IMG/VR virus record: IMGVR_UViG_3300044998_000560
Span: 1-59,154 of that record
DNA length: 59,154 nucleotides
Direction: 5' to 3' (one strand)
Origin: a virus
Below the pieces are notes generated by a model that saw only the letters and a program-made list of their open reading frames with translations, ran no database searches and was not told the DNA's origin. The position numbers and the translations under genes are program-made. This document shows, piece after piece, positions 1 to 59,154 of this stretch (the stretch's first letter is position 1; each line of letters starts with the position of its first letter).

Positions 1-785
1 GAGATATTGGTAAACATCCTCTCGGATGTGAATTAAATGAAAGTGATGTAAATAGGCTCGCTAGAAATGAAGGAACAGATGAATCTATTCACCAAATAAA
101 AGATGATATGTTGGATAAAAAGGTTCCAACAGCACTCATGATGGGCGGTGAATGGAATGAACCACCTTCCACATTTTCTCCAATTTATCCATTCAATTCT
201 GTCAGGGAAACCGAGAGTGGTCATGTTGTTGAATTTGATGACACACCGAATTGGGAACGCATTCATATTTGGCACCGTACGGGAACATTTGAGGAAATAA
301 ATTCTAAAGGAGATAAGGTAGAAAAAATTGTCCGTGATGGATATGAAATCATATTGAGAGATAATTTCATTCATATTTGCGGAAATGCAAACATAACGGT
401 AAATGGAAATATAAATCTTTATACGAAAAAGAATGCACATATTCAAGTTGATAAAGATGCTCTAATCTATGTAAAGGGTGACGTTGACGCAAAAATTGAT
501 GGTGATGTACAAGCAGAAATTGCTGGTCATTTGGATGTTTGTGTCGAAAAGGATATTGCTATCGAATCTTCTGGAAATGCTTCGCTAAAAACACAAAAAA
601 ATATCGTAATTGAAGCTGCTGAAAATGTGGAAATTCACTCCAAATCCGAAACGAAAATTCATTCTGAATCAAATATGTGGTTTCGTACAGATGGAGATTT
701 TGAACATATCGTTGGAGGTAAATATACTGTTACTTCTGGTGGAAACATGGAATTTAAAGCACCAAGGATTGATTTAAATAAATAA
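1..785 (+). CDS. 5: gp5-like baseplate hub/spike protein, 5' end missing
   Basis: The reading frame is open from base 3 of the window, so the gene starts upstream and only the C-terminal part is seen. The first internal ATG at 108 is not a convincing start because conserved-looking sequence (KHPLG...NRLARNE) precedes it in frame. The C-terminal ~130 residues are a run of short alternating segments rich in G, D, V, I and N (GDVDAKIDGDVQAEIAG and similar), the pattern of the trimeric beta-helix that ends T4 gp5 and VgrG spikes. The role is the central tail spike that pierces the host envelope. The lysozyme and OB domains of T4 gp5 cannot be judged here. Its stop overlaps the start of the PAAR gene (TAATG), and the spike-then-tip-then-gp25 order supports the call. 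Confidence 0.8.
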   Translation, partial: DIGKHPLGCELNESDVNRLARNEGTDESIHQIKDDMLDKKVPTALMMGGEWNEPPSTFSPIYPFNSVRETESGHVVEFDDTPNWERIHIWHRTGTFEEINSKGDKVEKIVRDGYEIILRDNFIHICGNANITVNGNINLYTKKNAHIQVDKDALIYVKGDVDAKIDGDVQAEIAGHLDVCVEKDIAIESSGNASLKTQKNIVIEAAENVEIHSKSETKIHSESNMWFRTDGDFEHIVGGKYTVTSGGNMEFKAPRIDLNK

Positions 786-1063
786 TGCCTGCTGTAGTAA
801 GATTAAATGATCTAAGTGCTGGAATTGATGGTGCACCGACACCAGCATCAAGCGCTTCAGAAAACGTTTTTGTAAACAATAGAGGAGTCCACAGAAATGC
901 AGATTCGTGGGTTCCTCATGGTGCACCATTACATTCGAGAATTTCTGTAGGCGGTAGTAATAATGTTTTTGTGAATAATCTAAGAGTCATGAGAGTAAAT
1001 GATACTATATCTTGCGGCGATCGAGCCGGACAAGGAAGTCCAAATGTTTTTTGTAACGGATAA
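785..1063 (+). CDS. PAAR-domain spike tip protein (gp5.4-like)
   Basis: A 92-residue protein with the PAAR family layout: MPAVVRLNDLSAG at the N-terminus, two similar NVFVNN segments (about residues 27 and 60), and scattered His and Cys residues (H36, H44, H50 region, CGD near 77, C near 90) that in the family bind a metal ion. PAAR proteins form the sharp cone on the end of the gp5 beta-helix. The start codon overlaps the spike gene stop by one base, implying translational coupling and matched production. The length is normal for the family. Function is inferred from the family and the position directly after the spike gene. Confidence 0.88.
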   Translation: MPAVVRLNDLSAGIDGAPTPASSASENVFVNNRGVHRNADSWVPHGAPLHSRISVGGSNNVFVNNLRVMRVNDTISCGDRAGQGSPNVFCNG

Positions 1064-1070
1064 CTAAATA
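1063..1070 (+). promoter_or_regulatory. late-promoter-like element ahead of gp25
   Basis: ACTAAATA is a one-to-two base variant of the T4 late element TATAAATA. Seven bases separate it from the gp25 ATG at 1078. By the T4 rule (start about six bases after the last A) transcription would begin about two bases before the ATG. A weak AAGAG lies in that gap. Confidence 0.4.
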
Positions 1071-1077
1071 TAAGAGT

Positions 1078-1461
1078 ATGAGTAAGACATTTAAGGACAT
1101 AGATTTATCTTTTATTCCTCATCCTGTTACAAAAGATATTTCTATTTTAAAGGATGAAGATGCGATAAAACAGGCCGTTAGAAATCTTGTATTCACACAA
1201 AATTATGAAAAACCATTTCGCCCAGATATTGGTTGCCAAACAGTTGGATTGCTTTTTGAAAATATATCTGTCATGACCTCGATCATGATCCAGAAAAGTG
1301 TTGAAAACGTTTTAAAAAATTTCGAGCCAAGAATAAAAATATTAAATGTTTTTGTTGATGTTGCTCCAGATGAAAATGGATATAACTTAACAATAGAATA
1401 TATGATCGTCAATCACCCGAGTCCATATAGATTTACCTTTTTCCTTGAGAGGCTACGATAA
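1078..1461 (+). CDS. 25: gp25-like baseplate wedge protein
   Basis: A 127-residue protein of the gp25 family (T4 gp25 is 132 residues). It carries the family hallmarks: EKPFRPDIGC in the first half, LLFEN after it, and the conserved EPR (FEPRIKI, about residue 81) that bridges to neighbouring sheath or wedge subunits in contractile machines. It is a structural protein of the baseplate wedge core that also nucleates sheath assembly; despite the old family name it is not thought to be a lysozyme. It directly precedes gp6 (stop TAA, then ATG), the usual order. There is no good Shine-Dalgarno sequence, and a late-type element sits only seven bases upstream. Confidence 0.93.
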   Translation: MSKTFKDIDLSFIPHPVTKDISILKDEDAIKQAVRNLVFTQNYEKPFRPDIGCQTVGLLFENISVMTSIMIQKSVENVLKNFEPRIKILNVFVDVAPDENGYNLTIEYMIVNHPSPYRFTFFLERLR

Positions 1462-3279
1462 ATGAGCGAAATCGGAAATTTAAGAGTTGCGGAACTTGAT
1501 TTCGATGAAATCAAGGAAAATATAAAAAATTTTTTACGACAACAATCAGAATTTACAGACTTTGATTTTGAAGGAAGTGCTCTTTCTGTTCTAATTGATA
1601 CATTAGCATATAATACACATTATTTGGCTTTTTATATGAATATGCTTTCTTCGGAAGCATTTTTGGATTCTGCGGCATTAAGATCAAGTGTAGTCAGTCA
1701 TGCTAAACATTTAAATTATCTTCCTGTTTCAAGAAAGGCACCTACAGCAATCATAGATATCGAAGTAAATACAGGAATTGCTTCTCCAGCCAACATTGTA
1801 ATACCAAAAAATTATAAATTTTCGACAACAATTGATAATAAATCCTATACATTCGTAACGAATGAGACTTATAATATTGTTCCTGTAAGCGGTCAATATA
1901 AATTAGAAAATGTTGTCATTGTTCAAGGTGAATGGTTCAACATGTCAGATGTCGTGAATAATTCTTTACCTAAACAGAGATTTGTAATTCCTGATCCAAA
2001 TGTTGACACATCTACTATTTCTGTCCGTGTTCAAACTTCGACAACCAATCTAGAACAAGAAGTGTTTGAATATGCTTCCGATTTTACGATTTTGACACCT
2101 GATTCTAGAGTATTTTTCTTACAAGAAGTCGAAAATGGAAAATATGAAATATATTTTGGTGATGGAGTTCTTGGAAAAAAATTAATTGATGGGAATATCG
2201 TTATTGTCGATTATCTCGTAACTGACGGACAAGACGCAAATAAAGCTGGCGGTGGTGGTTCTGCTGGAAGATTTATTCCGTCAAGTCCATTAGATGGATT
2301 TACAGATATCATAGTTACAACAGTTACTCCTGCATTTGGAGGGGCAGAAAGAGAAAACATAGAACGGATTCGTTTTTCTGCTCCGAAGAATTTTCAAACA
2401 CAAAATAGAGCCGTCACTGTAAATGATTATAAAACATTGATTAGACGTGATTATCCAAATGCGAGTAGCATTTCGGTTTGGGGCGGTGAATCACATGTCC
2501 CTGTAACATATGGAAAAGTATTCATTAGTATAAAACCTGTAGAAGGGTTGGAACTTACAAATACAACAAAAGAATTTATTAAGAAGAATATTATTTCGCG
2601 TTACAACATCGTTTCTTTAATACCAGAAATTGTAGATCCGGAATACATTTATTTGATAATTGATAGCACCGTAAAATATAATGCTTCGAAGTTGACAATA
2701 CCTGTTGGAAATTTGAGAGATAATACAATATTGACTATTCGCAATTTTGCAAAAGAGAATATAGATGCGTTTGAAAGAATTTTTCAGTATAGTAGATTAT
2801 TAACATCAATAGATAATTCTAATGTAGCAATTACATCAAATATTACAAAAATTAAAATGCGGAAAGAATTTGTTCCCCGCATAAATGAAAAAGAAACTTA
2901 TAGAATCAATTTTAATAATCCAATTGTACCAGGTTCTTTGTTCAGCAATAAATTTTTAATCACAAATGATTCAATGATTAATTATTTTCCTGGAGATGAA
3001 TATTACTTTGATGATGATTTCGAAGGAAATTTGAGAATTTATAAAATTTTCGAAAGTAAAAAGGTTATAATGAAAAAATTAAGCGGAACAATCAACTATA
3101 TGACAGGAGAAGTTATTATTTCCAATTTTATTCCATCTTCTGTTGTGAATGGAAATCACATTCAATTGACTGTTGTTCCTGAAAATACGGATATTATTCC
3201 AAAAAGAAACGACATTATTACACTTCTAAACACCGATATTGTTGTAAAAGTACAACCTGAGGCTCCGGTAATTGTATAA
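1462..3279 (+). CDS. 6: gp6-like baseplate wedge protein
   Basis: A 605-residue protein related to T4 gp6 (660 residues) and gpJ of other myophages. The N-terminal ~110 residues (FDEIKENIKNFLRQQSEFTD, then LAYNTHYLAFYMNML) are the typical start of this family. A central GDGVLGKKL motif (about residue 233) and the later NRAVTVNDYKTLIRRDYPN segment (about residue 315) are also characteristic. Gp6 dimers form the inner ring of the baseplate wedges and hold gp25 and gp53. The ATG follows the gp25 stop immediately, and its own stop overlaps the next ATG by one base (TAATGG), so the three genes should be translated as a coupled set. Confidence 0.93.
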   Translation: MSEIGNLRVAELDFDEIKENIKNFLRQQSEFTDFDFEGSALSVLIDTLAYNTHYLAFYMNMLSSEAFLDSAALRSSVVSHAKHLNYLPVSRKAPTAIIDIEVNTGIASPANIVIPKNYKFSTTIDNKSYTFVTNETYNIVPVSGQYKLENVVIVQGEWFNMSDVVNNSLPKQRFVIPDPNVDTSTISVRVQTSTTNLEQEVFEYASDFTILTPDSRVFFLQEVENGKYEIYFGDGVLGKKLIDGNIVIVDYLVTDGQDANKAGGGGSAGRFIPSSPLDGFTDIIVTTVTPAFGGAERENIERIRFSAPKNFQTQNRAVTVNDYKTLIRRDYPNASSISVWGGESHVPVTYGKVFISIKPVEGLELTNTTKEFIKKNIISRYNIVSLIPEIVDPEYIYLIIDSTVKYNASKLTIPVGNLRDNTILTIRNFAKENIDAFERIFQYSRLLTSIDNSNVAITSNITKIKMRKEFVPRINEKETYRINFNNPIVPGSLFSNKFLITNDSMINYFPGDEYYFDDDFEGNLRIYKIFESKKVIMKKLSGTINYMTGEVIISNFIPSSVVNGNHIQLTVVPENTDIIPKRNDIITLLNTDIVVKVQPEAPVIV

Positions 3280-6206
3280 TGGAAAAACAATTCATTTCAA
3301 CCTCAATATTAGAACAACTACCCCGCTATATTTTAGCAGATTACCAGACATTTGCCAGATTTTTACAAGCCTATTTCGAATGGCTGGAATTAGATACCAG
3401 TGTTGTAGGTAAATTGGATAGATTTAAGGATTTTCGTGATATAGATAATACACTAATCGAATTTGTCAAACATTTTGAAAGCGAATATCTTTTTAATATT
3501 CCTAAGAATCTTTATAGTGAAAATGGTGTTTCGGTGAATAAGGCTTCTCTTATAAAACACATAAAGCAATTTAATCAAACGCGAGGAACAGAAAATTCTT
3601 TTAAACTCCTTTTTAGAATACTTTTCAATGAGGATGTTGAATTTTATTATCCAAAGAGCGATATGCTTTATGTTTCTGATGGAAAGTGGTCGTTTGATGA
3701 GATTTTGAGATGTACAACAAATAATGATACGTTTTCTTTTATAGGAAAAAGAATATATGGTGTAACAAGCGGTGCTTCCGCCGCTGTCGAAAATATATTT
3801 AATATTCAAATAGATCAAGAACTTGTTTCAGAATTATATATTTCTGGAATAATAGGAACTTTCCTTCCGGGTGAACAAATACGAATCACTATAGATGATG
3901 TTGATTATTTTGAAACACTATTTAATATGGTTTCAAAAATAAATGTGATTGTACCAGGGATTGGATATAAAGTTGGTGATCCTATAATTATTATCGGGTC
4001 TAATAGTGGTGCTATTGCCGCTGAAGCCACAGTAGAAAAGGTAAAAGGGCGCATTTCAGACAATATAGCAGTAATTGATGGAGGATTTGGTTACAATTAT
4101 CCTCCAACAGTACAAATTATAGGAACAGGTTTTGACGCAAAAGCGGAAGCAAAACTTTCTCCAACAGGGTTATTAAAGATTGAATTGATTAATAGTGGTT
4201 CTGGATTCGATATATTGAACCCCCCTTCTATTGAATTTATTCCAAATATTATTTCATTAGAATTAATGGATATTTCGGATATTTTTCAAGTAGGAGAAAT
4301 AGTTATAGGGCAGACTACAAACAGATCGGGTATCGTAAAGAGATTTTATTTTGAAAGTGGTAAATATTATGTTGATTTAGAATCTTGTTCTGGTGTATTT
4401 CAAATAGATGAAAATATTGAAGGACAAACAAGTAATTCTACGGCAAAAATAACAGATATGACTCCATCAGGAGCAATTGCTATTGCTGTAGTCGCAAATA
4501 ATACAACGATTGAAAGAATTGATATATTAAATTCTGGACAAGGATTTGTTGATATTCCTAGAGTTGTTGTTCGAAATCAAGATGATTCTATTAATAATTC
4601 AGTTGTTGCTAGAGCATATTTAAATCCAACAACGGTATCACAAATAATTTTATTAAATGGTGGAAGAGATTATACTTCAGAAGGTAATATTTTTGTTAAG
4701 TTTTCTGGAGGTTTTTTGGATGAGGGTAGGGATGCCGTAGCTTTAGCAGAAATTGAAGGTGGTATTGTAAATGTTTTAATTAATAATCCCGGTATTCGTT
4801 ATGATGTTGTTCCATCATATTCATTGAGTTACGCTTCAGGAACAGGTGCCCAGCTTTCTTTTGAAATTGGACCAAAATATAAGAATCAAGGTAGATGGTT
4901 GAATACAGATAGTTTCATTTCTTCCGATAAATTTATACAAGATTCTTTTTATTATCAGGTATTTTCTTATGTTTTAAAATCGACACAAAGCATTAATTCA
5001 TATCGTGATGTGGTAAAAAATATATTACATCCCGCAGGACTGATGTTATTTGGAACAACAATTTTAACATCATTCTTTCAGCTTGGTCCAACATATTCTA
5101 GCTTAGAAGGTGAAAAATTTAGGTATTTGCCTAGAGAAAAAACAACGATTTCTTACCCATTCCCGAATAATACTTATTGGAATACATACGCAAACACTCA
5201 AATATTCCCATGGTTAGGAACAATAATTGGTGATATTACATTAAACCCTAAGTCAAGAACAAATTGGATTCCTGATGTTTTTGTAAATGTATTTAATCCT
5301 ACATTTGATGTTCCTACAACAGGTATGTTGGTTGAATATAATTTCATTGAAGGTGTAAATCCTCAGTTATTATATGATATTAGTGATAATCCAAAATATA
5401 ATGGAATATTAGGTAATACCATATTACAAGATATTAATGATCCTGAATGGGTTTCAACTGGACTTAGATTTGACGGACATTTTGTAAATTGTACGACTAT
5501 TCCAGTAAATCAGTTAGAAAAGACAATTATTGTTGTTGCTAAAATTGAACGTTTTGATAGACCTGCTTCTATTGTGGGATGTTTGGATAATGATAATTTA
5601 AATTTTGTATCCGGATATAGTATCAATGTGAATACAAATAAATCTATTAAATTTGTTACACAAAAGAGAGTATTATCTCCTCCAGGAACATTTAAGATTG
5701 AATATGATACAGCCCCAAACAGTATTTCAGAAACATCATGGTTTATGGTAGCATTGCGTTATAAAGATAACAGAATGATAGTTAATTTTAATAATGAACC
5801 TTCGGTGTTTGTTGATTTTCCTGTAAATGTTGTTTCTCGTGGTATTTTAAATAATTCGAAAGGTTTTTATTATGGAAACCAAGGTTATACACCACCCCTA
5901 TCAGAAGGTTCATTTTATGGATCATCGTTTTATGGAAAAACATTATATGGTGCTGGATCCGAAGTAAGTATTACGTTTATACCAATTAACTCGTTATTTA
6001 ATGAATCATTGTTCAATGAAGTATTTTTCGATGGAAATGTTGAACAACAAATTACATTCGTTCAACCTGTTATTGGTCAACCATTATTAAATGGTATTAT
6101 TGCTTATTCCTATATCTATAATCGTTTAATTACCGATGAAGAGACGGAGGCAATTTATGTTTCATTGCGGACTTCTTTAAATTCAAGAGGAGTATTTCTT
6201 CCTTAA
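3279..6206 (+). CDS. gp7-like baseplate wedge protein with LamG-like C-terminus
   Basis: A 975-residue virion protein in the position of T4 gp7 (1032 residues), between gp6 and gp8. No direct resemblance to T4 gp7 is obvious. The N-terminal ~140 residues (LPRYILADYQTFARFLQAYF) look like a conserved assembly domain. Residues about 150-540 are a string of short beta modules of two kinds: GSGFD..PPSIEF type and F.vGE.i.GqtS type. Residues about 690-960 resemble a concanavalin/LamG fold (FDGHFVNCTTIPV, WFMVALRYKDNRMIVNFNNE, then YNRLITDEETEAIY, the usual last strand). That suggests a carbohydrate- or surface-binding extension on a baseplate protein. The identity as gp7 is positional; the structural role is well supported. 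Confidence 0.65.
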   Translation: MEKQFISTSILEQLPRYILADYQTFARFLQAYFEWLELDTSVVGKLDRFKDFRDIDNTLIEFVKHFESEYLFNIPKNLYSENGVSVNKASLIKHIKQFNQTRGTENSFKLLFRILFNEDVEFYYPKSDMLYVSDGKWSFDEILRCTTNNDTFSFIGKRIYGVTSGASAAVENIFNIQIDQELVSELYISGIIGTFLPGEQIRITIDDVDYFETLFNMVSKINVIVPGIGYKVGDPIIIIGSNSGAIAAEATVEKVKGRISDNIAVIDGGFGYNYPPTVQIIGTGFDAKAEAKLSPTGLLKIELINSGSGFDILNPPSIEFIPNIISLELMDISDIFQVGEIVIGQTTNRSGIVKRFYFESGKYYVDLESCSGVFQIDENIEGQTSNSTAKITDMTPSGAIAIAVVANNTTIERIDILNSGQGFVDIPRVVVRNQDDSINNSVVARAYLNPTTVSQIILLNGGRDYTSEGNIFVKFSGGFLDEGRDAVALAEIEGGIVNVLINNPGIRYDVVPSYSLSYASGTGAQLSFEIGPKYKNQGRWLNTDSFISSDKFIQDSFYYQVFSYVLKSTQSINSYRDVVKNILHPAGLMLFGTTILTSFFQLGPTYSSLEGEKFRYLPREKTTISYPFPNNTYWNTYANTQIFPWLGTIIGDITLNPKSRTNWIPDVFVNVFNPTFDVPTTGMLVEYNFIEGVNPQLLYDISDNPKYNGILGNTILQDINDPEWVSTGLRFDGHFVNCTTIPVNQLEKTIIVVAKIERFDRPASIVGCLDNDNLNFVSGYSINVNTNKSIKFVTQKRVLSPPGTFKIEYDTAPNSISETSWFMVALRYKDNRMIVNFNNEPSVFVDFPVNVVSRGILNNSKGFYYGNQGYTPPLSEGSFYGSSFYGKTLYGAGSEVSITFIPINSLFNESLFNEVFFDGNVEQQITFVQPVIGQPLLNGIIAYSYIYNRLITDEETEAIYVSLRTSLNSRGVFLP

Positions 6207-6209
6207 ATG

Positions 6210-6217
6210 GATAAATA
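6210..6217 (+). promoter_or_regulatory. late promoter GATAAATA ahead of gp8
   Basis: GATAAATA matches the T4 late element at seven of eight positions. Five bases separate it from the gp8 ATG at 6223, so by the T4 spacing rule the first transcribed base would be the A of the start codon. No Shine-Dalgarno sequence is present in the gap. Confidence 0.55.
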
Positions 6218-6222
6218 ACTAT

Positions 6223-7755
6223 ATGTCTGCTATTTTACAAAATAATTTTAGAGTATCTGCGGCAAAAAAATTCATTTCTCAAATTGGCCAAACTTCCAAT
6301 ATAGCATATGTTTTTATTGGAAAATCAACACCTTGGGATAATGAAAACAGTCCTCCTGTTCCGAATAATTGGGTTCAAACGACATTTGATGCATATGATG
6401 ATATGCTTTTTTTGAAGCGCATTATTCCTAATGATGTTCATTTAGTTATTCGCCGAAATAATTGGAAAAGAGCGACAATTTATGAAACATATGCACACAA
6501 TGAAGAATTGTTTGATCCTGCTCGTGGTATAAAGCCATTTTATGTAGTAACAGATGAATTGAATGTTTATAAATGTATTAGTAATGGATACGGAAAACCA
6601 TCAATCAATAAACCTACAGGAAGAAGTAGAAACATTTTTTCGAGCGGTGATGGATATTTGTGGAAATATATGTATTCCATCACCAGTGATTTAGAAAAAT
6701 TTGTTACACCGGATTTTATTCCTGTTCCTGAAATAGGTTCATCTGTTATCAATGATTATGGTATCGAACACATTAAAATTGTGAATGGTGGTTCTGGATA
6801 TACAGGTTCTACAATCAATTTAAATATAACCGGTAACGGAAGCAATTGTCAGGCATATGGTAAAATTGAAAATGGTGTTATAACAGAAGTTGTTATTACT
6901 AATAGAGGAAGAGGATATAGAAATGCTTCTGCTACTTGCGCTGCCCCTCCTTTAGGTGGAACACAAGCAACATTTAATGCGATTATATCACCACCCGGTG
7001 GTCATGGATCGAACCCTGCCATCGAACTTGGTGGTCATTTTGTGATGATGATTGCGAGATTCAATAGAGATGAGTCAAAGAGAATAAGTGTGTCGAATGA
7101 TTTTAGAAAAATTGGAATCATCGAGAATCCGAAGAGTTTTACCGGTAATAATATATTAACGAATAACATTTTATCAATGATTCATAAATTACATTTTTCT
7201 TCTGTGATAGGATTAAATGCATTCGAACCTGATGAAATTGTTGCCGGAAATATAAGTGGCGCTTCAGCAACAGTTGTCGATTATGATAATGTGGAACAAG
7301 AATTAGGTTTGATTAATATTTCTGGAGAATTTTTTCCTGGAGAACAATTAACAGGGCAAACTACAGGATGTGTTGGAATTTTGAATATAGGCGCAAATTC
7401 ATCTGGTACATGCCAATCTGGTGGAATTTCTTCTGTAGTTCTTGGAACAAATGCTCCTTTAAATTTGAAAAAAGAAGGATTTTCTACGGTAATAAGAATA
7501 ACGGGCGGAAAGGGTGCTGGACAAATAAAAACATTAGATGTAGATTCATATGATCCCAATACAAAACAAATAAATATTATAGGGTTTTGGGAATTAAGTT
7601 TAATTCCTGATTCAACAAGCACATATGTAATATCATGGATAAAATATCCTGATGTAGCGAAAGATAGCGGCAATCTTTTACTTATCGAACACAGAAGACC
7701 AATTTCTCGTGCTGATGACCAAGTAGAAGAAATAAAAATTTGTGGTGAATGGTAA
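6223..7755 (+). CDS. 8: gp8-like baseplate wedge protein
   Basis: A 510-residue protein related to T4 gp8 (334 residues). The N-terminus matches the family pattern: a KFISQIG segment, FIGKSTPWDNE (T4: FGRSEPW), VIRRNNW (T4: IPRRDW), then GDGYLWKYMYSI (T4: GDGYVWEYLFEI). Gp8 dimers join gp7 and gp10 in the outer wedge. The extra length comes from inserted beta modules: two GSGYT-type repeats at about residues 187-255 and one F.PGE.l.G type at about 335-390. There is no ribosome-binding site; a late promoter element lies five bases before the ATG, so the transcript may be leaderless. Confidence 0.87.
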   Translation: MSAILQNNFRVSAAKKFISQIGQTSNIAYVFIGKSTPWDNENSPPVPNNWVQTTFDAYDDMLFLKRIIPNDVHLVIRRNNWKRATIYETYAHNEELFDPARGIKPFYVVTDELNVYKCISNGYGKPSINKPTGRSRNIFSSGDGYLWKYMYSITSDLEKFVTPDFIPVPEIGSSVINDYGIEHIKIVNGGSGYTGSTINLNITGNGSNCQAYGKIENGVITEVVITNRGRGYRNASATCAAPPLGGTQATFNAIISPPGGHGSNPAIELGGHFVMMIARFNRDESKRISVSNDFRKIGIIENPKSFTGNNILTNNILSMIHKLHFSSVIGLNAFEPDEIVAGNISGASATVVDYDNVEQELGLINISGEFFPGEQLTGQTTGCVGILNIGANSSGTCQSGGISSVVLGTNAPLNLKKEGFSTVIRITGGKGAGQIKTLDVDSYDPNTKQINIIGFWELSLIPDSTSTYVISWIKYPDVAKDSGNLLLIEHRRPISRADDQVEEIKICGEW

Positions 7756-7769
7756 CTTATTAAAAATAA

Positions 7770-7777
7770 TATAAATA
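7770..7777 (+). promoter_or_regulatory. late promoter TATAAATA ahead of the DUF4815 gene
   Basis: A perfect copy of the T4 late promoter element. The ATG at 7788 is ten bases beyond it, predicting a leader of about five bases. The element lies in the 32-base gap between gp8 and the giant structural gene. Confidence 0.65.
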
Positions 7778-7787
7778 ATAGAGAATT

Positions 7788-10700
7788 ATGCCAACAGTAT
7801 TTTCAACATCACCTTATTACGACGATTACGATAAAAATAAAAAATTTTATCGCATATTATTCCGTCCAGGAACGGCGGTTCAGGCAAGAGAACTGACTCA
7901 ATTACAGACTATTTTTGGGAACCAAATTGAACAATTTGCTGACCATATTTTTAAGAATGGTGCTCAAGTAAAACCCGGACAAATTGCATATGATTTGGAA
8001 CTTTCGTTTGTAAAAATTGAACCTACGATTAATGGATTTCCTATCAATTTAAATGATATTGACCCAGATAATCAAAATAATGTGGGTGATATTTTCATTG
8101 AAGGGGAGAGAAGCGGTGTAAAAGCGAAAGTTATTAAAATTGTTGGTTTAGAAGGTTCAGACCCATTTACTATTTTTGTGAAATATGTAAATAAAGGTAC
8201 TAATGGGACCTCTTCCACATTTGATAAAGGTAATGTTGATGCAATTCCAACACCTATTCAAGCAGAAAATTTGAGAAAAGTTGGATCTGCGAATCCATTT
8301 GCTAAAATAATGGATAGTAATATGGATCCTTTAGGAAACGGATGTTCTGTTTCTATTGAAGCGGGTGTATATTATGTGAATGGTATTTTTGCTAACGTCG
8401 AAAGGCAAACAATAATTTTAGACAAATATACAAATACACCTACTTATAAAATTGGATTAGAGGTAATTGAATCAATAATTACATCATCCGAAGACGATTC
8501 ATTAAACGATAATGCTCAAGGATCAAGCAATTTTGCCGCTCCCGGTGCTCACAGATATTCAGTGAGTTTGAATTTAGTAAAAAGAAACGTTTCTTCTTTA
8601 ACAGAAGATAATCAAAACTTTGTTGAATTGTTGAGATTAAAAAATGGAATTAGAGAAAAACAAGTAGAAGAAACTGCTTATAGTTTATTAGAAGAAACTT
8701 TGGCTCGTAGAACATATGATGAATCCGGTGATTACTATATACGTCCATTTGGTATTGATATTCGTGAACATTTGAAAACAGATACAAACAGAGGAGTATA
8801 TCCAATTTCTTCTCCTGACCCAGGAGCAAAATTGGGAGAAGAATCTAAATTAGCAGTCGGTATAGAACCATCAAAAGCATATGTGAAAGGATATGAAATT
8901 CAAACTTTGGCAACCACATGGTTAGATGTTGATAAAGCGAGAGATACACTCGTTTCTAACAATTCTTCTATAAGAGCAAATTTTGGTAATTGGGTTTATG
9001 TATGGAATCCCTATAATTTCCCATCAATCAATAATTATCAAAAAATCAATCTTTATGATATTTCTGTTCTTTATGATTCTAACGGACAAATATCGAATGC
9101 TTCTACATTTGGTTCTTTAACACCTATTGGTACCGCAAGGGTTCGTGGATTTGAATATGTTTCCGGAACACCAGGAAATCCATTTTCGAATCCAACAGCG
9201 ATATATAAAATGTATCTTTTTGATATTCAGATGGTTTCCGGAAAACAATTTTCTGAAGTAAATTCTTTCTATTCTCCAACAGATTTTAGTGATGATCCTG
9301 TTGCCGGAATAATTTGCCAAGATTTATATTTGATAAATGCGAACATTTCTCCTTCTCCCAATGACGTTGTTATCTCTTCAACAGGAAGAGTAACAATTGT
9401 TTCATACAATTCATCATCTGGTTCCGCAATTGTCAGACCAACAATTAATACAGGTTCAACATTTTATCCAAAAGTTTTAAAGAATGAATTTGTAACCTAT
9501 GGTGTTTCCGGAACAGCAAAAGTGGGTGAATTGTTGAGTATCCAAGAAACAGGATCAAATACATTAATTTATAGGTTACCAAAAACAGCAATCAAAACTG
9601 TGAAAGGAGAAAATAATCAAGTTGATACAACGTATACAATAAAGCGTGTTATTGTAACCACAATTACAAACAATACAATTCTTGTGAATGTTAGTGGTGA
9701 TGAAGTTTTTGATACATTTAATTTAACAGATTATATCCTTTCCGTTGCAGAAAATTCTTCCAATTTTAGAGGGCATATCATTAATTTGAATGGTCTTCCT
9801 GTGAATGTTTCTGGATCTACTTTAACAATAGGTGGTCTTAATGCTTATAATGGACTCCAGGTAAAATTAATTGCTCCTGTAGTTAAACTTGTCGCTACAA
9901 GTAAAGCAAAAGATTTACAAACAAAAACACAAACATTTGCAACATATAATATTGATTCCGTGAATTACTTAGATGAAGTTGATATATATTCTCTCATTAG
10001 TATTAAAGATTTTTATGGAAATGATGTTACAGAAAGATTTTCATTCGATAATGGACAGAGAGATTCTTTTTATCAACGCGGTTCTTTTTTGTTAAGAAAA
10101 GGATCTACTCCTCCAGATTCTCCGATTACTGTTGAATATTCATTCTTTAGACATGGATCTGGAGGTGATTATTTCTCTGTTGATTCGTATAACCAAAACC
10201 AAATTAATTATAGTAATATTCCAACATATATAAGCCGTGATACGGGGCAAGTATATCAATTATCGAACTGTTTAGATTTTAGACCAAGGACAAATATCGC
10301 TTCTGAAGGACCGATGAGCGATTATCCTATAGGGCAATCTGAAATTTTAAAACCAAATGCGAATGTTCGTTGCGATTTTCAATATTATGTCGGAAGATTC
10401 GACAAAATATTTTTAACAAAGCGAGGAGAATTTAAAGTTGTTCGTGGTATTGCATCCGAAAGACCGCAAGAACCGCAAGATATTGCGGATGCAATGTTAC
10501 TCTATACATTATTTATTCCTGCTTATACATATTCTCCATCTTCTGTATCCGTGAAAAGAATTGATAATAGAAGATATACGATGCGTGATATCGGTAAACT
10601 CGAAAAACGCATTTTGAATCTCGAATATTATACAACATTAAGTTTGCTCGAAAAAGAAACTGCTGATATGTATATTCCTGATGATTCGACAGGATTGAAT

Positions 10701-13700
10701 AGATTTAAAAATGGCTTCATTGTCGATTCTTTCGTTGGGCACGGTATAGGCGATGTATTAAATCCTGATTATTCGTGTTCTATTGATATTGAAAGAGGAG
10801 AAGCAAGACCTGAATTTATTCAAAATTACTTAGATTTAAATTTACAAACGACGGATCCTGATAGTGGTAATGCTCCTGTTTCGACAAATTATGCAAAAAC
10901 AGGAGATTTAATCACATTACCATATGTCAATGTGACATTGGTAGAACAACCATTTGCTTCCAACTTTATAAATATAAACCCTTATAATGTTTTTAATTGG
11001 GTTGGTTCTATTGAATTGGATCCAGAAACAGATTTATGGAGAGATACTAATAGATTACCTGATATTATACAAAATAATAATGCTGCTTTTGAAGCAGAAT
11101 TAGTAAGATTATCACCCACATTAGGAACAGTTTGGAATGAATGGCAAACACAATGGACTGGAGTTGTTTCTGAATCATCTACATTTACAACAACAGAAGA
11201 AGTAACAAGAGGTATTACTATAGACGAATCTAGAATGAATGCTGCTAGAATGGATAATAGACTTCCTCCTACAGCATTGATTACTACTACTACAACCTCC
11301 ACAATAGAAAATAAAACACAAGTCGTTCAATCGAACCAAGTAAGAACAGGTGTTGTTACTACTGTCGTACCGAGAGAAACACGCCAACAAATTGAAGACC
11401 GTTTGGTGAATAATGATATTATTCCGTTTATGAGAACGCGGGATGTTTATTTTAAAGCAAAAAGATTTAAACCTAGTACATTATTATATCCATTTTTTGA
11501 TAATGTAAATGTTTCTCGATTTTGTTCTGGATCAGGAGGATCAGGATTCACAACTGTTCCGCCTGTAGTGACATTCTCTGCACCACCTTCAGGAACAACA
11601 GCACAAGGTACAACAATTTTAAGAGATGGAAAAGTCGTCTTTATTGAGATTACAAATCCTGGATCAGGATATACTTCAGCACCAACAGTGTCATTTAGTA
11701 GTATTCCAAACGGTGCGACCGCTCCTTCTTCGGCTGATGTAATTGTATCTGTAGAAAATGGAAGAGTCGTTTCCGCTGTGTTGAAAATGAAAACCGATGA
11801 AAATGGAAATCTAGAAGGTATGTTTAGAATTCCAAATACGGATACGATTCGTTTTAGAACGGGAACAAGAATCTTTAGATTAGTTGATGATCGAGAAAAT
11901 AGAAGAGTATTTACAACTACTTTTGGTGAATGTAGATATGTTGCTCAAGGATTTTTAGAAACACGACAATCTACAATACTTTCGACAAGAGAACCGCAAT
12001 TGGTGAGAACAAATGTTTCTGAAAACAGAATCTTGACAAATGTTGTTACAACATCAAATGAAATTTCAAGGGAATCTACCATAGAATCGGGTTGGTTAGA
12101 TCCAGTAGCACAAACATTCATTACAACAGATAAGGGTGGATCATTTATCACAAGTGTTGATATCTTCTTTGCTTCTAAAGACGATACAATTCCTGTAACA
12201 TTACAAATTCGTGATGTTGTAAATGGGTACCCAGGACAAAGAATAATTCCGTTTGGAGAAGTTGTTTTGAATCCAGTTGATGTTGTTATTGATCCGGACG
12301 GAACGAGAAATCTCCCAACAAAATTTACATTCAAATCACCAATCTATATCCAAGAGAATGTTGAATATGCGATTGTCTTGATTAGTAATTCGAATAATTA
12401 TAATGTTTGGATTTCTCGTATGGGAGAAAATCAGATAGGGACAACGAATCCAATTTCTGAACAACCATATGCGGGATCATTTTTCAAATCACAAAACGCA
12501 AGCACATGGACGGCAGAACAATTAGAGGATCTAAAATTTACAATTTATAAAGCAAAATTCGATACTTCTGTTATCGGAAATGTAATTTTCGTGAATGATG
12601 TTGTTCCTTCCCAATCACTAGATTCTCTTTGTTTCTGGACTGTAGAAGGATCAGAAAAGGTTCGAGTTTATCAAAAAAATCATGGAATGCCTTTTAACAC
12701 ATCTCCGGCATCAAGTAAAGTATTAATTCAAGGTGTAACAGGAACACTGAATGGAATTCCTTCTTCTGAATTTAATGGTATTCATGAAATTTCTGATGTA
12801 ACATTAGATACATATACAATCAATTTAGTAACTCCAGCAACAGCAACAGGATTTACAGGAAATGAAGGAATTACAGCAACTCGGAATTATCAAATGGATG
12901 TTGTACACCCAATCGTACAAAATATTGTTTTCCCGAACACCGAACTTTCGTTTTCAATTAAAACTGTTTCTGGAAAATCGGTTTCTGGTAATCAACAACC
13001 GTATTCAAAAACACAGAATTGGGAACCGATTATTGTAAATTCTAATGTAGAATTTACAAATCCAAAACTTATTGCATCAGCTTTGAATGAAATTGATCTA
13101 GTGCAAGCGGGTGTTGGTGTCTACAATAATAAATCATTTGTATTAAGATCATTATTTATAAGCGAATATGACAATTTATCACCAGTAATTGATACACAAA
13201 GAATTGGTGTTGTTGTTGTTGGAAATAGAATAGCAGATTATACACACAAAACAGTAAATATAAATAGTCCTTCTGGGTATGATTTGAGACCAGCATCCCG
13301 TTCAATTAATATTGCAAATTGTTCATTACTATCGGATGATAATTCAATTAATACTTCATCGGATGTGTTTACAGACCAAACAATTCTTGGAAAATATATA
13401 CATTTAACATCTCCTAATAATAATTTTAATTCATTTGAAACGGCTATTAAGGTGATTGAAATTGCTTCTCCAAGAAAGTTGATTGTTGATGCACCCATTA
13501 CTACAACATTGAACACATCTGCTGTAATTGATGTATATGATTTCTTTACTGCTGAAGAAGGAGCATTTGATACCTCTAATCCGGCAAAATATATTACTCG
13601 TCCTTTGAATTTATTGGAACCAGCAAATTCTTTGAGAGTTTTTGTTACAGCTTTTCGTTCCTTTGATTCTGATTTCGATATCTATTATAGAGTAGGACGT

Positions 13701-13916
13701 TCTACAGATAACAAATTATTTGAAGAACAACCTTATAAGAAAATGAATTTGGATAATATTCCACAAAACAATTTAGAAAGATTTGTTGAATATAAATATT
13801 CAGTAGAAGAAGAAGTCGAATTTACTACAGTTTCATTTAAGATTGTGATGAGAAGTACAAATTCGGCAAATGTACCGAGATTTAGAGATATACGAGGCAT
13901 CGCTCTATCGTCATAA
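7788..13916 (+). CDS. giant baseplate/tail structural protein, DUF4815-type
   Basis: At 2042 residues this is the largest protein in the window. The N-terminus (YYDDYDKNKKFYRILFRPG, then AVQARELTQLQ and FGNQIEQFADHIF) is the signature of the DUF4815 family, common in T4-like phages of marine bacteria where it follows gp8 and takes the place of T4 gp9/gp10. Residues about 1000-1200 contain a probable helical stretch and a Thr/Ser-rich linker. Residues about 1245-1330 hold two GSGYT-type beta modules. A fibre-like beta-rich C-terminus ends near residue 2042. The likely role is an outer baseplate component that connects wedges to fibres. Whether it has a catalytic part is not visible. It ends two bases before the next ATG. 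Confidence 0.72.
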   Translation: MPTVFSTSPYYDDYDKNKKFYRILFRPGTAVQARELTQLQTIFGNQIEQFADHIFKNGAQVKPGQIAYDLELSFVKIEPTINGFPINLNDIDPDNQNNVGDIFIEGERSGVKAKVIKIVGLEGSDPFTIFVKYVNKGTNGTSSTFDKGNVDAIPTPIQAENLRKVGSANPFAKIMDSNMDPLGNGCSVSIEAGVYYVNGIFANVERQTIILDKYTNTPTYKIGLEVIESIITSSEDDSLNDNAQGSSNFAAPGAHRYSVSLNLVKRNVSSLTEDNQNFVELLRLKNGIREKQVEETAYSLLEETLARRTYDESGDYYIRPFGIDIREHLKTDTNRGVYPISSPDPGAKLGEESKLAVGIEPSKAYVKGYEIQTLATTWLDVDKARDTLVSNNSSIRANFGNWVYVWNPYNFPSINNYQKINLYDISVLYDSNGQISNASTFGSLTPIGTARVRGFEYVSGTPGNPFSNPTAIYKMYLFDIQMVSGKQFSEVNSFYSPTDFSDDPVAGIICQDLYLINANISPSPNDVVISSTGRVTIVSYNSSSGSAIVRPTINTGSTFYPKVLKNEFVTYGVSGTAKVGELLSIQETGSNTLIYRLPKTAIKTVKGENNQVDTTYTIKRVIVTTITNNTILVNVSGDEVFDTFNLTDYILSVAENSSNFRGHIINLNGLPVNVSGSTLTIGGLNAYNGLQVKLIAPVVKLVATSKAKDLQTKTQTFATYNIDSVNYLDEVDIYSLISIKDFYGNDVTERFSFDNGQRDSFYQRGSFLLRKGSTPPDSPITVEYSFFRHGSGGDYFSVDSYNQNQINYSNIPTYISRDTGQVYQLSNCLDFRPRTNIASEGPMSDYPIGQSEILKPNANVRCDFQYYVGRFDKIFLTKRGEFKVVRGIASERPQEPQDIADAMLLYTLFIPAYTYSPSSVSVKRIDNRRYTMRDIGKLEKRILNLEYYTTLSLLEKETADMYIPDDSTGLNRFKNGFIVDSFVGHGIGDVLNPDYSCSIDIERGEARPEFIQNYLDLNLQTTDPDSGNAPVSTNYAKTGDLITLPYVNVTLVEQPFASNFININPYNVFNWVGSIELDPETDLWRDTNRLPDIIQNNNAAFEAELVRLSPTLGTVWNEWQTQWTGVVSESSTFTTTEEVTRGITIDESRMNAARMDNRLPPTALITTTTTSTIENKTQVVQSNQVRTGVVTTVVPRETRQQIEDRLVNNDIIPFMRTRDVYFKAKRFKPSTLLYPFFDNVNVSRFCSGSGGSGFTTVPPVVTFSAPPSGTTAQGTTILRDGKVVFIEITNPGSGYTSAPTVSFSSIPNGATAPSSADVIVSVENGRVVSAVLKMKTDENGNLEGMFRIPNTDTIRFRTGTRIFRLVDDRENRRVFTTTFGECRYVAQGFLETRQSTILSTREPQLVRTNVSENRILTNVVTTSNEISRESTIESGWLDPVAQTFITTDKGGSFITSVDIFFASKDDTIPVTLQIRDVVNGYPGQRIIPFGEVVLNPVDVVIDPDGTRNLPTKFTFKSPIYIQENVEYAIVLISNSNNYNVWISRMGENQIGTTNPISEQPYAGSFFKSQNASTWTAEQLEDLKFTIYKAKFDTSVIGNVIFVNDVVPSQSLDSLCFWTVEGSEKVRVYQKNHGMPFNTSPASSKVLIQGVTGTLNGIPSSEFNGIHEISDVTLDTYTINLVTPATATGFTGNEGITATRNYQMDVVHPIVQNIVFPNTELSFSIKTVSGKSVSGNQQPYSKTQNWEPIIVNSNVEFTNPKLIASALNEIDLVQAGVGVYNNKSFVLRSLFISEYDNLSPVIDTQRIGVVVVGNRIADYTHKTVNINSPSGYDLRPASRSINIANCSLLSDDNSINTSSDVFTDQTILGKYIHLTSPNNNFNSFETAIKVIEIASPRKLIVDAPITTTLNTSAVIDVYDFFTAEEGAFDTSNPAKYITRPLNLLEPANSLRVFVTAFRSFDSDFDIYYRVGRSTDNKLFEEQPYKKMNLDNIPQNNLERFVEYKYSVEEEVEFTTVSFKIVMRSTNSANVPRFRDIRGIALSS

Positions 13917-13917
13917 T

Positions 13918-14121
13918 ATGATACCAGTAGAAAAATATAACGATCTTTATAGGGATCCTAACAGTAAAGGTATTGTTAATTCCAACAAGAAAGAACGAGA
14001 ATTGTTTCTTGAAAGGAAGAAAAGGATTTTGAATAAAGAAAAAACGTTAGAAAAAATAATTACAGATTTAAATAATAGGATAGAAGTATTGGAAAAAATA
14101 CTTTTGGAGAAAAATAACTAA
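13918..14121 (+). CDS. small coiled-coil protein, unknown
   Basis: A 67-residue protein. The ATG at 13918 is chosen because it falls right after the stop of the giant structural gene; a longer version would overlap that gene by about 48 bases. The second half is highly charged with heptad-like spacing (KTLEKIITDLNNRIEVLEKI), a probable coiled coil. The stop overlaps the next ATG by one base (TAATG). It is not recognised. Placement among baseplate genes suggests a small assembly chaperone or virion part, which is inference only. Confidence 0.6.
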   Translation: MIPVEKYNDLYRDPNSKGIVNSNKKERELFLERKKRILNKEKTLEKIITDLNNRIEVLEKILLEKNN

Positions 14122-14414
14122 TGCCTGTACCACTTCCGATTGAAATTACGGATAATTTCGACCAATGGCGTCAAAAATGTAATCAAGCTTTTCAGGTACT
14201 TTTAGATGTCGTCAATGAAAATCCTGTCCAAACATTAATAGAAATGGAAATACCAGTGAATAATAGAGATATTCTTTTATATGATAATACATCTCAAACT
14301 TTTAAAAATACTCTATTCGATGCTCTTATCCAAGACTATTTACAAGATAATGGTTTTCGTTCCGACAGTAAGGTGAAAAAATATTATTTCACAAATCAAA
14401 ATAATTTATATTAG
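14121..14414 (+). CDS. hypothetical virion-cluster protein
   Basis: A 97-residue acidic protein, MPVPLPIEITDNFDQWRQKCNQAF..., of no family I recognise. The opening (ITDNFDQWRQKCN) resembles short N-terminal attachment segments of phage fibre proteins that begin with a phrase about tail insertion, but the protein ends too early to be a fibre. It is coupled to its upstream neighbour by a one-base overlap. The gene order suggests it acts with the baseplate or fibre attachment. No membrane segment or motif is visible. Confidence 0.55.
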   Translation: MPVPLPIEITDNFDQWRQKCNQAFQVLLDVVNENPVQTLIEMEIPVNNRDILLYDNTSQTFKNTLFDALIQDYLQDNGFRSDSKVKKYYFTNQNNLY

Positions 14415-14422
14415 AGGAAAAT

Positions 14423-14743
14423 ATGGCAAACGGAAGATTAGCGAGTGGTGTAATTTCGAGCACGAATGTTTGGGAACAATTTTATCAAGTTCCTGTTGGA
14501 TTTACTGCTTCTATTACTCTGAATGTGTGCAATCAAGGAGCAAACAACGCGAAAATTCGTGTTGCTATTCCATCTTCAACAAACGTAAATCCAGAAGATA
14601 TTATAGAATATGATGTCGAGATATATAAAAATGAATCATTTCAGAGAACAGGAATCGTTCTTTCATCGGGGCAATATTTGTTTATTCGTTCTAATGAAGG
14701 CTCGATTAGTGTCAATATTTGGGGATTCGAAGAAGAAATTTAA
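14423..14743 (+). CDS. small beta-rich virion-associated protein
   Basis: A 106-residue protein with alternating hydrophobic residues and the layout of a single beta-sandwich (TASITLNVCNQGANNAKIRV, then SSGQYLFIRSNEGSISVNIWG). Similar small sandwiches occur as decoration or fibre-tip proteins in T4-like phages, and some bind surfaces. A good ribosome site (AGAGG) lies seven bases before the ATG. The function is not established; a structural role is likely from fold pattern and position. Confidence 0.55.
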   Translation: MANGRLASGVISSTNVWEQFYQVPVGFTASITLNVCNQGANNAKIRVAIPSSTNVNPEDIIEYDVEIYKNESFQRTGIVLSSGQYLFIRSNEGSISVNIWGFEEEI

Positions 14744-14752
14744 GGAAGTTTT

Positions 14753-15196
14753 ATGAAAAAGTTTTGGTTAAGTATAGTATCCTTCTTTAAAGGAGAAAAA
14801 TGGAAAAAAGCCAGATTTGTTGTTGCTTTAATTGCTGATATGTTACCGTATGTCGAAACGGCAGTTACTATATTATCTAATTTGACACAGAACAAACAAC
14901 TAAAAGCGATCCAAAAAGCATTAAATTATTTTAATATTCCAAAAGAAGAAATACCATTTAATCCAGAAAGAACATATACAAAATCGGAAATAAATGGTAT
15001 ATTGATGTCGGCGGCTAATTATGCTGTCCGTGATGAGATACAGAAAGCAATTGAAAAAACGGCAGAAGGATTTTTAATTTTTGGTGGACAAAAAATTAAA
15101 AATTCATCCGAAATACCAGATAATATTATAAATACTGCTGTAAACACCGTTTACACATATTTGAAAAATTCGCAAGGAAAAGAAAACGATGAATAA
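14753..15196 (+). CDS. hypothetical protein with amphipathic/hydrophobic N-terminus
   Basis: A 147-residue protein. The first 20 residues are basic and aromatic (KKFWLSIVSFFKGEKWKK). They are followed by a moderately hydrophobic stretch (about residues 22-44, RFVVALIADMLPYVETAVTI) and then a soluble helical region. This could be a membrane-associated protein and, given its place in an accessory virion block, even a holin-like or tape-related factor, but no family can be assigned. A Shine-Dalgarno sequence (AAGGAAG) lies upstream. The last eight bases overlap the start of the next small gene. Confidence 0.5.
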   Translation: MKKFWLSIVSFFKGEKWKKARFVVALIADMLPYVETAVTILSNLTQNKQLKAIQKALNYFNIPKEEIPFNPERTYTKSEINGILMSAANYAVRDEIQKAIEKTAEGFLIFGGQKIKNSSEIPDNIINTAVNTVYTYLKNSQGKENDE

Positions 15197-15347
15197 TTTA
15201 TTCGATGATATTAAGTTTAATGAGGTTAGAATTGTTCTTAAAAAATTTGAAGGAGAACAAACGGAAAAACCATTTGAAGAAATCATTATAGAAAACGGAG
15301 AAATTGTAGAAATTAGGAGATATAAAGAAGATGCCACTATTAAATAG
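15189..15347 (+). CDS. 52-residue hypothetical protein
   Basis: A short gene of 52 codons, starting MNNLFDDIKFNEVRI and ending at TAG 15345-15347. The ATG overlaps the end of the upstream gene (GATGAATAA) and the stop lies inside the next gene, which starts at 15331. This nested overlap at both ends is typical of real small phage genes. It is acidic, with a repetitive charged middle (EGEQTEKPFEEIIIENGEIV). No function is recognised. Confidence 0.45.
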   Translation: MNNLFDDIKFNEVRIVLKKFEGEQTEKPFEEIIIENGEIVEIRRYKEDATIK

Positions 15348-15708
15348 CGGTCGCGACCATATCGCAAAAACTATAATCGGGGAATCTGTTACCGCCTTCA
15401 ATAATGCTAATGCATATATTGCTGTAGGTAATAGTAATACTGCTTTTTCGGCTTCCCAAACCGATTTACAAGGTGCTAGTAAATATCGCAAAGCGGTGGA
15501 TGCTTCTTATCCACAAAGAACAAATAATGTTCTCACATATCGTGCAACATTTTCTACCTCTGAAGCGAATTTTGATTGGGAAGAATGGGGTATTGCTAAT
15601 GATCCAACTTCTGGTACACTATTAAACCGTAAAGTTGAATCGCTAGGTACAAAAAATTCATATCAGACATGGCAATTTACTGTCGATATTACTGTTGTAG
15701 CAGGATAA
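15331..15708 (+). CDS. conserved phage structural protein (fibre-associated)
   Basis: A 125-residue protein with a pattern widespread among phage structural genes: LLNSGRDHIAKTIIGE, then YIAVGNSNTAFSASQTDLQG, later TFSTSEANFDWEEWGIAND. Family members are usually annotated only as virion or tail proteins, and the beta-rich sequence suggests a compact sandwich. The ATG is preceded by AGGAGATATAAAGAAG, giving a good ribosome site. It is followed after four bases by another virion gene with which it is probably co-translated. Function within the particle is unknown. Confidence 0.62.
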   Translation: MPLLNSGRDHIAKTIIGESVTAFNNANAYIAVGNSNTAFSASQTDLQGASKYRKAVDASYPQRTNNVLTYRATFSTSEANFDWEEWGIANDPTSGTLLNRKVESLGTKNSYQTWQFTVDITVVAG

Positions 15709-15712
15709 ATTT

Positions 15713-16636
15713 ATGTCTTTACAATATGCTTCTGGAACAAGAGTAAATGTGACATTTTCAACAACCGCGACAGGTCTTACCGGAAAACGAGAGATTTTAT
15801 ATAATTTAGGATTAGCTTTACAAGATGCCGGTTGGGACATCACAACCGGATCTCTTACACCAACAACAGATTCAATTATTTTTGGATCACAATATACACC
15901 TGATTCTAATTTGAGAATGAAAGTGAATATTGATACCGCTTCAACGAACTGTTGTAGAATAAGAGCTATGCGATATTCTGATGAATTACAGGGAACAAAT
16001 GTCGCATCTGGTATGTTTCTTGTTCCAGCAGTATCTAAAAATTGGAGAATTATTGCTAATAGACATCAATGTTTTATTTTTGAAACTGCCGGTAATAATA
16101 CTGGATCTATAGCATATTTTGGTACACCATGGATACCATCATGGCAGCACGGTGTTGTAACGGAGTGTTATTTTTCTTATGCTAATAGGATTTCTGATAA
16201 TACGACAACCGCTGTTGGATCCTTCCGGGTTAATTTAAGAGGATCATATCAAAATGCCCATGGTAATTTGTATGCAAATTGGAATAATGTTATTATAGAT
16301 CATTTTAATAACATATCAAACGTTGCAAGCTCCGGATTAGGATTGATGGCTTTTCATGGTTCATCTTTACAACAGGCTGCTGAAGTTTGTAAAGAATGGG
16401 CAGACGGTACTGAATTAATGTATGATCCTCTTATTAAGTGGCCCGATACTGCTGTTGCTTCTCAAAAAGCACGAATCAAAGGACAACTTTGGGATGCCGC
16501 AATTATTTCAGGATCATATGCAACCGAACAAACATTTACTGATGGAAACGGTATCAAATGGTATGTTTTCACAGACAATTCTCCGATAGATAATACAACG
16601 TTTGGTCCGGGAACACTATTATTAAGAGTACCATAA
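15713..16636 (+). CDS. virion-associated protein, possible fibre/adhesin
   Basis: A 307-residue protein that opens with a Thr/Gly-rich beta segment (GTRVNVTFSTTATGLTGKRE). The middle is rich in aromatic and small residues (FGTPWIPSWQHGVVTECYF) and the end is beta-rich (IKWYVFTDNSPIDNTTFGPG). The composition is that of a phage surface protein. It is preceded by AGGATAAATTT, and its stop is followed at once by the next ATG (TAAAATG). I do not recognise a family beyond 'phage structural'. No catalytic motif is visible. Confidence 0.5.
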   Translation: MSLQYASGTRVNVTFSTTATGLTGKREILYNLGLALQDAGWDITTGSLTPTTDSIIFGSQYTPDSNLRMKVNIDTASTNCCRIRAMRYSDELQGTNVASGMFLVPAVSKNWRIIANRHQCFIFETAGNNTGSIAYFGTPWIPSWQHGVVTECYFSYANRISDNTTTAVGSFRVNLRGSYQNAHGNLYANWNNVIIDHFNNISNVASSGLGLMAFHGSSLQQAAEVCKEWADGTELMYDPLIKWPDTAVASQKARIKGQLWDAAIISGSYATEQTFTDGNGIKWYVFTDNSPIDNTTFGPGTLLLRVP

Positions 16637-16637
16637 A

Positions 16638-18335
16638 ATGTCTAGGTTTTTAGGTATAGGTTCTGTTTATGTTTCTGATGAGCATATAACTCAAAATAGG
16701 GTAAAGATATTAAACACAAACCAAAGTACATTTAGAAATATAAATCCAAATTCTTTTGTAGTTTCCGCCGCCGCTCCCGTATCATCTTCTAATTTGTTTT
16801 ATTTACAACCAGGAACAATATTAACGGCAACAACAAAATATGCGGATTACGCAAATTTAGATATAATTTTATCTGAAATAGTTGGAACAGATTCATTAAC
16901 AATAATTTCTACAGAAGCTTTAAATTCTTTCCTTTCTTATTTGGATTTGATTGATAATCTTTCTATTTCTTTTACAGAAAATTACCAAACATTTTCTTCT
17001 CTGACAAACAACGAAACTATTTTTGTTGATTTAATTGAAGAAGAAAATATTTCTCTCGCGCTAGAATCCCTGGATTCAATTTCTTTTCAATTAGAACAAT
17101 TAACAACAATTGCAAATGTGATTGAATCCTATGATTCAATTGGATTAAATTTTATAGAAAATCAAAGCATTTTCGTTTTTATTAATACAATAGAATCATT
17201 ACTTGTTAATTTAGAAGAAGTATATAGACTTTCGAAGTTTTTTTCATCTTCTGATTCTGTTTCCGTTTCGTTGAATGAAAACGAATCTATATTAAACATA
17301 ATTCAAAAGTTGGAAACATTAATTATTTCTTTAACAGAAAGTTTACAAACAAATGTTTCTTTTATATCTAACGATAATATCAATATAATTCTTTCAGAAA
17401 ACAAATTTATTGATATTCTCCTTTCTTCCGTCGATTCTATTTCAACAATCATTGAAGATATTGGATATTTTTTTCGAGACCTTTTTTCTAATGATTCGGT
17501 TTCTATAACTTTTAACGAAAATAGCCAAATAACACTTGTAATCCGAGGTATGGATTCTTTGTTGGTTTCTCTAGAAACAATTCTTTCTTTTTTTAAGGAA
17601 TTAAATTATACAGATTATATTGAAAATGGTATAACCGAATTTGTTCATATACAAAATATATTTTCTTCTTTTGATTCGATAGAAAATTCGATAGAAGAAC
17701 TGAGAAATTTAATAAACAAAATTAAAAAAACAGAAATTCTTTCTTTTCAGGTCGAAGAAGAGTTGAAAACAGTAGAAACTTATATCAAAAAAACAGAAAA
17801 CCTTCTTTTATCTACGAATGATTTATTAAATATAACCCACAAATTATTGGTAAATTTGAGCGATTCGGATACATCCGTTTTCATCGCAGCGGAAAATGTA
17901 AATAATTTGAAAAATATATTTTATTCAATTGACAACTTAGGTACTTCTATCCTTGAAAATGTTAATTTATTTTTGAATTTGTTTTCTTCCGAAAATGTTA
18001 CAATTTCGGTGATTGATTTGATGAATGATTTGCGAGTTTTTATTTCAAAAAATGATATTATTGAAATAAATGATAATATAAAACAATTGTTTGTGGAATT
18101 GAATCCAACAAATGATGAAGTAATTGTGGGTATGAAAGCGAATATTATATATAATGATTTATTGGTAGCCCTTTTAAAGAAAACGGAATCTTTATTAGAA
18201 ATAGTAGAAAAAATTCAATATTTGTGTAATATCATCCAAAAAGAAATTTTTGTTGCTGAAATTGAAAAGAAAGTTGAATCTTCTATAATTGGAGAATCAA
18301 ATGTGATTGATTCGGAAGTAAAAAGAAAGAAATAG
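16638..18335 (+). CDS. repeat-rich 565-residue structural protein, novel
   Basis: After ~75 unique residues the protein is a long series of imperfect repeats with the core D-S-[IV]-[ST]-[IV]-x-[LF]-x-E (for example SDSVSVSLNEN, VDSISTIIED, NDSVSITFNEN), recurring roughly every 25-35 residues through about residue 470. It is almost free of Gly, Pro, Cys and Trp in the repeats and rich in Ser, Asn, Ile and Leu. The pattern could form a solenoid, beta-helix or long fibrous shaft. The C-terminus turns basic (EVKRKK). Position between accessory virion genes and the BppU-like gene suggests a fibre shaft or tail whisker. No known family is assigned. Confidence 0.6.
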   Translation: MSRFLGIGSVYVSDEHITQNRVKILNTNQSTFRNINPNSFVVSAAAPVSSSNLFYLQPGTILTATTKYADYANLDIILSEIVGTDSLTIISTEALNSFLSYLDLIDNLSISFTENYQTFSSLTNNETIFVDLIEEENISLALESLDSISFQLEQLTTIANVIESYDSIGLNFIENQSIFVFINTIESLLVNLEEVYRLSKFFSSSDSVSVSLNENESILNIIQKLETLIISLTESLQTNVSFISNDNINIILSENKFIDILLSSVDSISTIIEDIGYFFRDLFSNDSVSITFNENSQITLVIRGMDSLLVSLETILSFFKELNYTDYIENGITEFVHIQNIFSSFDSIENSIEELRNLINKIKKTEILSFQVEEELKTVETYIKKTENLLLSTNDLLNITHKLLVNLSDSDTSVFIAAENVNNLKNIFYSIDNLGTSILENVNLFLNLFSSENVTISVIDLMNDLRVFISKNDIIEINDNIKQLFVELNPTNDEVIVGMKANIIYNDLLVALLKKTESLLEIVEKIQYLCNIIQKEIFVAEIEKKVESSIIGESNVIDSEVKRKK

Positions 18336-18339
18336 AAGG

Positions 18340-18347
18340 CCTAAATA
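18340..18347 (+). promoter_or_regulatory. late-promoter-like element ahead of the BppU-like gene
   Basis: CCTAAATA differs from TATAAATA at the first two bases. Six bases (TATCAT) separate it from the ATG at 18354 and no ribosome-binding site is present, so the predicted transcript would have about one leader base. Confidence 0.45.
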
Positions 18348-18353
18348 TATCAT

Positions 18354-18719
18354 ATGATTAATGGAAAAATATTTACTATAAATACAACAGAATCGGCGAG
18401 TTTTTCTGTAAAGGTATCTACAAAAAATCCTGGTGGTCAGGCTGTTCCTGTTAATTTGGACGAAAAGGAACTTCATTTTTATGTGAAATTTAATGAACAG
18501 GATAAAGATGAAGACGCCTTCATTCACAAATTCACAGGTTCTGGAATTACTCATACAAATCCTGCTTTAGGGGAAGCGGAAATTGATTTGTTGCCTTCCG
18601 ATACTGTTTCTCTTTTAAATACAAATTTAACACATAAAACATATTGGTCCTTACGAGTCGTTTATGGAAGTGTTAATAAATTTATCCAGGAGGGTGTGCT
18701 CTTAATCACACCGGCATAA
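18354..18719 (+). CDS. BppU N-terminal-like baseplate/fibre attachment protein
   Basis: A 121-residue single-domain protein. The order of strands (TINTTESASFSVKVSTKN, ELHFYVKFNEQDKDEDAFIH, KFTGSGIT, GEAEIDLLPSDTVSL, TYWSLRVVYGSVNKFIQEGV) resembles the immunoglobulin-like domain of lactococcal BppU/DUF2479 proteins, which anchor receptor-binding proteins to a baseplate. That family reports material properties of ligand input followed by an 'effect' strand such as EGVLLITPA here. The role inferred is attachment of a fibre or adhesin. It lacks a Shine-Dalgarno site and has a late element six bases before the ATG. It ends one base before gp13. Confidence 0.55.
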   Translation: MINGKIFTINTTESASFSVKVSTKNPGGQAVPVNLDEKELHFYVKFNEQDKDEDAFIHKFTGSGITHTNPALGEAEIDLLPSDTVSLLNTNLTHKTYWSLRVVYGSVNKFIQEGVLLITPA

Positions 18720-18720
18720 T

Positions 18721-19476
18721 ATGGCAATTCCAAATTCACGGCAATCTTTAATTGATTATTGTAAACGTGCTCTTGGACATCCTGTTATAAACATTGATGT
18801 TGCGGATGAACAGATTCAAGACCGAGTTGATGAAGCTTTACATTTTTATCGTGAATTTCATGGTGATGGTGTAACGCGAGATTACTATAAGCATAAAGTA
18901 ACTGCTCTTGATAAACAAAGACAATATATTGAAATTCCGGAAGAAATTTCACAAATAATTCGTGTTCTTACTGCTCCTGCTCTTGCAAATTGGGGTGGTA
19001 TGTTTTCTTTTACATATCAATTTTTTTTGAATGATTTTTACCGCCCTGGAGGTATAGGTCTTGGTGGTAACCTTTCTAATTATGATATTACGATGCAGTA
19101 TTTAAATTTGATTGACCACTTCTTCAATCAAGAAAAAACCGTACATTTTGCTAGAAACGAAAATAAATTGAGAATTAATATTGATTGGAATAAAGTTGTT
19201 AAAGTCGATAGTTATTTTATTATTGAATGTTATAGGATTATAGACCCAGAAGTACACACAAAGATGTGGAATGATTTGTGGTTGAAAAAATATTTGACCG
19301 CATTGATTAAATTACAATGGGGAGAAAATTTAAAAAAATATTCTGATGTATCTTTAATTGGTGGTGTTAAATTAAACGCCGATAAAATTTATGAAGAAGC
19401 TAAAATAGAAAAGGAAACATTAGAAAAACAAGCACAAGATACATGGCAACTACCAATAGATTTTATGATTGGTTAG
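18721..19476 (+). CDS. 13: gp13-like neck protein
   Basis: A 251-residue protein related to T4 gp13 (309 residues). Family features are the opening SRQSLIDYCKRALGHPVINI, then VADEQIQDRVDEALHFYREFHGDG, and the later WLKKYLTALIKLQWGENL. Gp13 and gp14 form the neck between portal and tail and close the DNA-filled head. The gene starts one base after the BppU-like gene. A basic capsid-targeted protein gene is inserted between it and gp14, which is unlike T4, where 13 and 14 are adjacent. Confidence 0.92.
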   Translation: MAIPNSRQSLIDYCKRALGHPVINIDVADEQIQDRVDEALHFYREFHGDGVTRDYYKHKVTALDKQRQYIEIPEEISQIIRVLTAPALANWGGMFSFTYQFFLNDFYRPGGIGLGGNLSNYDITMQYLNLIDHFFNQEKTVHFARNENKLRINIDWNKVVKVDSYFIIECYRIIDPEVHTKMWNDLWLKKYLTALIKLQWGENLKKYSDVSLIGGVKLNADKIYEEAKIEKETLEKQAQDTWQLPIDFMIG

Positions 19477-19488
19477 ATAGGAGATTTT

Positions 19489-20130
19489 ATGCCAAAAGCA
19501 TTTAAGCAATATATCCAAGAAGCAATCGGAAACAAATATGTCAACCACCAACTTCTTTCAAAAAAAGGATATGAATTAATGGGAACGGATCAATATTATA
19601 AAAAAGGTGCTCCTGGAATTAAATTAAAGAAAGGTGCTGAATGGGTTTCACTGAAAGATCCTAAATTAAAAGGAAAATCTACAACAGATTTGGCAAGATA
19701 TTTGCGTTCAACGGGTGGTTTCCAAATTGATGAAGATGTTATAAAAAGTGAGGCGCATGCAAAGAAGCTTTATAAAAAATATAAGAAAGAATTAGAAAAA
19801 TATGATGATATGGAAAAACGTAAAATTCGTATGCTCCCGGGTGAACAGATCCGTTCTAGAGAATTGCGTTTTAAGATGAAAAAGTTAAAGAAAATGATTG
19901 GTCCTGATTATCCTATGGAAGAAGTAAATGATTTGGAAGAAAAATGTCACGGTAAGGTAGATAATTTATCGTCTGATAAAAATCCTAATGTAAAAGAGGG
20001 TATGAATTGGAAACCATATACTTTTAGACGAAAGCGCGAAAAAGAGATGAATGTAAATAGAGAAAAAGAAAGGATGACCGGAATGAAAAAGATTCCGATT
20101 GATATGAAATTTAAGCAAAAGAATAGTTAA
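19489..20130 (+). CDS. lysine-rich head-internal protein with capsid-targeting propeptide
   Basis: A 213-residue strongly basic protein. The N-terminus MPKAFKQYIQEA lines up with the T4 internal-protein capsid targeting sequence MKTYQEFIAEA and ends in I-Q-E|A, which fits the T4 prohead protease rule [IL]-x-E|[AGS]. Cleavage after E11 is predicted. The rest is Lys/Glu-rich helix (HAKKLYKKYKKELEKYDDMEKRK) and a basic tail. It contains SLKDPK...TTDLARYL, which faintly resembles the EDFSLKPK...DLAKR motif of the cluster at 35852-38323. By analogy with T4 internal proteins it would be packed in the head, trimmed, and injected with the DNA. What it does in the host cannot be told. Confidence 0.65.
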   Translation: MPKAFKQYIQEAIGNKYVNHQLLSKKGYELMGTDQYYKKGAPGIKLKKGAEWVSLKDPKLKGKSTTDLARYLRSTGGFQIDEDVIKSEAHAKKLYKKYKKELEKYDDMEKRKIRMLPGEQIRSRELRFKMKKLKKMIGPDYPMEEVNDLEEKCHGKVDNLSSDKNPNVKEGMNWKPYTFRRKREKEMNVNREKERMTGMKKIPIDMKFKQKNS

Positions 20131-20132
20131 CT

Positions 20133-21032
20133 ATGCCAACAAATCCATACTTAAATCATTTAGGATTTACAAATATGAATGAACAGCTTTTGTATAACAA
20201 TCTTATACAAGAAGCGATTCGTAATTATGGTATGGATGTTATCTATATTCCGAAAACAATTTCTAAATTGGATTTACTATTCGGAGAAGATGTATTAAAG
20301 AAATTTGAAAAATATTATCCAATTGAAATGTATTTTGAATCTGTTGATGGATTTTCTGATGACAGAAATTTTCTTTCCAAATTTGGTTTAGAAATACGAA
20401 AACAAGCAAATTTTGTTGTTTCTGTGGATCGCTTTTCGCAAGAAGTACAAGATGATCCGAGTGTGGCTGTTCGCCCAAATGAAGGTGATTTGATTTACAT
20501 GCCATTAACTCGTGATTTGTTCGAAATTGTATTTGTCGATCATGAAGCAATTTTCTGGCAACTAGGAAAAGTTTTTGTTTGGCGTATACTTGTAGAAAAA
20601 TTTGCTTATTCTTCAGAAGAAATTAATACAGGAATCCCGGATATTGACACAATAGAAACGAATAATACAATGGTACAAGGTCCTATTTTTACAATACAAT
20701 TAGAATCTGGTGGTTGGGGATATACTACTGCTCCAACAGTTGTTATTACTGGCGGCGGAGGCTCCGGTGCTTCTGCTATCGCTACAATCAATACAAACGG
20801 AAATGTTATTTCTGTATCCGTTTCTTTTAATCCATTAACATTTGTTCCGTATACGAGTCCACCAACAATTACATTTACTGGTGGAAATGGGTATGGGGCA
20901 AGAGCGAGAGCAATTCTTGTTGATAATAATTATGGTTCAAAACCTGGATCAAATAATACTTTAATACAAAATGATGCTGATGAAATTCTCGATTTCTTGG
21001 AAAGAGATCCATTCAGTGGAGGCAATTATTAA
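20133..21032 (+). CDS. 14: gp14-like neck protein
   Basis: A 299-residue relative of T4 gp14 (256 residues). Typical features are the opening NPYLNHLGFTNMNEQLLYNNLIQEAIRNYGMDVIYIPKT, seen here in two adjoining pieces, and FGLEIRKQANFVVSVDRF near residue 90. It forms the neck with gp13 and joins the completed tail to the head. The extra length comes from two GSGYT-type beta modules at about residues 190-270 (GGWGYTTAPTVVITGGGGSG, then YTSPPTITFTGGNGYG) placed before the conserved C-terminal FLERDPFSGG. It overlaps gp15 by one base (TAATG). Confidence 0.9.
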   Translation: MPTNPYLNHLGFTNMNEQLLYNNLIQEAIRNYGMDVIYIPKTISKLDLLFGEDVLKKFEKYYPIEMYFESVDGFSDDRNFLSKFGLEIRKQANFVVSVDRFSQEVQDDPSVAVRPNEGDLIYMPLTRDLFEIVFVDHEAIFWQLGKVFVWRILVEKFAYSSEEINTGIPDIDTIETNNTMVQGPIFTIQLESGGWGYTTAPTVVITGGGGSGASAIATINTNGNVISVSVSFNPLTFVPYTSPPTITFTGGNGYGARARAILVDNNYGSKPGSNNTLIQNDADEILDFLERDPFSGGNY

Positions 21033-21808
21033 TGCTTTCACATTCCCCTTTTTATCATAGTCATTTAAGAAAATTGATTACATCATTCGGAACAATTTTC
21101 AATGATATATCTATTCAAAGAAAAGATAATACGGATAATGTAATAAAAACTATTTCTGTTCCTATTTCTTATGCTCCGAAAGAATTTTGGGTGGCAAGAT
21201 TACAACAAGACCCGAATCCAAATATTCCAGGACAAGCTACACCTATAAAGATGATTGTTCCGAGAATGGGTTTCGAAATGATAAATATGACATATGACCA
21301 TACGAGAAAATTAATTTCTACGGGTCAAAATGTCGCAATTAATACTGAAGAAGGTGATACGATTCTTTCTCAATTTCAGCCTGTTCCTTGGAATATTGAT
21401 TTTGGATTATATATTATGACAAGAAATATTGATGATTCATTACAAATTATCGAACAAATATTGCCATTTTTTACTCCCGATTTTATGATAACGATAAAAG
21501 AAATGCCGGGAATGAATTTAATTCGTGATATTCCTATTGTATATGGTGGTATTTCTTCTGAAATTATTTTTGATGGAACACCCGATAAAGTAAGAACAAT
21601 AATGTGGAATCTTTCTTTCACGATGAAAGGATATCTATATCAACCTATAAGAAAAGTGAAAATAATTAAAGATTCTACTGTTAATTTAATCGCCGAATCT
21701 ACGAAAGGTAATTCGGGAACATCAATCCGTGCTGTAGTTGACCCCATTGATGCTAAATTTGATGATACTTGGCAAATACAAACAGAGATTAGAGATTTTT
21801 CAGAATAA
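21032..21808 (+). CDS. 15: gp15-like tail sheath terminator/stabiliser
   Basis: A 258-residue protein (T4 gp15 is 272). The opening FYHSHLRKLITSFGTIFNDI is the family signature, followed by PRMGFEMINMTYDHTRKL in the middle and VPWNIDFGLYIMTRNIDDSL written here as the conserved core. Gp15 forms a hexamer on the last sheath ring and provides the surface that docks to the neck. Coupled to gp14 by a one-base overlap. After its stop comes a late-type element and the fibre island. Confidence 0.92.
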   Translation: MLSHSPFYHSHLRKLITSFGTIFNDISIQRKDNTDNVIKTISVPISYAPKEFWVARLQQDPNPNIPGQATPIKMIVPRMGFEMINMTYDHTRKLISTGQNVAINTEEGDTILSQFQPVPWNIDFGLYIMTRNIDDSLQIIEQILPFFTPDFMITIKEMPGMNLIRDIPIVYGGISSEIIFDGTPDKVRTIMWNLSFTMKGYLYQPIRKVKIIKDSTVNLIAESTKGNSGTSIRAVVDPIDAKFDDTWQIQTEIRDFSE

Positions 21809-21811
21809 ATA
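21804..21811 (+). promoter_or_regulatory. late-promoter-like element AATAAATA before the fibre island
   Basis: AATAAATA matches the late element except for the first base and overlaps the gp15 stop codon. The fibre gene ATG is at 21828, giving a predicted leader of about 11 bases containing AGAGA. Confidence 0.4.
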
Positions 21812-21827
21812 AAAAAGAGAACAAATT

Positions 21828-23405
21828 ATGAACAATAAGGCTTTAAGAGAACGCAAAAAATTATCTTCTGATAATAATACATTTACCGGGAAACCAGGTG
21901 AAATTGTAATCGTTACGGATGAAAAAACGCTCGCCATTCATGATGGAGTAACCGCTGGTGGTGTGAAATTATCGAAAGAAGATGCTAATTCTACATCTAT
22001 ACATCAACACGCAACGGCAACGCAATCGACACCAGGATTTTTAAGTGCTGCGGATAAAACAAAATTGGATAATCTTTCGCAACAAGCACTACCACCAGCT
22101 TCTTCTCAAAATAATCCAGATACTCTCGTTAGGAGAGACACAAACGGTGATTTTGCAGCTAGAAATATAACAGCAACACAATTTATCGGTGCTTTAAGTG
22201 GATTGGCAACAGGAATTTCTGGTAATTTATCGGGTGATGTTACTAGCATAGGAATGGTTACAACTCTACAATCGGTTACTACTCCAGGTAATTATGGTTC
22301 TTCAACAGAAGTTCCGAGAATTACTGTTGATGCAAAAGGAAGAATTACTGCTGTTCAATTACAACCAATTTCCGCTACTGCCAGCGGCGCCGCCGGTGGA
22401 GACCTGGGTGGTAATTATCCAAATCCAACAGTAGAGACGGTTGGAACAAGAACCAAAGCACAAATTTCTCAGAGTGTTTTGGATACTATTAATGCTACAA
22501 ATTCACCAACAGCAAATACAATAGTGAAACGGGACAGTAGTTCTAAGTTTAGATCCGGATTAACTTCTATATCAGATTCTTCTGATACAGTAGTATCGAA
22601 ATCATATGTTGATGCTTTGGGTGGTTCCGGAGGTTATTCTAATTTTGCTGTCTACAGAAGAAATCCGTCTTCCGGAACACAAGAAATTTCTGTGAATGGT
22701 GCAAGTTTTACTAACACAAATGCGGGAACATTTTCTGTACCTTCAAATGTTAGAGTTGTTGGTATGATTTTAGTTTCTGGTGGACAAGGTGGATTTTATA
22801 TCATTAGAGGAACGGGGTCGTTTTTAGTTGGAGACCCTGGTGGAACATCAGGGGCAGTCTTTTATGCTTCTATGGTTCCTGTTGTTCCTGGATCGAATTT
22901 ATCCATTACTATAGGTAGTGGTGGTAACGGTGGATATTGGGATAATATAAGTTCGATGATAATGAATCCTGCCGATGGTGGATCAACAATAGTATCTGGA
23001 TTACTTTCATTTTTAACAGGATCCGCTTCAAAAACGATAACCATTCCTGGTGGTACTTCAAGCAATATGAACCAATTTACTAGTGGATCTTCTCCTATCT
23101 ATTTTTTCATTCCTACTTTAGGTGGTGATTATGCTTATTTACCGAACATTAGAAAAACCGCTAATATTTTTGGTGTAGGTGGTGCAGTTGCAGGAACACC
23201 AACACCGGAATCTACTGTAGCGTTTGGTAGTTTTTCTCCTATAGGAACAATTTTAGAATTAGGAAATCCAAGCACGCCTGGGATTCAAACAACACCTACT
23301 AGGTCTGGAATAGGATCAGGTGGCTCAAGTACTGTCGTTTTGTCAGGAAATTCTTCTATTTCTGCTGGAGCAGGTGGACATGGATATGCAATTATTTTCT
23401 ATTAG
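21828..23405 (+). CDS. tail fibre/adhesin with glycine-rich C-terminus
   Basis: A 525-residue modular fibre protein. The N-terminus (RERKKLSSDNNTFTGKPGEIVIVTDEKTLAIHDG, read in two parts) is a common phage fibre start domain that describes a flat attachment segment. Residues about 90-270 contain the widely shared fibre repeats ([20 protein letters not shown], then GDVTSIGMVTTLQS and GGDLGGNYPNPTVETVG). The last ~240 residues are Gly/Ser-rich (IGSGGNGGYWD, GAGGHGYAIIFY), like glycine-rich host-range adhesins of T4-like phages. The role is host recognition. Similar repeat units occur in the fibre at 24600, so segments may exchange by recombination. The gene end overlaps the S26-protease gene by 26 bases. 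Confidence 0.75.
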   Translation: MNNKALRERKKLSSDNNTFTGKPGEIVIVTDEKTLAIHDGVTAGGVKLSKEDANSTSIHQHATATQSTPGFLSAADKTKLDNLSQQALPPASSQNNPDTLVRRDTNGDFAARNITATQFIGALSGLATGISGNLSGDVTSIGMVTTLQSVTTPGNYGSSTEVPRITVDAKGRITAVQLQPISATASGAAGGDLGGNYPNPTVETVGTRTKAQISQSVLDTINATNSPTANTIVKRDSSSKFRSGLTSISDSSDTVVSKSYVDALGGSGGYSNFAVYRRNPSSGTQEISVNGASFTNTNAGTFSVPSNVRVVGMILVSGGQGGFYIIRGTGSFLVGDPGGTSGAVFYASMVPVVPGSNLSITIGSGGNGGYWDNISSMIMNPADGGSTIVSGLLSFLTGSASKTITIPGGTSSNMNQFTSGSSPIYFFIPTLGGDYAYLPNIRKTANIFGVGGAVAGTPTPESTVAFGSFSPIGTILELGNPSTPGIQTTPTRSGIGSGGSSTVVLSGNSSISAGAGGHGYAIIFY

Positions 23406-23718
23406 AGGTTATAGTTTAGAACCGGATTTAAAAGATAAAGATGTAATTACTATAGAAAAGAAAAATAATTATGAAAAAGGTGATATTGTTGTTTTAGATT
23501 TACCAAAATATGGACGAATAATAAAAAAAATTACACATGTTGCCGGAGAAGAGTTTCCAGAAGATGGTTGTTTAAAAGAATGGAAAAAGTTTTATAATAT
23601 TATTCCAAAAGGATATGCTATCGTTATGGGTAATGCTATAAATAGTATAGATAGTAGAAAATTTGGTCCAATAAATATAAGTTCAATAATGGGAGTAGCA
23701 AAAAAAGTAAATGCCTAA
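23380..23718 (+). CDS. signal-peptidase-like (S26/S24) serine protease
   Basis: A 112-residue soluble protein with every conserved box of type I signal peptidases. It has Ser12 in GYSLEP (family SMEP), a basic pair at residues 49-50 in GRIIKKITHVAGE (family KR.xGLPGE, catalytic Lys), and GYAIVMGNAINSIDSRKFGP near the end (family GDN..SxDSRxxGP). There is no membrane anchor when it starts at 23380, which has GGAG nine bases upstream; a GTG at 23320 would add a weakly hydrophobic stretch. Placed between fibre genes, it may process a fibre or another virion protein. That is inference; an alternative is a captured host-like protease acting on a host target. It overlaps neighbours at both ends. 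Confidence 0.75.
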   Translation: MDMQLFSIRGYSLEPDLKDKDVITIEKKNNYEKGDIVVLDLPKYGRIIKKITHVAGEEFPEDGCLKEWKKFYNIIPKGYAIVMGNAINSIDSRKFGPINISSIMGVAKKVNA

Positions 23719-24607
23719 TCCAAACACTGCTGTTTTTCCTTCTGCGATTGCTACAGATTCTACTTTTCCTGTTGCTACTGGTTCATTCCAAACTATTTTA
23801 ACATCCGCCATTAATAATTCCACAACAACTATTCCAGTCGGATCAACAAATTCTGAGGTTCCTATTATATTGAGAATTAATAATGAATTAATTTTGGCTA
23901 TAAACAAATCAGGAAATAATTTTATAAATTGTGTTCGTGGTTTTTATGGTACTACGGCGATTTCTCATTCCTCCGGTGCAAATGTTTTTTGTTATATTAC
24001 AGCATATCATTTTAACCAATTGGCAAAAGAATTGATTGCTGTTCAAACTGCATTAGGCGTAAATCTAGAAAATATTACACCATTAATAGCACCACAATAT
24101 ATATATTATAGGGTTGGTATTGTTCAGGATGATAATCCAACTCTAGCGTTTTCTGTAAAAACAGCAACAAAGCCAACTGTTGTAAAAATAGAATATAATA
24201 GAGTTTTGACAGCCGCCGCACAATATGGAGCAGGATCTTCTCAAGAAATGTATGAAAACCTTTTTGTTCCGGAAGATTTTTTAGAAGAAAGTAATATCGA
24301 ATTAATAATGACTTGGAATACTCCTGAAACAATAGGAAATGTGAGATGGGAATTATATGCATCTGAAGTTGAATCTGGTGATAGTTTAGATATACCATCA
24401 TGGACAATAAGTTCTTTTGTTCAAGATACTGTTCCTGGTATAACAGAAAGATTGGTTAAGTCAACAATTGTAGCATCTACTATAGGATTAACATTGTCAG
24501 GTAAACATCTTTTCTTTAAAATTATGAGAGGAACTGATACTGCTGCTGGTCCAGCAAATTTAATTTCAGCAAAATTTAAGTTAATGAGAGCGATGTCAAA
24601 TGCCTAA
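23711..24607 (+). CDS. fibre/adhesin-like protein, paralogous N-terminus A
   Basis: A 298-residue protein. The first ~120 residues ([17 protein letters not shown]..., [20 protein letters not shown]) are clearly paralogous to the start of the next gene and probably form the domain that docks to a shared tail site. The remainder (about 130-298) is a different beta-rich domain ([35 protein letters not shown]) similar to small phage surface sandwiches. It overlaps the protease gene by eight bases: the first codons ATG CCT AA also encode the last residues Asn-Ala and the stop of the upstream gene in another frame. Likely a receptor-interacting protein, by position. Confidence 0.65.
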
Positions 24608-26186
24608 TCCAAATACTGCTGTTTTTCCTGCTTCTATTCCAACAGATGTCTCGTTAGCTGGTGTTGCTACTGACAATCTTTATACCACTTTATCGGCATC
24701 TATCAATAATAGCCAGACAAATAATATTGCCGTAACTTCTAGTTCTTTTGAAGTACCTGCTCTATTGTTGATTGATTCAGAATTGATTCTTGTGGAATCA
24801 AAAGCAGGGAATATTTTAAATGATGTAACTCGTGGATTTGCAGGAACGACCGCTGCATCACATCTCGCGGGTGCAAATGTTTATGGGTATATATTTGCCT
24901 TCAAAATGAATCAGATTTCTGCTGAAATAAAAGCCATTTGTAATTCATTAGGGCAAAATCTCTCAAATATACTTTATTCAGGACGTTCTGCTGGAGGTGA
25001 TTTAGCAGGGACATATCCTAATCCAACATTAGCAAATATTGTTGGATTGACACCAGGAACATTTGGTGAAGGGGAATATGTTCCAGTAATAACTGTTGAT
25101 CAGAAAGGTAGAATTACAGAAATATCCGAAACACCAATTACTATTACAGGTGGTGGAAACCCAACAGGTCCAGCAAGTGGTGATTTAGGAGGTACATATC
25201 CATCACCAACTGTCGAAACTGTTGGAAGCAAAACAAAAACAGAAATTTCAAATACCGTAAATAAAGTTGCAAATTCTACAAACGCAAATGTTGTTTCTAC
25301 TTTAGTTGAAAGAGATTCGAATGGAGATTTTGCGGCTAGAAATATAACAGCAACACAATTTATTGGTTCTTTAACAGGAAATGTAAATGGTAATGTGACA
25401 GGAAATGTTTCTGGTACTGCTGCTTCTTTTACAGGAAATCTGACAGGTGATGTTACTAGCGTAGGTATGACAACTACGCTTTCTAACACTCCTGTTACTC
25501 CTGCCGAATATGGATCTTCAACACAAGTTGCTAAAATCACCATTGATTCAAAAGGGAGAATTACTGCTGCTGTTAATGAAACAATTTCCGGTGTTATACC
25601 AGGTGGAGCGGCTGGTGGAGATTTAGCAGGTACATACCCAAATCCAACAGTTTCTAAATCTTCATTTACATCATTTTCAATTAATGATGTCCGTATAAAA
25701 GATAATTCGGGAAATATTCAATTTAGAAATTTTAATGATGATGCATTTATTGATATTGAAGCGAAGAGGATTTTTCAAAAAGAATTTTCTAACGTACCAG
25801 CAACACTAAAATATAGTATTCCTTATACAGATTTAGTGGATGCTGATGTAACACAGGAAATTATTTTTGCTTCATTGCCCGCGAAAGCAAAAGTGTTAGC
25901 AATAACATTAAAAACAGAAACAGAATTTTCTGGTTCTGGATTTACATCCGTGAATGTAGAAATTGGTGATGGAAATATAGATGATTATTATGTAACCGTA
26001 TATGATTGTGATGCTACTGTTTCCAATACAAATTATAGTGATACTCAAATGTACAAATCGCCCACATTTAGTCCTAGTAATTTGGTTGCTAAATTTACAG
26101 CAAATCAAAATTTTGGAAACGGAACAACAACAAATTTAAGTTCCGGTAACCTAGATATATGGGTTACTGTTGTTGTTCTTCTATAG
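24600..26186 (+). CDS. tail fibre protein, paralogous N-terminus B
   Basis: A 528-residue modular fibre. The first ~120 residues match the start of the upstream gene ([17 protein letters not shown]..., [20 protein letters not shown]). Then come repeated fibre units ([12 protein letters not shown] three times; [20 protein letters not shown]; a [13 protein letters not shown] stretch) and a distinct C-terminal ~140 residues ([20 protein letters not shown]) that may be the tip. Several units match the fibre at 21828 in protein and closely in DNA. The overlap with its upstream neighbour repeats the ATGCCTAA arrangement. The role is host binding, inferred from family. Confidence 0.72.
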
Positions 26187-26198
26187 GAGGTCAAACTG

Positions 26199-27227
26199 AT
26201 GGCTTTTGTAGATTGTGAAGGATTCGAATCTCTTTATTCGAATGCACCTTCATTAAAAGAAGAATTTATATCAATAGCCGCCGTAACTAGTAGTACAGAT
26301 CCACAAATAACTGCATTTGGTTTTGGGAAATGTTTCGGAACAGGTATAGGTACATTTGATCAATTGTTTGTTTCCAAATTTCCAGGTTTAGTAAACAAAA
26401 AAACAATTTTCTTCAATTGGCATTTTAAAAATGTAATTAATAATACTATTACTTTTAATTTACTAACACTACAAGATGAAAGTATAACACAGGTTGCTTT
26501 AAGAAGAAATGGAGATGGTTCATTTTCCGCTCTTAGAGGCTCTACGGTTTTAGCAACATCACCTATAATTACAACTAATAATCAATATTATTTCCTTCAA
26601 TTAAAAGTTGTAATTGATTCTACGAATGGTGAATTTATATTTAAAGTGGACAATTCGACAGTTTTTAATTTAACCGGAATTAATACACAAAATACTGCAA
26701 ACGATTATGTAAATAGATATACATTTAATGCACAATCTAATACAATTTATATTGATAATGTTGTTATTTATGATGATAGTGGGTCTGTAATGAATGATTT
26801 TACAGAAGAAACGAGAGTAATAGGTCAATATCCTACAGGAAATGGTGACACGATTGAATGGACTCCCAATACTTCAACCAATTTTTCTAGAGTAAATCAG
26901 AATTATGATGGGGATACAACATATAATTTTACCGATACGGTAGGACACACTGATTTATTTACATATGCTTCTCTTGTTACATCAGGAGCAAATGTATATG
27001 CTATAAAAGTGGGATCCACATTTAGAAAAGATGATGCTAATACAAACGCGGTCGTAAATGTGGTAAAAAGTGGTGGTACGATTTATGAAGATCCTGCTGG
27101 TCCGTATGAATCTTCTCCTTCTTACATAATCAAAGAATGGATTATGATAAATGATCCAAATACATCTTCACCATGGACTGTTTCTGCGGCAAATGCTATT
27201 CAATCAGGAATAAGAAGAAAATTATAA
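26199..27227 (+). CDS. duplicated lectin-like surface protein, copy 1
   Basis: A 342-residue protein opening MAFVDCEGFESLYSN. It has a sandwich-like middle (YYFLQLKVVIDSTNGEFIFK, then VDNSTVFNLTG) of the kind seen in LamG/concanavalin domains and a conserved C-terminal third (NTSTNFSRVNQNYDGDTTY, YESSPSYIIKEWIM). It is a paralogue of the next gene: long blocks are identical in DNA while the first ~60 and scattered segments differ. A strong ribosome site (AGGAGG) precedes the ATG. The likely role is a fibre-associated surface binder. No catalytic motif is seen. Confidence 0.65.
   Translation: MAFVDCEGFESLYSNAPSLKEEFISIAAVTSSTDPQITAFGFGKCFGTGIGTFDQLFVSKFPGLVNKKTIFFNWHFKNVINNTITFNLLTLQDESITQVALRRNGDGSFSALRGSTVLATSPIITTNNQYYFLQLKVVIDSTNGEFIFKVDNSTVFNLTGINTQNTANDYVNRYTFNAQSNTIYIDNVVIYDDSGSVMNDFTEETRVIGQYPTGNGDTIEWTPNTSTNFSRVNQNYDGDTTYNFTDTVGHTDLFTYASLVTSGANVYAIKVGSTFRKDDANTNAVVNVVKSGGTIYEDPAGPYESSPSYIIKEWIMINDPNTSSPWTVSAANAIQSGIRRKL
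26584..26726 (+). repeat. 143-bp block identical to 27624-27766
   Basis: Bases 26584-26726 and 27624-27766 are identical by direct reading, at an offset of 1040. Further near-identical blocks with the same offset lie at 26862-26957/27902-27997 (with a two-base difference) and 27051-27146/28091-28186. They belong to the two paralogous lectin-like genes. Confidence 0.9.
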
Positions 27228-27241
27228 TAGGAGTTAATGGA

Positions 27242-28267
27242 ATGTCTTTTGTAGATTGTGAAGGATTCGAAACTATCAATAACAATGATGTAAAAGAAAC
27301 ACTCATAGGAGTTTCTAATAATTATATCACGAGTAGTGATCCACAAATTACTGCTTTTGGATATGGTACAGCTTATGGAAAAAATGTCGGTGGTGCTGAA
27401 GATACCTTTTCTTGTTATTTTCCAGGTTTAGTAAACAAAAAAACAATTTTCTTCAATTGGCACCTGAAAGGTAATTCTACCACTGCTTCAACCAATATGC
27501 ATTTGACGCTGTTAGATGGTGCATCAACACAGGTCGTTTTAAGAAGAAATGGAGACAATTCATTTTCCGCTCTTAGAGGCTCTACGGTTTTAGCAACATC
27601 TTCTCCAATAATTACAGTAACAAAATATTATTTCCTTCAATTAAAAGTTGTAATTGATTCTACGAATGGTGAATTTATATTTAAAGTGGACAATTCGACA
27701 GTTTTTAATTTAACCGGAATTAATACACAAAATACTGCAAACGATTATGTAAATAGATATACATTTTTAGTATTATCAAATTTTAATTTCATTGATAATG
27801 TTGTTGTTTATGATGATGCAGGAACACAAATGAATGATTTTACACCAGAAACTAGGGTTTTTGGTCAATTCCCTACTGCTAATGGTGATATAAATGAATT
27901 TACTCCCAATACTTCAACCAATTTTTCTAGAGTAAATCAGAGATATGATGGGGATACAACATATAATTTTACCGATACGGTAGGACACACTGATTTATAT
28001 GCATATAATGCTTTAGTACCTTCTGGATCTGCTGTATATGGAGTAAAGACAAGCATTTTCTTTAGGAAATCGGATTTAGGAGATAATGAGGTCGTAAATG
28101 TGGTAAAAAGTGGTGGTACGATTTATGAAGATCCTGCTGGTCCGTATGAATCTTCTCCTTCTTACATAATCAAAGAATGGATTATGGAAAAAAATCCAAA
28201 TACAAATGATTTTTGGACCGTTTCTGGAGCAAACTCATTACAAACAGGAATTAGAAGGAAATTATAG
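27242..28267 (+). CDS. duplicated lectin-like surface protein, copy 2
   Basis: A 341-residue paralogue of the upstream gene, opening MSFVDCEGFETINNN. The start at 27242 is preferred over an earlier in-frame codon because AGGAG lies eight bases before it and because it aligns with the start of copy 1. It keeps the middle sandwich and the C-terminal region of copy 1. Differences cluster at the N-terminal variable region, around residues 175-215 and around 255-285, as expected if surface loops diversify while the scaffold is conserved or homogenised. Function as for copy 1. Confidence 0.65.
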   Translation: MSFVDCEGFETINNNDVKETLIGVSNNYITSSDPQITAFGYGTAYGKNVGGAEDTFSCYFPGLVNKKTIFFNWHLKGNSTTASTNMHLTLLDGASTQVVLRRNGDNSFSALRGSTVLATSSPIITVTKYYFLQLKVVIDSTNGEFIFKVDNSTVFNLTGINTQNTANDYVNRYTFLVLSNFNFIDNVVVYDDAGTQMNDFTPETRVFGQFPTANGDINEFTPNTSTNFSRVNQRYDGDTTYNFTDTVGHTDLYAYNALVPSGSAVYGVKTSIFFRKSDLGDNEVVNVVKSGGTIYEDPAGPYESSPSYIIKEWIMEKNPNTNDFWTVSGANSLQTGIRRKL

Positions 28268-28276
28268 GAATACATA

Positions 28277-28600
28277 ATGCCATCAAGAACAACTCAAATA
28301 ACATTACAAATTCCAATAAAACCAACACAATCAGCTTCCCGCGTTACAAATATTACATCACAAATCACTGAAGGTACGGGAACATCATCAAATTTTTCGT
28401 TTTTAACAAAAGCGACACGGGATATTGTAAATACATTTAATACAAATCTATCACATATAACAAAAGCAACACGAGATGTTGTGTGTTCTGTGTATCCAGT
28501 TCCGAATGATACAAGAATAACACAAGCAACAAGGCAAATCGTTTGTGAGGTAAAAAGAGAACCAGTATTTGGACATATAAATATTCCTATAGGATATTAA
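28277..28600 (+). CDS. short repeat protein with ATR motifs
   Basis: A 107-residue protein with three spaced copies of [TI]-[KQ]-A-T-R-[DQ]-[IV]-V (TKATRDIV, TKATRDVV, TQATRQIV) at 18-20 residue spacing and weaker related segments before them (SRTTQITLQI, SRVTNITSQI). Similar R.T..I...I series occur in the C-terminal parts of phage structural proteins and may form a solenoid or trimeric bundle. It follows the lectin-like pair and precedes the terminase. It is unassigned; a small fibre or decoration component is the best guess. Confidence 0.5.
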   Translation: MPSRTTQITLQIPIKPTQSASRVTNITSQITEGTGTSSNFSFLTKATRDIVNTFNTNLSHITKATRDVVCSVYPVPNDTRITQATRQIVCEVKREPVFGHINIPIGY

Positions 28601-28604
28601 ATGA

Positions 28605-29165
28605 ATGAAAAATGTTGCTGAGAAATTAAATGAAGTATTAGGTATTGCCGAAGAATTAATACAAGAAGAAAGAGAAGAAAATAAAGTTGTGGAAATGATT
28701 CCAGTTTCCACAACACCATCTATATCTCCTTCTCCTATTACAAACAATTCAATCAATACTTCTATTGATATTTTCCAAGAGATAGAAGAAAGTACAAAAG
28801 AAAGAATTTCGGAATTAAATGAAGACATAAAAGCGGCGAGAGATAACCTTTCTTTTCTAATAAAAATTGGTAAAGATGCTGCTGATGAATTACAAAATTT
28901 GGCTATTGAATCGGAAGAACCAAGAATGTATGAAGTATTCAGTGAATTAATTAATAGTATTTCTTCTGTGACAAAGGAAATGATTTCACTTCATAAAGTC
29001 CGATCCGATATTATAAGAAATGAATTTGAAAGAAAACGTCCAGTAAAAGAAGAAATAAAAAATTTAACACAAAATAACACCACAGTATATTTAAATACTA
29101 CTGATGTTATAAAAGCGATCCGTGAAGGTGCGATGGATGCCGACATACAATCAACAGCAGATTAA
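28605..29165 (+). CDS. 16: gp16-like small terminase subunit
   Basis: A 186-residue protein (T4 gp16 is 164). The central helical pair (ARDNLSFLIKIGKDAADELQ, then MYEVFSELINSISSVTKEMI) is the conserved core of T4-type small terminases, which form a ring that regulates the packaging motor. N- and C-terminal parts are variable and charged. It overlaps the large terminase start by about 29 bases, the arrangement expected for co-expressed 16 and 17. Confidence 0.85.
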   Translation: MKNVAEKLNEVLGIAEELIQEEREENKVVEMIPVSTTPSISPSPITNNSINTSIDIFQEIEESTKERISELNEDIKAARDNLSFLIKIGKDAADELQNLAIESEEPRMYEVFSELINSISSVTKEMISLHKVRSDIIRNEFERKRPVKEEIKNLTQNNTTVYLNTTDVIKAIREGAMDADIQSTAD

Positions 29166-30783
29166 ATGCTTTTCTAATAATCCAAAATTAAAAGATGCCG
29201 GGCAATCTTTACCTTATGATTCACACATGATTTCGGAATTAGTAAAATGTCAGAAAGATCCCATTTATTTTATCAGAAATTATGTAAAAATTCTTAATGT
29301 TGATAAAGGTATTATTAATTTTGACCTTTATAAGTATGAAGAAGAATTTATTGAAAAAATGCAAAACAATCGTTTTGTAATTAGTAAGTTTCCTAGACAA
29401 AGCGGAAAATCAACAACCGTTATTGCTTACTTTTTATGGTATATTCTTTTTAACGATAATGTTAAGGTTGCTCTACTTGCAAATAAAGCAGAAACGGCAC
29501 AGGAATTGATGTCAAGATTACAATTTGCGTTTGAATGTCTCCCATTTTGGATTCAACAAGGTGTGTTGGTTTGGAATAAACGTTCAATCGAATTAGAGAA
29601 TGGGAGTAAAATGCGCTGTGCTGCTACTTCCGCTTCCGCTGTCCGCGGTGATACTTATAATATTATTTTTTTGGATGAATTTGCTCACATTCAACCACCT
29701 AGATTAGCAGACGAATTTTATACTTCCGTTTATCCAACAATTATGTCTGGACAAACGACAAAAATGTTTATCGTTTCTACACCAAAAGGAATGAATCTAT
29801 ATTATAAATTATGGATTGATGCCGTAGAAAAAAGATCAAATTATATTCCTATAAATGTTGATTGGAACCAAGTTCCTGGAAGAGACGAAAAATGGAAAGA
29901 AAAGGTTATTGCTGACATAGGTCCCGATAGATGGGCGCAAGAGTTTGAATGTCAATTTATTGGATCTTCCGGAACATTGATTTCTACAACAAAATTGCGG
30001 CAAATGGCATTTAGAAATCCAATTAGCAACATTCATGGATTAAATTTGTATGAATATCCAAAAAAAGATCACCGGTATTGTTTATCTGTCGATACTGCTG
30101 AAGGGAAAGGTTCTGATTATCATGTGATTCAAGTTATTGATGTTACTAAACTTCCATTTAGACAGGTTGCCGTTTTCCGGGATAACACTTCTCCTGTTAT
30201 GTTGTTACCTAATATAATTGATACCATCGGTAAATATTATAATAATGCTCAGGTAATTATAGAAATAGCTTCAACCGGTATGCAGGTTGCAGATATGCTT
30301 CATTTTGATATCGAATATCCTGAAATTATTCATGTTACCGTTAAGGGGCGTTTTGGACAAGTAGTTGGAGGCGGATTCTCAAAGACTTTTCAGCGTGGTG
30401 TAAAGATGTCTCCGGCAGTAAAACGAATGGGGTGTATGAATTTGAAAACACTCATTGAACAAGAAAAACTGATTATTCAGGATTTTGATACAATAAGTGA
30501 ATTAACTACATTTGTAGATAATGGAAGCGGAAAATATCAAGCAGAAGAAGGGTGTAATGATGACACGACGATGGCGCTTGTTGTTTTTTCTTGGTTAGTA
30601 GCACAAAGATATTTTAGAACTGATGATGATGGAATAGATGTTCGCCAAAATTTGGAAGAAGAAAATAAGGATTGGATAAATAACGAAATGTTGCCGCCGA
30701 TGCTTTCTATTTCTGATGGAAGAGAAGAAGATTATGAAATTGATTCGCAAGGTATTGCATGGAGATCAATTATAGAAAAGTGA
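29137..30783 (+). CDS. 17: gp17-like large terminase (packaging ATPase-nuclease)
   Basis: A 548-residue protein (T4 gp17 is 610). It has the ATPase Walker A PRQSGKST (residues 86-93) and Walker B IIFLDEFAH (Asp180-Glu181), the coupling segment VSTPKGMN, and a C-terminal RNase-H-like nuclease beginning LSVDTAEGKGSDYH (Asp in SVDTAEG) and ending with the acidic DD in GCNDDTTMAL. It cuts concatemers and pumps DNA into the head through the portal. The ATG at 29137 is favoured because AAGG lies eight bases upstream; a GTG at 29122 is possible. Confidence 0.95.
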   Translation: MPTYNQQQIKCFSNNPKLKDAGQSLPYDSHMISELVKCQKDPIYFIRNYVKILNVDKGIINFDLYKYEEEFIEKMQNNRFVISKFPRQSGKSTTVIAYFLWYILFNDNVKVALLANKAETAQELMSRLQFAFECLPFWIQQGVLVWNKRSIELENGSKMRCAATSASAVRGDTYNIIFLDEFAHIQPPRLADEFYTSVYPTIMSGQTTKMFIVSTPKGMNLYYKLWIDAVEKRSNYIPINVDWNQVPGRDEKWKEKVIADIGPDRWAQEFECQFIGSSGTLISTTKLRQMAFRNPISNIHGLNLYEYPKKDHRYCLSVDTAEGKGSDYHVIQVIDVTKLPFRQVAVFRDNTSPVMLLPNIIDTIGKYYNNAQVIIEIASTGMQVADMLHFDIEYPEIIHVTVKGRFGQVVGGGFSKTFQRGVKMSPAVKRMGCMNLKTLIEQEKLIIQDFDTISELTTFVDNGSGKYQAEEGCNDDTTMALVVFSWLVAQRYFRTDDDGIDVRQNLEEENKDWINNEMLPPMLSISDGREEDYEIDSQGIAWRSIIEK

Positions 30784-30797
30784 GAAATCCTTTTTTT

Positions 30798-30805
30798 GAT
30801 AAATA
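30798..30805 (+). promoter_or_regulatory. late promoter GATAAATA ahead of the sheath gene
   Basis: GATAAATA lies 15 bases after the terminase stop, leaving a leader of about 56 bases before the gp18 ATG at 30867, with AAGGAG as ribosome site. The element sits in the loop of a weak imperfect hairpin (AAATCCTTTTT ... AAAAAGGAATTT). Confidence 0.6.
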
Positions 30806-30866
30806 CAAACAGACATAAAAAGGAATTTTTTATATTTTTTTGTTTTAGATAAGGAGAATCAATAAA

Positions 30867-32774
30867 ATGGCATTCCAGATTTCACCAGGTGTGCTGACAA
30901 GAGAAATCGACCTTTCAACATATATACCAGCCATTGGAACAACTACCGGAGCAATTGCTGGATTATTTCAATGGGGTCCCGTTGAACAAAGAGTTCTTGT
31001 CGATAGTCCACTTTCTTTAGAAAAAGTTTTTGGTAAACCAGATAACGAGACTTATATAGATTGGTTTAGCGCATTCAATTTCTTATCATATGGAAATTCA
31101 CTCTTAGTGATTCGCGCCGCTTCTGCTGCTGCAAAAAATGCAATTGCAAATAGTGGTAAAGTCGCTTCTCTCACCATTGTTTCCGGTGGATCCGGATATA
31201 ATGCAGGAGATACTACAGTAACAATTTCTGCTCCACCTCCTGGCGGAACACAAGCAACAGCAACATTAGTTATTGAAGGAGGAGTAATTACAGGAATTAC
31301 AATTACGAATCCTGGATCTGGTTATACTTCTGCTCCTACTGTTACGGTTACAGATTCAAATTTAACACCTGGATCTGGTGCAAATATTACCGCTGCTCTT
31401 TATGTTCCTGTATTAATAAAAAATCTCGACGATTATACAGTAAATTATGCAGCCGGAGAAGGAAATGTTGGTATGTGGGCGGCAAAATATCCAGGTGAAT
31501 TAGGAAATTCTCTTACTGTTTCGATTGCTGATTCCGCATCATTTGCTGCTTGGGTATATAAAGATTTCTTTTCCTCAGCACCAGAAGTCGGGGAAGTTCA
31601 TGTGATTGTTGTAGATAAAGGTGGTGTGATTTCAGGTACTCCTGATACCGTTCTTGAAAAATTTGAATTTATGAGTAAGGCGGTTGATGCAAAGAAAGAA
31701 GATGGATCCTCAAACTATTACGCAAACGTAATCAATAGAACATCTTCATGGATTTGGTGGATGGATCACCCAGTCGGATCGAACTGGGGTGCGGTAGAGG
31801 GAACAACATTCACAACAATTAGTACAGCATTGACAGAACGTCTTGGTGGTGGTGTTTCCGGAAACAATTCCGCAACCTCTTCCGCTTACATCAATGCTTG
31901 GAATTTAGTACAAAATGGTGATGATGTTGATGTATCGTTGTTAATAGGAAGTTCTCCAAATGTTTCTGATAATGTCGCAATAGTTTACCAACATATTGTC
32001 GATAATATTTGCGAAGTTCGAAGAGATGTTGTAGCATTTTTCTCTCCGGAAATGAGTGATGTTGTATCAAATCCCGGTAATGAATTGGATGATACCGTAG
32101 AATTCTTCACAACAACATTGAATCGTCCAACTTCATATGCGGTTGCCACATGTAATTGGAAATATCAATATGATAAATTCAATGATACATTCCGTTGGGT
32201 TCCTGATAATGGAGATATTGCTGGATTATGTGTAAGAACAGATAGAGATAGAGATCCTTGGTATTCACCAGCAGGATTTAATCGTGGTGTGTTAAAGAAT
32301 GTTGTGGATCTTGCTTGGAAACCATCACAAGCGGATAGAGATGTTCTTTATGTAAATGGAATAAATCCTGTAACCACATTCAAAGGTCTTGGACCTGTAT
32401 TGTATGGAGATAAGACTCTATTAAGAAAACCATCGGCATTTGATAGAATCAATGTCCGCCGTCTGTTTATTGTTTTGGAAAAAGCAATTTCAACCGCAGC
32501 AAAATACTCATTATTTGAGTTTAATGATTCCTTTACGAGAGTTCAATTTCGAAATCTTGTTGAACCATTCTTAAGAGATGTTCAAGGAAGAAGAGGAATC
32601 TTTCAATTTCGTGTCGTTTGTGATGAAACGAATAATACACCAGAAGTAATTGATAGTAATAGATTTATTGGTGATATTTACATTAAACCAGCGAGATCAA
32701 TTAATTTTATTCAATTAAATTTCGTTGCAACAAGAACAGGTGTTGCATTTGAGGAAATTGTTGGTAAATTTTAA
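30867..32774 (+). CDS. 18: gp18-like tail sheath protein
   Basis: A 635-residue contractile sheath protein (T4 gp18 is 659). The opening [20 protein letters not shown] and the following [14 protein letters not shown] are sheath signatures. The C-terminal part ([39 protein letters not shown]) contains the conserved domain IV/handshake region. Two GSGYT-type beta modules (about residues 102-178; [15 protein letters not shown]) are inserted near the N-terminus and would be displayed on the outside of the sheath. It is followed by an intrinsic terminator, so it forms its own late transcript. Confidence 0.94.
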
Positions 32775-32802
32775 AAAAGAGGGAGAAGACTCCCTCTTTT
32801 TC
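32774..32802 (+). terminator. intrinsic terminator after gp18
   Basis: An 11-bp perfect stem (AAAAGAGGGAG pairing with CTCCCTCTTTT, 32775-32785 with 32790-32800), a four-base loop and a T tract. It begins at the sheath stop codon. Confidence 0.85.
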
Positions 32803-32804
32803 AC

Positions 32805-32826
32805 CATAAATATATTAGAATAAATA
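32805..32826 (+). promoter_or_regulatory. two late-promoter elements ahead of the tube gene
   Basis: CATAAATA (32805-32812) and AATAAATA (32819-32826) follow the gp18 terminator and precede the gp19 ATG at 32845. Both match the late element at seven of eight bases. The second gives a leader of about 13 bases containing AGAGGA. Confidence 0.6.
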
Positions 32827-32844
32827 ATTTAAGAGGAATAAAAA

Positions 32845-33411
32845 ATGTCGTTAACAGTACAAGATTTTAGAGCCCAATTGAAATTTGGTGGTGCAAGACC
32901 TACTCTTTTCAAAGTAACTCTTCCATTTCCGTTGGTGACTCCTGATACTGATGCCTCCACAAAATTAACATTTACATGTGAGGCAGCTTCATTACCTTCA
33001 TCAAATGTTTCAGCAATACAAGTTATGTATATGGGGCGCCAAACAAAATGGGCTGGTGATAGAACATTTGATGATTGGAATGTAACTATCATTAATGATG
33101 AAGATTTTAAAGTCAGAAAGGCTTTTGAAAGATGGCTTTCCGCTTTAAATTCTCACTATTCAAACTTAAGAAATCCTGGTGCCGTAGAAACAACTGGATA
33201 TCAGGTCGATGCTTTTGTGACACAACTAAGCCGCACAGGAGAAGTTATTGAAGGATATAAATTCATTGGAATGTTTCCAACAACAATAACACCTATTGAA
33301 TTGGCGTGGGGATCTACAGATACGATAGAAAGATTCAACGTTTCACTTTCTTATCAGTGGTGGGAGAATGCTCAAACTGATGGGCAAGGTGGAGCCGCTT
33401 TTAATCTATAA
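32845..33411 (+). CDS. 19: gp19-like tail tube protein
   Basis: A 188-residue tube protein (T4 gp19 is 163). Family features are FRAQLKFGGARPTLFKVTLP at the start, CEAASLPSSNVSAIQVMYMG (the LPs turn and following strand), and the end ERFNVSLSYQWWEN. Hexameric rings stack to form the inner DNA channel surrounded by gp18. It has its own late promoters just after the gp18 terminator, which would allow the tube to be expressed independently of the sheath. Confidence 0.93.
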   Translation: MSLTVQDFRAQLKFGGARPTLFKVTLPFPLVTPDTDASTKLTFTCEAASLPSSNVSAIQVMYMGRQTKWAGDRTFDDWNVTIINDEDFKVRKAFERWLSALNSHYSNLRNPGAVETTGYQVDAFVTQLSRTGEVIEGYKFIGMFPTTITPIELAWGSTDTIERFNVSLSYQWWENAQTDGQGGAAFNL

Positions 33412-33458
33412 AATGGTATTTTTGTGTTTTTTTAATAAGTAAGCGAGGAAAATAATAA

Positions 33459-35204
33459 ATGGCAAATTGGCGCCTATTTGGATTTAGTATTGGAGATCCA
33501 GCCGAAAAATATAAAAAAGAATTAGAAAAACAAAAATCTTTTTCTATTCCTACTAATGAAGATGGTGCGGTAGTAATTCAGGCTGGTGGTGTTTTTGGTA
33601 CTTATGTGGATCTTGACGGAGCTTCTGCTAAAAATGAAGTTGAATTAATTACGAAATATCGTGAAATGTCTCTTACTCCGGAGGCATCAATGGCTATAGA
33701 TGATATAGTTAATGAAGCGATAGTGATGGAGGATAATAAACCTCCAGTAAAACTCATTACAGATGATTTGCCATATGACAAGTCATTTAAGGGGAAATTA
33801 AATGACGAATTTGATAATATCATTGGACTTTTGGATTTTAATAACATCGGTTATGAAATATTTAGGCGTTGGTATGTTGATGGTAGGCTTTATTTCCATA
33901 TCATCATTGATGAAGAAAATCCTCACGAAGGCATCAAAGAATTAAGATATATTGATCCGAGAAAAATAAGAAAGGTACGGGAAATTAAAAAGAAAATTGA
34001 TAATATTACTGGATCCGAAGTAATTACGGATATACAAGAATATTATATTTTCAACGAGAAAGGAATACAATCTTCCGCAGGTTTGTATACTGCTACGGGT
34101 ATGGGTGGTGTGAAAATTTCTGTTGATTCAATATGTTATGTAAATTCCGGTCTTGTTGATGCACAATATAACACGATAGTTTCTCACCTTCATAAAGCAA
34201 TCAAACCATTAAATCAATTAAGAATGATTGAAGATGCGATAGTAATATATCGTCTTTCAAGAGCACCAGAAAGAAGAATATTTTATATTGATGTTGGTAA
34301 TTTGACGAAAACAAAAGCTGAAGCATATCTTAAAGAAGTTATGCAAAGATATAGAAATAAATTGGTTTATGATTCTAATACCGGTGAAATTCGTGATGAC
34401 AAACGGCATTTATCAATGTTAGAAGATTTTTGGCTTCCAAGAAGGGAAGGTGGAAAAGGAACGGAAGTTTCAACTCTCCAGGGTGGTCAAAATCTTGGAG
34501 AAATACAAGATGTAATGTATTTTAAGGAAAAATTATATAGAGCACTAGATGTTCCTTTAAGTAGATTACAAACGGAATCTGGTTTTTCTTTAGGACGCGC
34601 TTCTGAAATTACTCGTGATGAGTTGAAATTTACAAAAGCTATCCACAGGATGAGAATTCGCTTTTCTCATTTATTTGACAAATTATTAAAAATACAATGC
34701 ATTTTAAAAGGAATTATTGCCGAAGAAGATTGGGAAGAAATTACTAAAAAGATTTATTATAAATACCAAAAAGATTCTTATTTTTCTGAATTGAAAAATT
34801 CAGAAATTCTCCAAAATCGTGCGACGGTTCTACAACAATTAGAACCATATGTTGGAAAATATTATTCAAAAGATTATGTATACAAAAATGTTCTGCTTAT
34901 GAATGAAGAAGAAATAGAGGATATGAAGGTGAAAATAGAAACTGAGAGAAAAGAAGAATCTGAAAACAATTTAAATCAATTTAATAATACACAAAATGAT
35001 ATGAATACATTACCTTTTGATCCGAATATATCACCTGATGATCAAAACGCTCAACCACAGAATTTTCCTACTAATGAATTACCATTACCGCAAGAAAATA
35101 AAAAACAAGAACCGGGCAGAAAAAAACAAGAATTTAGGAACGAAAAAGAAATTAATTTAGTAAAAAGAGAGAAAAAAGAAAATCCTAAATTTATGTCCAA
35201 ATAA
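33459..35204 (+). CDS. 20: gp20-like portal protein
   Basis: A 581-residue portal (T4 gp20 is 524). Conserved segments include MSLTPEASMAIDDIVNEAIV (about residue 70), AIKPLNQLRMIEDAIVIYRL and SRAPERRIFYIDVGNL (about residues 247-285), and VPLSRLQTESGFSLGRASEI (about residue 365). A dodecamer occupies one capsid vertex, initiates head assembly and passes DNA. The last ~90 residues are Asn/Gln- and Lys-rich and disordered in appearance (NNLNQFNNTQNDMNT), longer than in T4. Confidence 0.95.
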   Translation: MANWRLFGFSIGDPAEKYKKELEKQKSFSIPTNEDGAVVIQAGGVFGTYVDLDGASAKNEVELITKYREMSLTPEASMAIDDIVNEAIVMEDNKPPVKLITDDLPYDKSFKGKLNDEFDNIIGLLDFNNIGYEIFRRWYVDGRLYFHIIIDEENPHEGIKELRYIDPRKIRKVREIKKKIDNITGSEVITDIQEYYIFNEKGIQSSAGLYTATGMGGVKISVDSICYVNSGLVDAQYNTIVSHLHKAIKPLNQLRMIEDAIVIYRLSRAPERRIFYIDVGNLTKTKAEAYLKEVMQRYRNKLVYDSNTGEIRDDKRHLSMLEDFWLPRREGGKGTEVSTLQGGQNLGEIQDVMYFKEKLYRALDVPLSRLQTESGFSLGRASEITRDELKFTKAIHRMRIRFSHLFDKLLKIQCILKGIIAEEDWEEITKKIYYKYQKDSYFSELKNSEILQNRATVLQQLEPYVGKYYSKDYVYKNVLLMNEEEIEDMKVKIETERKEESENNLNQFNNTQNDMNTLPFDPNISPDDQNAQPQNFPTNELPLPQENKKQEPGRKKQEFRNEKEINLVKREKKENPKFMSK

Positions 35205-35223
35205 ATAAAGGAGATATAATTAT

Positions 35224-35388
35224 ATGGAAGAAAAACGTTATGGTGCTTCTTTAGGTGTTTATTATAAAGGAAAAACGAAAGTTGAAGAACCAAAAGAAGA
35301 AAAGAATGAAAAGAAAATGACATTAAAGGAAATTTTTGAAACAACAAAAACAAAACCAAGAGGTACTAAAAATGACAATCGCCCATAA
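35224..35388 (+). CDS. 54-residue basic protein in the prohead cluster
   Basis: A short gene reading MEEKRYGASLGVYYKGKT and ending ...GTKNDNRP, with AAAGGAG upstream. It lies just after the portal gene, where T4 encodes the small prohead core protein gp67. It is charged (EEPKEEKNEKK) but shows no clear similarity to gp67, so the correspondence is positional. The last 17 bases overlap the next gene. Probably a small prohead core component. Confidence 0.5.
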   Translation: MEEKRYGASLGVYYKGKTKVEEPKEEKNEKKMTLKEIFETTKTKPRGTKNDNRP

Positions 35389-35752
35389 AATTGTTGAAAA
35401 CATTTTAAAAGATGAGGCACAATCTTGTTTCGAAAATTTCGATGTTGCTTTAAAGATAAAAACATATCCAATTATTTCGGAAGCAGCAAAACAAATTGCT
35501 TCAACTGTTATTTTTGAAGCAAAAGATACACCCTCTGATTTTAATTTACAAGAGAAAATTTATAATTCTTTTCCACCACAAACACAAAAAGCAATTGATT
35601 TTGTTATCGAAAAAGTTGCTGAATACGGTACCAAAAATTTTTCAAATATCATAGAAGACGCGGAAGTTAAGTATGCTATTGTTGATGATAGTTTAAAAGA
35701 ATATTTTGGTCAAGCAATTACAGCAAAATTGTACGAATCAAACGTTCTTTAG
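35372..35752 (+). CDS. prohead-cluster protein (gp68 position)
   Basis: A 126-residue protein. ATG 35372 is chosen over an upstream TTG because AGAGG lies nine bases before it. It opens MTIAHKIVENILKDEAQ, a helical start with a possible prohead-protease-like site (L-K-D-E|A), and continues with a mostly helical sequence (AKQIASTVIFEAKD, KAIDFVIEKVAEYG). It occupies the slot of T4 gp68 between portal and protease genes. No family is recognised. A scaffold/core role is inferred from position only. Confidence 0.5.
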   Translation: MTIAHKIVENILKDEAQSCFENFDVALKIKTYPIISEAAKQIASTVIFEAKDTPSDFNLQEKIYNSFPPQTQKAIDFVIEKVAEYGTKNFSNIIEDAEVKYAIVDDSLKEYFGQAITAKLYESNVL

Positions 35753-35851
35753 AAAAACGGCGATATTAGAGATTATATTGTGGGAAGAAGTTAAAATGGA
35801 TGGAAAAAATATTTTTAAAGAGAATAGTTGTAGTAAAGGCGGTAGAACAAA

Positions 35852-36775
35852 ATGGTAAATCCATCAAAAACAATAGTTTCGTCTATATTAAATGAGGATG
35901 CCGTTACACTTTCAGATACATTTAACGAAACTCTTTTGAAATCTTTACAAAATAAATTAGAATCTGTAAAGATGAAGATTGTTTCGGAAGTTTTTGATAA
36001 TGGTGAATTTTCTGTTCGCCAACTGAAGGAACAGGTGGCAAGAGAAAAAAAATCGTTAAGAGATATGGTATTAGTAGGTTTGTCTTCAAATCTTGTTGAA
36101 GATTTTTCTTTAAAACCAAAGGATAAAGAAGAATTAAAGCGCGGTCGTGTAAGAACAGTAAACAAATTTAGAAATATGCCTAGCCAACATATGGATTCTT
36201 ACCGTGACCACCAGGAATATTATAAGAAAAATCCAACTTGGGCAGGAAAGCCTTCCTTTATGAAATCACCTGCTCATTTTATCGGAATCAAAACTGAAGA
36301 TTTTTCTTTAAAACCAAAAACGAGACAAGATTATGAAGCAAGACGTGTGAATAAACCAATCCATTATGTTCCTGCTAAAAAAATGAATGCCAACTCTCTT
36401 ATTGGAGATAAAGAAAATATGGGAATGAGTCGTAAATCATTACGTTCTTGGAAACCTGTGAAAGAAGATCATTCTCTAAAACTCGCAAATCCTAGACAAA
36501 GAAAATTATTTACTGATTTTTCATCCTTTAAACAACATAAAATAGAGAAGGATGCTGATTTAAAAACAGCAAACGCAATTAAACAGATAAACAAAGAGAA
36601 AAAAGATACTTATAAAAGATGGATGAATAATCGGTGGATGAGAAAGGAAGATTTTTCTTTAAAACCAAAATCTTCGCATGATATAATTTCTCGCAAAGTT
36701 GGTAATCCGAAAAGTATGGTTTCCACTCACCGTAAATCATTATTAAAAAATTTTGCTTTAGGGAGCAAAATTTAA
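35852..36775 (+). CDS. lysine-rich head-internal protein with EDFSLKPK repeats, possibly frameshifted
   Basis: A 307-residue basic protein with three exact EDFSLKPK motifs (residues 83-90, 149-156, 266-273) and one degenerate copy (EDHSLKL, about 205). Each is followed by a polar stretch and then R[RKG]V or similar (DKEELKRGRV, TRQDYEARRV, SSHDIISRKV). The N-terminus MVNPSKTIVSSILNEDA has L-N-E before the first acidic turn, near the protease cleavage rule. The same motif occurs in the next two basic genes, so all are probably encapsidated. After AAAA at 36767-36770 a +1 frame continues for 24 sense codons and stops exactly at the next gene start (TAATG, 36846-36850), so the true end may be 36848. 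Confidence 0.6.
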   Translation: MVNPSKTIVSSILNEDAVTLSDTFNETLLKSLQNKLESVKMKIVSEVFDNGEFSVRQLKEQVAREKKSLRDMVLVGLSSNLVEDFSLKPKDKEELKRGRVRTVNKFRNMPSQHMDSYRDHQEYYKKNPTWAGKPSFMKSPAHFIGIKTEDFSLKPKTRQDYEARRVNKPIHYVPAKKMNANSLIGDKENMGMSRKSLRSWKPVKEDHSLKLANPRQRKLFTDFSSFKQHKIEKDADLKTANAIKQINKEKKDTYKRWMNNRWMRKEDFSLKPKSSHDIISRKVGNPKSMVSTHRKSLLKNFALGSKI

Positions 36776-36847
36776 TCATCGTGGTGATTTGATTAGAACA
36801 AAAGATAATAAGGTTATCGGTGTATCGAAAGGGGTTTCACAATTCTA

Positions 36848-37312
36848 ATGAAGTCTTTTTCCAATTTTATTAAAGAAGCGAAAGGATTGTGGCAACAGAA
36901 TTCTGTTTTCTTTAAAACAGGTCAAAAATATGCCGAAAAAGGAAAGGAAAAAACTCATCCAGACGGACAAAAAAAGCTTTCTCATCAAGAATATTATGAT
37001 CTTCCAAGAGAAGCGAGAAAAGCATATAGAGAAAAATATGGAAATGTGTATGAAGATTTTTCCTTAAAACCGAAAACAAAAAAAGAATTAGATAGAAGAG
37101 AAAAATTAATAAACATACCACAAATACAAGATAAAGTAAAAGGAAAAAATATTGTTCCAATATTAAAAAAGAGTATGGGAAAAAGTGATGATACCGGATC
37201 ACCAAATACTAAAATACAATTTTATAAATGGACAAAATATATTGATAAGATGTCCGGAAAAAAACCAAAATCAATAAGAAAATTTTTCAAAAGAGAATTA
37301 AGTTTAGATTAA
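36848..37312 (+). CDS. head-internal protein with capsid-targeting propeptide and EDFSLKPK
   Basis: A 154-residue very basic protein. MKSFSNFIKEA aligns residue for residue with the T4 internal-protein targeting peptide MKTYQEFIAEA, and I-K-E|A predicts gp21-type cleavage after E10. EDFSLKPK lies at residues 69-76, followed by TKKELDRRE, exactly the same position as in the protein at 37757. It should be packed with the scaffold, processed, and delivered with the genome. Its activity is unknown. The ATG overlaps a TAA in the frame that extends the upstream gene. Confidence 0.7.
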   Translation: MKSFSNFIKEAKGLWQQNSVFFKTGQKYAEKGKEKTHPDGQKKLSHQEYYDLPREARKAYREKYGNVYEDFSLKPKTKKELDRREKLINIPQIQDKVKGKNIVPILKKSMGKSDDTGSPNTKIQFYKWTKYIDKMSGKKPKSIRKFFKRELSLD

Positions 37313-37324
37313 TAGGAGCATTGA

Positions 37325-37747
37325 ATGTCGGTTACAGCACAAATAATTAAAGATTCAACGAGGGAAACCGTCATTAAATTAACAAATTATGGCATAACTG
37401 AATCTGCTGTCACGAAAGTAGATGCCTCCACATTAGTAGGTGCCATAGAAGGACAATCGTTTCATGAAATTGTTATTACTAATATTTCATGGTCTGTTTC
37501 TGGATCTGGTGTGGTCACTTTACTTTGGGACGCAGGAACACCACAACCTATTGTAAATCTGAGTGGATCCGGATCATTGCGTTATACTGGTGGAGAATTT
37601 ATCATGATACGGAATAATGCTTCAAACCCGAATGGAGATATTAAATTGACTACAAATAATTGGGGTGCAACAGTAGCTTATACAATTATTTTAACTCTTT
37701 CCAAATTAACAAATTTTGATAGAGGCGGAGTCGATTCAGTAGGATAG
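37325..37747 (+). CDS. beta-rich capsid-cluster protein
   Basis: A 140-residue protein unlike its basic neighbours: neutral, Thr/Ile/Val-rich, with strand-like alternation (VTAQIIKDSTRETVIKLTN, SFHEIVITNISWSVSG, GEFIMIRNNASNPNGDIKLT). Similar small sandwich proteins in marine T4-like phages lie between portal and protease genes and are found in virions, which suggests a head decoration or completion protein. It has a strong ribosome site (AGGAG). The specific role is not known. Confidence 0.55.
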   Translation: MSVTAQIIKDSTRETVIKLTNYGITESAVTKVDASTLVGAIEGQSFHEIVITNISWSVSGSGVVTLLWDAGTPQPIVNLSGSGSLRYTGGEFIMIRNNASNPNGDIKLTTNNWGATVAYTIILTLSKLTNFDRGGVDSVG

Positions 37748-37756
37748 GATAATCAT

Positions 37757-38323
37757 ATGAAAACATTTAGTCAATTCATACAAGAGTCTATTAATATTAT
37801 CGAACATGCTCCGAGAAAGGTTACTAAGACATTATATAAAGGTCCGATTAAAAAAATCGGAACAAAATATGAAGAAATGAATGGTATGGAAGAAGGATAT
37901 CGGGAACGCCGTAAAGGGGAAAAGAAAACTTCTTCTAACCCCGAATCGAATGTAAAGAAAGAAGATTTTTCTCTGAAACCAAAATCGAAAGAAGATTTAG
38001 CAAAACGGGATTTATCTCATCACCCACCTGTTCCACAAGATGAATATTTCAGACGGTCTGCAAAACGATGGTCAACAAAAGAAATGGATAGAGCACTTAG
38101 GCAGAAAAAGTGGAATATGGATCCGAGAACCGGAAATTTAGAAAACAGAAAAAGAGCGAGTGGTATTTCCGGCGGCGATCTTTCTGCGGCCGTAAAAACA
38201 TCTAGATGGGCGAAAGAAAAGAAAAAATCATTTGGAATTCATTATGGAAAAGTTGATTATATTCCTCAGGGACATAAAGATGCTTATAAAGAAACACTCA
38301 GAAAGAAAGGAATTAAAGTGTAA
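37757..38323 (+). CDS. head-internal protein with capsid-targeting propeptide and EDFSLKPK, copy 2
   Basis: A 188-residue basic protein. MKTFSQFIQES is very close to the T4 targeting peptide MKTYQEFIAEA; I-Q-E|S fits the prohead protease rule, predicting cleavage after E10. EDFSLKPK occurs at residues 69-76 followed by SKEDLAKRD, the same position as in the 36848 protein, though the codons differ (TCT CTG AAA against TCC TTA AAA), showing peptide-level conservation. The remainder is Lys/Arg-rich (SAKRWSTKEMDRALRQKKWN) and could bind DNA. It is adjacent to the protease gene. Role by analogy: injected internal protein or nucleoprotein-core component. Confidence 0.7.
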   Translation: MKTFSQFIQESINIIEHAPRKVTKTLYKGPIKKIGTKYEEMNGMEEGYRERRKGEKKTSSNPESNVKKEDFSLKPKSKEDLAKRDLSHHPPVPQDEYFRRSAKRWSTKEMDRALRQKKWNMDPRTGNLENRKRASGISGGDLSAAVKTSRWAKEKKKSFGIHYGKVDYIPQGHKDAYKETLRKKGIKV

Positions 38324-38328
38324 TTCCT

Positions 38329-39027
38329 ATGGGAAAAACAATGAAACTTATTACGGAATATAAAGATTTCGGTCAAGACATAACATATCTTACTGAAGAC
38401 GTACCTGGGGTAGGAAAAAAATATTTTATTTCTGGTATTTTTTTGCAAGCTAATGTAAAAAATCGTAATAATAGAATTTATCCTGAAGAAATTATGGAAA
38501 GAGAAGTGAATCGCTATACAAACAATTATATCTTAAAACGCAGAGCATTTGGGGAATTAGGACATCCTGAAGGTCCTTTGATTAATTTAGATCGCGTTTC
38601 ACATTTAATTGAACATTTAACTAGAGATGGATCTAATTGGATCGGAAAGGCAAAGATTTTAGACACACCGAATGGAAAAATTGTAAAAGCGATGATAGAT
38701 GATGGAGCGCAATTAGGTGTCTCATCGCGTGGTGTAGGTTCATTAACAAATAAAAATGGAGTAAATATTGTAGGTGATGATTTTATGCTATCAACCGCAG
38801 CCGATATTGTTGCAGATCCTTCAGCACCGGCAGCATTTGTGAATGGAATAATGGAAGGAAAAGAATGGGTTTGGAATAATGGTATTTTAAAAGAAGAAAA
38901 AATTGCGGAAATTGCGAAAACAATAAAAAAGAGACCATTAAAAAAAGGTATTAAAAAACATGTAATTGATGAAGAATCCGCAATAAAAGCATTTTCTCAT
39001 TTTTTATCCGAAATTTCAAAATATTAA
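38329..39027 (+). CDS. 21: gp21-like prohead protease
   Basis: A 232-residue serine protease of the T4 prohead type (T4 gp21 is 212). The catalytic His79 is in FGELGHPEG and the Ser at 132/133 is in LGVSSRGVGSL. Conserved flanks are SGIFLQANVKNRNNRIYP and ADIVADPSAPAAFV. It cleaves scaffold, internal proteins and gp23 after [IL]-x-E before packaging. An alternative start at 38341 (MKLITEYKDFG) would be four codons shorter and cannot be excluded. It lies directly before the scaffold and capsid genes, and candidate substrates with matching sites surround it. Confidence 0.93.
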   Translation: MGKTMKLITEYKDFGQDITYLTEDVPGVGKKYFISGIFLQANVKNRNNRIYPEEIMEREVNRYTNNYILKRRAFGELGHPEGPLINLDRVSHLIEHLTRDGSNWIGKAKILDTPNGKIVKAMIDDGAQLGVSSRGVGSLTNKNGVNIVGDDFMLSTAADIVADPSAPAAFVNGIMEGKEWVWNNGILKEEKIAEIAKTIKKRPLKKGIKKHVIDEESAIKAFSHFLSEISKY

Positions 39028-39031
39028 TTTG

Positions 39032-39051
39032 GCTAAATATAACTGTAAATA
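39032..39051 (+). promoter_or_regulatory. late-promoter-like elements ahead of the scaffold gene
   Basis: GCTAAATA (39032-39039) and TGTAAATA (39044-39051) each match the late element at six of eight positions and lie 30-40 bases before the gp22 ATG, which has AAGGAG as ribosome site. Weaker than the other late elements. Confidence 0.4.
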
Positions 39052-39080
39052 AAGGAATTAATTAAGGAGAATTAATTAAA

Positions 39081-40319
39081 ATGGCAAATACGCTGGAAAA
39101 AGCAATTCGTTCTGTTTTAACAGAAGCAGGTCCAGATTCAATTCCTGGAAGAGTTGAACCAACACCTGAATTCCATGAAGTTGGGGGATCAACACATGAC
39201 AATGTTGCTCCAAAATTAGATTATGCTAAAACAATCAAACCGGGACAAGGAAAACTTCCTAATGCTTCCGGAGGTGGACCGGAAAAGAATCCAACAAAAT
39301 ATAAAAAGAGCGAAGACTTGGATCCTAAAAAGGAAATGAGTGAAGAAGAAGAAGTTGATGGTGATTCATTAGAAGAGGATTCAGAAAGACTTCCAAATTG
39401 GTTAAAAACTCTTGTTTCTGAAAATCTCGAAGAAGAAGAGGAGATTTCAGAAGAAGATGAAATTTCAGAAGAAGAGGAGATTTCAGAAGAAGATGAAATT
39501 TCAGAAGAAGAGGAAGAAGTTGAATTTGAAATTAATGAAGAATATTTCAACGAAAAACGCGCCGAGGCCTTTTCTGTTGCTGAAGAATCTTTATTGAGCA
39601 TTTTCGGAGATAATAAATTATCTGAATCTTTCAAGACAAAGTTGGTTTCTGTTTTCGAAGCTGCTGTCCAAACACAAGTAGAAGTAATCCGAGAAGAATT
39701 AGAAGCAAGATATGAATTAGCTCTCAATGAACAAGTGAAAGAAATTTCAAATGCTCTAGTTGAGAGAGTTGATACATATTTGGATTATGTTGCAGAACAA
39801 TGGTTGAATGAAAATGAAATCGCAATTGAAAGAAGCATGAAAGCTGAATTAACAGAAAGTTTCATGTCAGATTTAAAGAAATTGTTTGAAGAACATTATA
39901 TTGAAGTTCCAGAAAAGAAATTGGATGTTCTGAATTCTCTCGCTGAACAGAATGAAAAGTTGTCTGTACAATTAAATAAAACATTAACTGAATTAATCGA
40001 AACGAAAATGTCGTTGAAGGAATATAAAAAGGAAGAATTGATCACAGAAGCAACTCGTGGAATGATTGATTCAAAGGCATCAAAATTGCGTAAGTTAGCC
40101 GAAGCAATTGAATTTGACGATGATTTTGAAGAAAAGATAAATTCATTGAAAGAAACAGTTAATGGTTCTTCTTCAAAAACATCAAAGAAAACAACACTTA
40201 CAGAAGATGCAGATAAAGGAAAAGATATGAACGAAAAGGAGAAGAAAAGCACTTCTGATCCTCTTATCGAACAAACTTTAAATATCTTAAATCGTACAGG
40301 TTCTACAATTAAGAAATAA
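39081..40319 (+). CDS. 22: gp22-like prohead scaffold protein
   Basis: A 412-residue acidic, helical protein (T4 gp22 is 269). The N-terminus MANTLEKAIRSVLTEAG contains L-T-E|A at residues 13-16, a good prohead protease site. Residues about 93-155 are an acidic tract with a tandem ISEEDE/ISEEEE repeat. Residues about 155-350 form a long coiled coil (LNEQVKEISNALVERVDTYL, EQNEKLSVQLNKTLTELIET), the part that corresponds to T4 gp22. It ends TLNILNRTGS. It forms the inner core on which gp23 assembles and is then degraded. Located between gp21 and gp23 as in T4. Confidence 0.9.
   Translation: MANTLEKAIRSVLTEAGPDSIPGRVEPTPEFHEVGGSTHDNVAPKLDYAKTIKPGQGKLPNASGGGPEKNPTKYKKSEDLDPKKEMSEEEEVDGDSLEEDSERLPNWLKTLVSENLEEEEEISEEDEISEEEEISEEDEISEEEEEVEFEINEEYFNEKRAEAFSVAEESLLSIFGDNKLSESFKTKLVSVFEAAVQTQVEVIREELEARYELALNEQVKEISNALVERVDTYLDYVAEQWLNENEIAIERSMKAELTESFMSDLKKLFEEHYIEVPEKKLDVLNSLAEQNEKLSVQLNKTLTELIETKMSLKEYKKEELITEATRGMIDSKASKLRKLAEAIEFDDDFEEKINSLKETVNGSSSKTSKKTTLTEDADKGKDMNEKEKKSTSDPLIEQTLNILNRTGSTIKK
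39432..39503 (+). repeat. four tandem 18-bp units in the scaffold gene
   Basis: Units GAAGAAGAGGAGATTTCA and GAAGAAGATGAAATTTCA alternate twice, so the array is also two 36-bp repeats. It encodes EEEISEEDEIS-type acidic sequence and should be prone to slippage in steps of six residues without changing frame. Confidence 0.9.
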
Positions 40320-40379
40320 GAAAGAGTGAAATTGAAATAAAAAACCAAACCATCCAAAAGGATAAATTAGGAGAAAAAA

Positions 40380-41711
40380 ATGTCAGTTATTGATGAATTA
40401 AAACAACAACAGTCCCACACAGCCGCTTTGGTTGAAGCATGGTCTGCTGTTCTGGATCATGAATCTGCTCCGCCGATTGTTAATCACCGCGGGCAGCCGG
40501 ATTATACCAGAAAAGCTGTTACCGCTCAACTATTAGAAAACACAAAGGAGGCATTGCTTGAAGAAAGACGCCAACTTCTGAATGAAGCGCCTTCCGCTCC
40601 TGCTAATAATATTGGTGGTGGTGCGATTGGAACATGGGATCCTATTCTGATTTCTCTTGTCCGTCGTGCTATGCCAAATCTTATTGCTTATGATTTGTGT
40701 GGTGTTCAACCAATGACAGGTCCTACGGGACTTATCTTTGCGATGAAATCGCGTTACATAAATCAAACAGGTGATGAAGCATTATTTAATGAAGCAAAAA
40801 CAGATTTCTCAGGAACAGGTATTACTGGTGGTGCTGCTCACTCAGGAACCTCTCCATTTGATGTGGGTTTTTCAACCGGTACCGGAATTTCGACCGCAAA
40901 TGCAGAACAGCTTGGATCTGATCCTGCTTTAGATTTCCCTGAAATGGCATTCAGCATTGATAAAGTGACTGTTTCAGCACAATCAAGAGCATTGAAATCA
41001 GAATACAGCATGGAATTAGCGCAAGATTTGAAAGCAATTCGCGGAATGGATGCTGAGACAGAATTGGCGAATATTCTTTCTGCTGAAATCTTAACAGAAA
41101 TCAACAGAGAAATTATCCGCCGTCTGTATAGCATCGCCGTTGTCGGTGCTCAGTTTGGGACCGCCGTCCCCGGTGAATACAACCTGAACCTTGACTCAAA
41201 CGGACGTTGGTCTGTGGAACGCTTTAAGGGTCTTCTTTTCCAAGCTGACCGTGAAGCAAACGCAATTGCGAAAGAAACTCGTAGAGGACGTGGTAACTTC
41301 ATCGTTTGCTCTTCTGACGTTGCTTCCGCATTATCTTTGACAGGTGTTCTTGATTATGCTCCCTCAATTTCATCCAACTTAAATGTTGATGATACAGGAA
41401 ATACATACGTCGGAACACTTCAAGGAAAATTCCGTGTATATATCGACCCATATTTCGGTGGTTCTTCAACTCACGAATTATTGGTTGTTGGATATAAGGG
41501 TGCTTCTCCGTTTGATGCCGGATTCTTCTATTGCCCATATGTTCCGCTGCAAATGGTGAGAGCAATCGACCCGAATACATTCCAGCCAAAGATTGGATTC
41601 AAAACACGTTATGGAATGGTTGGAAATCCGTTCTGGGGAGCAACACCTGGGGCATTGACTCCAAATAGTAATCCTTATTTCCGTAAAGTGAAAGTGCTCA
41701 ATATCAACTAA
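40380..41711 (+). CDS. 23: gp23-like major capsid protein
   Basis: A 443-residue HK97-fold capsid protein (T4 gp23 is 521). Typical features are WDPILISLVRRAMPNLIAYD and GVQPMTGPTGLIFAMKSRY near residues 85-125, and the C-terminal GYKGASPFDAGFFYCPYVPL. An N-terminal propeptide is predicted: L67-N68-E69|A70 matches the protease rule, as in T4 where about 65 residues are removed. Parts of the gene (41140-41330) are visibly richer in G/C and in C-ending codons than the surroundings, consistent with selection for high expression. It is followed by a strong terminator. Confidence 0.96.
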   Translation: MSVIDELKQQQSHTAALVEAWSAVLDHESAPPIVNHRGQPDYTRKAVTAQLLENTKEALLEERRQLLNEAPSAPANNIGGGAIGTWDPILISLVRRAMPNLIAYDLCGVQPMTGPTGLIFAMKSRYINQTGDEALFNEAKTDFSGTGITGGAAHSGTSPFDVGFSTGTGISTANAEQLGSDPALDFPEMAFSIDKVTVSAQSRALKSEYSMELAQDLKAIRGMDAETELANILSAEILTEINREIIRRLYSIAVVGAQFGTAVPGEYNLNLDSNGRWSVERFKGLLFQADREANAIAKETRRGRGNFIVCSSDVASALSLTGVLDYAPSISSNLNVDDTGNTYVGTLQGKFRVYIDPYFGGSSTHELLVVGYKGASPFDAGFFYCPYVPLQMVRAIDPNTFQPKIGFKTRYGMVGNPFWGATPGALTPNSNPYFRKVKVLNIN

Positions 41712-41738
41712 ATAACAATTCAATTAAACAAAATAATT

Positions 41739-41771
41739 ATGGGAGTCAAGTTAACTTGACTCCCATTTTTT
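41739..41771 (+). terminator. intrinsic terminator after gp23
   Basis: A perfect inverted repeat: ATGGGAGTCAAGTT pairs with AACTTGACTCCCAT with essentially no spacer (centre at 41752/41753, HpaI-like GTTAAC), followed by six T. It closes the late capsid transcript. Confidence 0.9.
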
Positions 41772-41777
41772 CAATAT

Positions 41778-41785
41778 GATAAATA
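41778..41785 (+). promoter_or_regulatory. late promoter GATAAATA after gp23
   Basis: GATAAATA lies just past the gp23 terminator and about 110 bases before the next gene. The 188-base gap 41712-41899 contains only the terminator, this element, a second late element at 41887 and an insignificant ten-codon reading frame. Confidence 0.5.
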
Positions 41786-41886
41786 TATGAAGAAAAAATA
41801 CTATATTATAAACTCTTAAAAATACAACATTTTAAAATCACATTTAATTTGATTTTCGACACCTGTTAAAAACATTTTTTTGAAAG

Positions 41887-41894
41887 CATAAATA
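41887..41894 (+). promoter_or_regulatory. late promoter CATAAATA at the tube-family gene
   Basis: CATAAATA is followed by five T and then the ATG at 41900. By the T4 spacing rule transcription starts at the A of the ATG. There is no ribosome-binding site. Confidence 0.55.
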
Positions 41895-41899
41895 TTTTT

Positions 41900-42451
41900 A
41901 TGCCAAGAAAAATAGGTGCCGTAGCACGACAAATAGAAAATATCAATCAATTATCTAACCTAAAATTTGCTTTTAGGATAGAGAGATTTCCAGAAGTTAA
42001 TTATTTTGTGCAAAGAGCAAATCTTCCAAGTGTTTCTATACAGTCAGTATCACAACCGAACCCGTTCATTCCTATTCCGCAACAGGGGGATAGAATGAAT
42101 TATGAACCACTTTCTATTTCGTTCGTGGTTGACGAATATTTGAAAAATTGGATTAGCATTTACCGTTGGATGGAAGGGATTACTTTTCCGCAGAATTTTG
42201 AACAGTTTAAGGATATTCGTTTTTCGAACACGACAATAAATCCTGATACAGGTAATTTGTTTTCGGATATTACCCTCTCCATTCTCACAAATAAATCAAA
42301 TCCAAAATTAAATATTTTCTTTAAAAATGCCTTTCCAATATCTCTTTCTTCAATCAATTTTGATACAACAGAGGTATCGGTTGAATCTGTAATTTGTGAA
42401 GTTTCTTTTATTTACAATTATTTTGATATTGAAATTGTTTCGGAAATATGA
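41900..42451 (+). CDS. tail tube-family protein (gp19/gp54-like; possibly gp3 role)
   Basis: A 183-residue protein with the tube-fold pattern: FAFRIERFPEVNYFVQRANLP, then SVSIQSVSQPNPF, GDRMNYEPLSISFVVDEYLK, and NWISIYRWMEGITFP. This corresponds to the L-P-turn, long strand and W.W helix seen in gp19 and in T4 gp54 (RLSYE...LVISFRMD...MQDWVN). It may be the tube initiator, a tube-terminator-like protein or another ring at the tube end. In some marine T4-like phages a tail completion gene lies at this site after gp23. The transcript is predicted to be leaderless. Confidence 0.6.
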   Translation: MPRKIGAVARQIENINQLSNLKFAFRIERFPEVNYFVQRANLPSVSIQSVSQPNPFIPIPQQGDRMNYEPLSISFVVDEYLKNWISIYRWMEGITFPQNFEQFKDIRFSNTTINPDTGNLFSDITLSILTNKSNPKLNIFFKNAFPISLSSINFDTTEVSVESVICEVSFIYNYFDIEIVSEI

Positions 42452-42457
42452 TATAAT
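42429..42457 (+). promoter_or_regulatory. sigma70 promoter ahead of uvsY
   Basis: TTGAAA (42429-42434), a 17-base spacer and TATAAT (42452-42457), with an extended -10 TG (42449-42450). The uvsY ATG is six bases beyond the -10, so the start of transcription would coincide with the start codon. The promoter lies inside the end of the upstream gene. Confidence 0.7.
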
Positions 42458-42463
42458 ATAATC

Positions 42464-42889
42464 ATGACATTTGACGAAATCATAACAGAATCAGAAAAAG
42501 ATTTAAGGATGAATCCTGATTTGAGTCAGGAAATGAGGGATGCGCCTTTAAAAGAGCATAAGTATATAAAGGAATATCACTATAAACAAGCAAAATTGAA
42601 GGTGTTAAATACACAAAAGGTAAAATTGGAGAAAAAATTATTCCTTTATTATAGTGGTGCTGCGGATGAAGAATTATATAAGCAAAAAGGAACAATTGAA
42701 TTTAGAATTTTAAAACAAGATATTCAAAAATTCATTGATTCTGATGATGAGATGATTGAATTAAAGGAAAAAATAGATTATATACAATCTTGTGTCGATT
42801 TGCTAAATGATATCGTTTTTTCTGTTAAACAATTACAATGGAAAGCAAAAACGGCAATCGAATATACTCAATTTACGAATGGGTCATAA
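42464..42889 (+). CDS. uvsY: UvsY-like recombination mediator
   Basis: A 141-residue protein (T4 UvsY is 137). The match to T4 is clear in KLKVLNTQKVKLEKKLFLYY followed by SGAADEELY (T4: RLDYYSGRGDGDEF) and in the C-terminal helices (DYIQSCVDLLNDIVFSVKQL; T4: WGILLDFCSGALDAIKSRGF). UvsY loads the UvsX recombinase onto gp32-covered single-stranded DNA. It sits next to uvsW, as in many T4-like genomes. No Shine-Dalgarno site precedes the ATG; a near-perfect promoter does. Confidence 0.9.
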   Translation: MTFDEIITESEKDLRMNPDLSQEMRDAPLKEHKYIKEYHYKQAKLKVLNTQKVKLEKKLFLYYSGAADEELYKQKGTIEFRILKQDIQKFIDSDDEMIELKEKIDYIQSCVDLLNDIVFSVKQLQWKAKTAIEYTQFTNGS

Positions 42890-42897
42890 ACTATTGA

Positions 42898-44376
42898 ATG
42901 AAAATTACATTACAAAAATACAATGAATCTCTAATAAAAATAGAAGCAGAATTATCTATTTTGAAAGAAATCGGAGATTATTTTACATTTTTCGTCCCCG
43001 GCGCCCAATATATGCCTTTGTATAGGATTAAGGCTTGGGATGGGAAGATTCGCTTATTTGATTTTAAAACATGTACTTTACCATATGGTCTTCTATGGAA
43101 ATTAAAAAAATTTACCGAAAATAGTGGTTATGAATTAATCACAAATGATTTGGATATCGAAAATTCTTTTTCTAACATAGAAGCTAATGATTTCTTTAAA
43201 GCACTCCAACCAACTTCTAAAGGAAAAGAAATATATCCAAGAGAGGATCAAATTTATGCGTTTCGTTCAGCAATACAGCGTAAGCGCATTATATTGATTA
43301 GTCCTACAGGGTCAGGAAAATCTTTAATCATTTACGCAATAATTCGGTGGTTAGTTTTTCAAAAAAAGAAAGTGTTGCTAGTCGTACCTTCAACCAGTTT
43401 GGTTGAACAAATGTATTCCGATTTTGAGGATTATTCATTAATCAATAAATGGAAAGTATCGAAACATTGTCATCGTGTTTACTCAGGAAAAAAATTGGAA
43501 TCGGATGCTTCCGTAGTTATTTCTACTTGGCAATCAATCTACAAATTAGGTAAATCTTGGTTTTCACAATTTGATGCCATTATTGGAGATGAAGCACATG
43601 GTTTTCAGGCAAAATCTCTTTCTTTAATTATGAAAAAATTGGAAAATGCCGAGTATAGAATAGGAACAACTGCTACATTACAGGAATCCAAAATTCATAA
43701 ATTGGTTCTCGAAGGGTGGTTTGGCCCAGCCCGCGAAGTTATAAAAACAAAAGAACTTATTGATTTGAAAGCGATTGCTGATGTATCAATAAGTTGCTTA
43801 ATATTAAAATATCCTAAAGAAGAATGTAAGTTTGTAAAATCCTTGAAGTATCATGAAGAAATTGAATATATTGCTCAAAACCAAAAAAGAATGAATTTTT
43901 TGAAAAATCTTGCCCTTTCTCTTGACGGTAACACATTGATTATGTTTAAGTTAGTCGATAAACATGGAAAACAAATTTATAAGGAATTGTTAGAAAAGTC
44001 AAAAAATAAAATTCCTATCTTTTTCGTTCATGGAAAAATAGACGTAGAAAATCGTGAAGAAGTCCGTAAAATTGTCGAAAATCAAGAAAAATCAATAATT
44101 GTAGCCAGCTCTGGAGTTTTTAGCCAAGGAGTTAATATCCAAAGGATTCATAACATTATATTAGCTTCTCCAATGAAAAGTATAATTAGAAATAAACAAT
44201 CAATTGGAAGAGGAACACGTTTGGGACACGATAAAACTGTAGTTAATATATATGATATCGTTGATAATTTTGAATATAACAATAATAAAAATTTTGCTCT
44301 GGAACACTTTTTTGAGCGTTTGAAAATCTATAATGGAGAAAAATTTGTCGTAAAGACATATAATATAGCACTATGA
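42898..44376 (+). CDS. uvsW: UvsW-like recombination helicase
   Basis: A 492-residue superfamily 2 helicase (T4 UvsW is 503). Residues 135-142 SPTGSGKS are Walker A, 230-234 GDEAH the DEAH box, TTATL motif III, and SSGVFSQGVNIQRIHNII with SIGRGTRLG motifs V-VI. The N-terminal ~110 residues carry the small DNA-binding domain (YFTFFVPGAQYMPLYRIKAW). UvsW remodels branched and R-loop structures and switches off origin-dependent replication late in infection. It follows uvsY after eight bases without a good ribosome site. Confidence 0.95.
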   Translation: MKITLQKYNESLIKIEAELSILKEIGDYFTFFVPGAQYMPLYRIKAWDGKIRLFDFKTCTLPYGLLWKLKKFTENSGYELITNDLDIENSFSNIEANDFFKALQPTSKGKEIYPREDQIYAFRSAIQRKRIILISPTGSGKSLIIYAIIRWLVFQKKKVLLVVPSTSLVEQMYSDFEDYSLINKWKVSKHCHRVYSGKKLESDASVVISTWQSIYKLGKSWFSQFDAIIGDEAHGFQAKSLSLIMKKLENAEYRIGTTATLQESKIHKLVLEGWFGPAREVIKTKELIDLKAIADVSISCLILKYPKEECKFVKSLKYHEEIEYIAQNQKRMNFLKNLALSLDGNTLIMFKLVDKHGKQIYKELLEKSKNKIPIFFVHGKIDVENREEVRKIVENQEKSIIVASSGVFSQGVNIQRIHNIILASPMKSIIRNKQSIGRGTRLGHDKTVVNIYDIVDNFEYNNNKNFALEHFFERLKIYNGEKFVVKTYNIAL

Positions 44377-44726
44377 AAAATGAAATCCAAATAATCAAGT
44401 TAATGAATGGTGAAACCATAATCGCTGATGCGAATTTTGATTCGAAAAAACCAGGAACAATTATAATAAATGATCCTATGCTTTTGGTTTCTCTAATACA
44501 CCCATCTGATCCAGAAGTGAGTGGTATTTCTATGCATCGTTGGGTACCGTTTTATAACGGAGACCTCCATATTAAAAAATCTCTCGTTATAACACATTGT
44601 AAAGCACCTAAAGAATTGGAATCTTTTTATCTTTCAGCAAAGGAAAGAATTAGTTTAAATCCGGATATTGTTGATGATTCTGCAATATTTCTAAAAGATT
44701 ATGATGGAAATGGAATAAAGCAATAA
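44373..44726 (+). CDS. small Sm/LSm-like conserved protein
   Basis: A 117-residue protein opening IQIIKLMNGETIIADANFD, followed by a short strand (TIIINDPMLLVSL) and W.PF (RWVPFYNG). The KL.NGe.iia.v pattern is that of Sm-like beta barrels found next to uvsW in several marine T4-like phages. Sm folds often bind RNA, but no binding residues can be claimed here. It overlaps the uvsW end by four bases (ATGA-type coupling). A TATAAT at 44359-44364 lies eight bases before the ATG but has no -35, so it is not called a promoter. Confidence 0.55.
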   Translation: MKNEIQIIKLMNGETIIADANFDSKKPGTIIINDPMLLVSLIHPSDPEVSGISMHRWVPFYNGDLHIKKSLVITHCKAPKELESFYLSAKERISLNPDIVDDSAIFLKDYDGNGIKQ

Positions 44727-44808
44727 AAGGAAGAACTTTAAAAAGGGATTTAATTACCGGAAGGACTTAAAGGACTTATTACTTGAAACGGCTACACTCT
44801 CAGAATAA

Positions 44809-44832
44809 CATTTGTCAAGTCATTTGTCAAGT
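44809..44832 (+). repeat. two tandem copies of CATTTGTCAAGT beside the gp55 promoter
   Basis: The 12-base unit occurs at 44809-44820 and 44821-44832, ending five bases before the -35 box. Nearby AAGGACTTA is also repeated (44761-44778 region). The place is suited to an operator or upstream activator site. The 169-base gap 44727-44895 holds this, the promoter and the ribosome site only. Confidence 0.7.
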
Positions 44833-44837
44833 TTTTT

Positions 44838-44866
44838 TTGACATTTTTTTTTCAATATGCTATACT
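44838..44866 (+). promoter_or_regulatory. sigma70 promoter for the gp55-47-46 operon
   Basis: TTGACA (44838-44843), 17-base spacer, TATACT (44861-44866). The start is predicted near 44873, with a ribosome site AAAGGAG before the TTG start at 44896. No terminator or gap occurs until 50907, so the operon may run through the methyltransferase gene. Confidence 0.85.
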
Positions 44867-44895
44867 AATAGAGTATTCAAAAGGAGAGAATACAT

Positions 44896-45441
44896 TTGAA
44901 AAAGAAAAACCATTATTTAAATAATGATGATTTTTTGAAAGCGATCATAGAATATAAGGAAATGATTAAAAAAGCCAAGAGTGAAGGAAAAGAAAGACCA
45001 CCTATTCCAGAATATATTGGTGAATGTTTTTTGTTGATTGCAAACAGACTTTCTACAAATCCTAAATATTTTGGCTATACATATAGAGAGGATATGATTG
45101 GTGATGCTTTAATAGATTGTGTTAAGTATCTGGATAGATTTGATCCACAAAAGAGTAGCAACCCATTTGCTTATTTTACACAATTTATGTATCATGCCTT
45201 TATTCGTTGTATAGGAAAAGAAAAACAATTTCAAGATACTAAATTTAGATATCTTGAGAACTTGGAATTAATTGGCCAAGTTTCCGAAAAGCAGGCCGGT
45301 GATTCAAAGGAATATGATAATACATACGCAAAATTTATTTATGAAAAGCGCCGCGAATCATCATATGAATTTAGAAAAAACAAAGAAAAGAAGCAAAGAG
45401 AAAAGAAGAAGATTATTGGTATTTCACAATTCGAGGTGTAA
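44896..45441 (+). CDS. 55: gp55-like late-transcription sigma factor
   Basis: A 181-residue protein (T4 gp55 is 185). It matches T4 in NNDDFLKAIIEYKEMIKKAK, FLLIANRLSTNPKYFGYTYR, and EDMIGDALIDCVKYLDRFDP with SSNPFAYFTQFMYHAFIR, the sigma-region-2-like part that reads the late -10 element. It redirects host RNA polymerase to NATAAATA promoters together with the clamp gp45. The start codon is TTG, supported by AAAGGAG eight bases upstream. The co-activator gp33 is not visible in this window. Confidence 0.93.
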   Translation: MKKKNHYLNNDDFLKAIIEYKEMIKKAKSEGKERPPIPEYIGECFLLIANRLSTNPKYFGYTYREDMIGDALIDCVKYLDRFDPQKSSNPFAYFTQFMYHAFIRCIGKEKQFQDTKFRYLENLELIGQVSEKQAGDSKEYDNTYAKFIYEKRRESSYEFRKNKEKKQREKKKIIGISQFEV

Positions 45442-46530
45442 ATGAGTAAAATTGCTCTAATCACAGATTTACATTTTGGAGTAAGAAATGATTCATTAAT
45501 TTATTTAAATTATTTTGAAAAATTTTATAAAGAACAATTTTTTCCATATTTAATTGAAAATGGTATAGGGACAATAATTAATCTAGGAGATACTTTTGAT
45601 AGAAGAAAATTTATTTCCTTTAATACATTGCGTAGGGCAAAGGAAATGTTTTTTGATGTGGCGTTTGAAAATGGAATTACGATTCATACTATTATTGGAA
45701 ATCATGATACGACATATAAGAACACAAATGAATTAAATGGTCCTGACCAACTGTTGAGAGAATATACCAATATACACATATATTCAGAACCGGAAGAAAT
45801 TGATTTATTTTGTACTGGTGAATTATTTGCGTTCATACCTTGGATTACTGCGGATAATCAAGAAAAGGTGTTGAAATTTATTCAAGATACAAAGGCAAAA
45901 ATTGCTTTTGGACATTTTGAATTGAATGGTTATGAAGTGTTGCGAGGTATTAAAATGGAACATGGAATGGAACCAGATATTCTTTCAAAATTTGAAGCCG
46001 TTTTTTCTGGGCATTTCCATTCAAAGCATGATAAACGAAATATATATTATTTAGGTACACCTTATGAACTATATTTTTCGGACCTTTATGATAACAAAGG
46101 ATTTCATATTTTCGATACAGAAACGAGAGAATTGGAATTTATAATTAATCCGAGAAGACTGTTTCATAGAATTTATTATGATGATAAAGGAAAAACGTAT
46201 CAAGAAGTTGTAAAAAAGGTTGATTATTTGCAATACAAAGATACATATGTAAAAGTTGTGGTTGTGAGAAAAACGAATAATTTATTTTTGGAAAAATTTT
46301 TGGATAAATTATATTCTGCTTCTCCTGTTGATGTTAAAGTTGTGGATGAATTTAAAGTAGATATAGAAGGAAATTTATTGGATGATTCTATTAGTTTAGC
46401 AGAAGATACATTATCCGTTTTGAATAAGTATGTCGATTCAATAGAATCTTTGAAAAACAACGAAACGAGAGAAAAATTGAAAAATCTACTTTCGGAATTG
46501 TACAAAGAAGCACAAATGATTGAGGAATAA
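45442..46530 (+). CDS. 47: gp47-like recombination nuclease (Mre11 type)
   Basis: A 362-residue phosphoesterase (T4 gp47 is 339). The metal-binding motifs appear in order: DLHFG (about residue 9), GDTFDRR (about 48), GNHD (about 87), GHFE near 155 and GHFHSKH (about 191). With gp46 it forms the Mre11/Rad50-type complex that resects DNA ends to start recombination-dependent replication. It begins immediately after the gp55 stop (TAAATG) with AGGTG as ribosome site. Confidence 0.95.
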   Translation: MSKIALITDLHFGVRNDSLIYLNYFEKFYKEQFFPYLIENGIGTIINLGDTFDRRKFISFNTLRRAKEMFFDVAFENGITIHTIIGNHDTTYKNTNELNGPDQLLREYTNIHIYSEPEEIDLFCTGELFAFIPWITADNQEKVLKFIQDTKAKIAFGHFELNGYEVLRGIKMEHGMEPDILSKFEAVFSGHFHSKHDKRNIYYLGTPYELYFSDLYDNKGFHIFDTETRELEFIINPRRLFHRIYYDDKGKTYQEVVKKVDYLQYKDTYVKVVVVRKTNNLFLEKFLDKLYSASPVDVKVVDEFKVDIEGNLLDDSISLAEDTLSVLNKYVDSIESLKNNETREKLKNLLSELYKEAQMIEE

Positions 46531-46533
46531 GGG

Positions 46534-48279
46534 ATGATAGTTTTTGAGAAGATTCGTTGGAAAAATTTTCTATCAACCGGAAGAAATTTTTTAGAAATAG
46601 ATTTGGATACGAAATCATCAACATTGATTTCTGGTGTAAATGGAACAGGAAAATCGACTCTTTTGGATGCTCTTTCATTTGCATTATTTGGAAGAGCATT
46701 TAGGAAAATAAACAAACCACAATTGATTAATTCGATTAATGAAAAGGATTGTTTGGTTGAAGTTGAATTTTCTATCGGAAAAACAAAATATATGATTCGT
46801 AGAGGTATGAAACCAAACATATTCGAAATTGTTGAAAACGGAAAAGTAAAAGATAAGGAAGCATTTATAAGAGATCAACAGGAATATCTTGAGAAATTTA
46901 TATTGAAATTGAATTTCAAATCGTTTTCGCAAGTTGTTGTTTTAGGATCAAGTACTTTTATTCCATTTATGCAATTATCTGCTGCTGATAGGAGATTTAT
47001 TATAGAAGATTTGTTGGATATACAAATATTTTCTGCTATGAACGTTGTTCTGAAAAATAGAATCGCTGAACATAAAACGCAGTCGGATTCTTTGATCCAT
47101 AGAAAAGAATTGGTTAAACAGAGAATAAATCTAATAGATTCGCATATACAGGATTTAAAAAAGCATACAAAAGAGAGAATAAAACAAATTGAGGAACAGA
47201 TACGTTTAACGAAAAATGAGATCGAAAAGGAAAACGAATTAATTATTGAATCTGCGAATATAGTAGCATCCCTGTCCAAAGAACTGGAGGAAAACCAATC
47301 TTTTTTTATTCGTTTGGGAAAATATCAGGAACTCCATAGCGATTTATCAAAAAAGATTAAAAATATTTTAAAAGAAAAGAAATTTTTCCAAGATATGTTA
47401 TATGATAAAGAAAAATCAAAATGTCCTACTTGTAGCCAAAATGTTAATGAAGAGTTTGCTTCCTCTTGTATAGAAAAGAAAAATGAACAAATCGAAGAAT
47501 TGGAAAAAGCATTGAATGAGATTGATGTTGAGACACAAAAAATGAAGATCGAAGAGGAAAGACTTCATTCTATTCGTGATGAAATAGAGAAATATAGACA
47601 AAAGATTTTGAAATATAAATCTAATATTGATGGATACAAAAAATATATTTCTACTCTGAAAGATGAAAAGAATAACATTTCAACAGGAAAATTCGAACAA
47701 AAGGAATTGGTAGAGAATGAGGAAAAATTAAAAGATTCGATTTCTGAAATGAATAAATTAAAAGAACAGGAGAAAAAATACATTGAGGAAAAGGAAGTTT
47801 ATGAATTAGCATATGTGATGTTAAAAGATTCGGGTATTAAGACACAAATAGTGAAACAATATATCCCTATTATTAACAAGTTGGTAAACAAATATCTAAA
47901 TGAGTTAGATTTTTTTATTAACTTTGTTTTTGATGAGAATTTTAATGAAACGCTGAAGAGTAGGCACCGTGATGTGTTTTCTTATGCCTCTTTTTCTGAA
48001 GGGCAAAAGAAAAGGATTGATTTGGCATTGCTTTTTACCTGGCGCGAAATTGCAAAATTGAAAAATAGTGCAAATACTAATATATTAATTTTGGATGAAG
48101 TATTTGATAACGCATTGGATGCTCAAGGAATTGATGATTTTATGAAATTGCTTCATACATTAGGAAATTCAATTAGTATTTTTGTAATAAGCCCCAAAGG
48201 TGATTTAATCTTTGATAAATTTGAGAGAGTAATTAAATTTGAATTAAAAAATAATTTTAGTAAAATGGAGATTATATGA
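46534..48279 (+). CDS. 46: gp46-like recombination nuclease ATPase (Rad50 type)
   Basis: A 581-residue SMC-like ATPase (T4 gp46 is 560). It has Walker A GVNGTGKSTLLDAL (about residues 34-47), long coiled coils on both sides of a zinc hook CPTC (Cys297, Cys300), then the signature SFSEGQKKRIDLALL and Walker B ILILDEVFD near the C-terminus. Partner of gp47 in end resection. The short coiled coil is typical for the phage form. It overlaps the dCMP deaminase gene by four bases (ATGA). Confidence 0.95.
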   Translation: MIVFEKIRWKNFLSTGRNFLEIDLDTKSSTLISGVNGTGKSTLLDALSFALFGRAFRKINKPQLINSINEKDCLVEVEFSIGKTKYMIRRGMKPNIFEIVENGKVKDKEAFIRDQQEYLEKFILKLNFKSFSQVVVLGSSTFIPFMQLSAADRRFIIEDLLDIQIFSAMNVVLKNRIAEHKTQSDSLIHRKELVKQRINLIDSHIQDLKKHTKERIKQIEEQIRLTKNEIEKENELIIESANIVASLSKELEENQSFFIRLGKYQELHSDLSKKIKNILKEKKFFQDMLYDKEKSKCPTCSQNVNEEFASSCIEKKNEQIEELEKALNEIDVETQKMKIEEERLHSIRDEIEKYRQKILKYKSNIDGYKKYISTLKDEKNNISTGKFEQKELVENEEKLKDSISEMNKLKEQEKKYIEEKEVYELAYVMLKDSGIKTQIVKQYIPIINKLVNKYLNELDFFINFVFDENFNETLKSRHRDVFSYASFSEGQKKRIDLALLFTWREIAKLKNSANTNILILDEVFDNALDAQGIDDFMKLLHTLGNSISIFVISPKGDLIFDKFERVIKFELKNNFSKMEII

Positions 48280-48767
48280 ATAAGGATAGTAATATTGGAT
48301 GGGATGAATATTTTTTTGGACTTGTTGATGTTATAAAACAAAAAAGTAAAGATCCAGATACTAAGGTTGGTTGTATAATTGTTGGAAAAGACCATGAAAT
48401 CAGAACAACTGGATTCAATGGCTTCGCCCGCGGTGTGGATGAACACCAACAAGAAAGATGGGTTCGACCAGAAAAATATTTTTGGGTAGAGCATGCTGAA
48501 AGAAATGCGATTTATAATGCTGTTCGTTGTGGTGTGTCTTTGGAAGGATGTACTGCTTATATAGAAATATTCCCATGTATAGAATGCGCGAAGGCGTTGA
48601 TTCAAAGCGGAATCAAAATAATTAAGGTTCGTTTTGAAAAGGTACAAGAGAGGAAAAGAATTTTATTGGAGCGCGGTAATGAATTTTATGAAAACGAATT
48701 TAAAAATATGATTAAAATACAACGTATGTTTTTTGAATCTGGTGTCGAATATGTGGAGGTGAGATGA
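48276..48767 (+). CDS. cd: dCMP deaminase
   Basis: A 163-residue zinc deaminase. The catalytic set is His73-Ala-Glu75 (VEHAERNAIYNAV) and Cys101/Cys104 (FPCIECAKAL), with the family segment DTKVGCIIVGKDHEI near the N-terminus. The reaction converts dCMP to dUMP, feeding dTMP synthesis, which an AT-rich phage would need. T4 carries the equivalent gene cd. It is four-base coupled to gp46 and overlaps the following nucleotide hydrolase, so nucleotide supply is expressed with recombination genes. Confidence 0.9.
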   Translation: MNKDSNIGWDEYFFGLVDVIKQKSKDPDTKVGCIIVGKDHEIRTTGFNGFARGVDEHQQERWVRPEKYFWVEHAERNAIYNAVRCGVSLEGCTAYIEIFPCIECAKALIQSGIKIIKVRFEKVQERKRILLERGNEFYENEFKNMIKIQRMFFESGVEYVEVR

Positions 48768-49210
48768 TGGATAATTATGTGATAAGGGCCTCAGAAAAAA
48801 TGGAAGAGATGGAAACAGGTGCTCGCCGTGATTGTAGGGAGGGAAAGGGAAGATATGATTTGATTCCTCCTAAACCATTGAAAAGATTGGCATTAGTTTA
48901 TGAAAAAGGCGCCAATAAATATGGAGAAAACAATTGGAAAAAAGGAATGAAAGTTTCTCGTGTTTTGGATTCAGCACTAAGACACATTTTTCTGTATATG
49001 GAGGGAGATGATGTTGAAGATCATTTAGCACAAGCTGCTTGGAACATTTTTGCGGCTTTAGAATTTGACGAAACGGAATTAAATGATATAGAAACAAGAA
49101 AACGAAAAAACAATGCAGCAATACAAGAAGAAATCAAAAAACTTTTAACATTCGATGAAGAACAAAAAAAGAAGATGATGGATGTTTTTAAAGGGAATAA
49201 TAATCTATGA
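48764..49210 (+). CDS. dATP/dGTP diphosphohydrolase-like (DUF5664) protein
   Basis: A 148-residue all-helical protein with the pattern of the DUF5664 / dATP-dGTP diphosphohydrolase N-terminal family: GKGRYDLIPPKPLKRLALVY, EKGANKYGENNWKKGM, then ALRHIFLYMEGDD and DHLAQAAWNIFAALEF. These relate to the MazG superfamily, with Glu/Asp pairs binding Mg. Family members include enzymes that remove dATP or dGTP in phages with modified bases. A partner PurZ is not seen here, so only nucleotide-pool control is claimed. Two adjacent ATG codons (48764, 48767) are possible starts. Confidence 0.72.
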   Translation: MMDNYVIRASEKMEEMETGARRDCREGKGRYDLIPPKPLKRLALVYEKGANKYGENNWKKGMKVSRVLDSALRHIFLYMEGDDVEDHLAQAAWNIFAALEFDETELNDIETRKRKNNAAIQEEIKKLLTFDEEQKKKMMDVFKGNNNL

Positions 49211-50907
49211 AAACATTTTATGAAAGAAACGATTATGTTTTGGATAATCCTGATGTGAATGTTTGTTTTGAAGATGTTTTGTTCTATTCAGAAGAAGAAT
49301 TTATATCTTGGGTGAGGAAGGTAAAGGATGCTATTTTATATTCCTGGGACACATTTGGGTGTCCTTTGAAATCTGGTTTGTCTGAAGCGGAAATTATAGA
49401 ACAATTTTCGCAATTGATTGATGTTGTGGATATGCATCAAACAAAAGAGGAAGCCAGAAAGATATCCAAAAAAGGTGTAAATAGAAGTTTTGAAACGATA
49501 GATTTATCGGATGAAACAGGAACAACACTTGTTTTTCAAAATATACAAAGAGATGGAACCGCGGTAGATCAATTTTTCCCAACAATGATGAAAACACGAA
49601 TCAATTATTCTATTAAGAATAATGGATATAGTGTTTATGATTTGTTTTCGGATGAGACTAAGTTTTCAAAATTGGTAACGATATCAAGAAAATGTATTCG
49701 AAGAGATTCATTTTATTATTTTAGTAGAACGGTAAATAAAAATTCAAACCAAGAAATTTTTAAGTGTGATACGGCACTCCAATTTATCGAATTGTGGAAT
49801 GATAAAAATAATAGCTTGAAGGAAAAAATGGGTCTTTGGATTGATGGGAAAAAGAAACCGAAATCCGATAAATCAACTGGATATTCGCAGGTTGAATTGA
49901 AAAACCAATTATTCTTTACAAAGGATGAATTGCTCCAGTCTATTATTGATGGAAAAATTTCATCAAAGCAAGTGAATACTTTGAAACAACCTCTTTCGGA
50001 TGAGTATCTTTATTATATTCGTATTTTTGAATATGGAAAGAAGGTGTTCCCGCATGCTTTTAGGGCATATAGGATTGGAGATATTCAGATTGCTGTAAAT
50101 TTCCCTCCAATGACAGCCAAATTCTTGATTGAAAAATATACAAGGCATATAGAAAATCAGGATGAGATTATATATTATGATCCATCTTCCGGGTGGGGTG
50201 GCCGCATCCTTGGTGCTATGTCTTATTATCACAAGCGACCTGATGGCTCTTATGTTAAACTTCATTATGTCGGTAACGATCCAAACCCGGATAATTATAT
50301 ACCAGAATTGAACAAAACGAGATACGAATGTGTTGCTGAATTTTTCAACGAAAAGGTGAAATCTAATCGTATTAATGTTGTTTTTGGAAATGAACCAATT
50401 AATACATATGAAATTTTTCGAGAAGGTTCTGAGTACATACACAAAAATCCAGATTTTCAAAAATATAAAGGAAAACTTGATTTAGTATTTACTAGCCCTC
50501 CTTATTTTGCAAAAGAAGCGTATAGTGATGATGAAAAACAGAGTTATAAGGCACATTCAACATATGAAGCATGGAGAGACAATTTTTTATACCCTACTCT
50601 AAAGACTGCTGTAGAGTATTTGAAAGAAGATCGGTATTTGTTATGGAATATTGCCGATGTTCAATTTGATGGTAGGTGGCTTCCACTTTTAACTGATTCA
50701 ATCAACATCCTTAGGTCATTTGGTATGGAAATTAGTGTGAACAAAATGGCGTTGATGAATATGCCTGGACAAAATAGGATAGGAGAAGACGGAAAACCAA
50801 CTTCCGGTTCATTTGCTCGTATTATTAATTCGAAAGGACAAGAAGAGTGGATAAAAACAGAACCAGTGATTGTGGCATATAAACCAAAAAGGAAAGATGG
50901 TTGTTAA
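49207..50907 (+). CDS. DNA (N4-cytosine or N6-adenine) methyltransferase
   Basis: A 566-residue protein. The C-terminal half is an amino-methyltransferase: SAM motif DPSSGWGGR (Asp325-Arg333) and catalytic TSPPY (residues 429-433), in the order I then IV. Residues 340-420 contain the GNDPNPDNY (SAM-contacting D) segment, and 470-540 the tail strand WNIADVQ. TSPPY is typical of N4-cytosine enzymes but also of some adenine enzymes, so the base is uncertain. The N-terminal ~290 residues are of no family I know and could contain target recognition. No restriction partner is present; it likely protects the phage genome. It ends in a shared terminator with the convergent gene. Confidence 0.8.
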   Translation: MKTFYERNDYVLDNPDVNVCFEDVLFYSEEEFISWVRKVKDAILYSWDTFGCPLKSGLSEAEIIEQFSQLIDVVDMHQTKEEARKISKKGVNRSFETIDLSDETGTTLVFQNIQRDGTAVDQFFPTMMKTRINYSIKNNGYSVYDLFSDETKFSKLVTISRKCIRRDSFYYFSRTVNKNSNQEIFKCDTALQFIELWNDKNNSLKEKMGLWIDGKKKPKSDKSTGYSQVELKNQLFFTKDELLQSIIDGKISSKQVNTLKQPLSDEYLYYIRIFEYGKKVFPHAFRAYRIGDIQIAVNFPPMTAKFLIEKYTRHIENQDEIIYYDPSSGWGGRILGAMSYYHKRPDGSYVKLHYVGNDPNPDNYIPELNKTRYECVAEFFNEKVKSNRINVVFGNEPINTYEIFREGSEYIHKNPDFQKYKGKLDLVFTSPPYFAKEAYSDDEKQSYKAHSTYEAWRDNFLYPTLKTAVEYLKEDRYLLWNIADVQFDGRWLPLLTDSINILRSFGMEISVNKMALMNMPGQNRIGEDGKPTSGSFARIINSKGQEEWIKTEPVIVAYKPKRKDGC

Positions 50908-50923
50908 ACCATCTTTCCTTTTT
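50886..50923. terminator. bidirectional terminator holding both stop codons
   Basis: A 17-bp perfect stem: AAAAAGGAAAGATGGTT (50886-50902) pairs with AACCATCTTTCCTTTTT (50907-50923) around the loop GTTA (50903-50906). A run of A on one side and T on the other lets it stop transcription from both directions. The TAA stops of the converging genes (50905-50907 plus, 50906-50904 minus) lie in or at the loop. Confidence 0.88.
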
Positions 50924-53297
50924 CTGTGATGAGGTGAATAAATCTATTTAGGAGGATTCTATCCTTTTTTAGGTGAGTATAGTATTCTGATAAGTCATAA
51001 GTATGAATATTCTTAATCCCCAAAGAACTACCACCAGGGATTATGTAGTATTCAGTATATCCCTTTTCGAAACAGGTGATAAAGTTATTCCTATCATATT
51101 CTGCGGAAAGCAAAGTGATGTTCTTATTATTAATAAAATTGGATGCACGTTTAATCGTATCTTCTTTTCCGCCACCCGTACAAAAGAATCCGACAATATT
51201 ACATCCTGTTCTATGTCTTAATATCTCCGCAAAAACACGGTCACCCATTCCATAATCTTTTGCGTTATAGGTGAAATCCTTTTTTGTCACAGGATCATGA
51301 ATGATGATATTGTAGATATTCGAATCAATAACATTTTTCTGGTTTTTGCTATAATATGACATTAGGTTGGTTCCTACTCCATCAGTTAAGAGCAATACGT
51401 GGTTATATGTTGTCTTTCGTTCTTTTGCTATTTTTTCATTGATCACAATTGCCGTGATGAGTGTATCGGAAAGAGGAGTATATGTTCCGAGAAAATCTTT
51501 GTAACTCGCCACACCCGAAAAAACTCCAGTCGCCGCAAGCAAATTTTCACATGCTTCATGGAATTCGGCATATGTCATATCTACAGAAAAAAATTGTCTG
51601 AGAAGAAAACTTTTAGACACCATAATATCATTTTCAGAGTATTGAACCTGTTTCATATTAAAGGAAGAATGTCCGAATGTATATAGTTCAAAAGGAATCC
51701 CTGCCTTTTTGGCGAAGAGCGCTAAACAAAGAGCCTGTTCCACTGTATTGAGAATATTGTTTACCATAGAACCAGAGAAGTCAATAAAAGCGGTAAGACT
51801 ATGGTTTTTTCCGATATACTTGATTGTATTGGATTTGAAAATGTCATCCGAATACTTATAGTGAACAATTTTGGAAAAATCAATTGTTCCGGATTTTGCA
51901 TTTTTATCCTTTTGTTGCTCTTCCGCTTTCTTTTTGCGGTTAAATTCCGTGAAGAGATAATTAATTTTGTTGGTATTGTTTTTCTTGAAATCCAGAAAAT
52001 GCTTTTTTACCTCTTCAAACAAAGTGGGTTTGGTATCGCGGATGTATCTATACTCATTTAGGATTACTTTATAATTTGTTACGAAATCTTTTAGTTCGAT
52101 TTTTGGAATCTTTAGATAAAGATTGTTTTTCGCATTCTTATCCACCAAATACTTTAAATTCTCGGAAAAAGCTTCGTAGGTTTTACTTTTCGGTGCACAC
52201 ATTCTTTTTTTGGTAGGAATGTTATTTTTCTCGGCCTCAAGACTATTACTCGGTCGAATCATGTTTTTTGATTTCGATTCACCCTGTTCCCTATCTTCTT
52301 TAATTACATTTTGTTTGTTTTTGGATCCAGAATCTTTATATTCATCCTCATCTTCAGATACATTTTCATTTTCACCGGATCTCGATTCTGATTCATCATC
52401 ACCAGAGTTACTATCACCAGAATCATTATCAGAATCGTCGGATGATTTATTAGATTTGGATGATTCGGAATTATCATTTTTGCTTTCTGATTTACTATTT
52501 TTTGAATCATTGCTATCTGACTCTTCAGATCCTTTTCCGGAATCATTTTTCTCACCCTTTTCATTTCCCTTTTCGGATCCATTTTCTTCTTTTTTTTCCT
52601 TCCATTCCCCAGAATCATCTCCATCAACGAATTGCATATCGTTTTCGTTTTTGATTTGACTTCTATCACCGGCAGAATACTCGTAAATCTCTTTAGTCAC
52701 GGAAACAACATCAGACCAAGTTTTTGAATTTTGGATTTTATTCAAGAATTGTTTTTCTTCTGATGTAAATTCTAGGTTTGAGATTTCCGGGGCATTCATA
52801 CACTTAAACTGAAGATTGATTCTATCAATTAACGGGAGAGAATTTATGTCAATATTCCGGATTCTGAAGAAATCTCGTTCCAAAAGCTCATTATAACCAA
52901 TTTTAAAGTCAGGAATTAGACCCGGATACCGGATTTTAAAAAGACGTTCGATCCTTGCATCCTCAACAACATTTAGATAACCCATAACGATACTTTTATT
53001 ATTAGGATCAGGATCAATTTCGCTAATCGCTTTTTCGATGATATCTAGGGATTTCTTTTCTCCTGAAGATCCTGGACTAAAAAGAGCATGTCCAACTTCG
53101 TGCCCAACGAACATATTCCTAGTTTCTTGTTTTATATTATTGACGAAACAAGGAAGTGTTAGTGTTCTGGTTTCCGTGTTAAATGAAGCGGTATAAGCTT
53201 TTGCACTATGAATAACAGTTAAATTTTCAACCGCCAAAACTTTAGCAAGCACGTCTGTTGTTGTCGAGTTGCGATTGATTGTATTTTCTTGTTTCAT
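50904..53297 (-). CDS. VWA-domain protein with HExxH motif (CobT-like), partner of MoxR ATPase
   Basis: The only clear minus-strand gene, 797 residues. Near the N-terminus it has a zinc-protease-like motif H66-E-V-G-H70 (FVGHEVGHALF) and, further on, NVVEDARIERLF, with an acidic residue placed as a third ligand. Residues about 235-370 are a Ser/Asp/Glu/Asn-rich low-complexity linker. The C-terminal domain is a von Willebrand A fold with MIDAS residues DFSGSM, a Thr in TPLSDT and LLTDGVG. The layout equals CobT/VWA proteins that work with MoxR/CobS AAA+ ATPases, and that partner is divergently encoded next door. Start 53297 is the first ATG, with no ribosome site; a TTG at 53333 is possible but would overlap the promoter. 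Confidence 0.75.
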   Translation of the reverse strand: MKQENTINRNSTTTDVLAKVLAVENLTVIHSAKAYTASFNTETRTLTLPCFVNNIKQETRNMFVGHEVGHALFSPGSSGEKKSLDIIEKAISEIDPDPNNKSIVMGYLNVVEDARIERLFKIRYPGLIPDFKIGYNELLERDFFRIRNIDINSLPLIDRINLQFKCMNAPEISNLEFTSEEKQFLNKIQNSKTWSDVVSVTKEIYEYSAGDRSQIKNENDMQFVDGDDSGEWKEKKEENGSEKGNEKGEKNDSGKGSEESDSNDSKNSKSESKNDNSESSKSNKSSDDSDNDSGDSNSGDDESESRSGENENVSEDEDEYKDSGSKNKQNVIKEDREQGESKSKNMIRPSNSLEAEKNNIPTKKRMCAPKSKTYEAFSENLKYLVDKNAKNNLYLKIPKIELKDFVTNYKVILNEYRYIRDTKPTLFEEVKKHFLDFKKNNTNKINYLFTEFNRKKKAEEQQKDKNAKSGTIDFSKIVHYKYSDDIFKSNTIKYIGKNHSLTAFIDFSGSMVNNILNTVEQALCLALFAKKAGIPFELYTFGHSSFNMKQVQYSENDIMVSKSFLLRQFFSVDMTYAEFHEACENLLAATGVFSGVASYKDFLGTYTPLSDTLITAIVINEKIAKERKTTYNHVLLLTDGVGTNLMSYYSKNQKNVIDSNIYNIIIHDPVTKKDFTYNAKDYGMGDRVFAEILRHRTGCNIVGFFCTGGGKEDTIKRASNFINNKNITLLSAEYDRNNFITCFEKGYTEYYIIPGGSSLGIKNIHTYDLSEYYTHLKKDRILLNRFIHLITEKGKMV

Positions 53298-53303
53298 ACT
53301 TGT

Positions 53304-53333
53304 ATGATATCGCCTTTGGTGCTTAATTGTCAA
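53304..53333 (-). promoter_or_regulatory. minus-strand promoter for the VWA gene, possibly leaderless
   Basis: Read on the minus strand: TTGACA (53333-53328), 18 bases, TATCAT (53309-53304), then six bases to the ATG at 53297. Transcription would start at or one base before the ATG. A second possible -10, TATAAT on the minus strand at 53377-53372, lacks a good -35. Confidence 0.5.
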
Positions 53334-53438
53334 GGATTTTTTTCGCTTTTTCCTTTCTCTACACTCTACACATTATATAGTTGTATGATGTATCTATGTA
53401 CATATGATGGTGTGGTAGTAAAAAATTATAAATATTTT

Positions 53439-53467
53439 TTGACAACCGTGTTGTGGTGTGCTATATT
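53439..53467 (+). promoter_or_regulatory. sigma70 promoter for the MoxR-type ATPase gene
   Basis: TTGACA (53439-53444), exactly 17 bases, TATATT (53462-53467). The divergent intergenic region 53298-53500 (203 bases) contains this and the minus-strand promoter; between them I see no further defined element. Confidence 0.85.
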
Positions 53468-53500
53468 AGAGTAGAATAGAAAGGAAACATACGACACATT

Positions 53501-54526
53501 ATGAGTTTAACATCTGATAGAAAAGTGGTTCCTATTCCAAAAGACTCCACCAAAAATTCCGCCGAATCGTTTGCACATTCGGATTTCGCCAAAGGAATTT
53601 CGTATGTTCCGGAGATTGATCCAACATTCATACCTTATGGGGATTATGAAGAGTATAAGTCCATTATCGAAAGCAAGAATTTTTTTCCATTTCAAATTTT
53701 TGGACTTTCTGGTTGCGGGAAAACATTTCCAATCGAACAAGCTTGCGCCATCACAAAGCGGGAATTGGTTCGTGTTCCTATCTCCATCGAAACGGATGAA
53801 GATCGTTTAATTGGTCACTATGTTTTGGAAAACGGAGAAACCAAATTTCAGTATGGACCTGTGGTCATTGCAATGATCCGGGGTGCTGTTTGTTTGTTGG
53901 ATGAATTTGACAAGGCGGGTCCGAAGCTTATGTGCCTTCAGCCCGTTTTGGAAGGAAAACCTCTACTCATTAAACAGACGAATGAATTAATTCATCCGAA
54001 AGAAGGATTTACTATTTGTACTACCGCTAATACAAAAGGTACCAGTGATGAGACCGGAAAATATATTACATCCAATTTGATGGATGAGGCTCTCCTAGAG
54101 AGGTTTGTGTTACTCTATGAAGCTGATTTTCCTCCCGAGGAAACAGAAAAGAATATCATTTTAAGAATGATTAGTAAATATGGTCTTGATCCAAAGGAAC
54201 ATAAAACTTTTGCCAAATGTTTGGCAAAATGGGCTCAACAAATACGGATGACGTATAGGCAGGGAGAAAGTATGGATGTTATCTCCACGCGCCGTATTGG
54301 TCATATTGTAGCAACATATGCTTTAGTTACTGGTGGAAAAGACCGTTTGGGGGCGATCAAGCGTTGTTTGAACCGGTTTTCACCTGAGGTTGCCGAGGCA
54401 TGGGCCACCGCTTATCGGGCAATTGACGCAGAATGTATCCCGAAAGGAAGCATTGATTCGAAAAATGTTGTTGATCTCGGAAAACAAGCATTTAATCAGA
54501 GGAATCAAAACTTCAAACCTTGGTAG
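53501..54526 (+). CDS. MoxR/CobS-type AAA+ ATPase
   Basis: A 341-residue AAA+ protein. Walker A is FGLSGCGKTFPIEQ (about residues 67-80) and Walker B is VCLLDEFDKAGP (about residues 130-141). A sensor-like CTTANTKGTSDETGKY and the LLERFVLLYEADF (arginine-finger side) segment follow, with a C-terminal lid domain. The closest kinds are CobS and MoxR ATPases, which act with VWA partners to insert metals or remodel complexes. Cyanophages carry similar cobS genes. The divergent VWA gene supports a working pair; the target in infection is unknown. It has its own strong promoter and terminator. Confidence 0.85.
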   Translation: MSLTSDRKVVPIPKDSTKNSAESFAHSDFAKGISYVPEIDPTFIPYGDYEEYKSIIESKNFFPFQIFGLSGCGKTFPIEQACAITKRELVRVPISIETDEDRLIGHYVLENGETKFQYGPVVIAMIRGAVCLLDEFDKAGPKLMCLQPVLEGKPLLIKQTNELIHPKEGFTICTTANTKGTSDETGKYITSNLMDEALLERFVLLYEADFPPEETEKNIILRMISKYGLDPKEHKTFAKCLAKWAQQIRMTYRQGESMDVISTRRIGHIVATYALVTGGKDRLGAIKRCLNRFSPEVAEAWATAYRAIDAECIPKGSIDSKNVVDLGKQAFNQRNQNFKPW

Positions 54527-54585
54527 AAAATTACGACAAAAATGGAGAAACAAAACATCATTACATTAAAATGAATCATGTATAA

Positions 54586-54630
54586 TGGGAGTATCTTTTT
54601 TTACATAAAATACTCCCAGCATTTTTTTTC
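54586..54630 (+). terminator. intrinsic terminator after the MoxR gene
   Basis: TGGGAGTAT (54586-54594) pairs with ATACTCCCA (54610-54618) over a 15-base A/T loop, followed by GC and eight T. It isolates the MoxR transcript from the replication operon. Confidence 0.8.
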
Positions 54631-54655
54631 TGTTTTTTTTTTTTGTTTTGAAAAT

Positions 54656-54684
54656 TTGACAAATTAAATTATTATTAGTATAAT
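54656..54684 (+). promoter_or_regulatory. consensus sigma70 promoter for the replication operon
   Basis: TTGACA (54656-54661), 17 bases, TATAAT (54679-54684): a perfect consensus at both boxes. The start is predicted near 54691, with AGAGGAAAG as ribosome site for the gene at 54703. Confidence 0.92.
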
Positions 54685-54702
54685 AGAATAAAGAGGAAAG
54701 AT

Positions 54703-54978
54703 ATGGAAGAAAAGGGACATAAGTATAAGGAAATCGAAACACTCAAAGAAATTGAGGAATATATCATCAAAACATATGCGGAGCACTATGTTGGTAATAA
54801 AGGTATTCAAGTGATGGATTTGCTATTAGCAAACGAGCCCACGGGTTTAGAATATGCTCGTGGTAATGTAGTAAAATATGTCATGAGATATGGGAAAAAG
54901 GGAGGTTATGAGCGGAAAGATTTATTGAAAGCAGCACATTATCTCCTTTTTATGCTCTATAACGATTCTACATTATAA
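54703..54978 (+). CDS. DUF3310-type nucleotide kinase-like protein
   Basis: A 91-residue protein with the DUF3310 pattern: IQVMDLLLANEPTGLEYARG, then NVVKYVMRYGKKGGYERKDL and LKAAHYLLFMLYN. The family includes T7 gp1.7, reported as a nucleotide kinase, but the short form here contains mainly the conserved helical core. A role in nucleotide metabolism is a family inference. It is the first gene of the operon that continues with the sliding clamp. Confidence 0.65.
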   Translation: MEEKGHKYKEIETLKEIEEYIIKTYAEHYVGNKGIQVMDLLLANEPTGLEYARGNVVKYVMRYGKKGGYERKDLLKAAHYLLFMLYNDSTL

Positions 54979-54990
54979 AGGAGAAAATGG

Positions 54991-55653
54991 ATGAAATTAA
55001 GTAAAACAACATTAGATGTATTGAAAAATTTTAGCGAAATTAATTCCGGTTTGTTGATTGAAGCGGGAAATGTGGTAAGAACAAAGCACCCATCCGACAC
55101 AATTCATGCCATATATACCTCAGAAGAAGAATTCCCAAATAGAGTAGCAATCTACGATCTTAATATTTTCTTGGGTGTGATTTCTGTATTTGATTCACCA
55201 AATTTCGATTTTCGGAAAGAATGTGTTGTTATTTCCGAAGAGTATGATCCTGAATCAGAGAATACAATTTTATATTGTAAACCGGAATTTATTGTTTCGG
55301 CTAACAAAATCAACCCTCCTCCATTTGAAATTTGTTTTGAATTGGAAAAAGATGTTTTTGGAAAAATTGATAAACTTGCTAGAATCCAAGAGTTAGATTC
55401 TTATATTTTTGAAGGGAAAGATGGGAAGTTATTTTTGCGTGTTGGAAAGGAAAAGAATTCCGAATCGAATTCCTTTGTCATGAAAATTGGTGATAATACT
55501 TACGGTAAGGATTTTCGTTGTATATTTTCAACAGAAAACTTTTTATTTTTACCCGGTCATTATACAGTATCCATTTCGACAAAGAGAATTGCTAAATTTT
55601 CACATAAAGATGTGGCATTAGAGTATTATGTGATGGCGAAATTTGATAAATAA
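54991..55653 (+). CDS. 45: gp45-like sliding clamp
   Basis: A 220-residue clamp (T4 gp45 is 228). The start MKLSKTTLDVLKNFSEINSG matches T4 (MKLSKDTTALLKNFATINSG) closely, followed by RVAIYDLNIFLGVISVFDSP (T4: VAIYDLNGFLGILSL). The C-terminal half repeats the clamp fold (FKCIFSTENFLFLPGHYTVS type). It forms a trimeric ring that tethers the polymerase and also activates late promoters together with gp55. It heads the 45-44-62-regA block as in T4. Confidence 0.94.
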   Translation: MKLSKTTLDVLKNFSEINSGLLIEAGNVVRTKHPSDTIHAIYTSEEEFPNRVAIYDLNIFLGVISVFDSPNFDFRKECVVISEEYDPESENTILYCKPEFIVSANKINPPPFEICFELEKDVFGKIDKLARIQELDSYIFEGKDGKLFLRVGKEKNSESNSFVMKIGDNTYGKDFRCIFSTENFLFLPGHYTVSISTKRIAKFSHKDVALEYYVMAKFDK

Positions 55654-55657
55654 ATTT

Positions 55658-55942
55658 ATGAAAGAACAAAAAAGAATTGCAAAGATACATTGCTATTCCT
55701 GTGGAAAAAAGAGAAATAGCGACATTTTTATCCAATCAAATGTTAAGGATGAAAATGGAAACGTACGAACACTAAAATTAAAATTACCACAGTTGTTGTA
55801 TATATTAAAGAACAAAAATTTAGAAACATCATTGCTCAGAGGTGGAGCATTTATTTCTATTTGTCCGGTTTGTAATACAGCTACTCCTTTTATGGTAAAT
55901 AAAAATAGAAAATTAACCATAATTGAAGATATGTTGATTTAA
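55658..55942 (+). CDS. zinc-ribbon protein between clamp and clamp loader
   Basis: A 94-residue protein with two Cys pairs (CYSCGKK near residue 12 and CPVCNTA near residue 72) that suit a zinc ribbon. The space between them is a Lys/Leu-rich segment (RTLKLKLPQLLYILKNKN). ATG 55658 is chosen over an upstream TTG that lies inside the gp45 gene. T4 has rpbA (an RNA polymerase-binding protein) between 45 and 46 but it lacks these features, so no equivalence is claimed. Its position implies a replication- or transcription-associated role. Confidence 0.5.
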   Translation: MKEQKRIAKIHCYSCGKKRNSDIFIQSNVKDENGNVRTLKLKLPQLLYILKNKNLETSLLRGGAFISICPVCNTATPFMVNKNRKLTIIEDMLI

Positions 55943-55962
55943 TTTAAAGAATTTGATATAAT
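55934..55962 (+). promoter_or_regulatory. sigma70 promoter at gp44, possibly leaderless
   Basis: TTGATT (55934-55939), 17 bases, TATAAT (55957-55962) with an extended -10 TG (55954-55955). Seven bases then lead to the gp44 ATG at 55970. No ribosome-binding site lies in the gap. Confidence 0.6.
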
Positions 55963-55969
55963 AATTACT

Positions 55970-56920
55970 ATGAAAATAAATGAAAATGAAAACATCTTGT
56001 GGGTAGAAAAATATCGTCCAACATATATTGACGATTGTATTCTACCCAAATCTCTTAAAGAAGTTTTTAGAGCATATCGTGATAAACAAGAATTACAAAA
56101 TATGCTTTTATCAGGACCTCCAGGAATCGGAAAAACGACCGTAGCAAAAGCGCTTTGTTTAGAAACCGATTCTCCGCACATCATAATCAACGCATCGGAA
56201 AGCGGAAATATTGATACATTAAGGACAACAATTCGAGATTTTGCTTCAACTGTTTCTTTTTCAGGAAAAAGAAAGGTAGTAATTTTGGATGAAGCAGATT
56301 ATCTAAATGCCAATTCAACGCAACCCGCGTTGCGCGGTTTTATGGAAGAATTTTCAACAAATTGTGCCTTTTTTCTAACATGTAATTTCAAAAACAAAAT
56401 TATTACTCCATTACATGGAAGAACTACAGTTATTGATTTTCGTATTGATAAAAAGGAAAAACCAGACATAGCAAAACAATTCTTCGATAGAATGATATTC
56501 ATTTTGGATAATGAAAATATTGAATATGATGTAAAGGTTCTTGAGGAATTGGTTATCAATTTTTTCCCGGATTTTCGTAGAGCAATCAATGAATTACAGA
56601 GGTATTCGCAAACCGGAAAAATAGATTCAGGTATATTAAGTTCATTATCAGAAATCCAAATTAAATCATTAATTAAACATTTAAAAGACAAAGATTGGAA
56701 GGGAATGCGTTCTTGGGTCGTACAAAATTTGGATAATGATCCTACAAGAATTTTTAGAGCGATATATGATTCAATGTATGATTATGTGAAACCATCGAGT
56801 ATTCCTCCTCTCGTTCTCATTTTAAATGATGGACAAAGGAATCACTCTTTTGTGGCCGATCCTGAAATCAATATGGTTTCCACATTAACACAGATAATGG
56901 GAGAGATAGAATTTAAATAA
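55970..56920 (+). CDS. 44: gp44-like clamp-loader large subunit
   Basis: A 316-residue AAA+ protein (T4 gp44 is 319). WVEKYRPTYIDDCILP is the clamp-loader start, SGPPGIGKT (residues 48-56) Walker A, VVILDEADYLN Walker B, and TCNFKNKIITPLHGRT sensor 1 with the SRC-like region (HGRT). Four copies with one gp62 load gp45 onto DNA. No Shine-Dalgarno sequence is found; an extended -10 promoter ends seven bases before the ATG. Confidence 0.95.
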   Translation: MKINENENILWVEKYRPTYIDDCILPKSLKEVFRAYRDKQELQNMLLSGPPGIGKTTVAKALCLETDSPHIIINASESGNIDTLRTTIRDFASTVSFSGKRKVVILDEADYLNANSTQPALRGFMEEFSTNCAFFLTCNFKNKIITPLHGRTTVIDFRIDKKEKPDIAKQFFDRMIFILDNENIEYDVKVLEELVINFFPDFRRAINELQRYSQTGKIDSGILSSLSEIQIKSLIKHLKDKDWKGMRSWVVQNLDNDPTRIFRAIYDSMYDYVKPSSIPPLVLILNDGQRNHSFVADPEINMVSTLTQIMGEIEFK

Positions 56921-56943
56921 AAATTGAAAAAGGATGATAAATT

Positions 56944-57486
56944 ATGTATAGGAATGAAATGGTAGATTTTTTTGATGATCCTGTGACGGATTATTTTAAT
57001 CCTATTCGAATGATGAATATGAAAAAAATAGATCCTTCTACATATGCTCAATTATTGGGGAAGAAAAATGAAGAATTTCAAATGAATTATTTAAGAAATG
57101 TATATGGAATTCGTGTGATACAGGAAGATAATAATTTTGCTGCTTGGGATTTTATAGTTTTGTTTGGAAGAGAATCGAGGCGTTTGAGAATACAATCAAA
57201 ATTGCGATTGTCTAAAAATATGAGAATAACAAAACGCACAATGAGAGAAGGACATGGTTCTTATAATTGTGATGACTTCGAATATCTTATGATTACAAGA
57301 AATTTGCATGATACGGAGAAAGGTATTTTATCTAGTAAAGGTATTATTTTTATTCCTTCTTATGAATTAAAAGTAAGATCAAATTCTAAAAATTTAATTA
57401 CAGATGTTCCAAAACATATAGCAGACGCATATACCGGAAAGAACATAAGAGAAATCATCACAAAAACATATAAGAATTTTGATTAA
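56944..57486 (+). CDS. PD-(D/E)XK-like putative nuclease
   Basis: A 180-residue protein inserted between the two clamp-loader genes. The segment AAWDFIVLFGRESRRLRIQSK (residues about 69-88; aspartate in WDF, then Q-x-K at the end of a strand) fits the PD-(D/E)XK nuclease core as seen in the endonuclease families with D...QVK. Further support is a basic region after it (LRLSKNMRITKRTMREGH). The fold call is moderate; no substrate can be inferred. AAAGGATGATAA precedes the ATG. A Holliday-junction resolvase or a homing-type activity are possibilities. Confidence 0.45.
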   Translation: MYRNEMVDFFDDPVTDYFNPIRMMNMKKIDPSTYAQLLGKKNEEFQMNYLRNVYGIRVIQEDNNFAAWDFIVLFGRESRRLRIQSKLRLSKNMRITKRTMREGHGSYNCDDFEYLMITRNLHDTEKGILSSKGIIFIPSYELKVRSNSKNLITDVPKHIADAYTGKNIREIITKTYKNFD

Positions 57487-57633
57487 ATTCGGATAATTTT
57501 AGTTATATATGAAAAATGAAAGAGGTTTTCTAGAAATTTATTGTTATTGAAATAAATCATCAATATTTCCAAATAGAGAAAAGTATAATAGAAGAAGTAA
57601 GAAAGGAACAAAATAATACATTGAAAGAATTTT

Positions 57634-58068
57634 ATGCCTGAATTAAAAGATTGGTTAAATAGCATAAATAAGAAAACATGTAATTTACTCGAAGATGATG
57701 AAGCCGGATTAAAAGAACAAACGTATCTACCTTTTATTATAAATCGTTGTTTATCATATTATCCAGATTTGATTTTTCTTGTAAATGAAATGAATAGCCG
57801 TGCAGAAATGGATTTCAAATTACAATATGATTTTTTATTCCATACTATTTCAAAAGCAAACCGCTTTTCACCTTGGCAAAAAAAGGAAAAAGATGAAGCC
57901 ATAGAGGCCATAAAAGAATATTATGGTTATTCGGAAAAGAAGGCGCAAGATGTGAAAAATGTAATTTCAAAAAACCAACTCACATATATATTAGAGAGGA
58001 TAAGTGAAAAAAAGATGGTTATGGAAAAACAAAAACCTCGCATTAAAAAGGAGAAGAAAGCGAAATGA
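57634..58068 (+). CDS. 62: gp62-like clamp-loader small subunit
   Basis: A 144-residue protein of the shorter marine-phage type (T4 gp62 is 187). It carries the pattern YLPFIINRCLSYYPDLIFLV, NEMNSRAEMDFKLQYDFLFH and KANRFSPWQKKEKD typical of the family. The C-terminus is Lys-rich. It completes the gp44 complex. The 147-base gap before it (57487-57633) holds only a lone TATAAT at 57584 without a -35 box. Its stop overlaps regA by four bases. Confidence 0.85.
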   Translation: MPELKDWLNSINKKTCNLLEDDEAGLKEQTYLPFIINRCLSYYPDLIFLVNEMNSRAEMDFKLQYDFLFHTISKANRFSPWQKKEKDEAIEAIKEYYGYSEKKAQDVKNVISKNQLTYILERISEKKMVMEKQKPRIKKEKKAK

Positions 58069-58520
58069 ATTATGATACATCAAATATGATTGAGGTTCTT
58101 TTAAATGACCCAGATGATTTTTTAAAGGTAAAAGAAACTTTAACAAGAATAGGAATCGCCTCAAAGAAAGAGAATACGTTATTCCAATCTTGTCATATTC
58201 TCCATAAGAGAGGAAAATATTATCTAGTACATTTTAAAGAATTATTTGCGTTGGATGGAAAAGAAACAGATTTTACAGTTTCCGATATTCAAAGAAGAAA
58301 TACAATTATTAAATTATTAGTAGAGTGGAACCTTATTACTCTTAAAGAACCAAAGGAATATCAAAAAATTTTGGAAAACCTCGCTCCGTTGAATTTAGTA
58401 AAAATTATACCACACAAAGAAAAACACAATTGGAAATTGGTAGCTAAATATTCAATCGGAAAGAAAAAGAAATCGGTTCCGGTGATAGAAGATTATGACG
58501 AAAATATGCTTTCTAATTAA
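58065..58520 (+). CDS. regA: RegA-like translational repressor
   Basis: A 151-residue protein (T4 RegA is 122). The similarity is very strong: IEVLLNDPDDFLKVKETLTR (T4: IEITLKKPEDFLKVKETLTR), LFQSCHILHKRGKYYLVHFK (T4: LYQSCHILQKKGLYYIVHFK) and HNWKLVAKYSIGKK at the end. RegA binds AU-rich sequences around the start codons of early mRNAs and competes with ribosomes. It has an extra N-terminal MNYDTSN and a C-terminal extension of ~20 residues. Coupled to gp62 by ATGA. Confidence 0.95.
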   Translation: MNYDTSNMIEVLLNDPDDFLKVKETLTRIGIASKKENTLFQSCHILHKRGKYYLVHFKELFALDGKETDFTVSDIQRRNTIIKLLVEWNLITLKEPKEYQKILENLAPLNLVKIIPHKEKHNWKLVAKYSIGKKKKSVPVIEDYDENMLSN

Positions 58521-59154
58521 TTTTTTTGCGTTTTCTCTATTTGCTCAATCACAATTAATCATAAGCATTGATGCCGGAAATATGGCACAACCTCATGGTG
58601 AATTTGTTACAGATAGAGCCTTTTCGGGTGGTGGTGTGTATAAGTTTGTTCCACCATCCCAAATTGATATTGAACTATCTACCGTCAGACACGGATCAAA
58701 TTTTTCATACAATTTTCCTTCATTACAAAACGGAAGATATTGGGTTTCCTTGAATTTTGTGGAAGTTTTTGATTGGCCGGAAGGCCGGAGAAATTTCCAT
58801 GTGAGTATTAATAATGAACGTGTTTTAACTAATTTGGATATTTCTAAAGAAGCCGGTGGATGGGCAAAAAGACTAACGAAAAATTTCTTAATTGATGTGA
58901 AAAATATGGAAGGACTTTCTATCAATTTTAGAGAAGGTCTTCGGAGTGCTATTGTTTCAAGCATTATTATATACAGATTAGAAGGAAATCAGACATCTCC
59001 CAACGATATACCACAAGATACTACAAATTGGTGTCAAGGTGCTCTTATTTTGCGCGAATCAGAAAAACAAGTAAAAATAGGACCATTTTGGAATTCAAAA
59101 AATAAATGCCATATTAATTTTGAATTGACACCTCCGGATCAATTAGACCCTCTT
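58495..59154 (+). CDS. secreted malectin-domain protein, 3' end missing
   Basis: The frame opens at ATG 58495, inside the end of regA, and stays open for 220 codons to the window edge. Residues 1-19 (TKICFLINFFAFSLFAQS) form a signal peptide. Residues about 22-165 have the malectin carbohydrate-binding pattern: SIDAGN, then FSGGGVYKF, YWVSLNFVEVFDWPEGRRNF with VSINNERVLTNLDIS, and IIIYRLEG as last strand. A new domain begins near residue 172 with CQGALILRE and a Cys. Malectin domains bind sugars. A secreted sugar-binding protein at this place could alter the host surface or belong to a surface-acting enzyme downstream. The downstream part is unseen. Confidence 0.72.
   Translation, partial: MTKICFLINFFAFSLFAQSQLIISIDAGNMAQPHGEFVTDRAFSGGGVYKFVPPSQIDIELSTVRHGSNFSYNFPSLQNGRYWVSLNFVEVFDWPEGRRNFHVSINNERVLTNLDISKEAGGWAKRLTKNFLIDVKNMEGLSINFREGLRSAIVSSIIIYRLEGNQTSPNDIPQDTTNWCQGALILRESEKQVKIGPFWNSKNKCHINFELTPPDQLDPL

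Follow-up and report, generated by a model that had tools for sequence, protein, structure and literature searches.

The internal proteins (IPs) of phage T4 carry an N-terminal capsid targeting sequence (CTS; Mullaney and Black 1996, reviewed in PMC9026906). For targeting, IPIII needs no more than its ten N-terminal residues, and foreign fusions also get packaged; mutagenesis assigns residues 4 and 7 to targeting and residues 8 and 10 to processing (PMC9026906). In the T4 genome (NC_000866.4), IPII and IPIII begin with MKTYQEFIAE|A and IPI with MKTFKEFTSTTTPVSTITE|A, the bar marking the site cut by the prohead protease gp21.

Internal-protein tags in an uncultured T4-like phage

The window analyzed here is a stretch of 59,154 bases from IMGVR_UViG_3300044998_000560, an uncultured T4-like phage in IMG/VR. 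Three of its proteins, designated X, Y and Z, possess a similar N-terminal tag, and the S77 protease gp21, gp22 and gp23 are all encoded in the same genome:

19489–20130, plus strand: protein Z, 213 aa, basic, pI 9.8
19489–19521, plus strand: tag of Z, 11-residue CTS, MPKAFKQYIQE|A
36848–37312, plus strand: protein X, 154 aa, pI 10.0
36848–36877, plus strand: tag of X, 10-residue CTS, MKSFSNFIKE|A
37757–38323, plus strand: protein Y, 188 aa, pI 10.1, immediately upstream of gp21
37757–37786, plus strand: tag of Y, 10-residue CTS, MKTFSQFIQE|S
38329–39027, plus strand: gp21 prohead protease (Pfam Peptidase_S77, E 9.7e-36)
39081–40319, plus strand: gp22 scaffold (Pfam T4_CASP), site SVLTE|A
40380–41711, plus strand: gp23 major capsid protein (Pfam Gp23), site LLNE|A

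A first-pass annotation of this DNA had reported the three open reading frames, aligned their starts with the T4 targeting peptide and pointed to matching sites in gp22 and gp23. The frames and N-termini lie where it had put them, with the same letters; the functional residues do align, and both further sites are present in genes confirmed by Pfam. X and Y keep positions 4, 7, 8 and 10 of the T4 tag, with Phe for Tyr at position 4 (X is identical to IPIII at positions 2, 7, 8 and 10), and Z keeps the same positions with one extra residue before the motif. The small residue following Glu in all three (IKE|A, IQE|S and IQE|A in X, Y and Z) agrees with the gp21 site [LI]-x-E|[ASG].

X, Y and Z thus share with IPI, IPII and IPIII an N-terminal peptide of about ten residues of the form aromatic-x-x-aromatic-Ile-x-Glu, a cleavage site obeying the gp21 rule, and small basic mature parts (computed pI 9.8–10.1) that are mutually unrelated, in a genome with gp21, gp22 and gp23. 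The tag is common to the three proteins though they share no family; X and Y additionally have the octapeptide EDFSLKPK in common. They differ from the T4 proteins in the Phe for Tyr4, in the single 11-residue form and in the lack of a T4 IP family match. Their location differs as well: X and Y adjoin gp21, and Z lies between a gp13-like gene (18721; called from its position and the T4 gene order, without a Pfam match) and gp14 (20133, Pfam T4_neck-protein), whereas the T4 IPs sit in ip loci.

Y gave zero tblastn matches in INPHARED (50,697 phage records), and neither Z nor Y has a homolog in IMG/VR except on one contig, 99.99% identical, that belongs to this very phage. Single-sequence AlphaFold models, of low confidence (mean pLDDT 55 for Z and 59 for Y), place a helix across the tag.

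These features make X, Y and Z very probably internal head proteins whose T4-type CTS would target them to the head and be cleaved off by gp21. They add to a known class, that of internal proteins with a T4-type CTS.

Specificity and spread of the tag

The cleavage rule I-x-E|[AS] alone is not specific, because the start of UvsY (42464–42889; MTFDEIITE|S) obeys it as well but lacks the aromatic spacing. One may therefore ask whether the likeness of the X, Y and Z N-termini is a coincidence, or a generic amphipathic start of the UvsY kind. UvsY demonstrates that I-x-E|S can arise without the rest of the tag, and one match of a relaxed tag pattern, in C48C1, falls on the gene of the UvsW helicase. 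The full pattern behaves differently. Scored on the 56 predicted proteins of the window, M.{2,3}[FYW]..[FYW][ILVM].E[ASG] occurs at 3 of 56 N-termini, and its core has no match at 17,038 internal positions of the same proteins. When residues 2–16 were shuffled, the mean number of N-terminal matches was 0.003, and three were never reached in 20,000 shuffles. Across 27 T4-like records, the relaxed pattern produced 11 matches (in T4 itself exactly ipII and ipIII) against 0 for a control read backward. Taken with the IMG/VR counts below, this makes coincidence very improbable.

IMG/VR was searched with a DNA pattern for the 10-residue form, MK[ST]F..FI.E[AS], which was found in at least 120 stretches; reversing the pattern, which keeps its composition, left 3 matches in the whole collection, and replacement of Glu10 by Gln left 5. 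Among the 123 matches listed, 122 sit at gene starts, with an in-frame stop no more than 30 codons upstream, and 119 have no earlier ATG. The 11-residue form seen in Z yielded at least 119 matches, 110 of them at gene starts.

The first-pass annotation had proposed looking in related phages for genes with the same start followed by unrelated sequence. The outcome was positive, and broadly so: the mature parts behind the tag fall into at least 41 clusters without detectable mutual similarity, and 27 of 41 cluster representatives, among the matches listed, have a pI of 9 or higher. Recognized families behind the tag include adenylate kinase, other AAA kinases, cytidylyltransferase-like proteins, ART-PolyVal and DUF3990, as well as GNAT, DUF6267, DUF5661 and DUF6321. 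An S77 protease scores above the family cut-off in 13 of 40 tagged contigs; of the 16 contigs with a length of 40 kb or more, 9 have one. It speaks against the CTS reading that several long tagged contigs have neither S77 nor gp23; one of them, G033, is probably incomplete, a fragment of a genome, as it encodes gp46 of the T4 type.

Our literature search, conducted mostly outside subscription journals, found no paper describing wider use of the tag or its connection with virion enzymes, and a search by the letters of the tag peptide gave no match. A ten-residue rule readable from sequence would predict virion proteins not yet recognized in an abundant phage group. It would also give a set of candidate cargo proteins in which to look for host takeover or anti-defense activity.

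Head-gene neighborhood and possible roles

The head genes follow the order gp20 (33459), gp67-like (35852), X, a structural-looking protein (37325), Y, gp21, gp22 and gp23. X and Y are thus located within the gp20–gp21 interval, where T4 has gp68. This part of the window contains the following additional features:

35852–36775, plus strand: gp67-like prohead core protein; its long basic tail contains three EDFSLKPK motifs
36098–36121, plus strand: EDFSLKPK copy 1, in the gp67-like frame
36296–36319, plus strand: EDFSLKPK copy 2, in the gp67-like frame
36647–36670, plus strand: EDFSLKPK copy 3, in the gp67-like frame
37052–37075, plus strand: EDFSLKPK copy 4, within protein X
37961–37984, plus strand: EDFSLKPK copy 5, within protein Y
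38983–39024, plus strand: CTS-like C-terminal tail of gp21, IKAFSHFLSEISKY, matching F-x-x-F-[LIM]

All five EDFSLKPK copies lie in the gp67–gp21 interval and differ from each other only by synonymous DNA changes. A DNA pattern for this motif found in IMG/VR only this phage, bar one chance match in a tail-region gene. The motif was also considered as a gp21 cleavage site and rejected, as its P3 position is not consistently hydrophobic.

By eye, the N-terminus of the gp67-like protein resembles T4 gp67 and the short core proteins of Melnitz, HTVC008M and DLP6. In related phages, the gp67–gp21 interval is often occupied by small, basic proteins whose N-terminal part includes an [LI]xE site. No strict tag lies 10 kb or less from gp21 in any of 80 relatives; looser forms do occur in that range.

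Packaging and gp21 cleavage, as the first-pass annotation had suggested, give the best reading of X, Y and Z, considering the conserved residues, the presence of gp21, gp22 and gp23, the specificity of the pattern and the tagged enzymes in virion proteomes discussed below. For this phage we infer both packaging and cleavage, along with all later steps, as follows. The N-terminal peptide of 9–11 residues, with its motif aromatic-x-x-aromatic-[Ile/Leu]-x-Glu, would dock its protein on the core formed by the gp22 scaffold while the prohead assembles; gp21 would cut after the Glu of the tag, and the basic mature protein would stay in the head with the DNA. Judging from the gp68-like position and the motif shared with the gp67-like protein, X and Y would most likely act in or with the prohead core, while Z, and possibly Y, may enter the host along with the DNA.

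What the proteins would do once packaged can be read in two ways. X and Y may belong with gp67 and gp68 among the prohead core (scaffold) proteins, serving assembly only, with the tag as a core-assembly motif and no delivery to the host. They occupy the gp68 slot, in which relatives keep their small basic [LI]xE proteins, they are basic like the tail of T4 gp68, and they share EDFSLKPK with the gp67-like protein; moreover, T4 IPIII itself affects head assembly (PMC9026906). However, X and Y carry an internal-protein tag, unlike T4 gp67 and gp68, from which the EDFSLKPK repeats are also absent. Pfam and PHROGs give no family that ties X and Y to gp67 or gp68. Cleavage breaks core proteins into many pieces, but Y has just one clear gp21-type site, and the argument from position leaves Z uncovered. 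We regard this role as plausible, if slightly short of probable.

Alternatively, X, Y and Z may be injected effectors of host takeover or anti-defense, comparable to T4 IPI and Alt. IPI inhibits GmrSD (PMC3012670), IPIII is required to infect ECOR17 (PMC9391042), and tagged proteins elsewhere belong to ADP-ribosyltransferase, acetyltransferase, kinase and nucleotidyltransferase families. In Pfam and PHROGs, however, none of the three proteins matches any family, enzymatic or anti-defense, and the single-sequence structure models are of low confidence. We view the effector reading as a whole as somewhat doubtful, injection and an anti-defense role being possible. Given their location between gp67 and gp21 and the shared EDFSLKPK, X and Y are at least about as likely to be core components as effectors.

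The tail of gp21 may bear on the proposed docking step. Among relatives (L005–L084), F/W-x-x-F-[LIM] occurs within the last 14 residues in 79 of 79 gp21 proteins, compared with 13 of 675 other open reading frames. It corresponds to the hydrophobic part of the tag (CTS residues 4, 7 and 8), mostly without the Glu; the T4 gp21 tail (AYMALAEAMKKAL) does not strictly fit it. It has been suggested before that the propeptides of gp21 behave as a CTS does (PMC9026906), and the CTS-like end in all 79 relatives suggests that the protease may dock on the core through a motif shared with the tag. This would offer a way for the core to recruit its own protease. Extending this, we tentatively speculate that in aquatic T4-like phages aromatic-x-x-aromatic-[ILM] could be a single short linear motif used generally for docking on the scaffold core. 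Placed at a protein's N-terminus, with a Glu two positions further along, it would form a removable cargo tag; at the C-terminus of gp21 and without Glu, it would be a means of protease recruitment. The cargo would then comprise a large set of virion-borne enzymes, among them nucleotidyltransferases, ADP-ribosyltransferases, kinases and acetyltransferases.

Tagged enzymes in cyanophage virions

By published mass spectrometry, virions of four cyanophages hold proteins whose genes begin with the tag. In S-SM1 this is the cytidylyltransferase T4-GC190 (PMC3037559), encoded by SSM1_190, which starts with MKKFSAFLNE|A; no other tagged gene turned up in the S-SM1 genome. The others are S-CREM2 gp154 (PMC10665884; MKNFSSFLTE|A), S-SCSM1 gp91 (PMC9602691; MKSFLQFLKE|A) and the S-SZBM1 cytidylyltransferase gp140 (PMC9146016), which begins with the nine-residue form MRFRQFIIE|A. 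These cytidylyltransferase/NMNAT enzymes, T4-GC190 and its relatives, have the same tag at their start as X, Y and Z, and unlike them possess a recognizable fold in most cases.

With the pattern fixed beforehand, 3 of 5 tagged genes were detected in virions compared with 0.85 expected (P ~0.036 on the assumption of independence; the three detected enzymes are related to one another). S-SZBM1 gp140 was left out of this count, since its form was noticed only on inspecting that gene, and two pattern matches inside the genes nrdA and gp19 (S-CREM2, S-SCSM1) were left uncounted. Tagged S-SCSM1 gp30 and S-SZBM1 gp192 are not among the virion proteins reported, which counts against the packaging reading.

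Since the tag is found on virion-detected cytidylyltransferases of four cyanophages, it would explain their puzzling presence there and supply a mechanism for the repeated, so far unexplained occurrence of such enzymes in cyanophage virions. Two of the papers allow co-purification of the enzymes instead of carriage, and in the sections consulted none of the four (on S-SM1, S-CREM2, S-SCSM1 and S-SZBM1) mentions a targeting sequence or reports cleavage of the tagged enzymes. For specialists, the point of interest would be this account of virion enzymes together with the broader use of the tag.

Separately, the DUF3008 domain occurs with a CTS-like C-terminal peptide (KRTFKEFLEYIE) in one phage and with an N-terminal tag (MKKSFVDYIAEA) in another; the two cases are L252:4627–4836 (S-SCSM1 gp93, a virion protein) and L257:5672–6313.

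The window has a few other features of note. An 809-aa open frame with a TTG start (50904–53333, minus strand) runs opposite to its neighbors, has no Pfam match and may not be a gene. A small open reading frame with a signal-peptidase-like domain (Peptidase_S26/S24; 23320–23718) lies amid probable tail-fiber genes. Two adjacent genes, at 26199–27227 and 27173–28267, are paralogous, with stretches of about 850 bases that are 83% identical at the DNA level.
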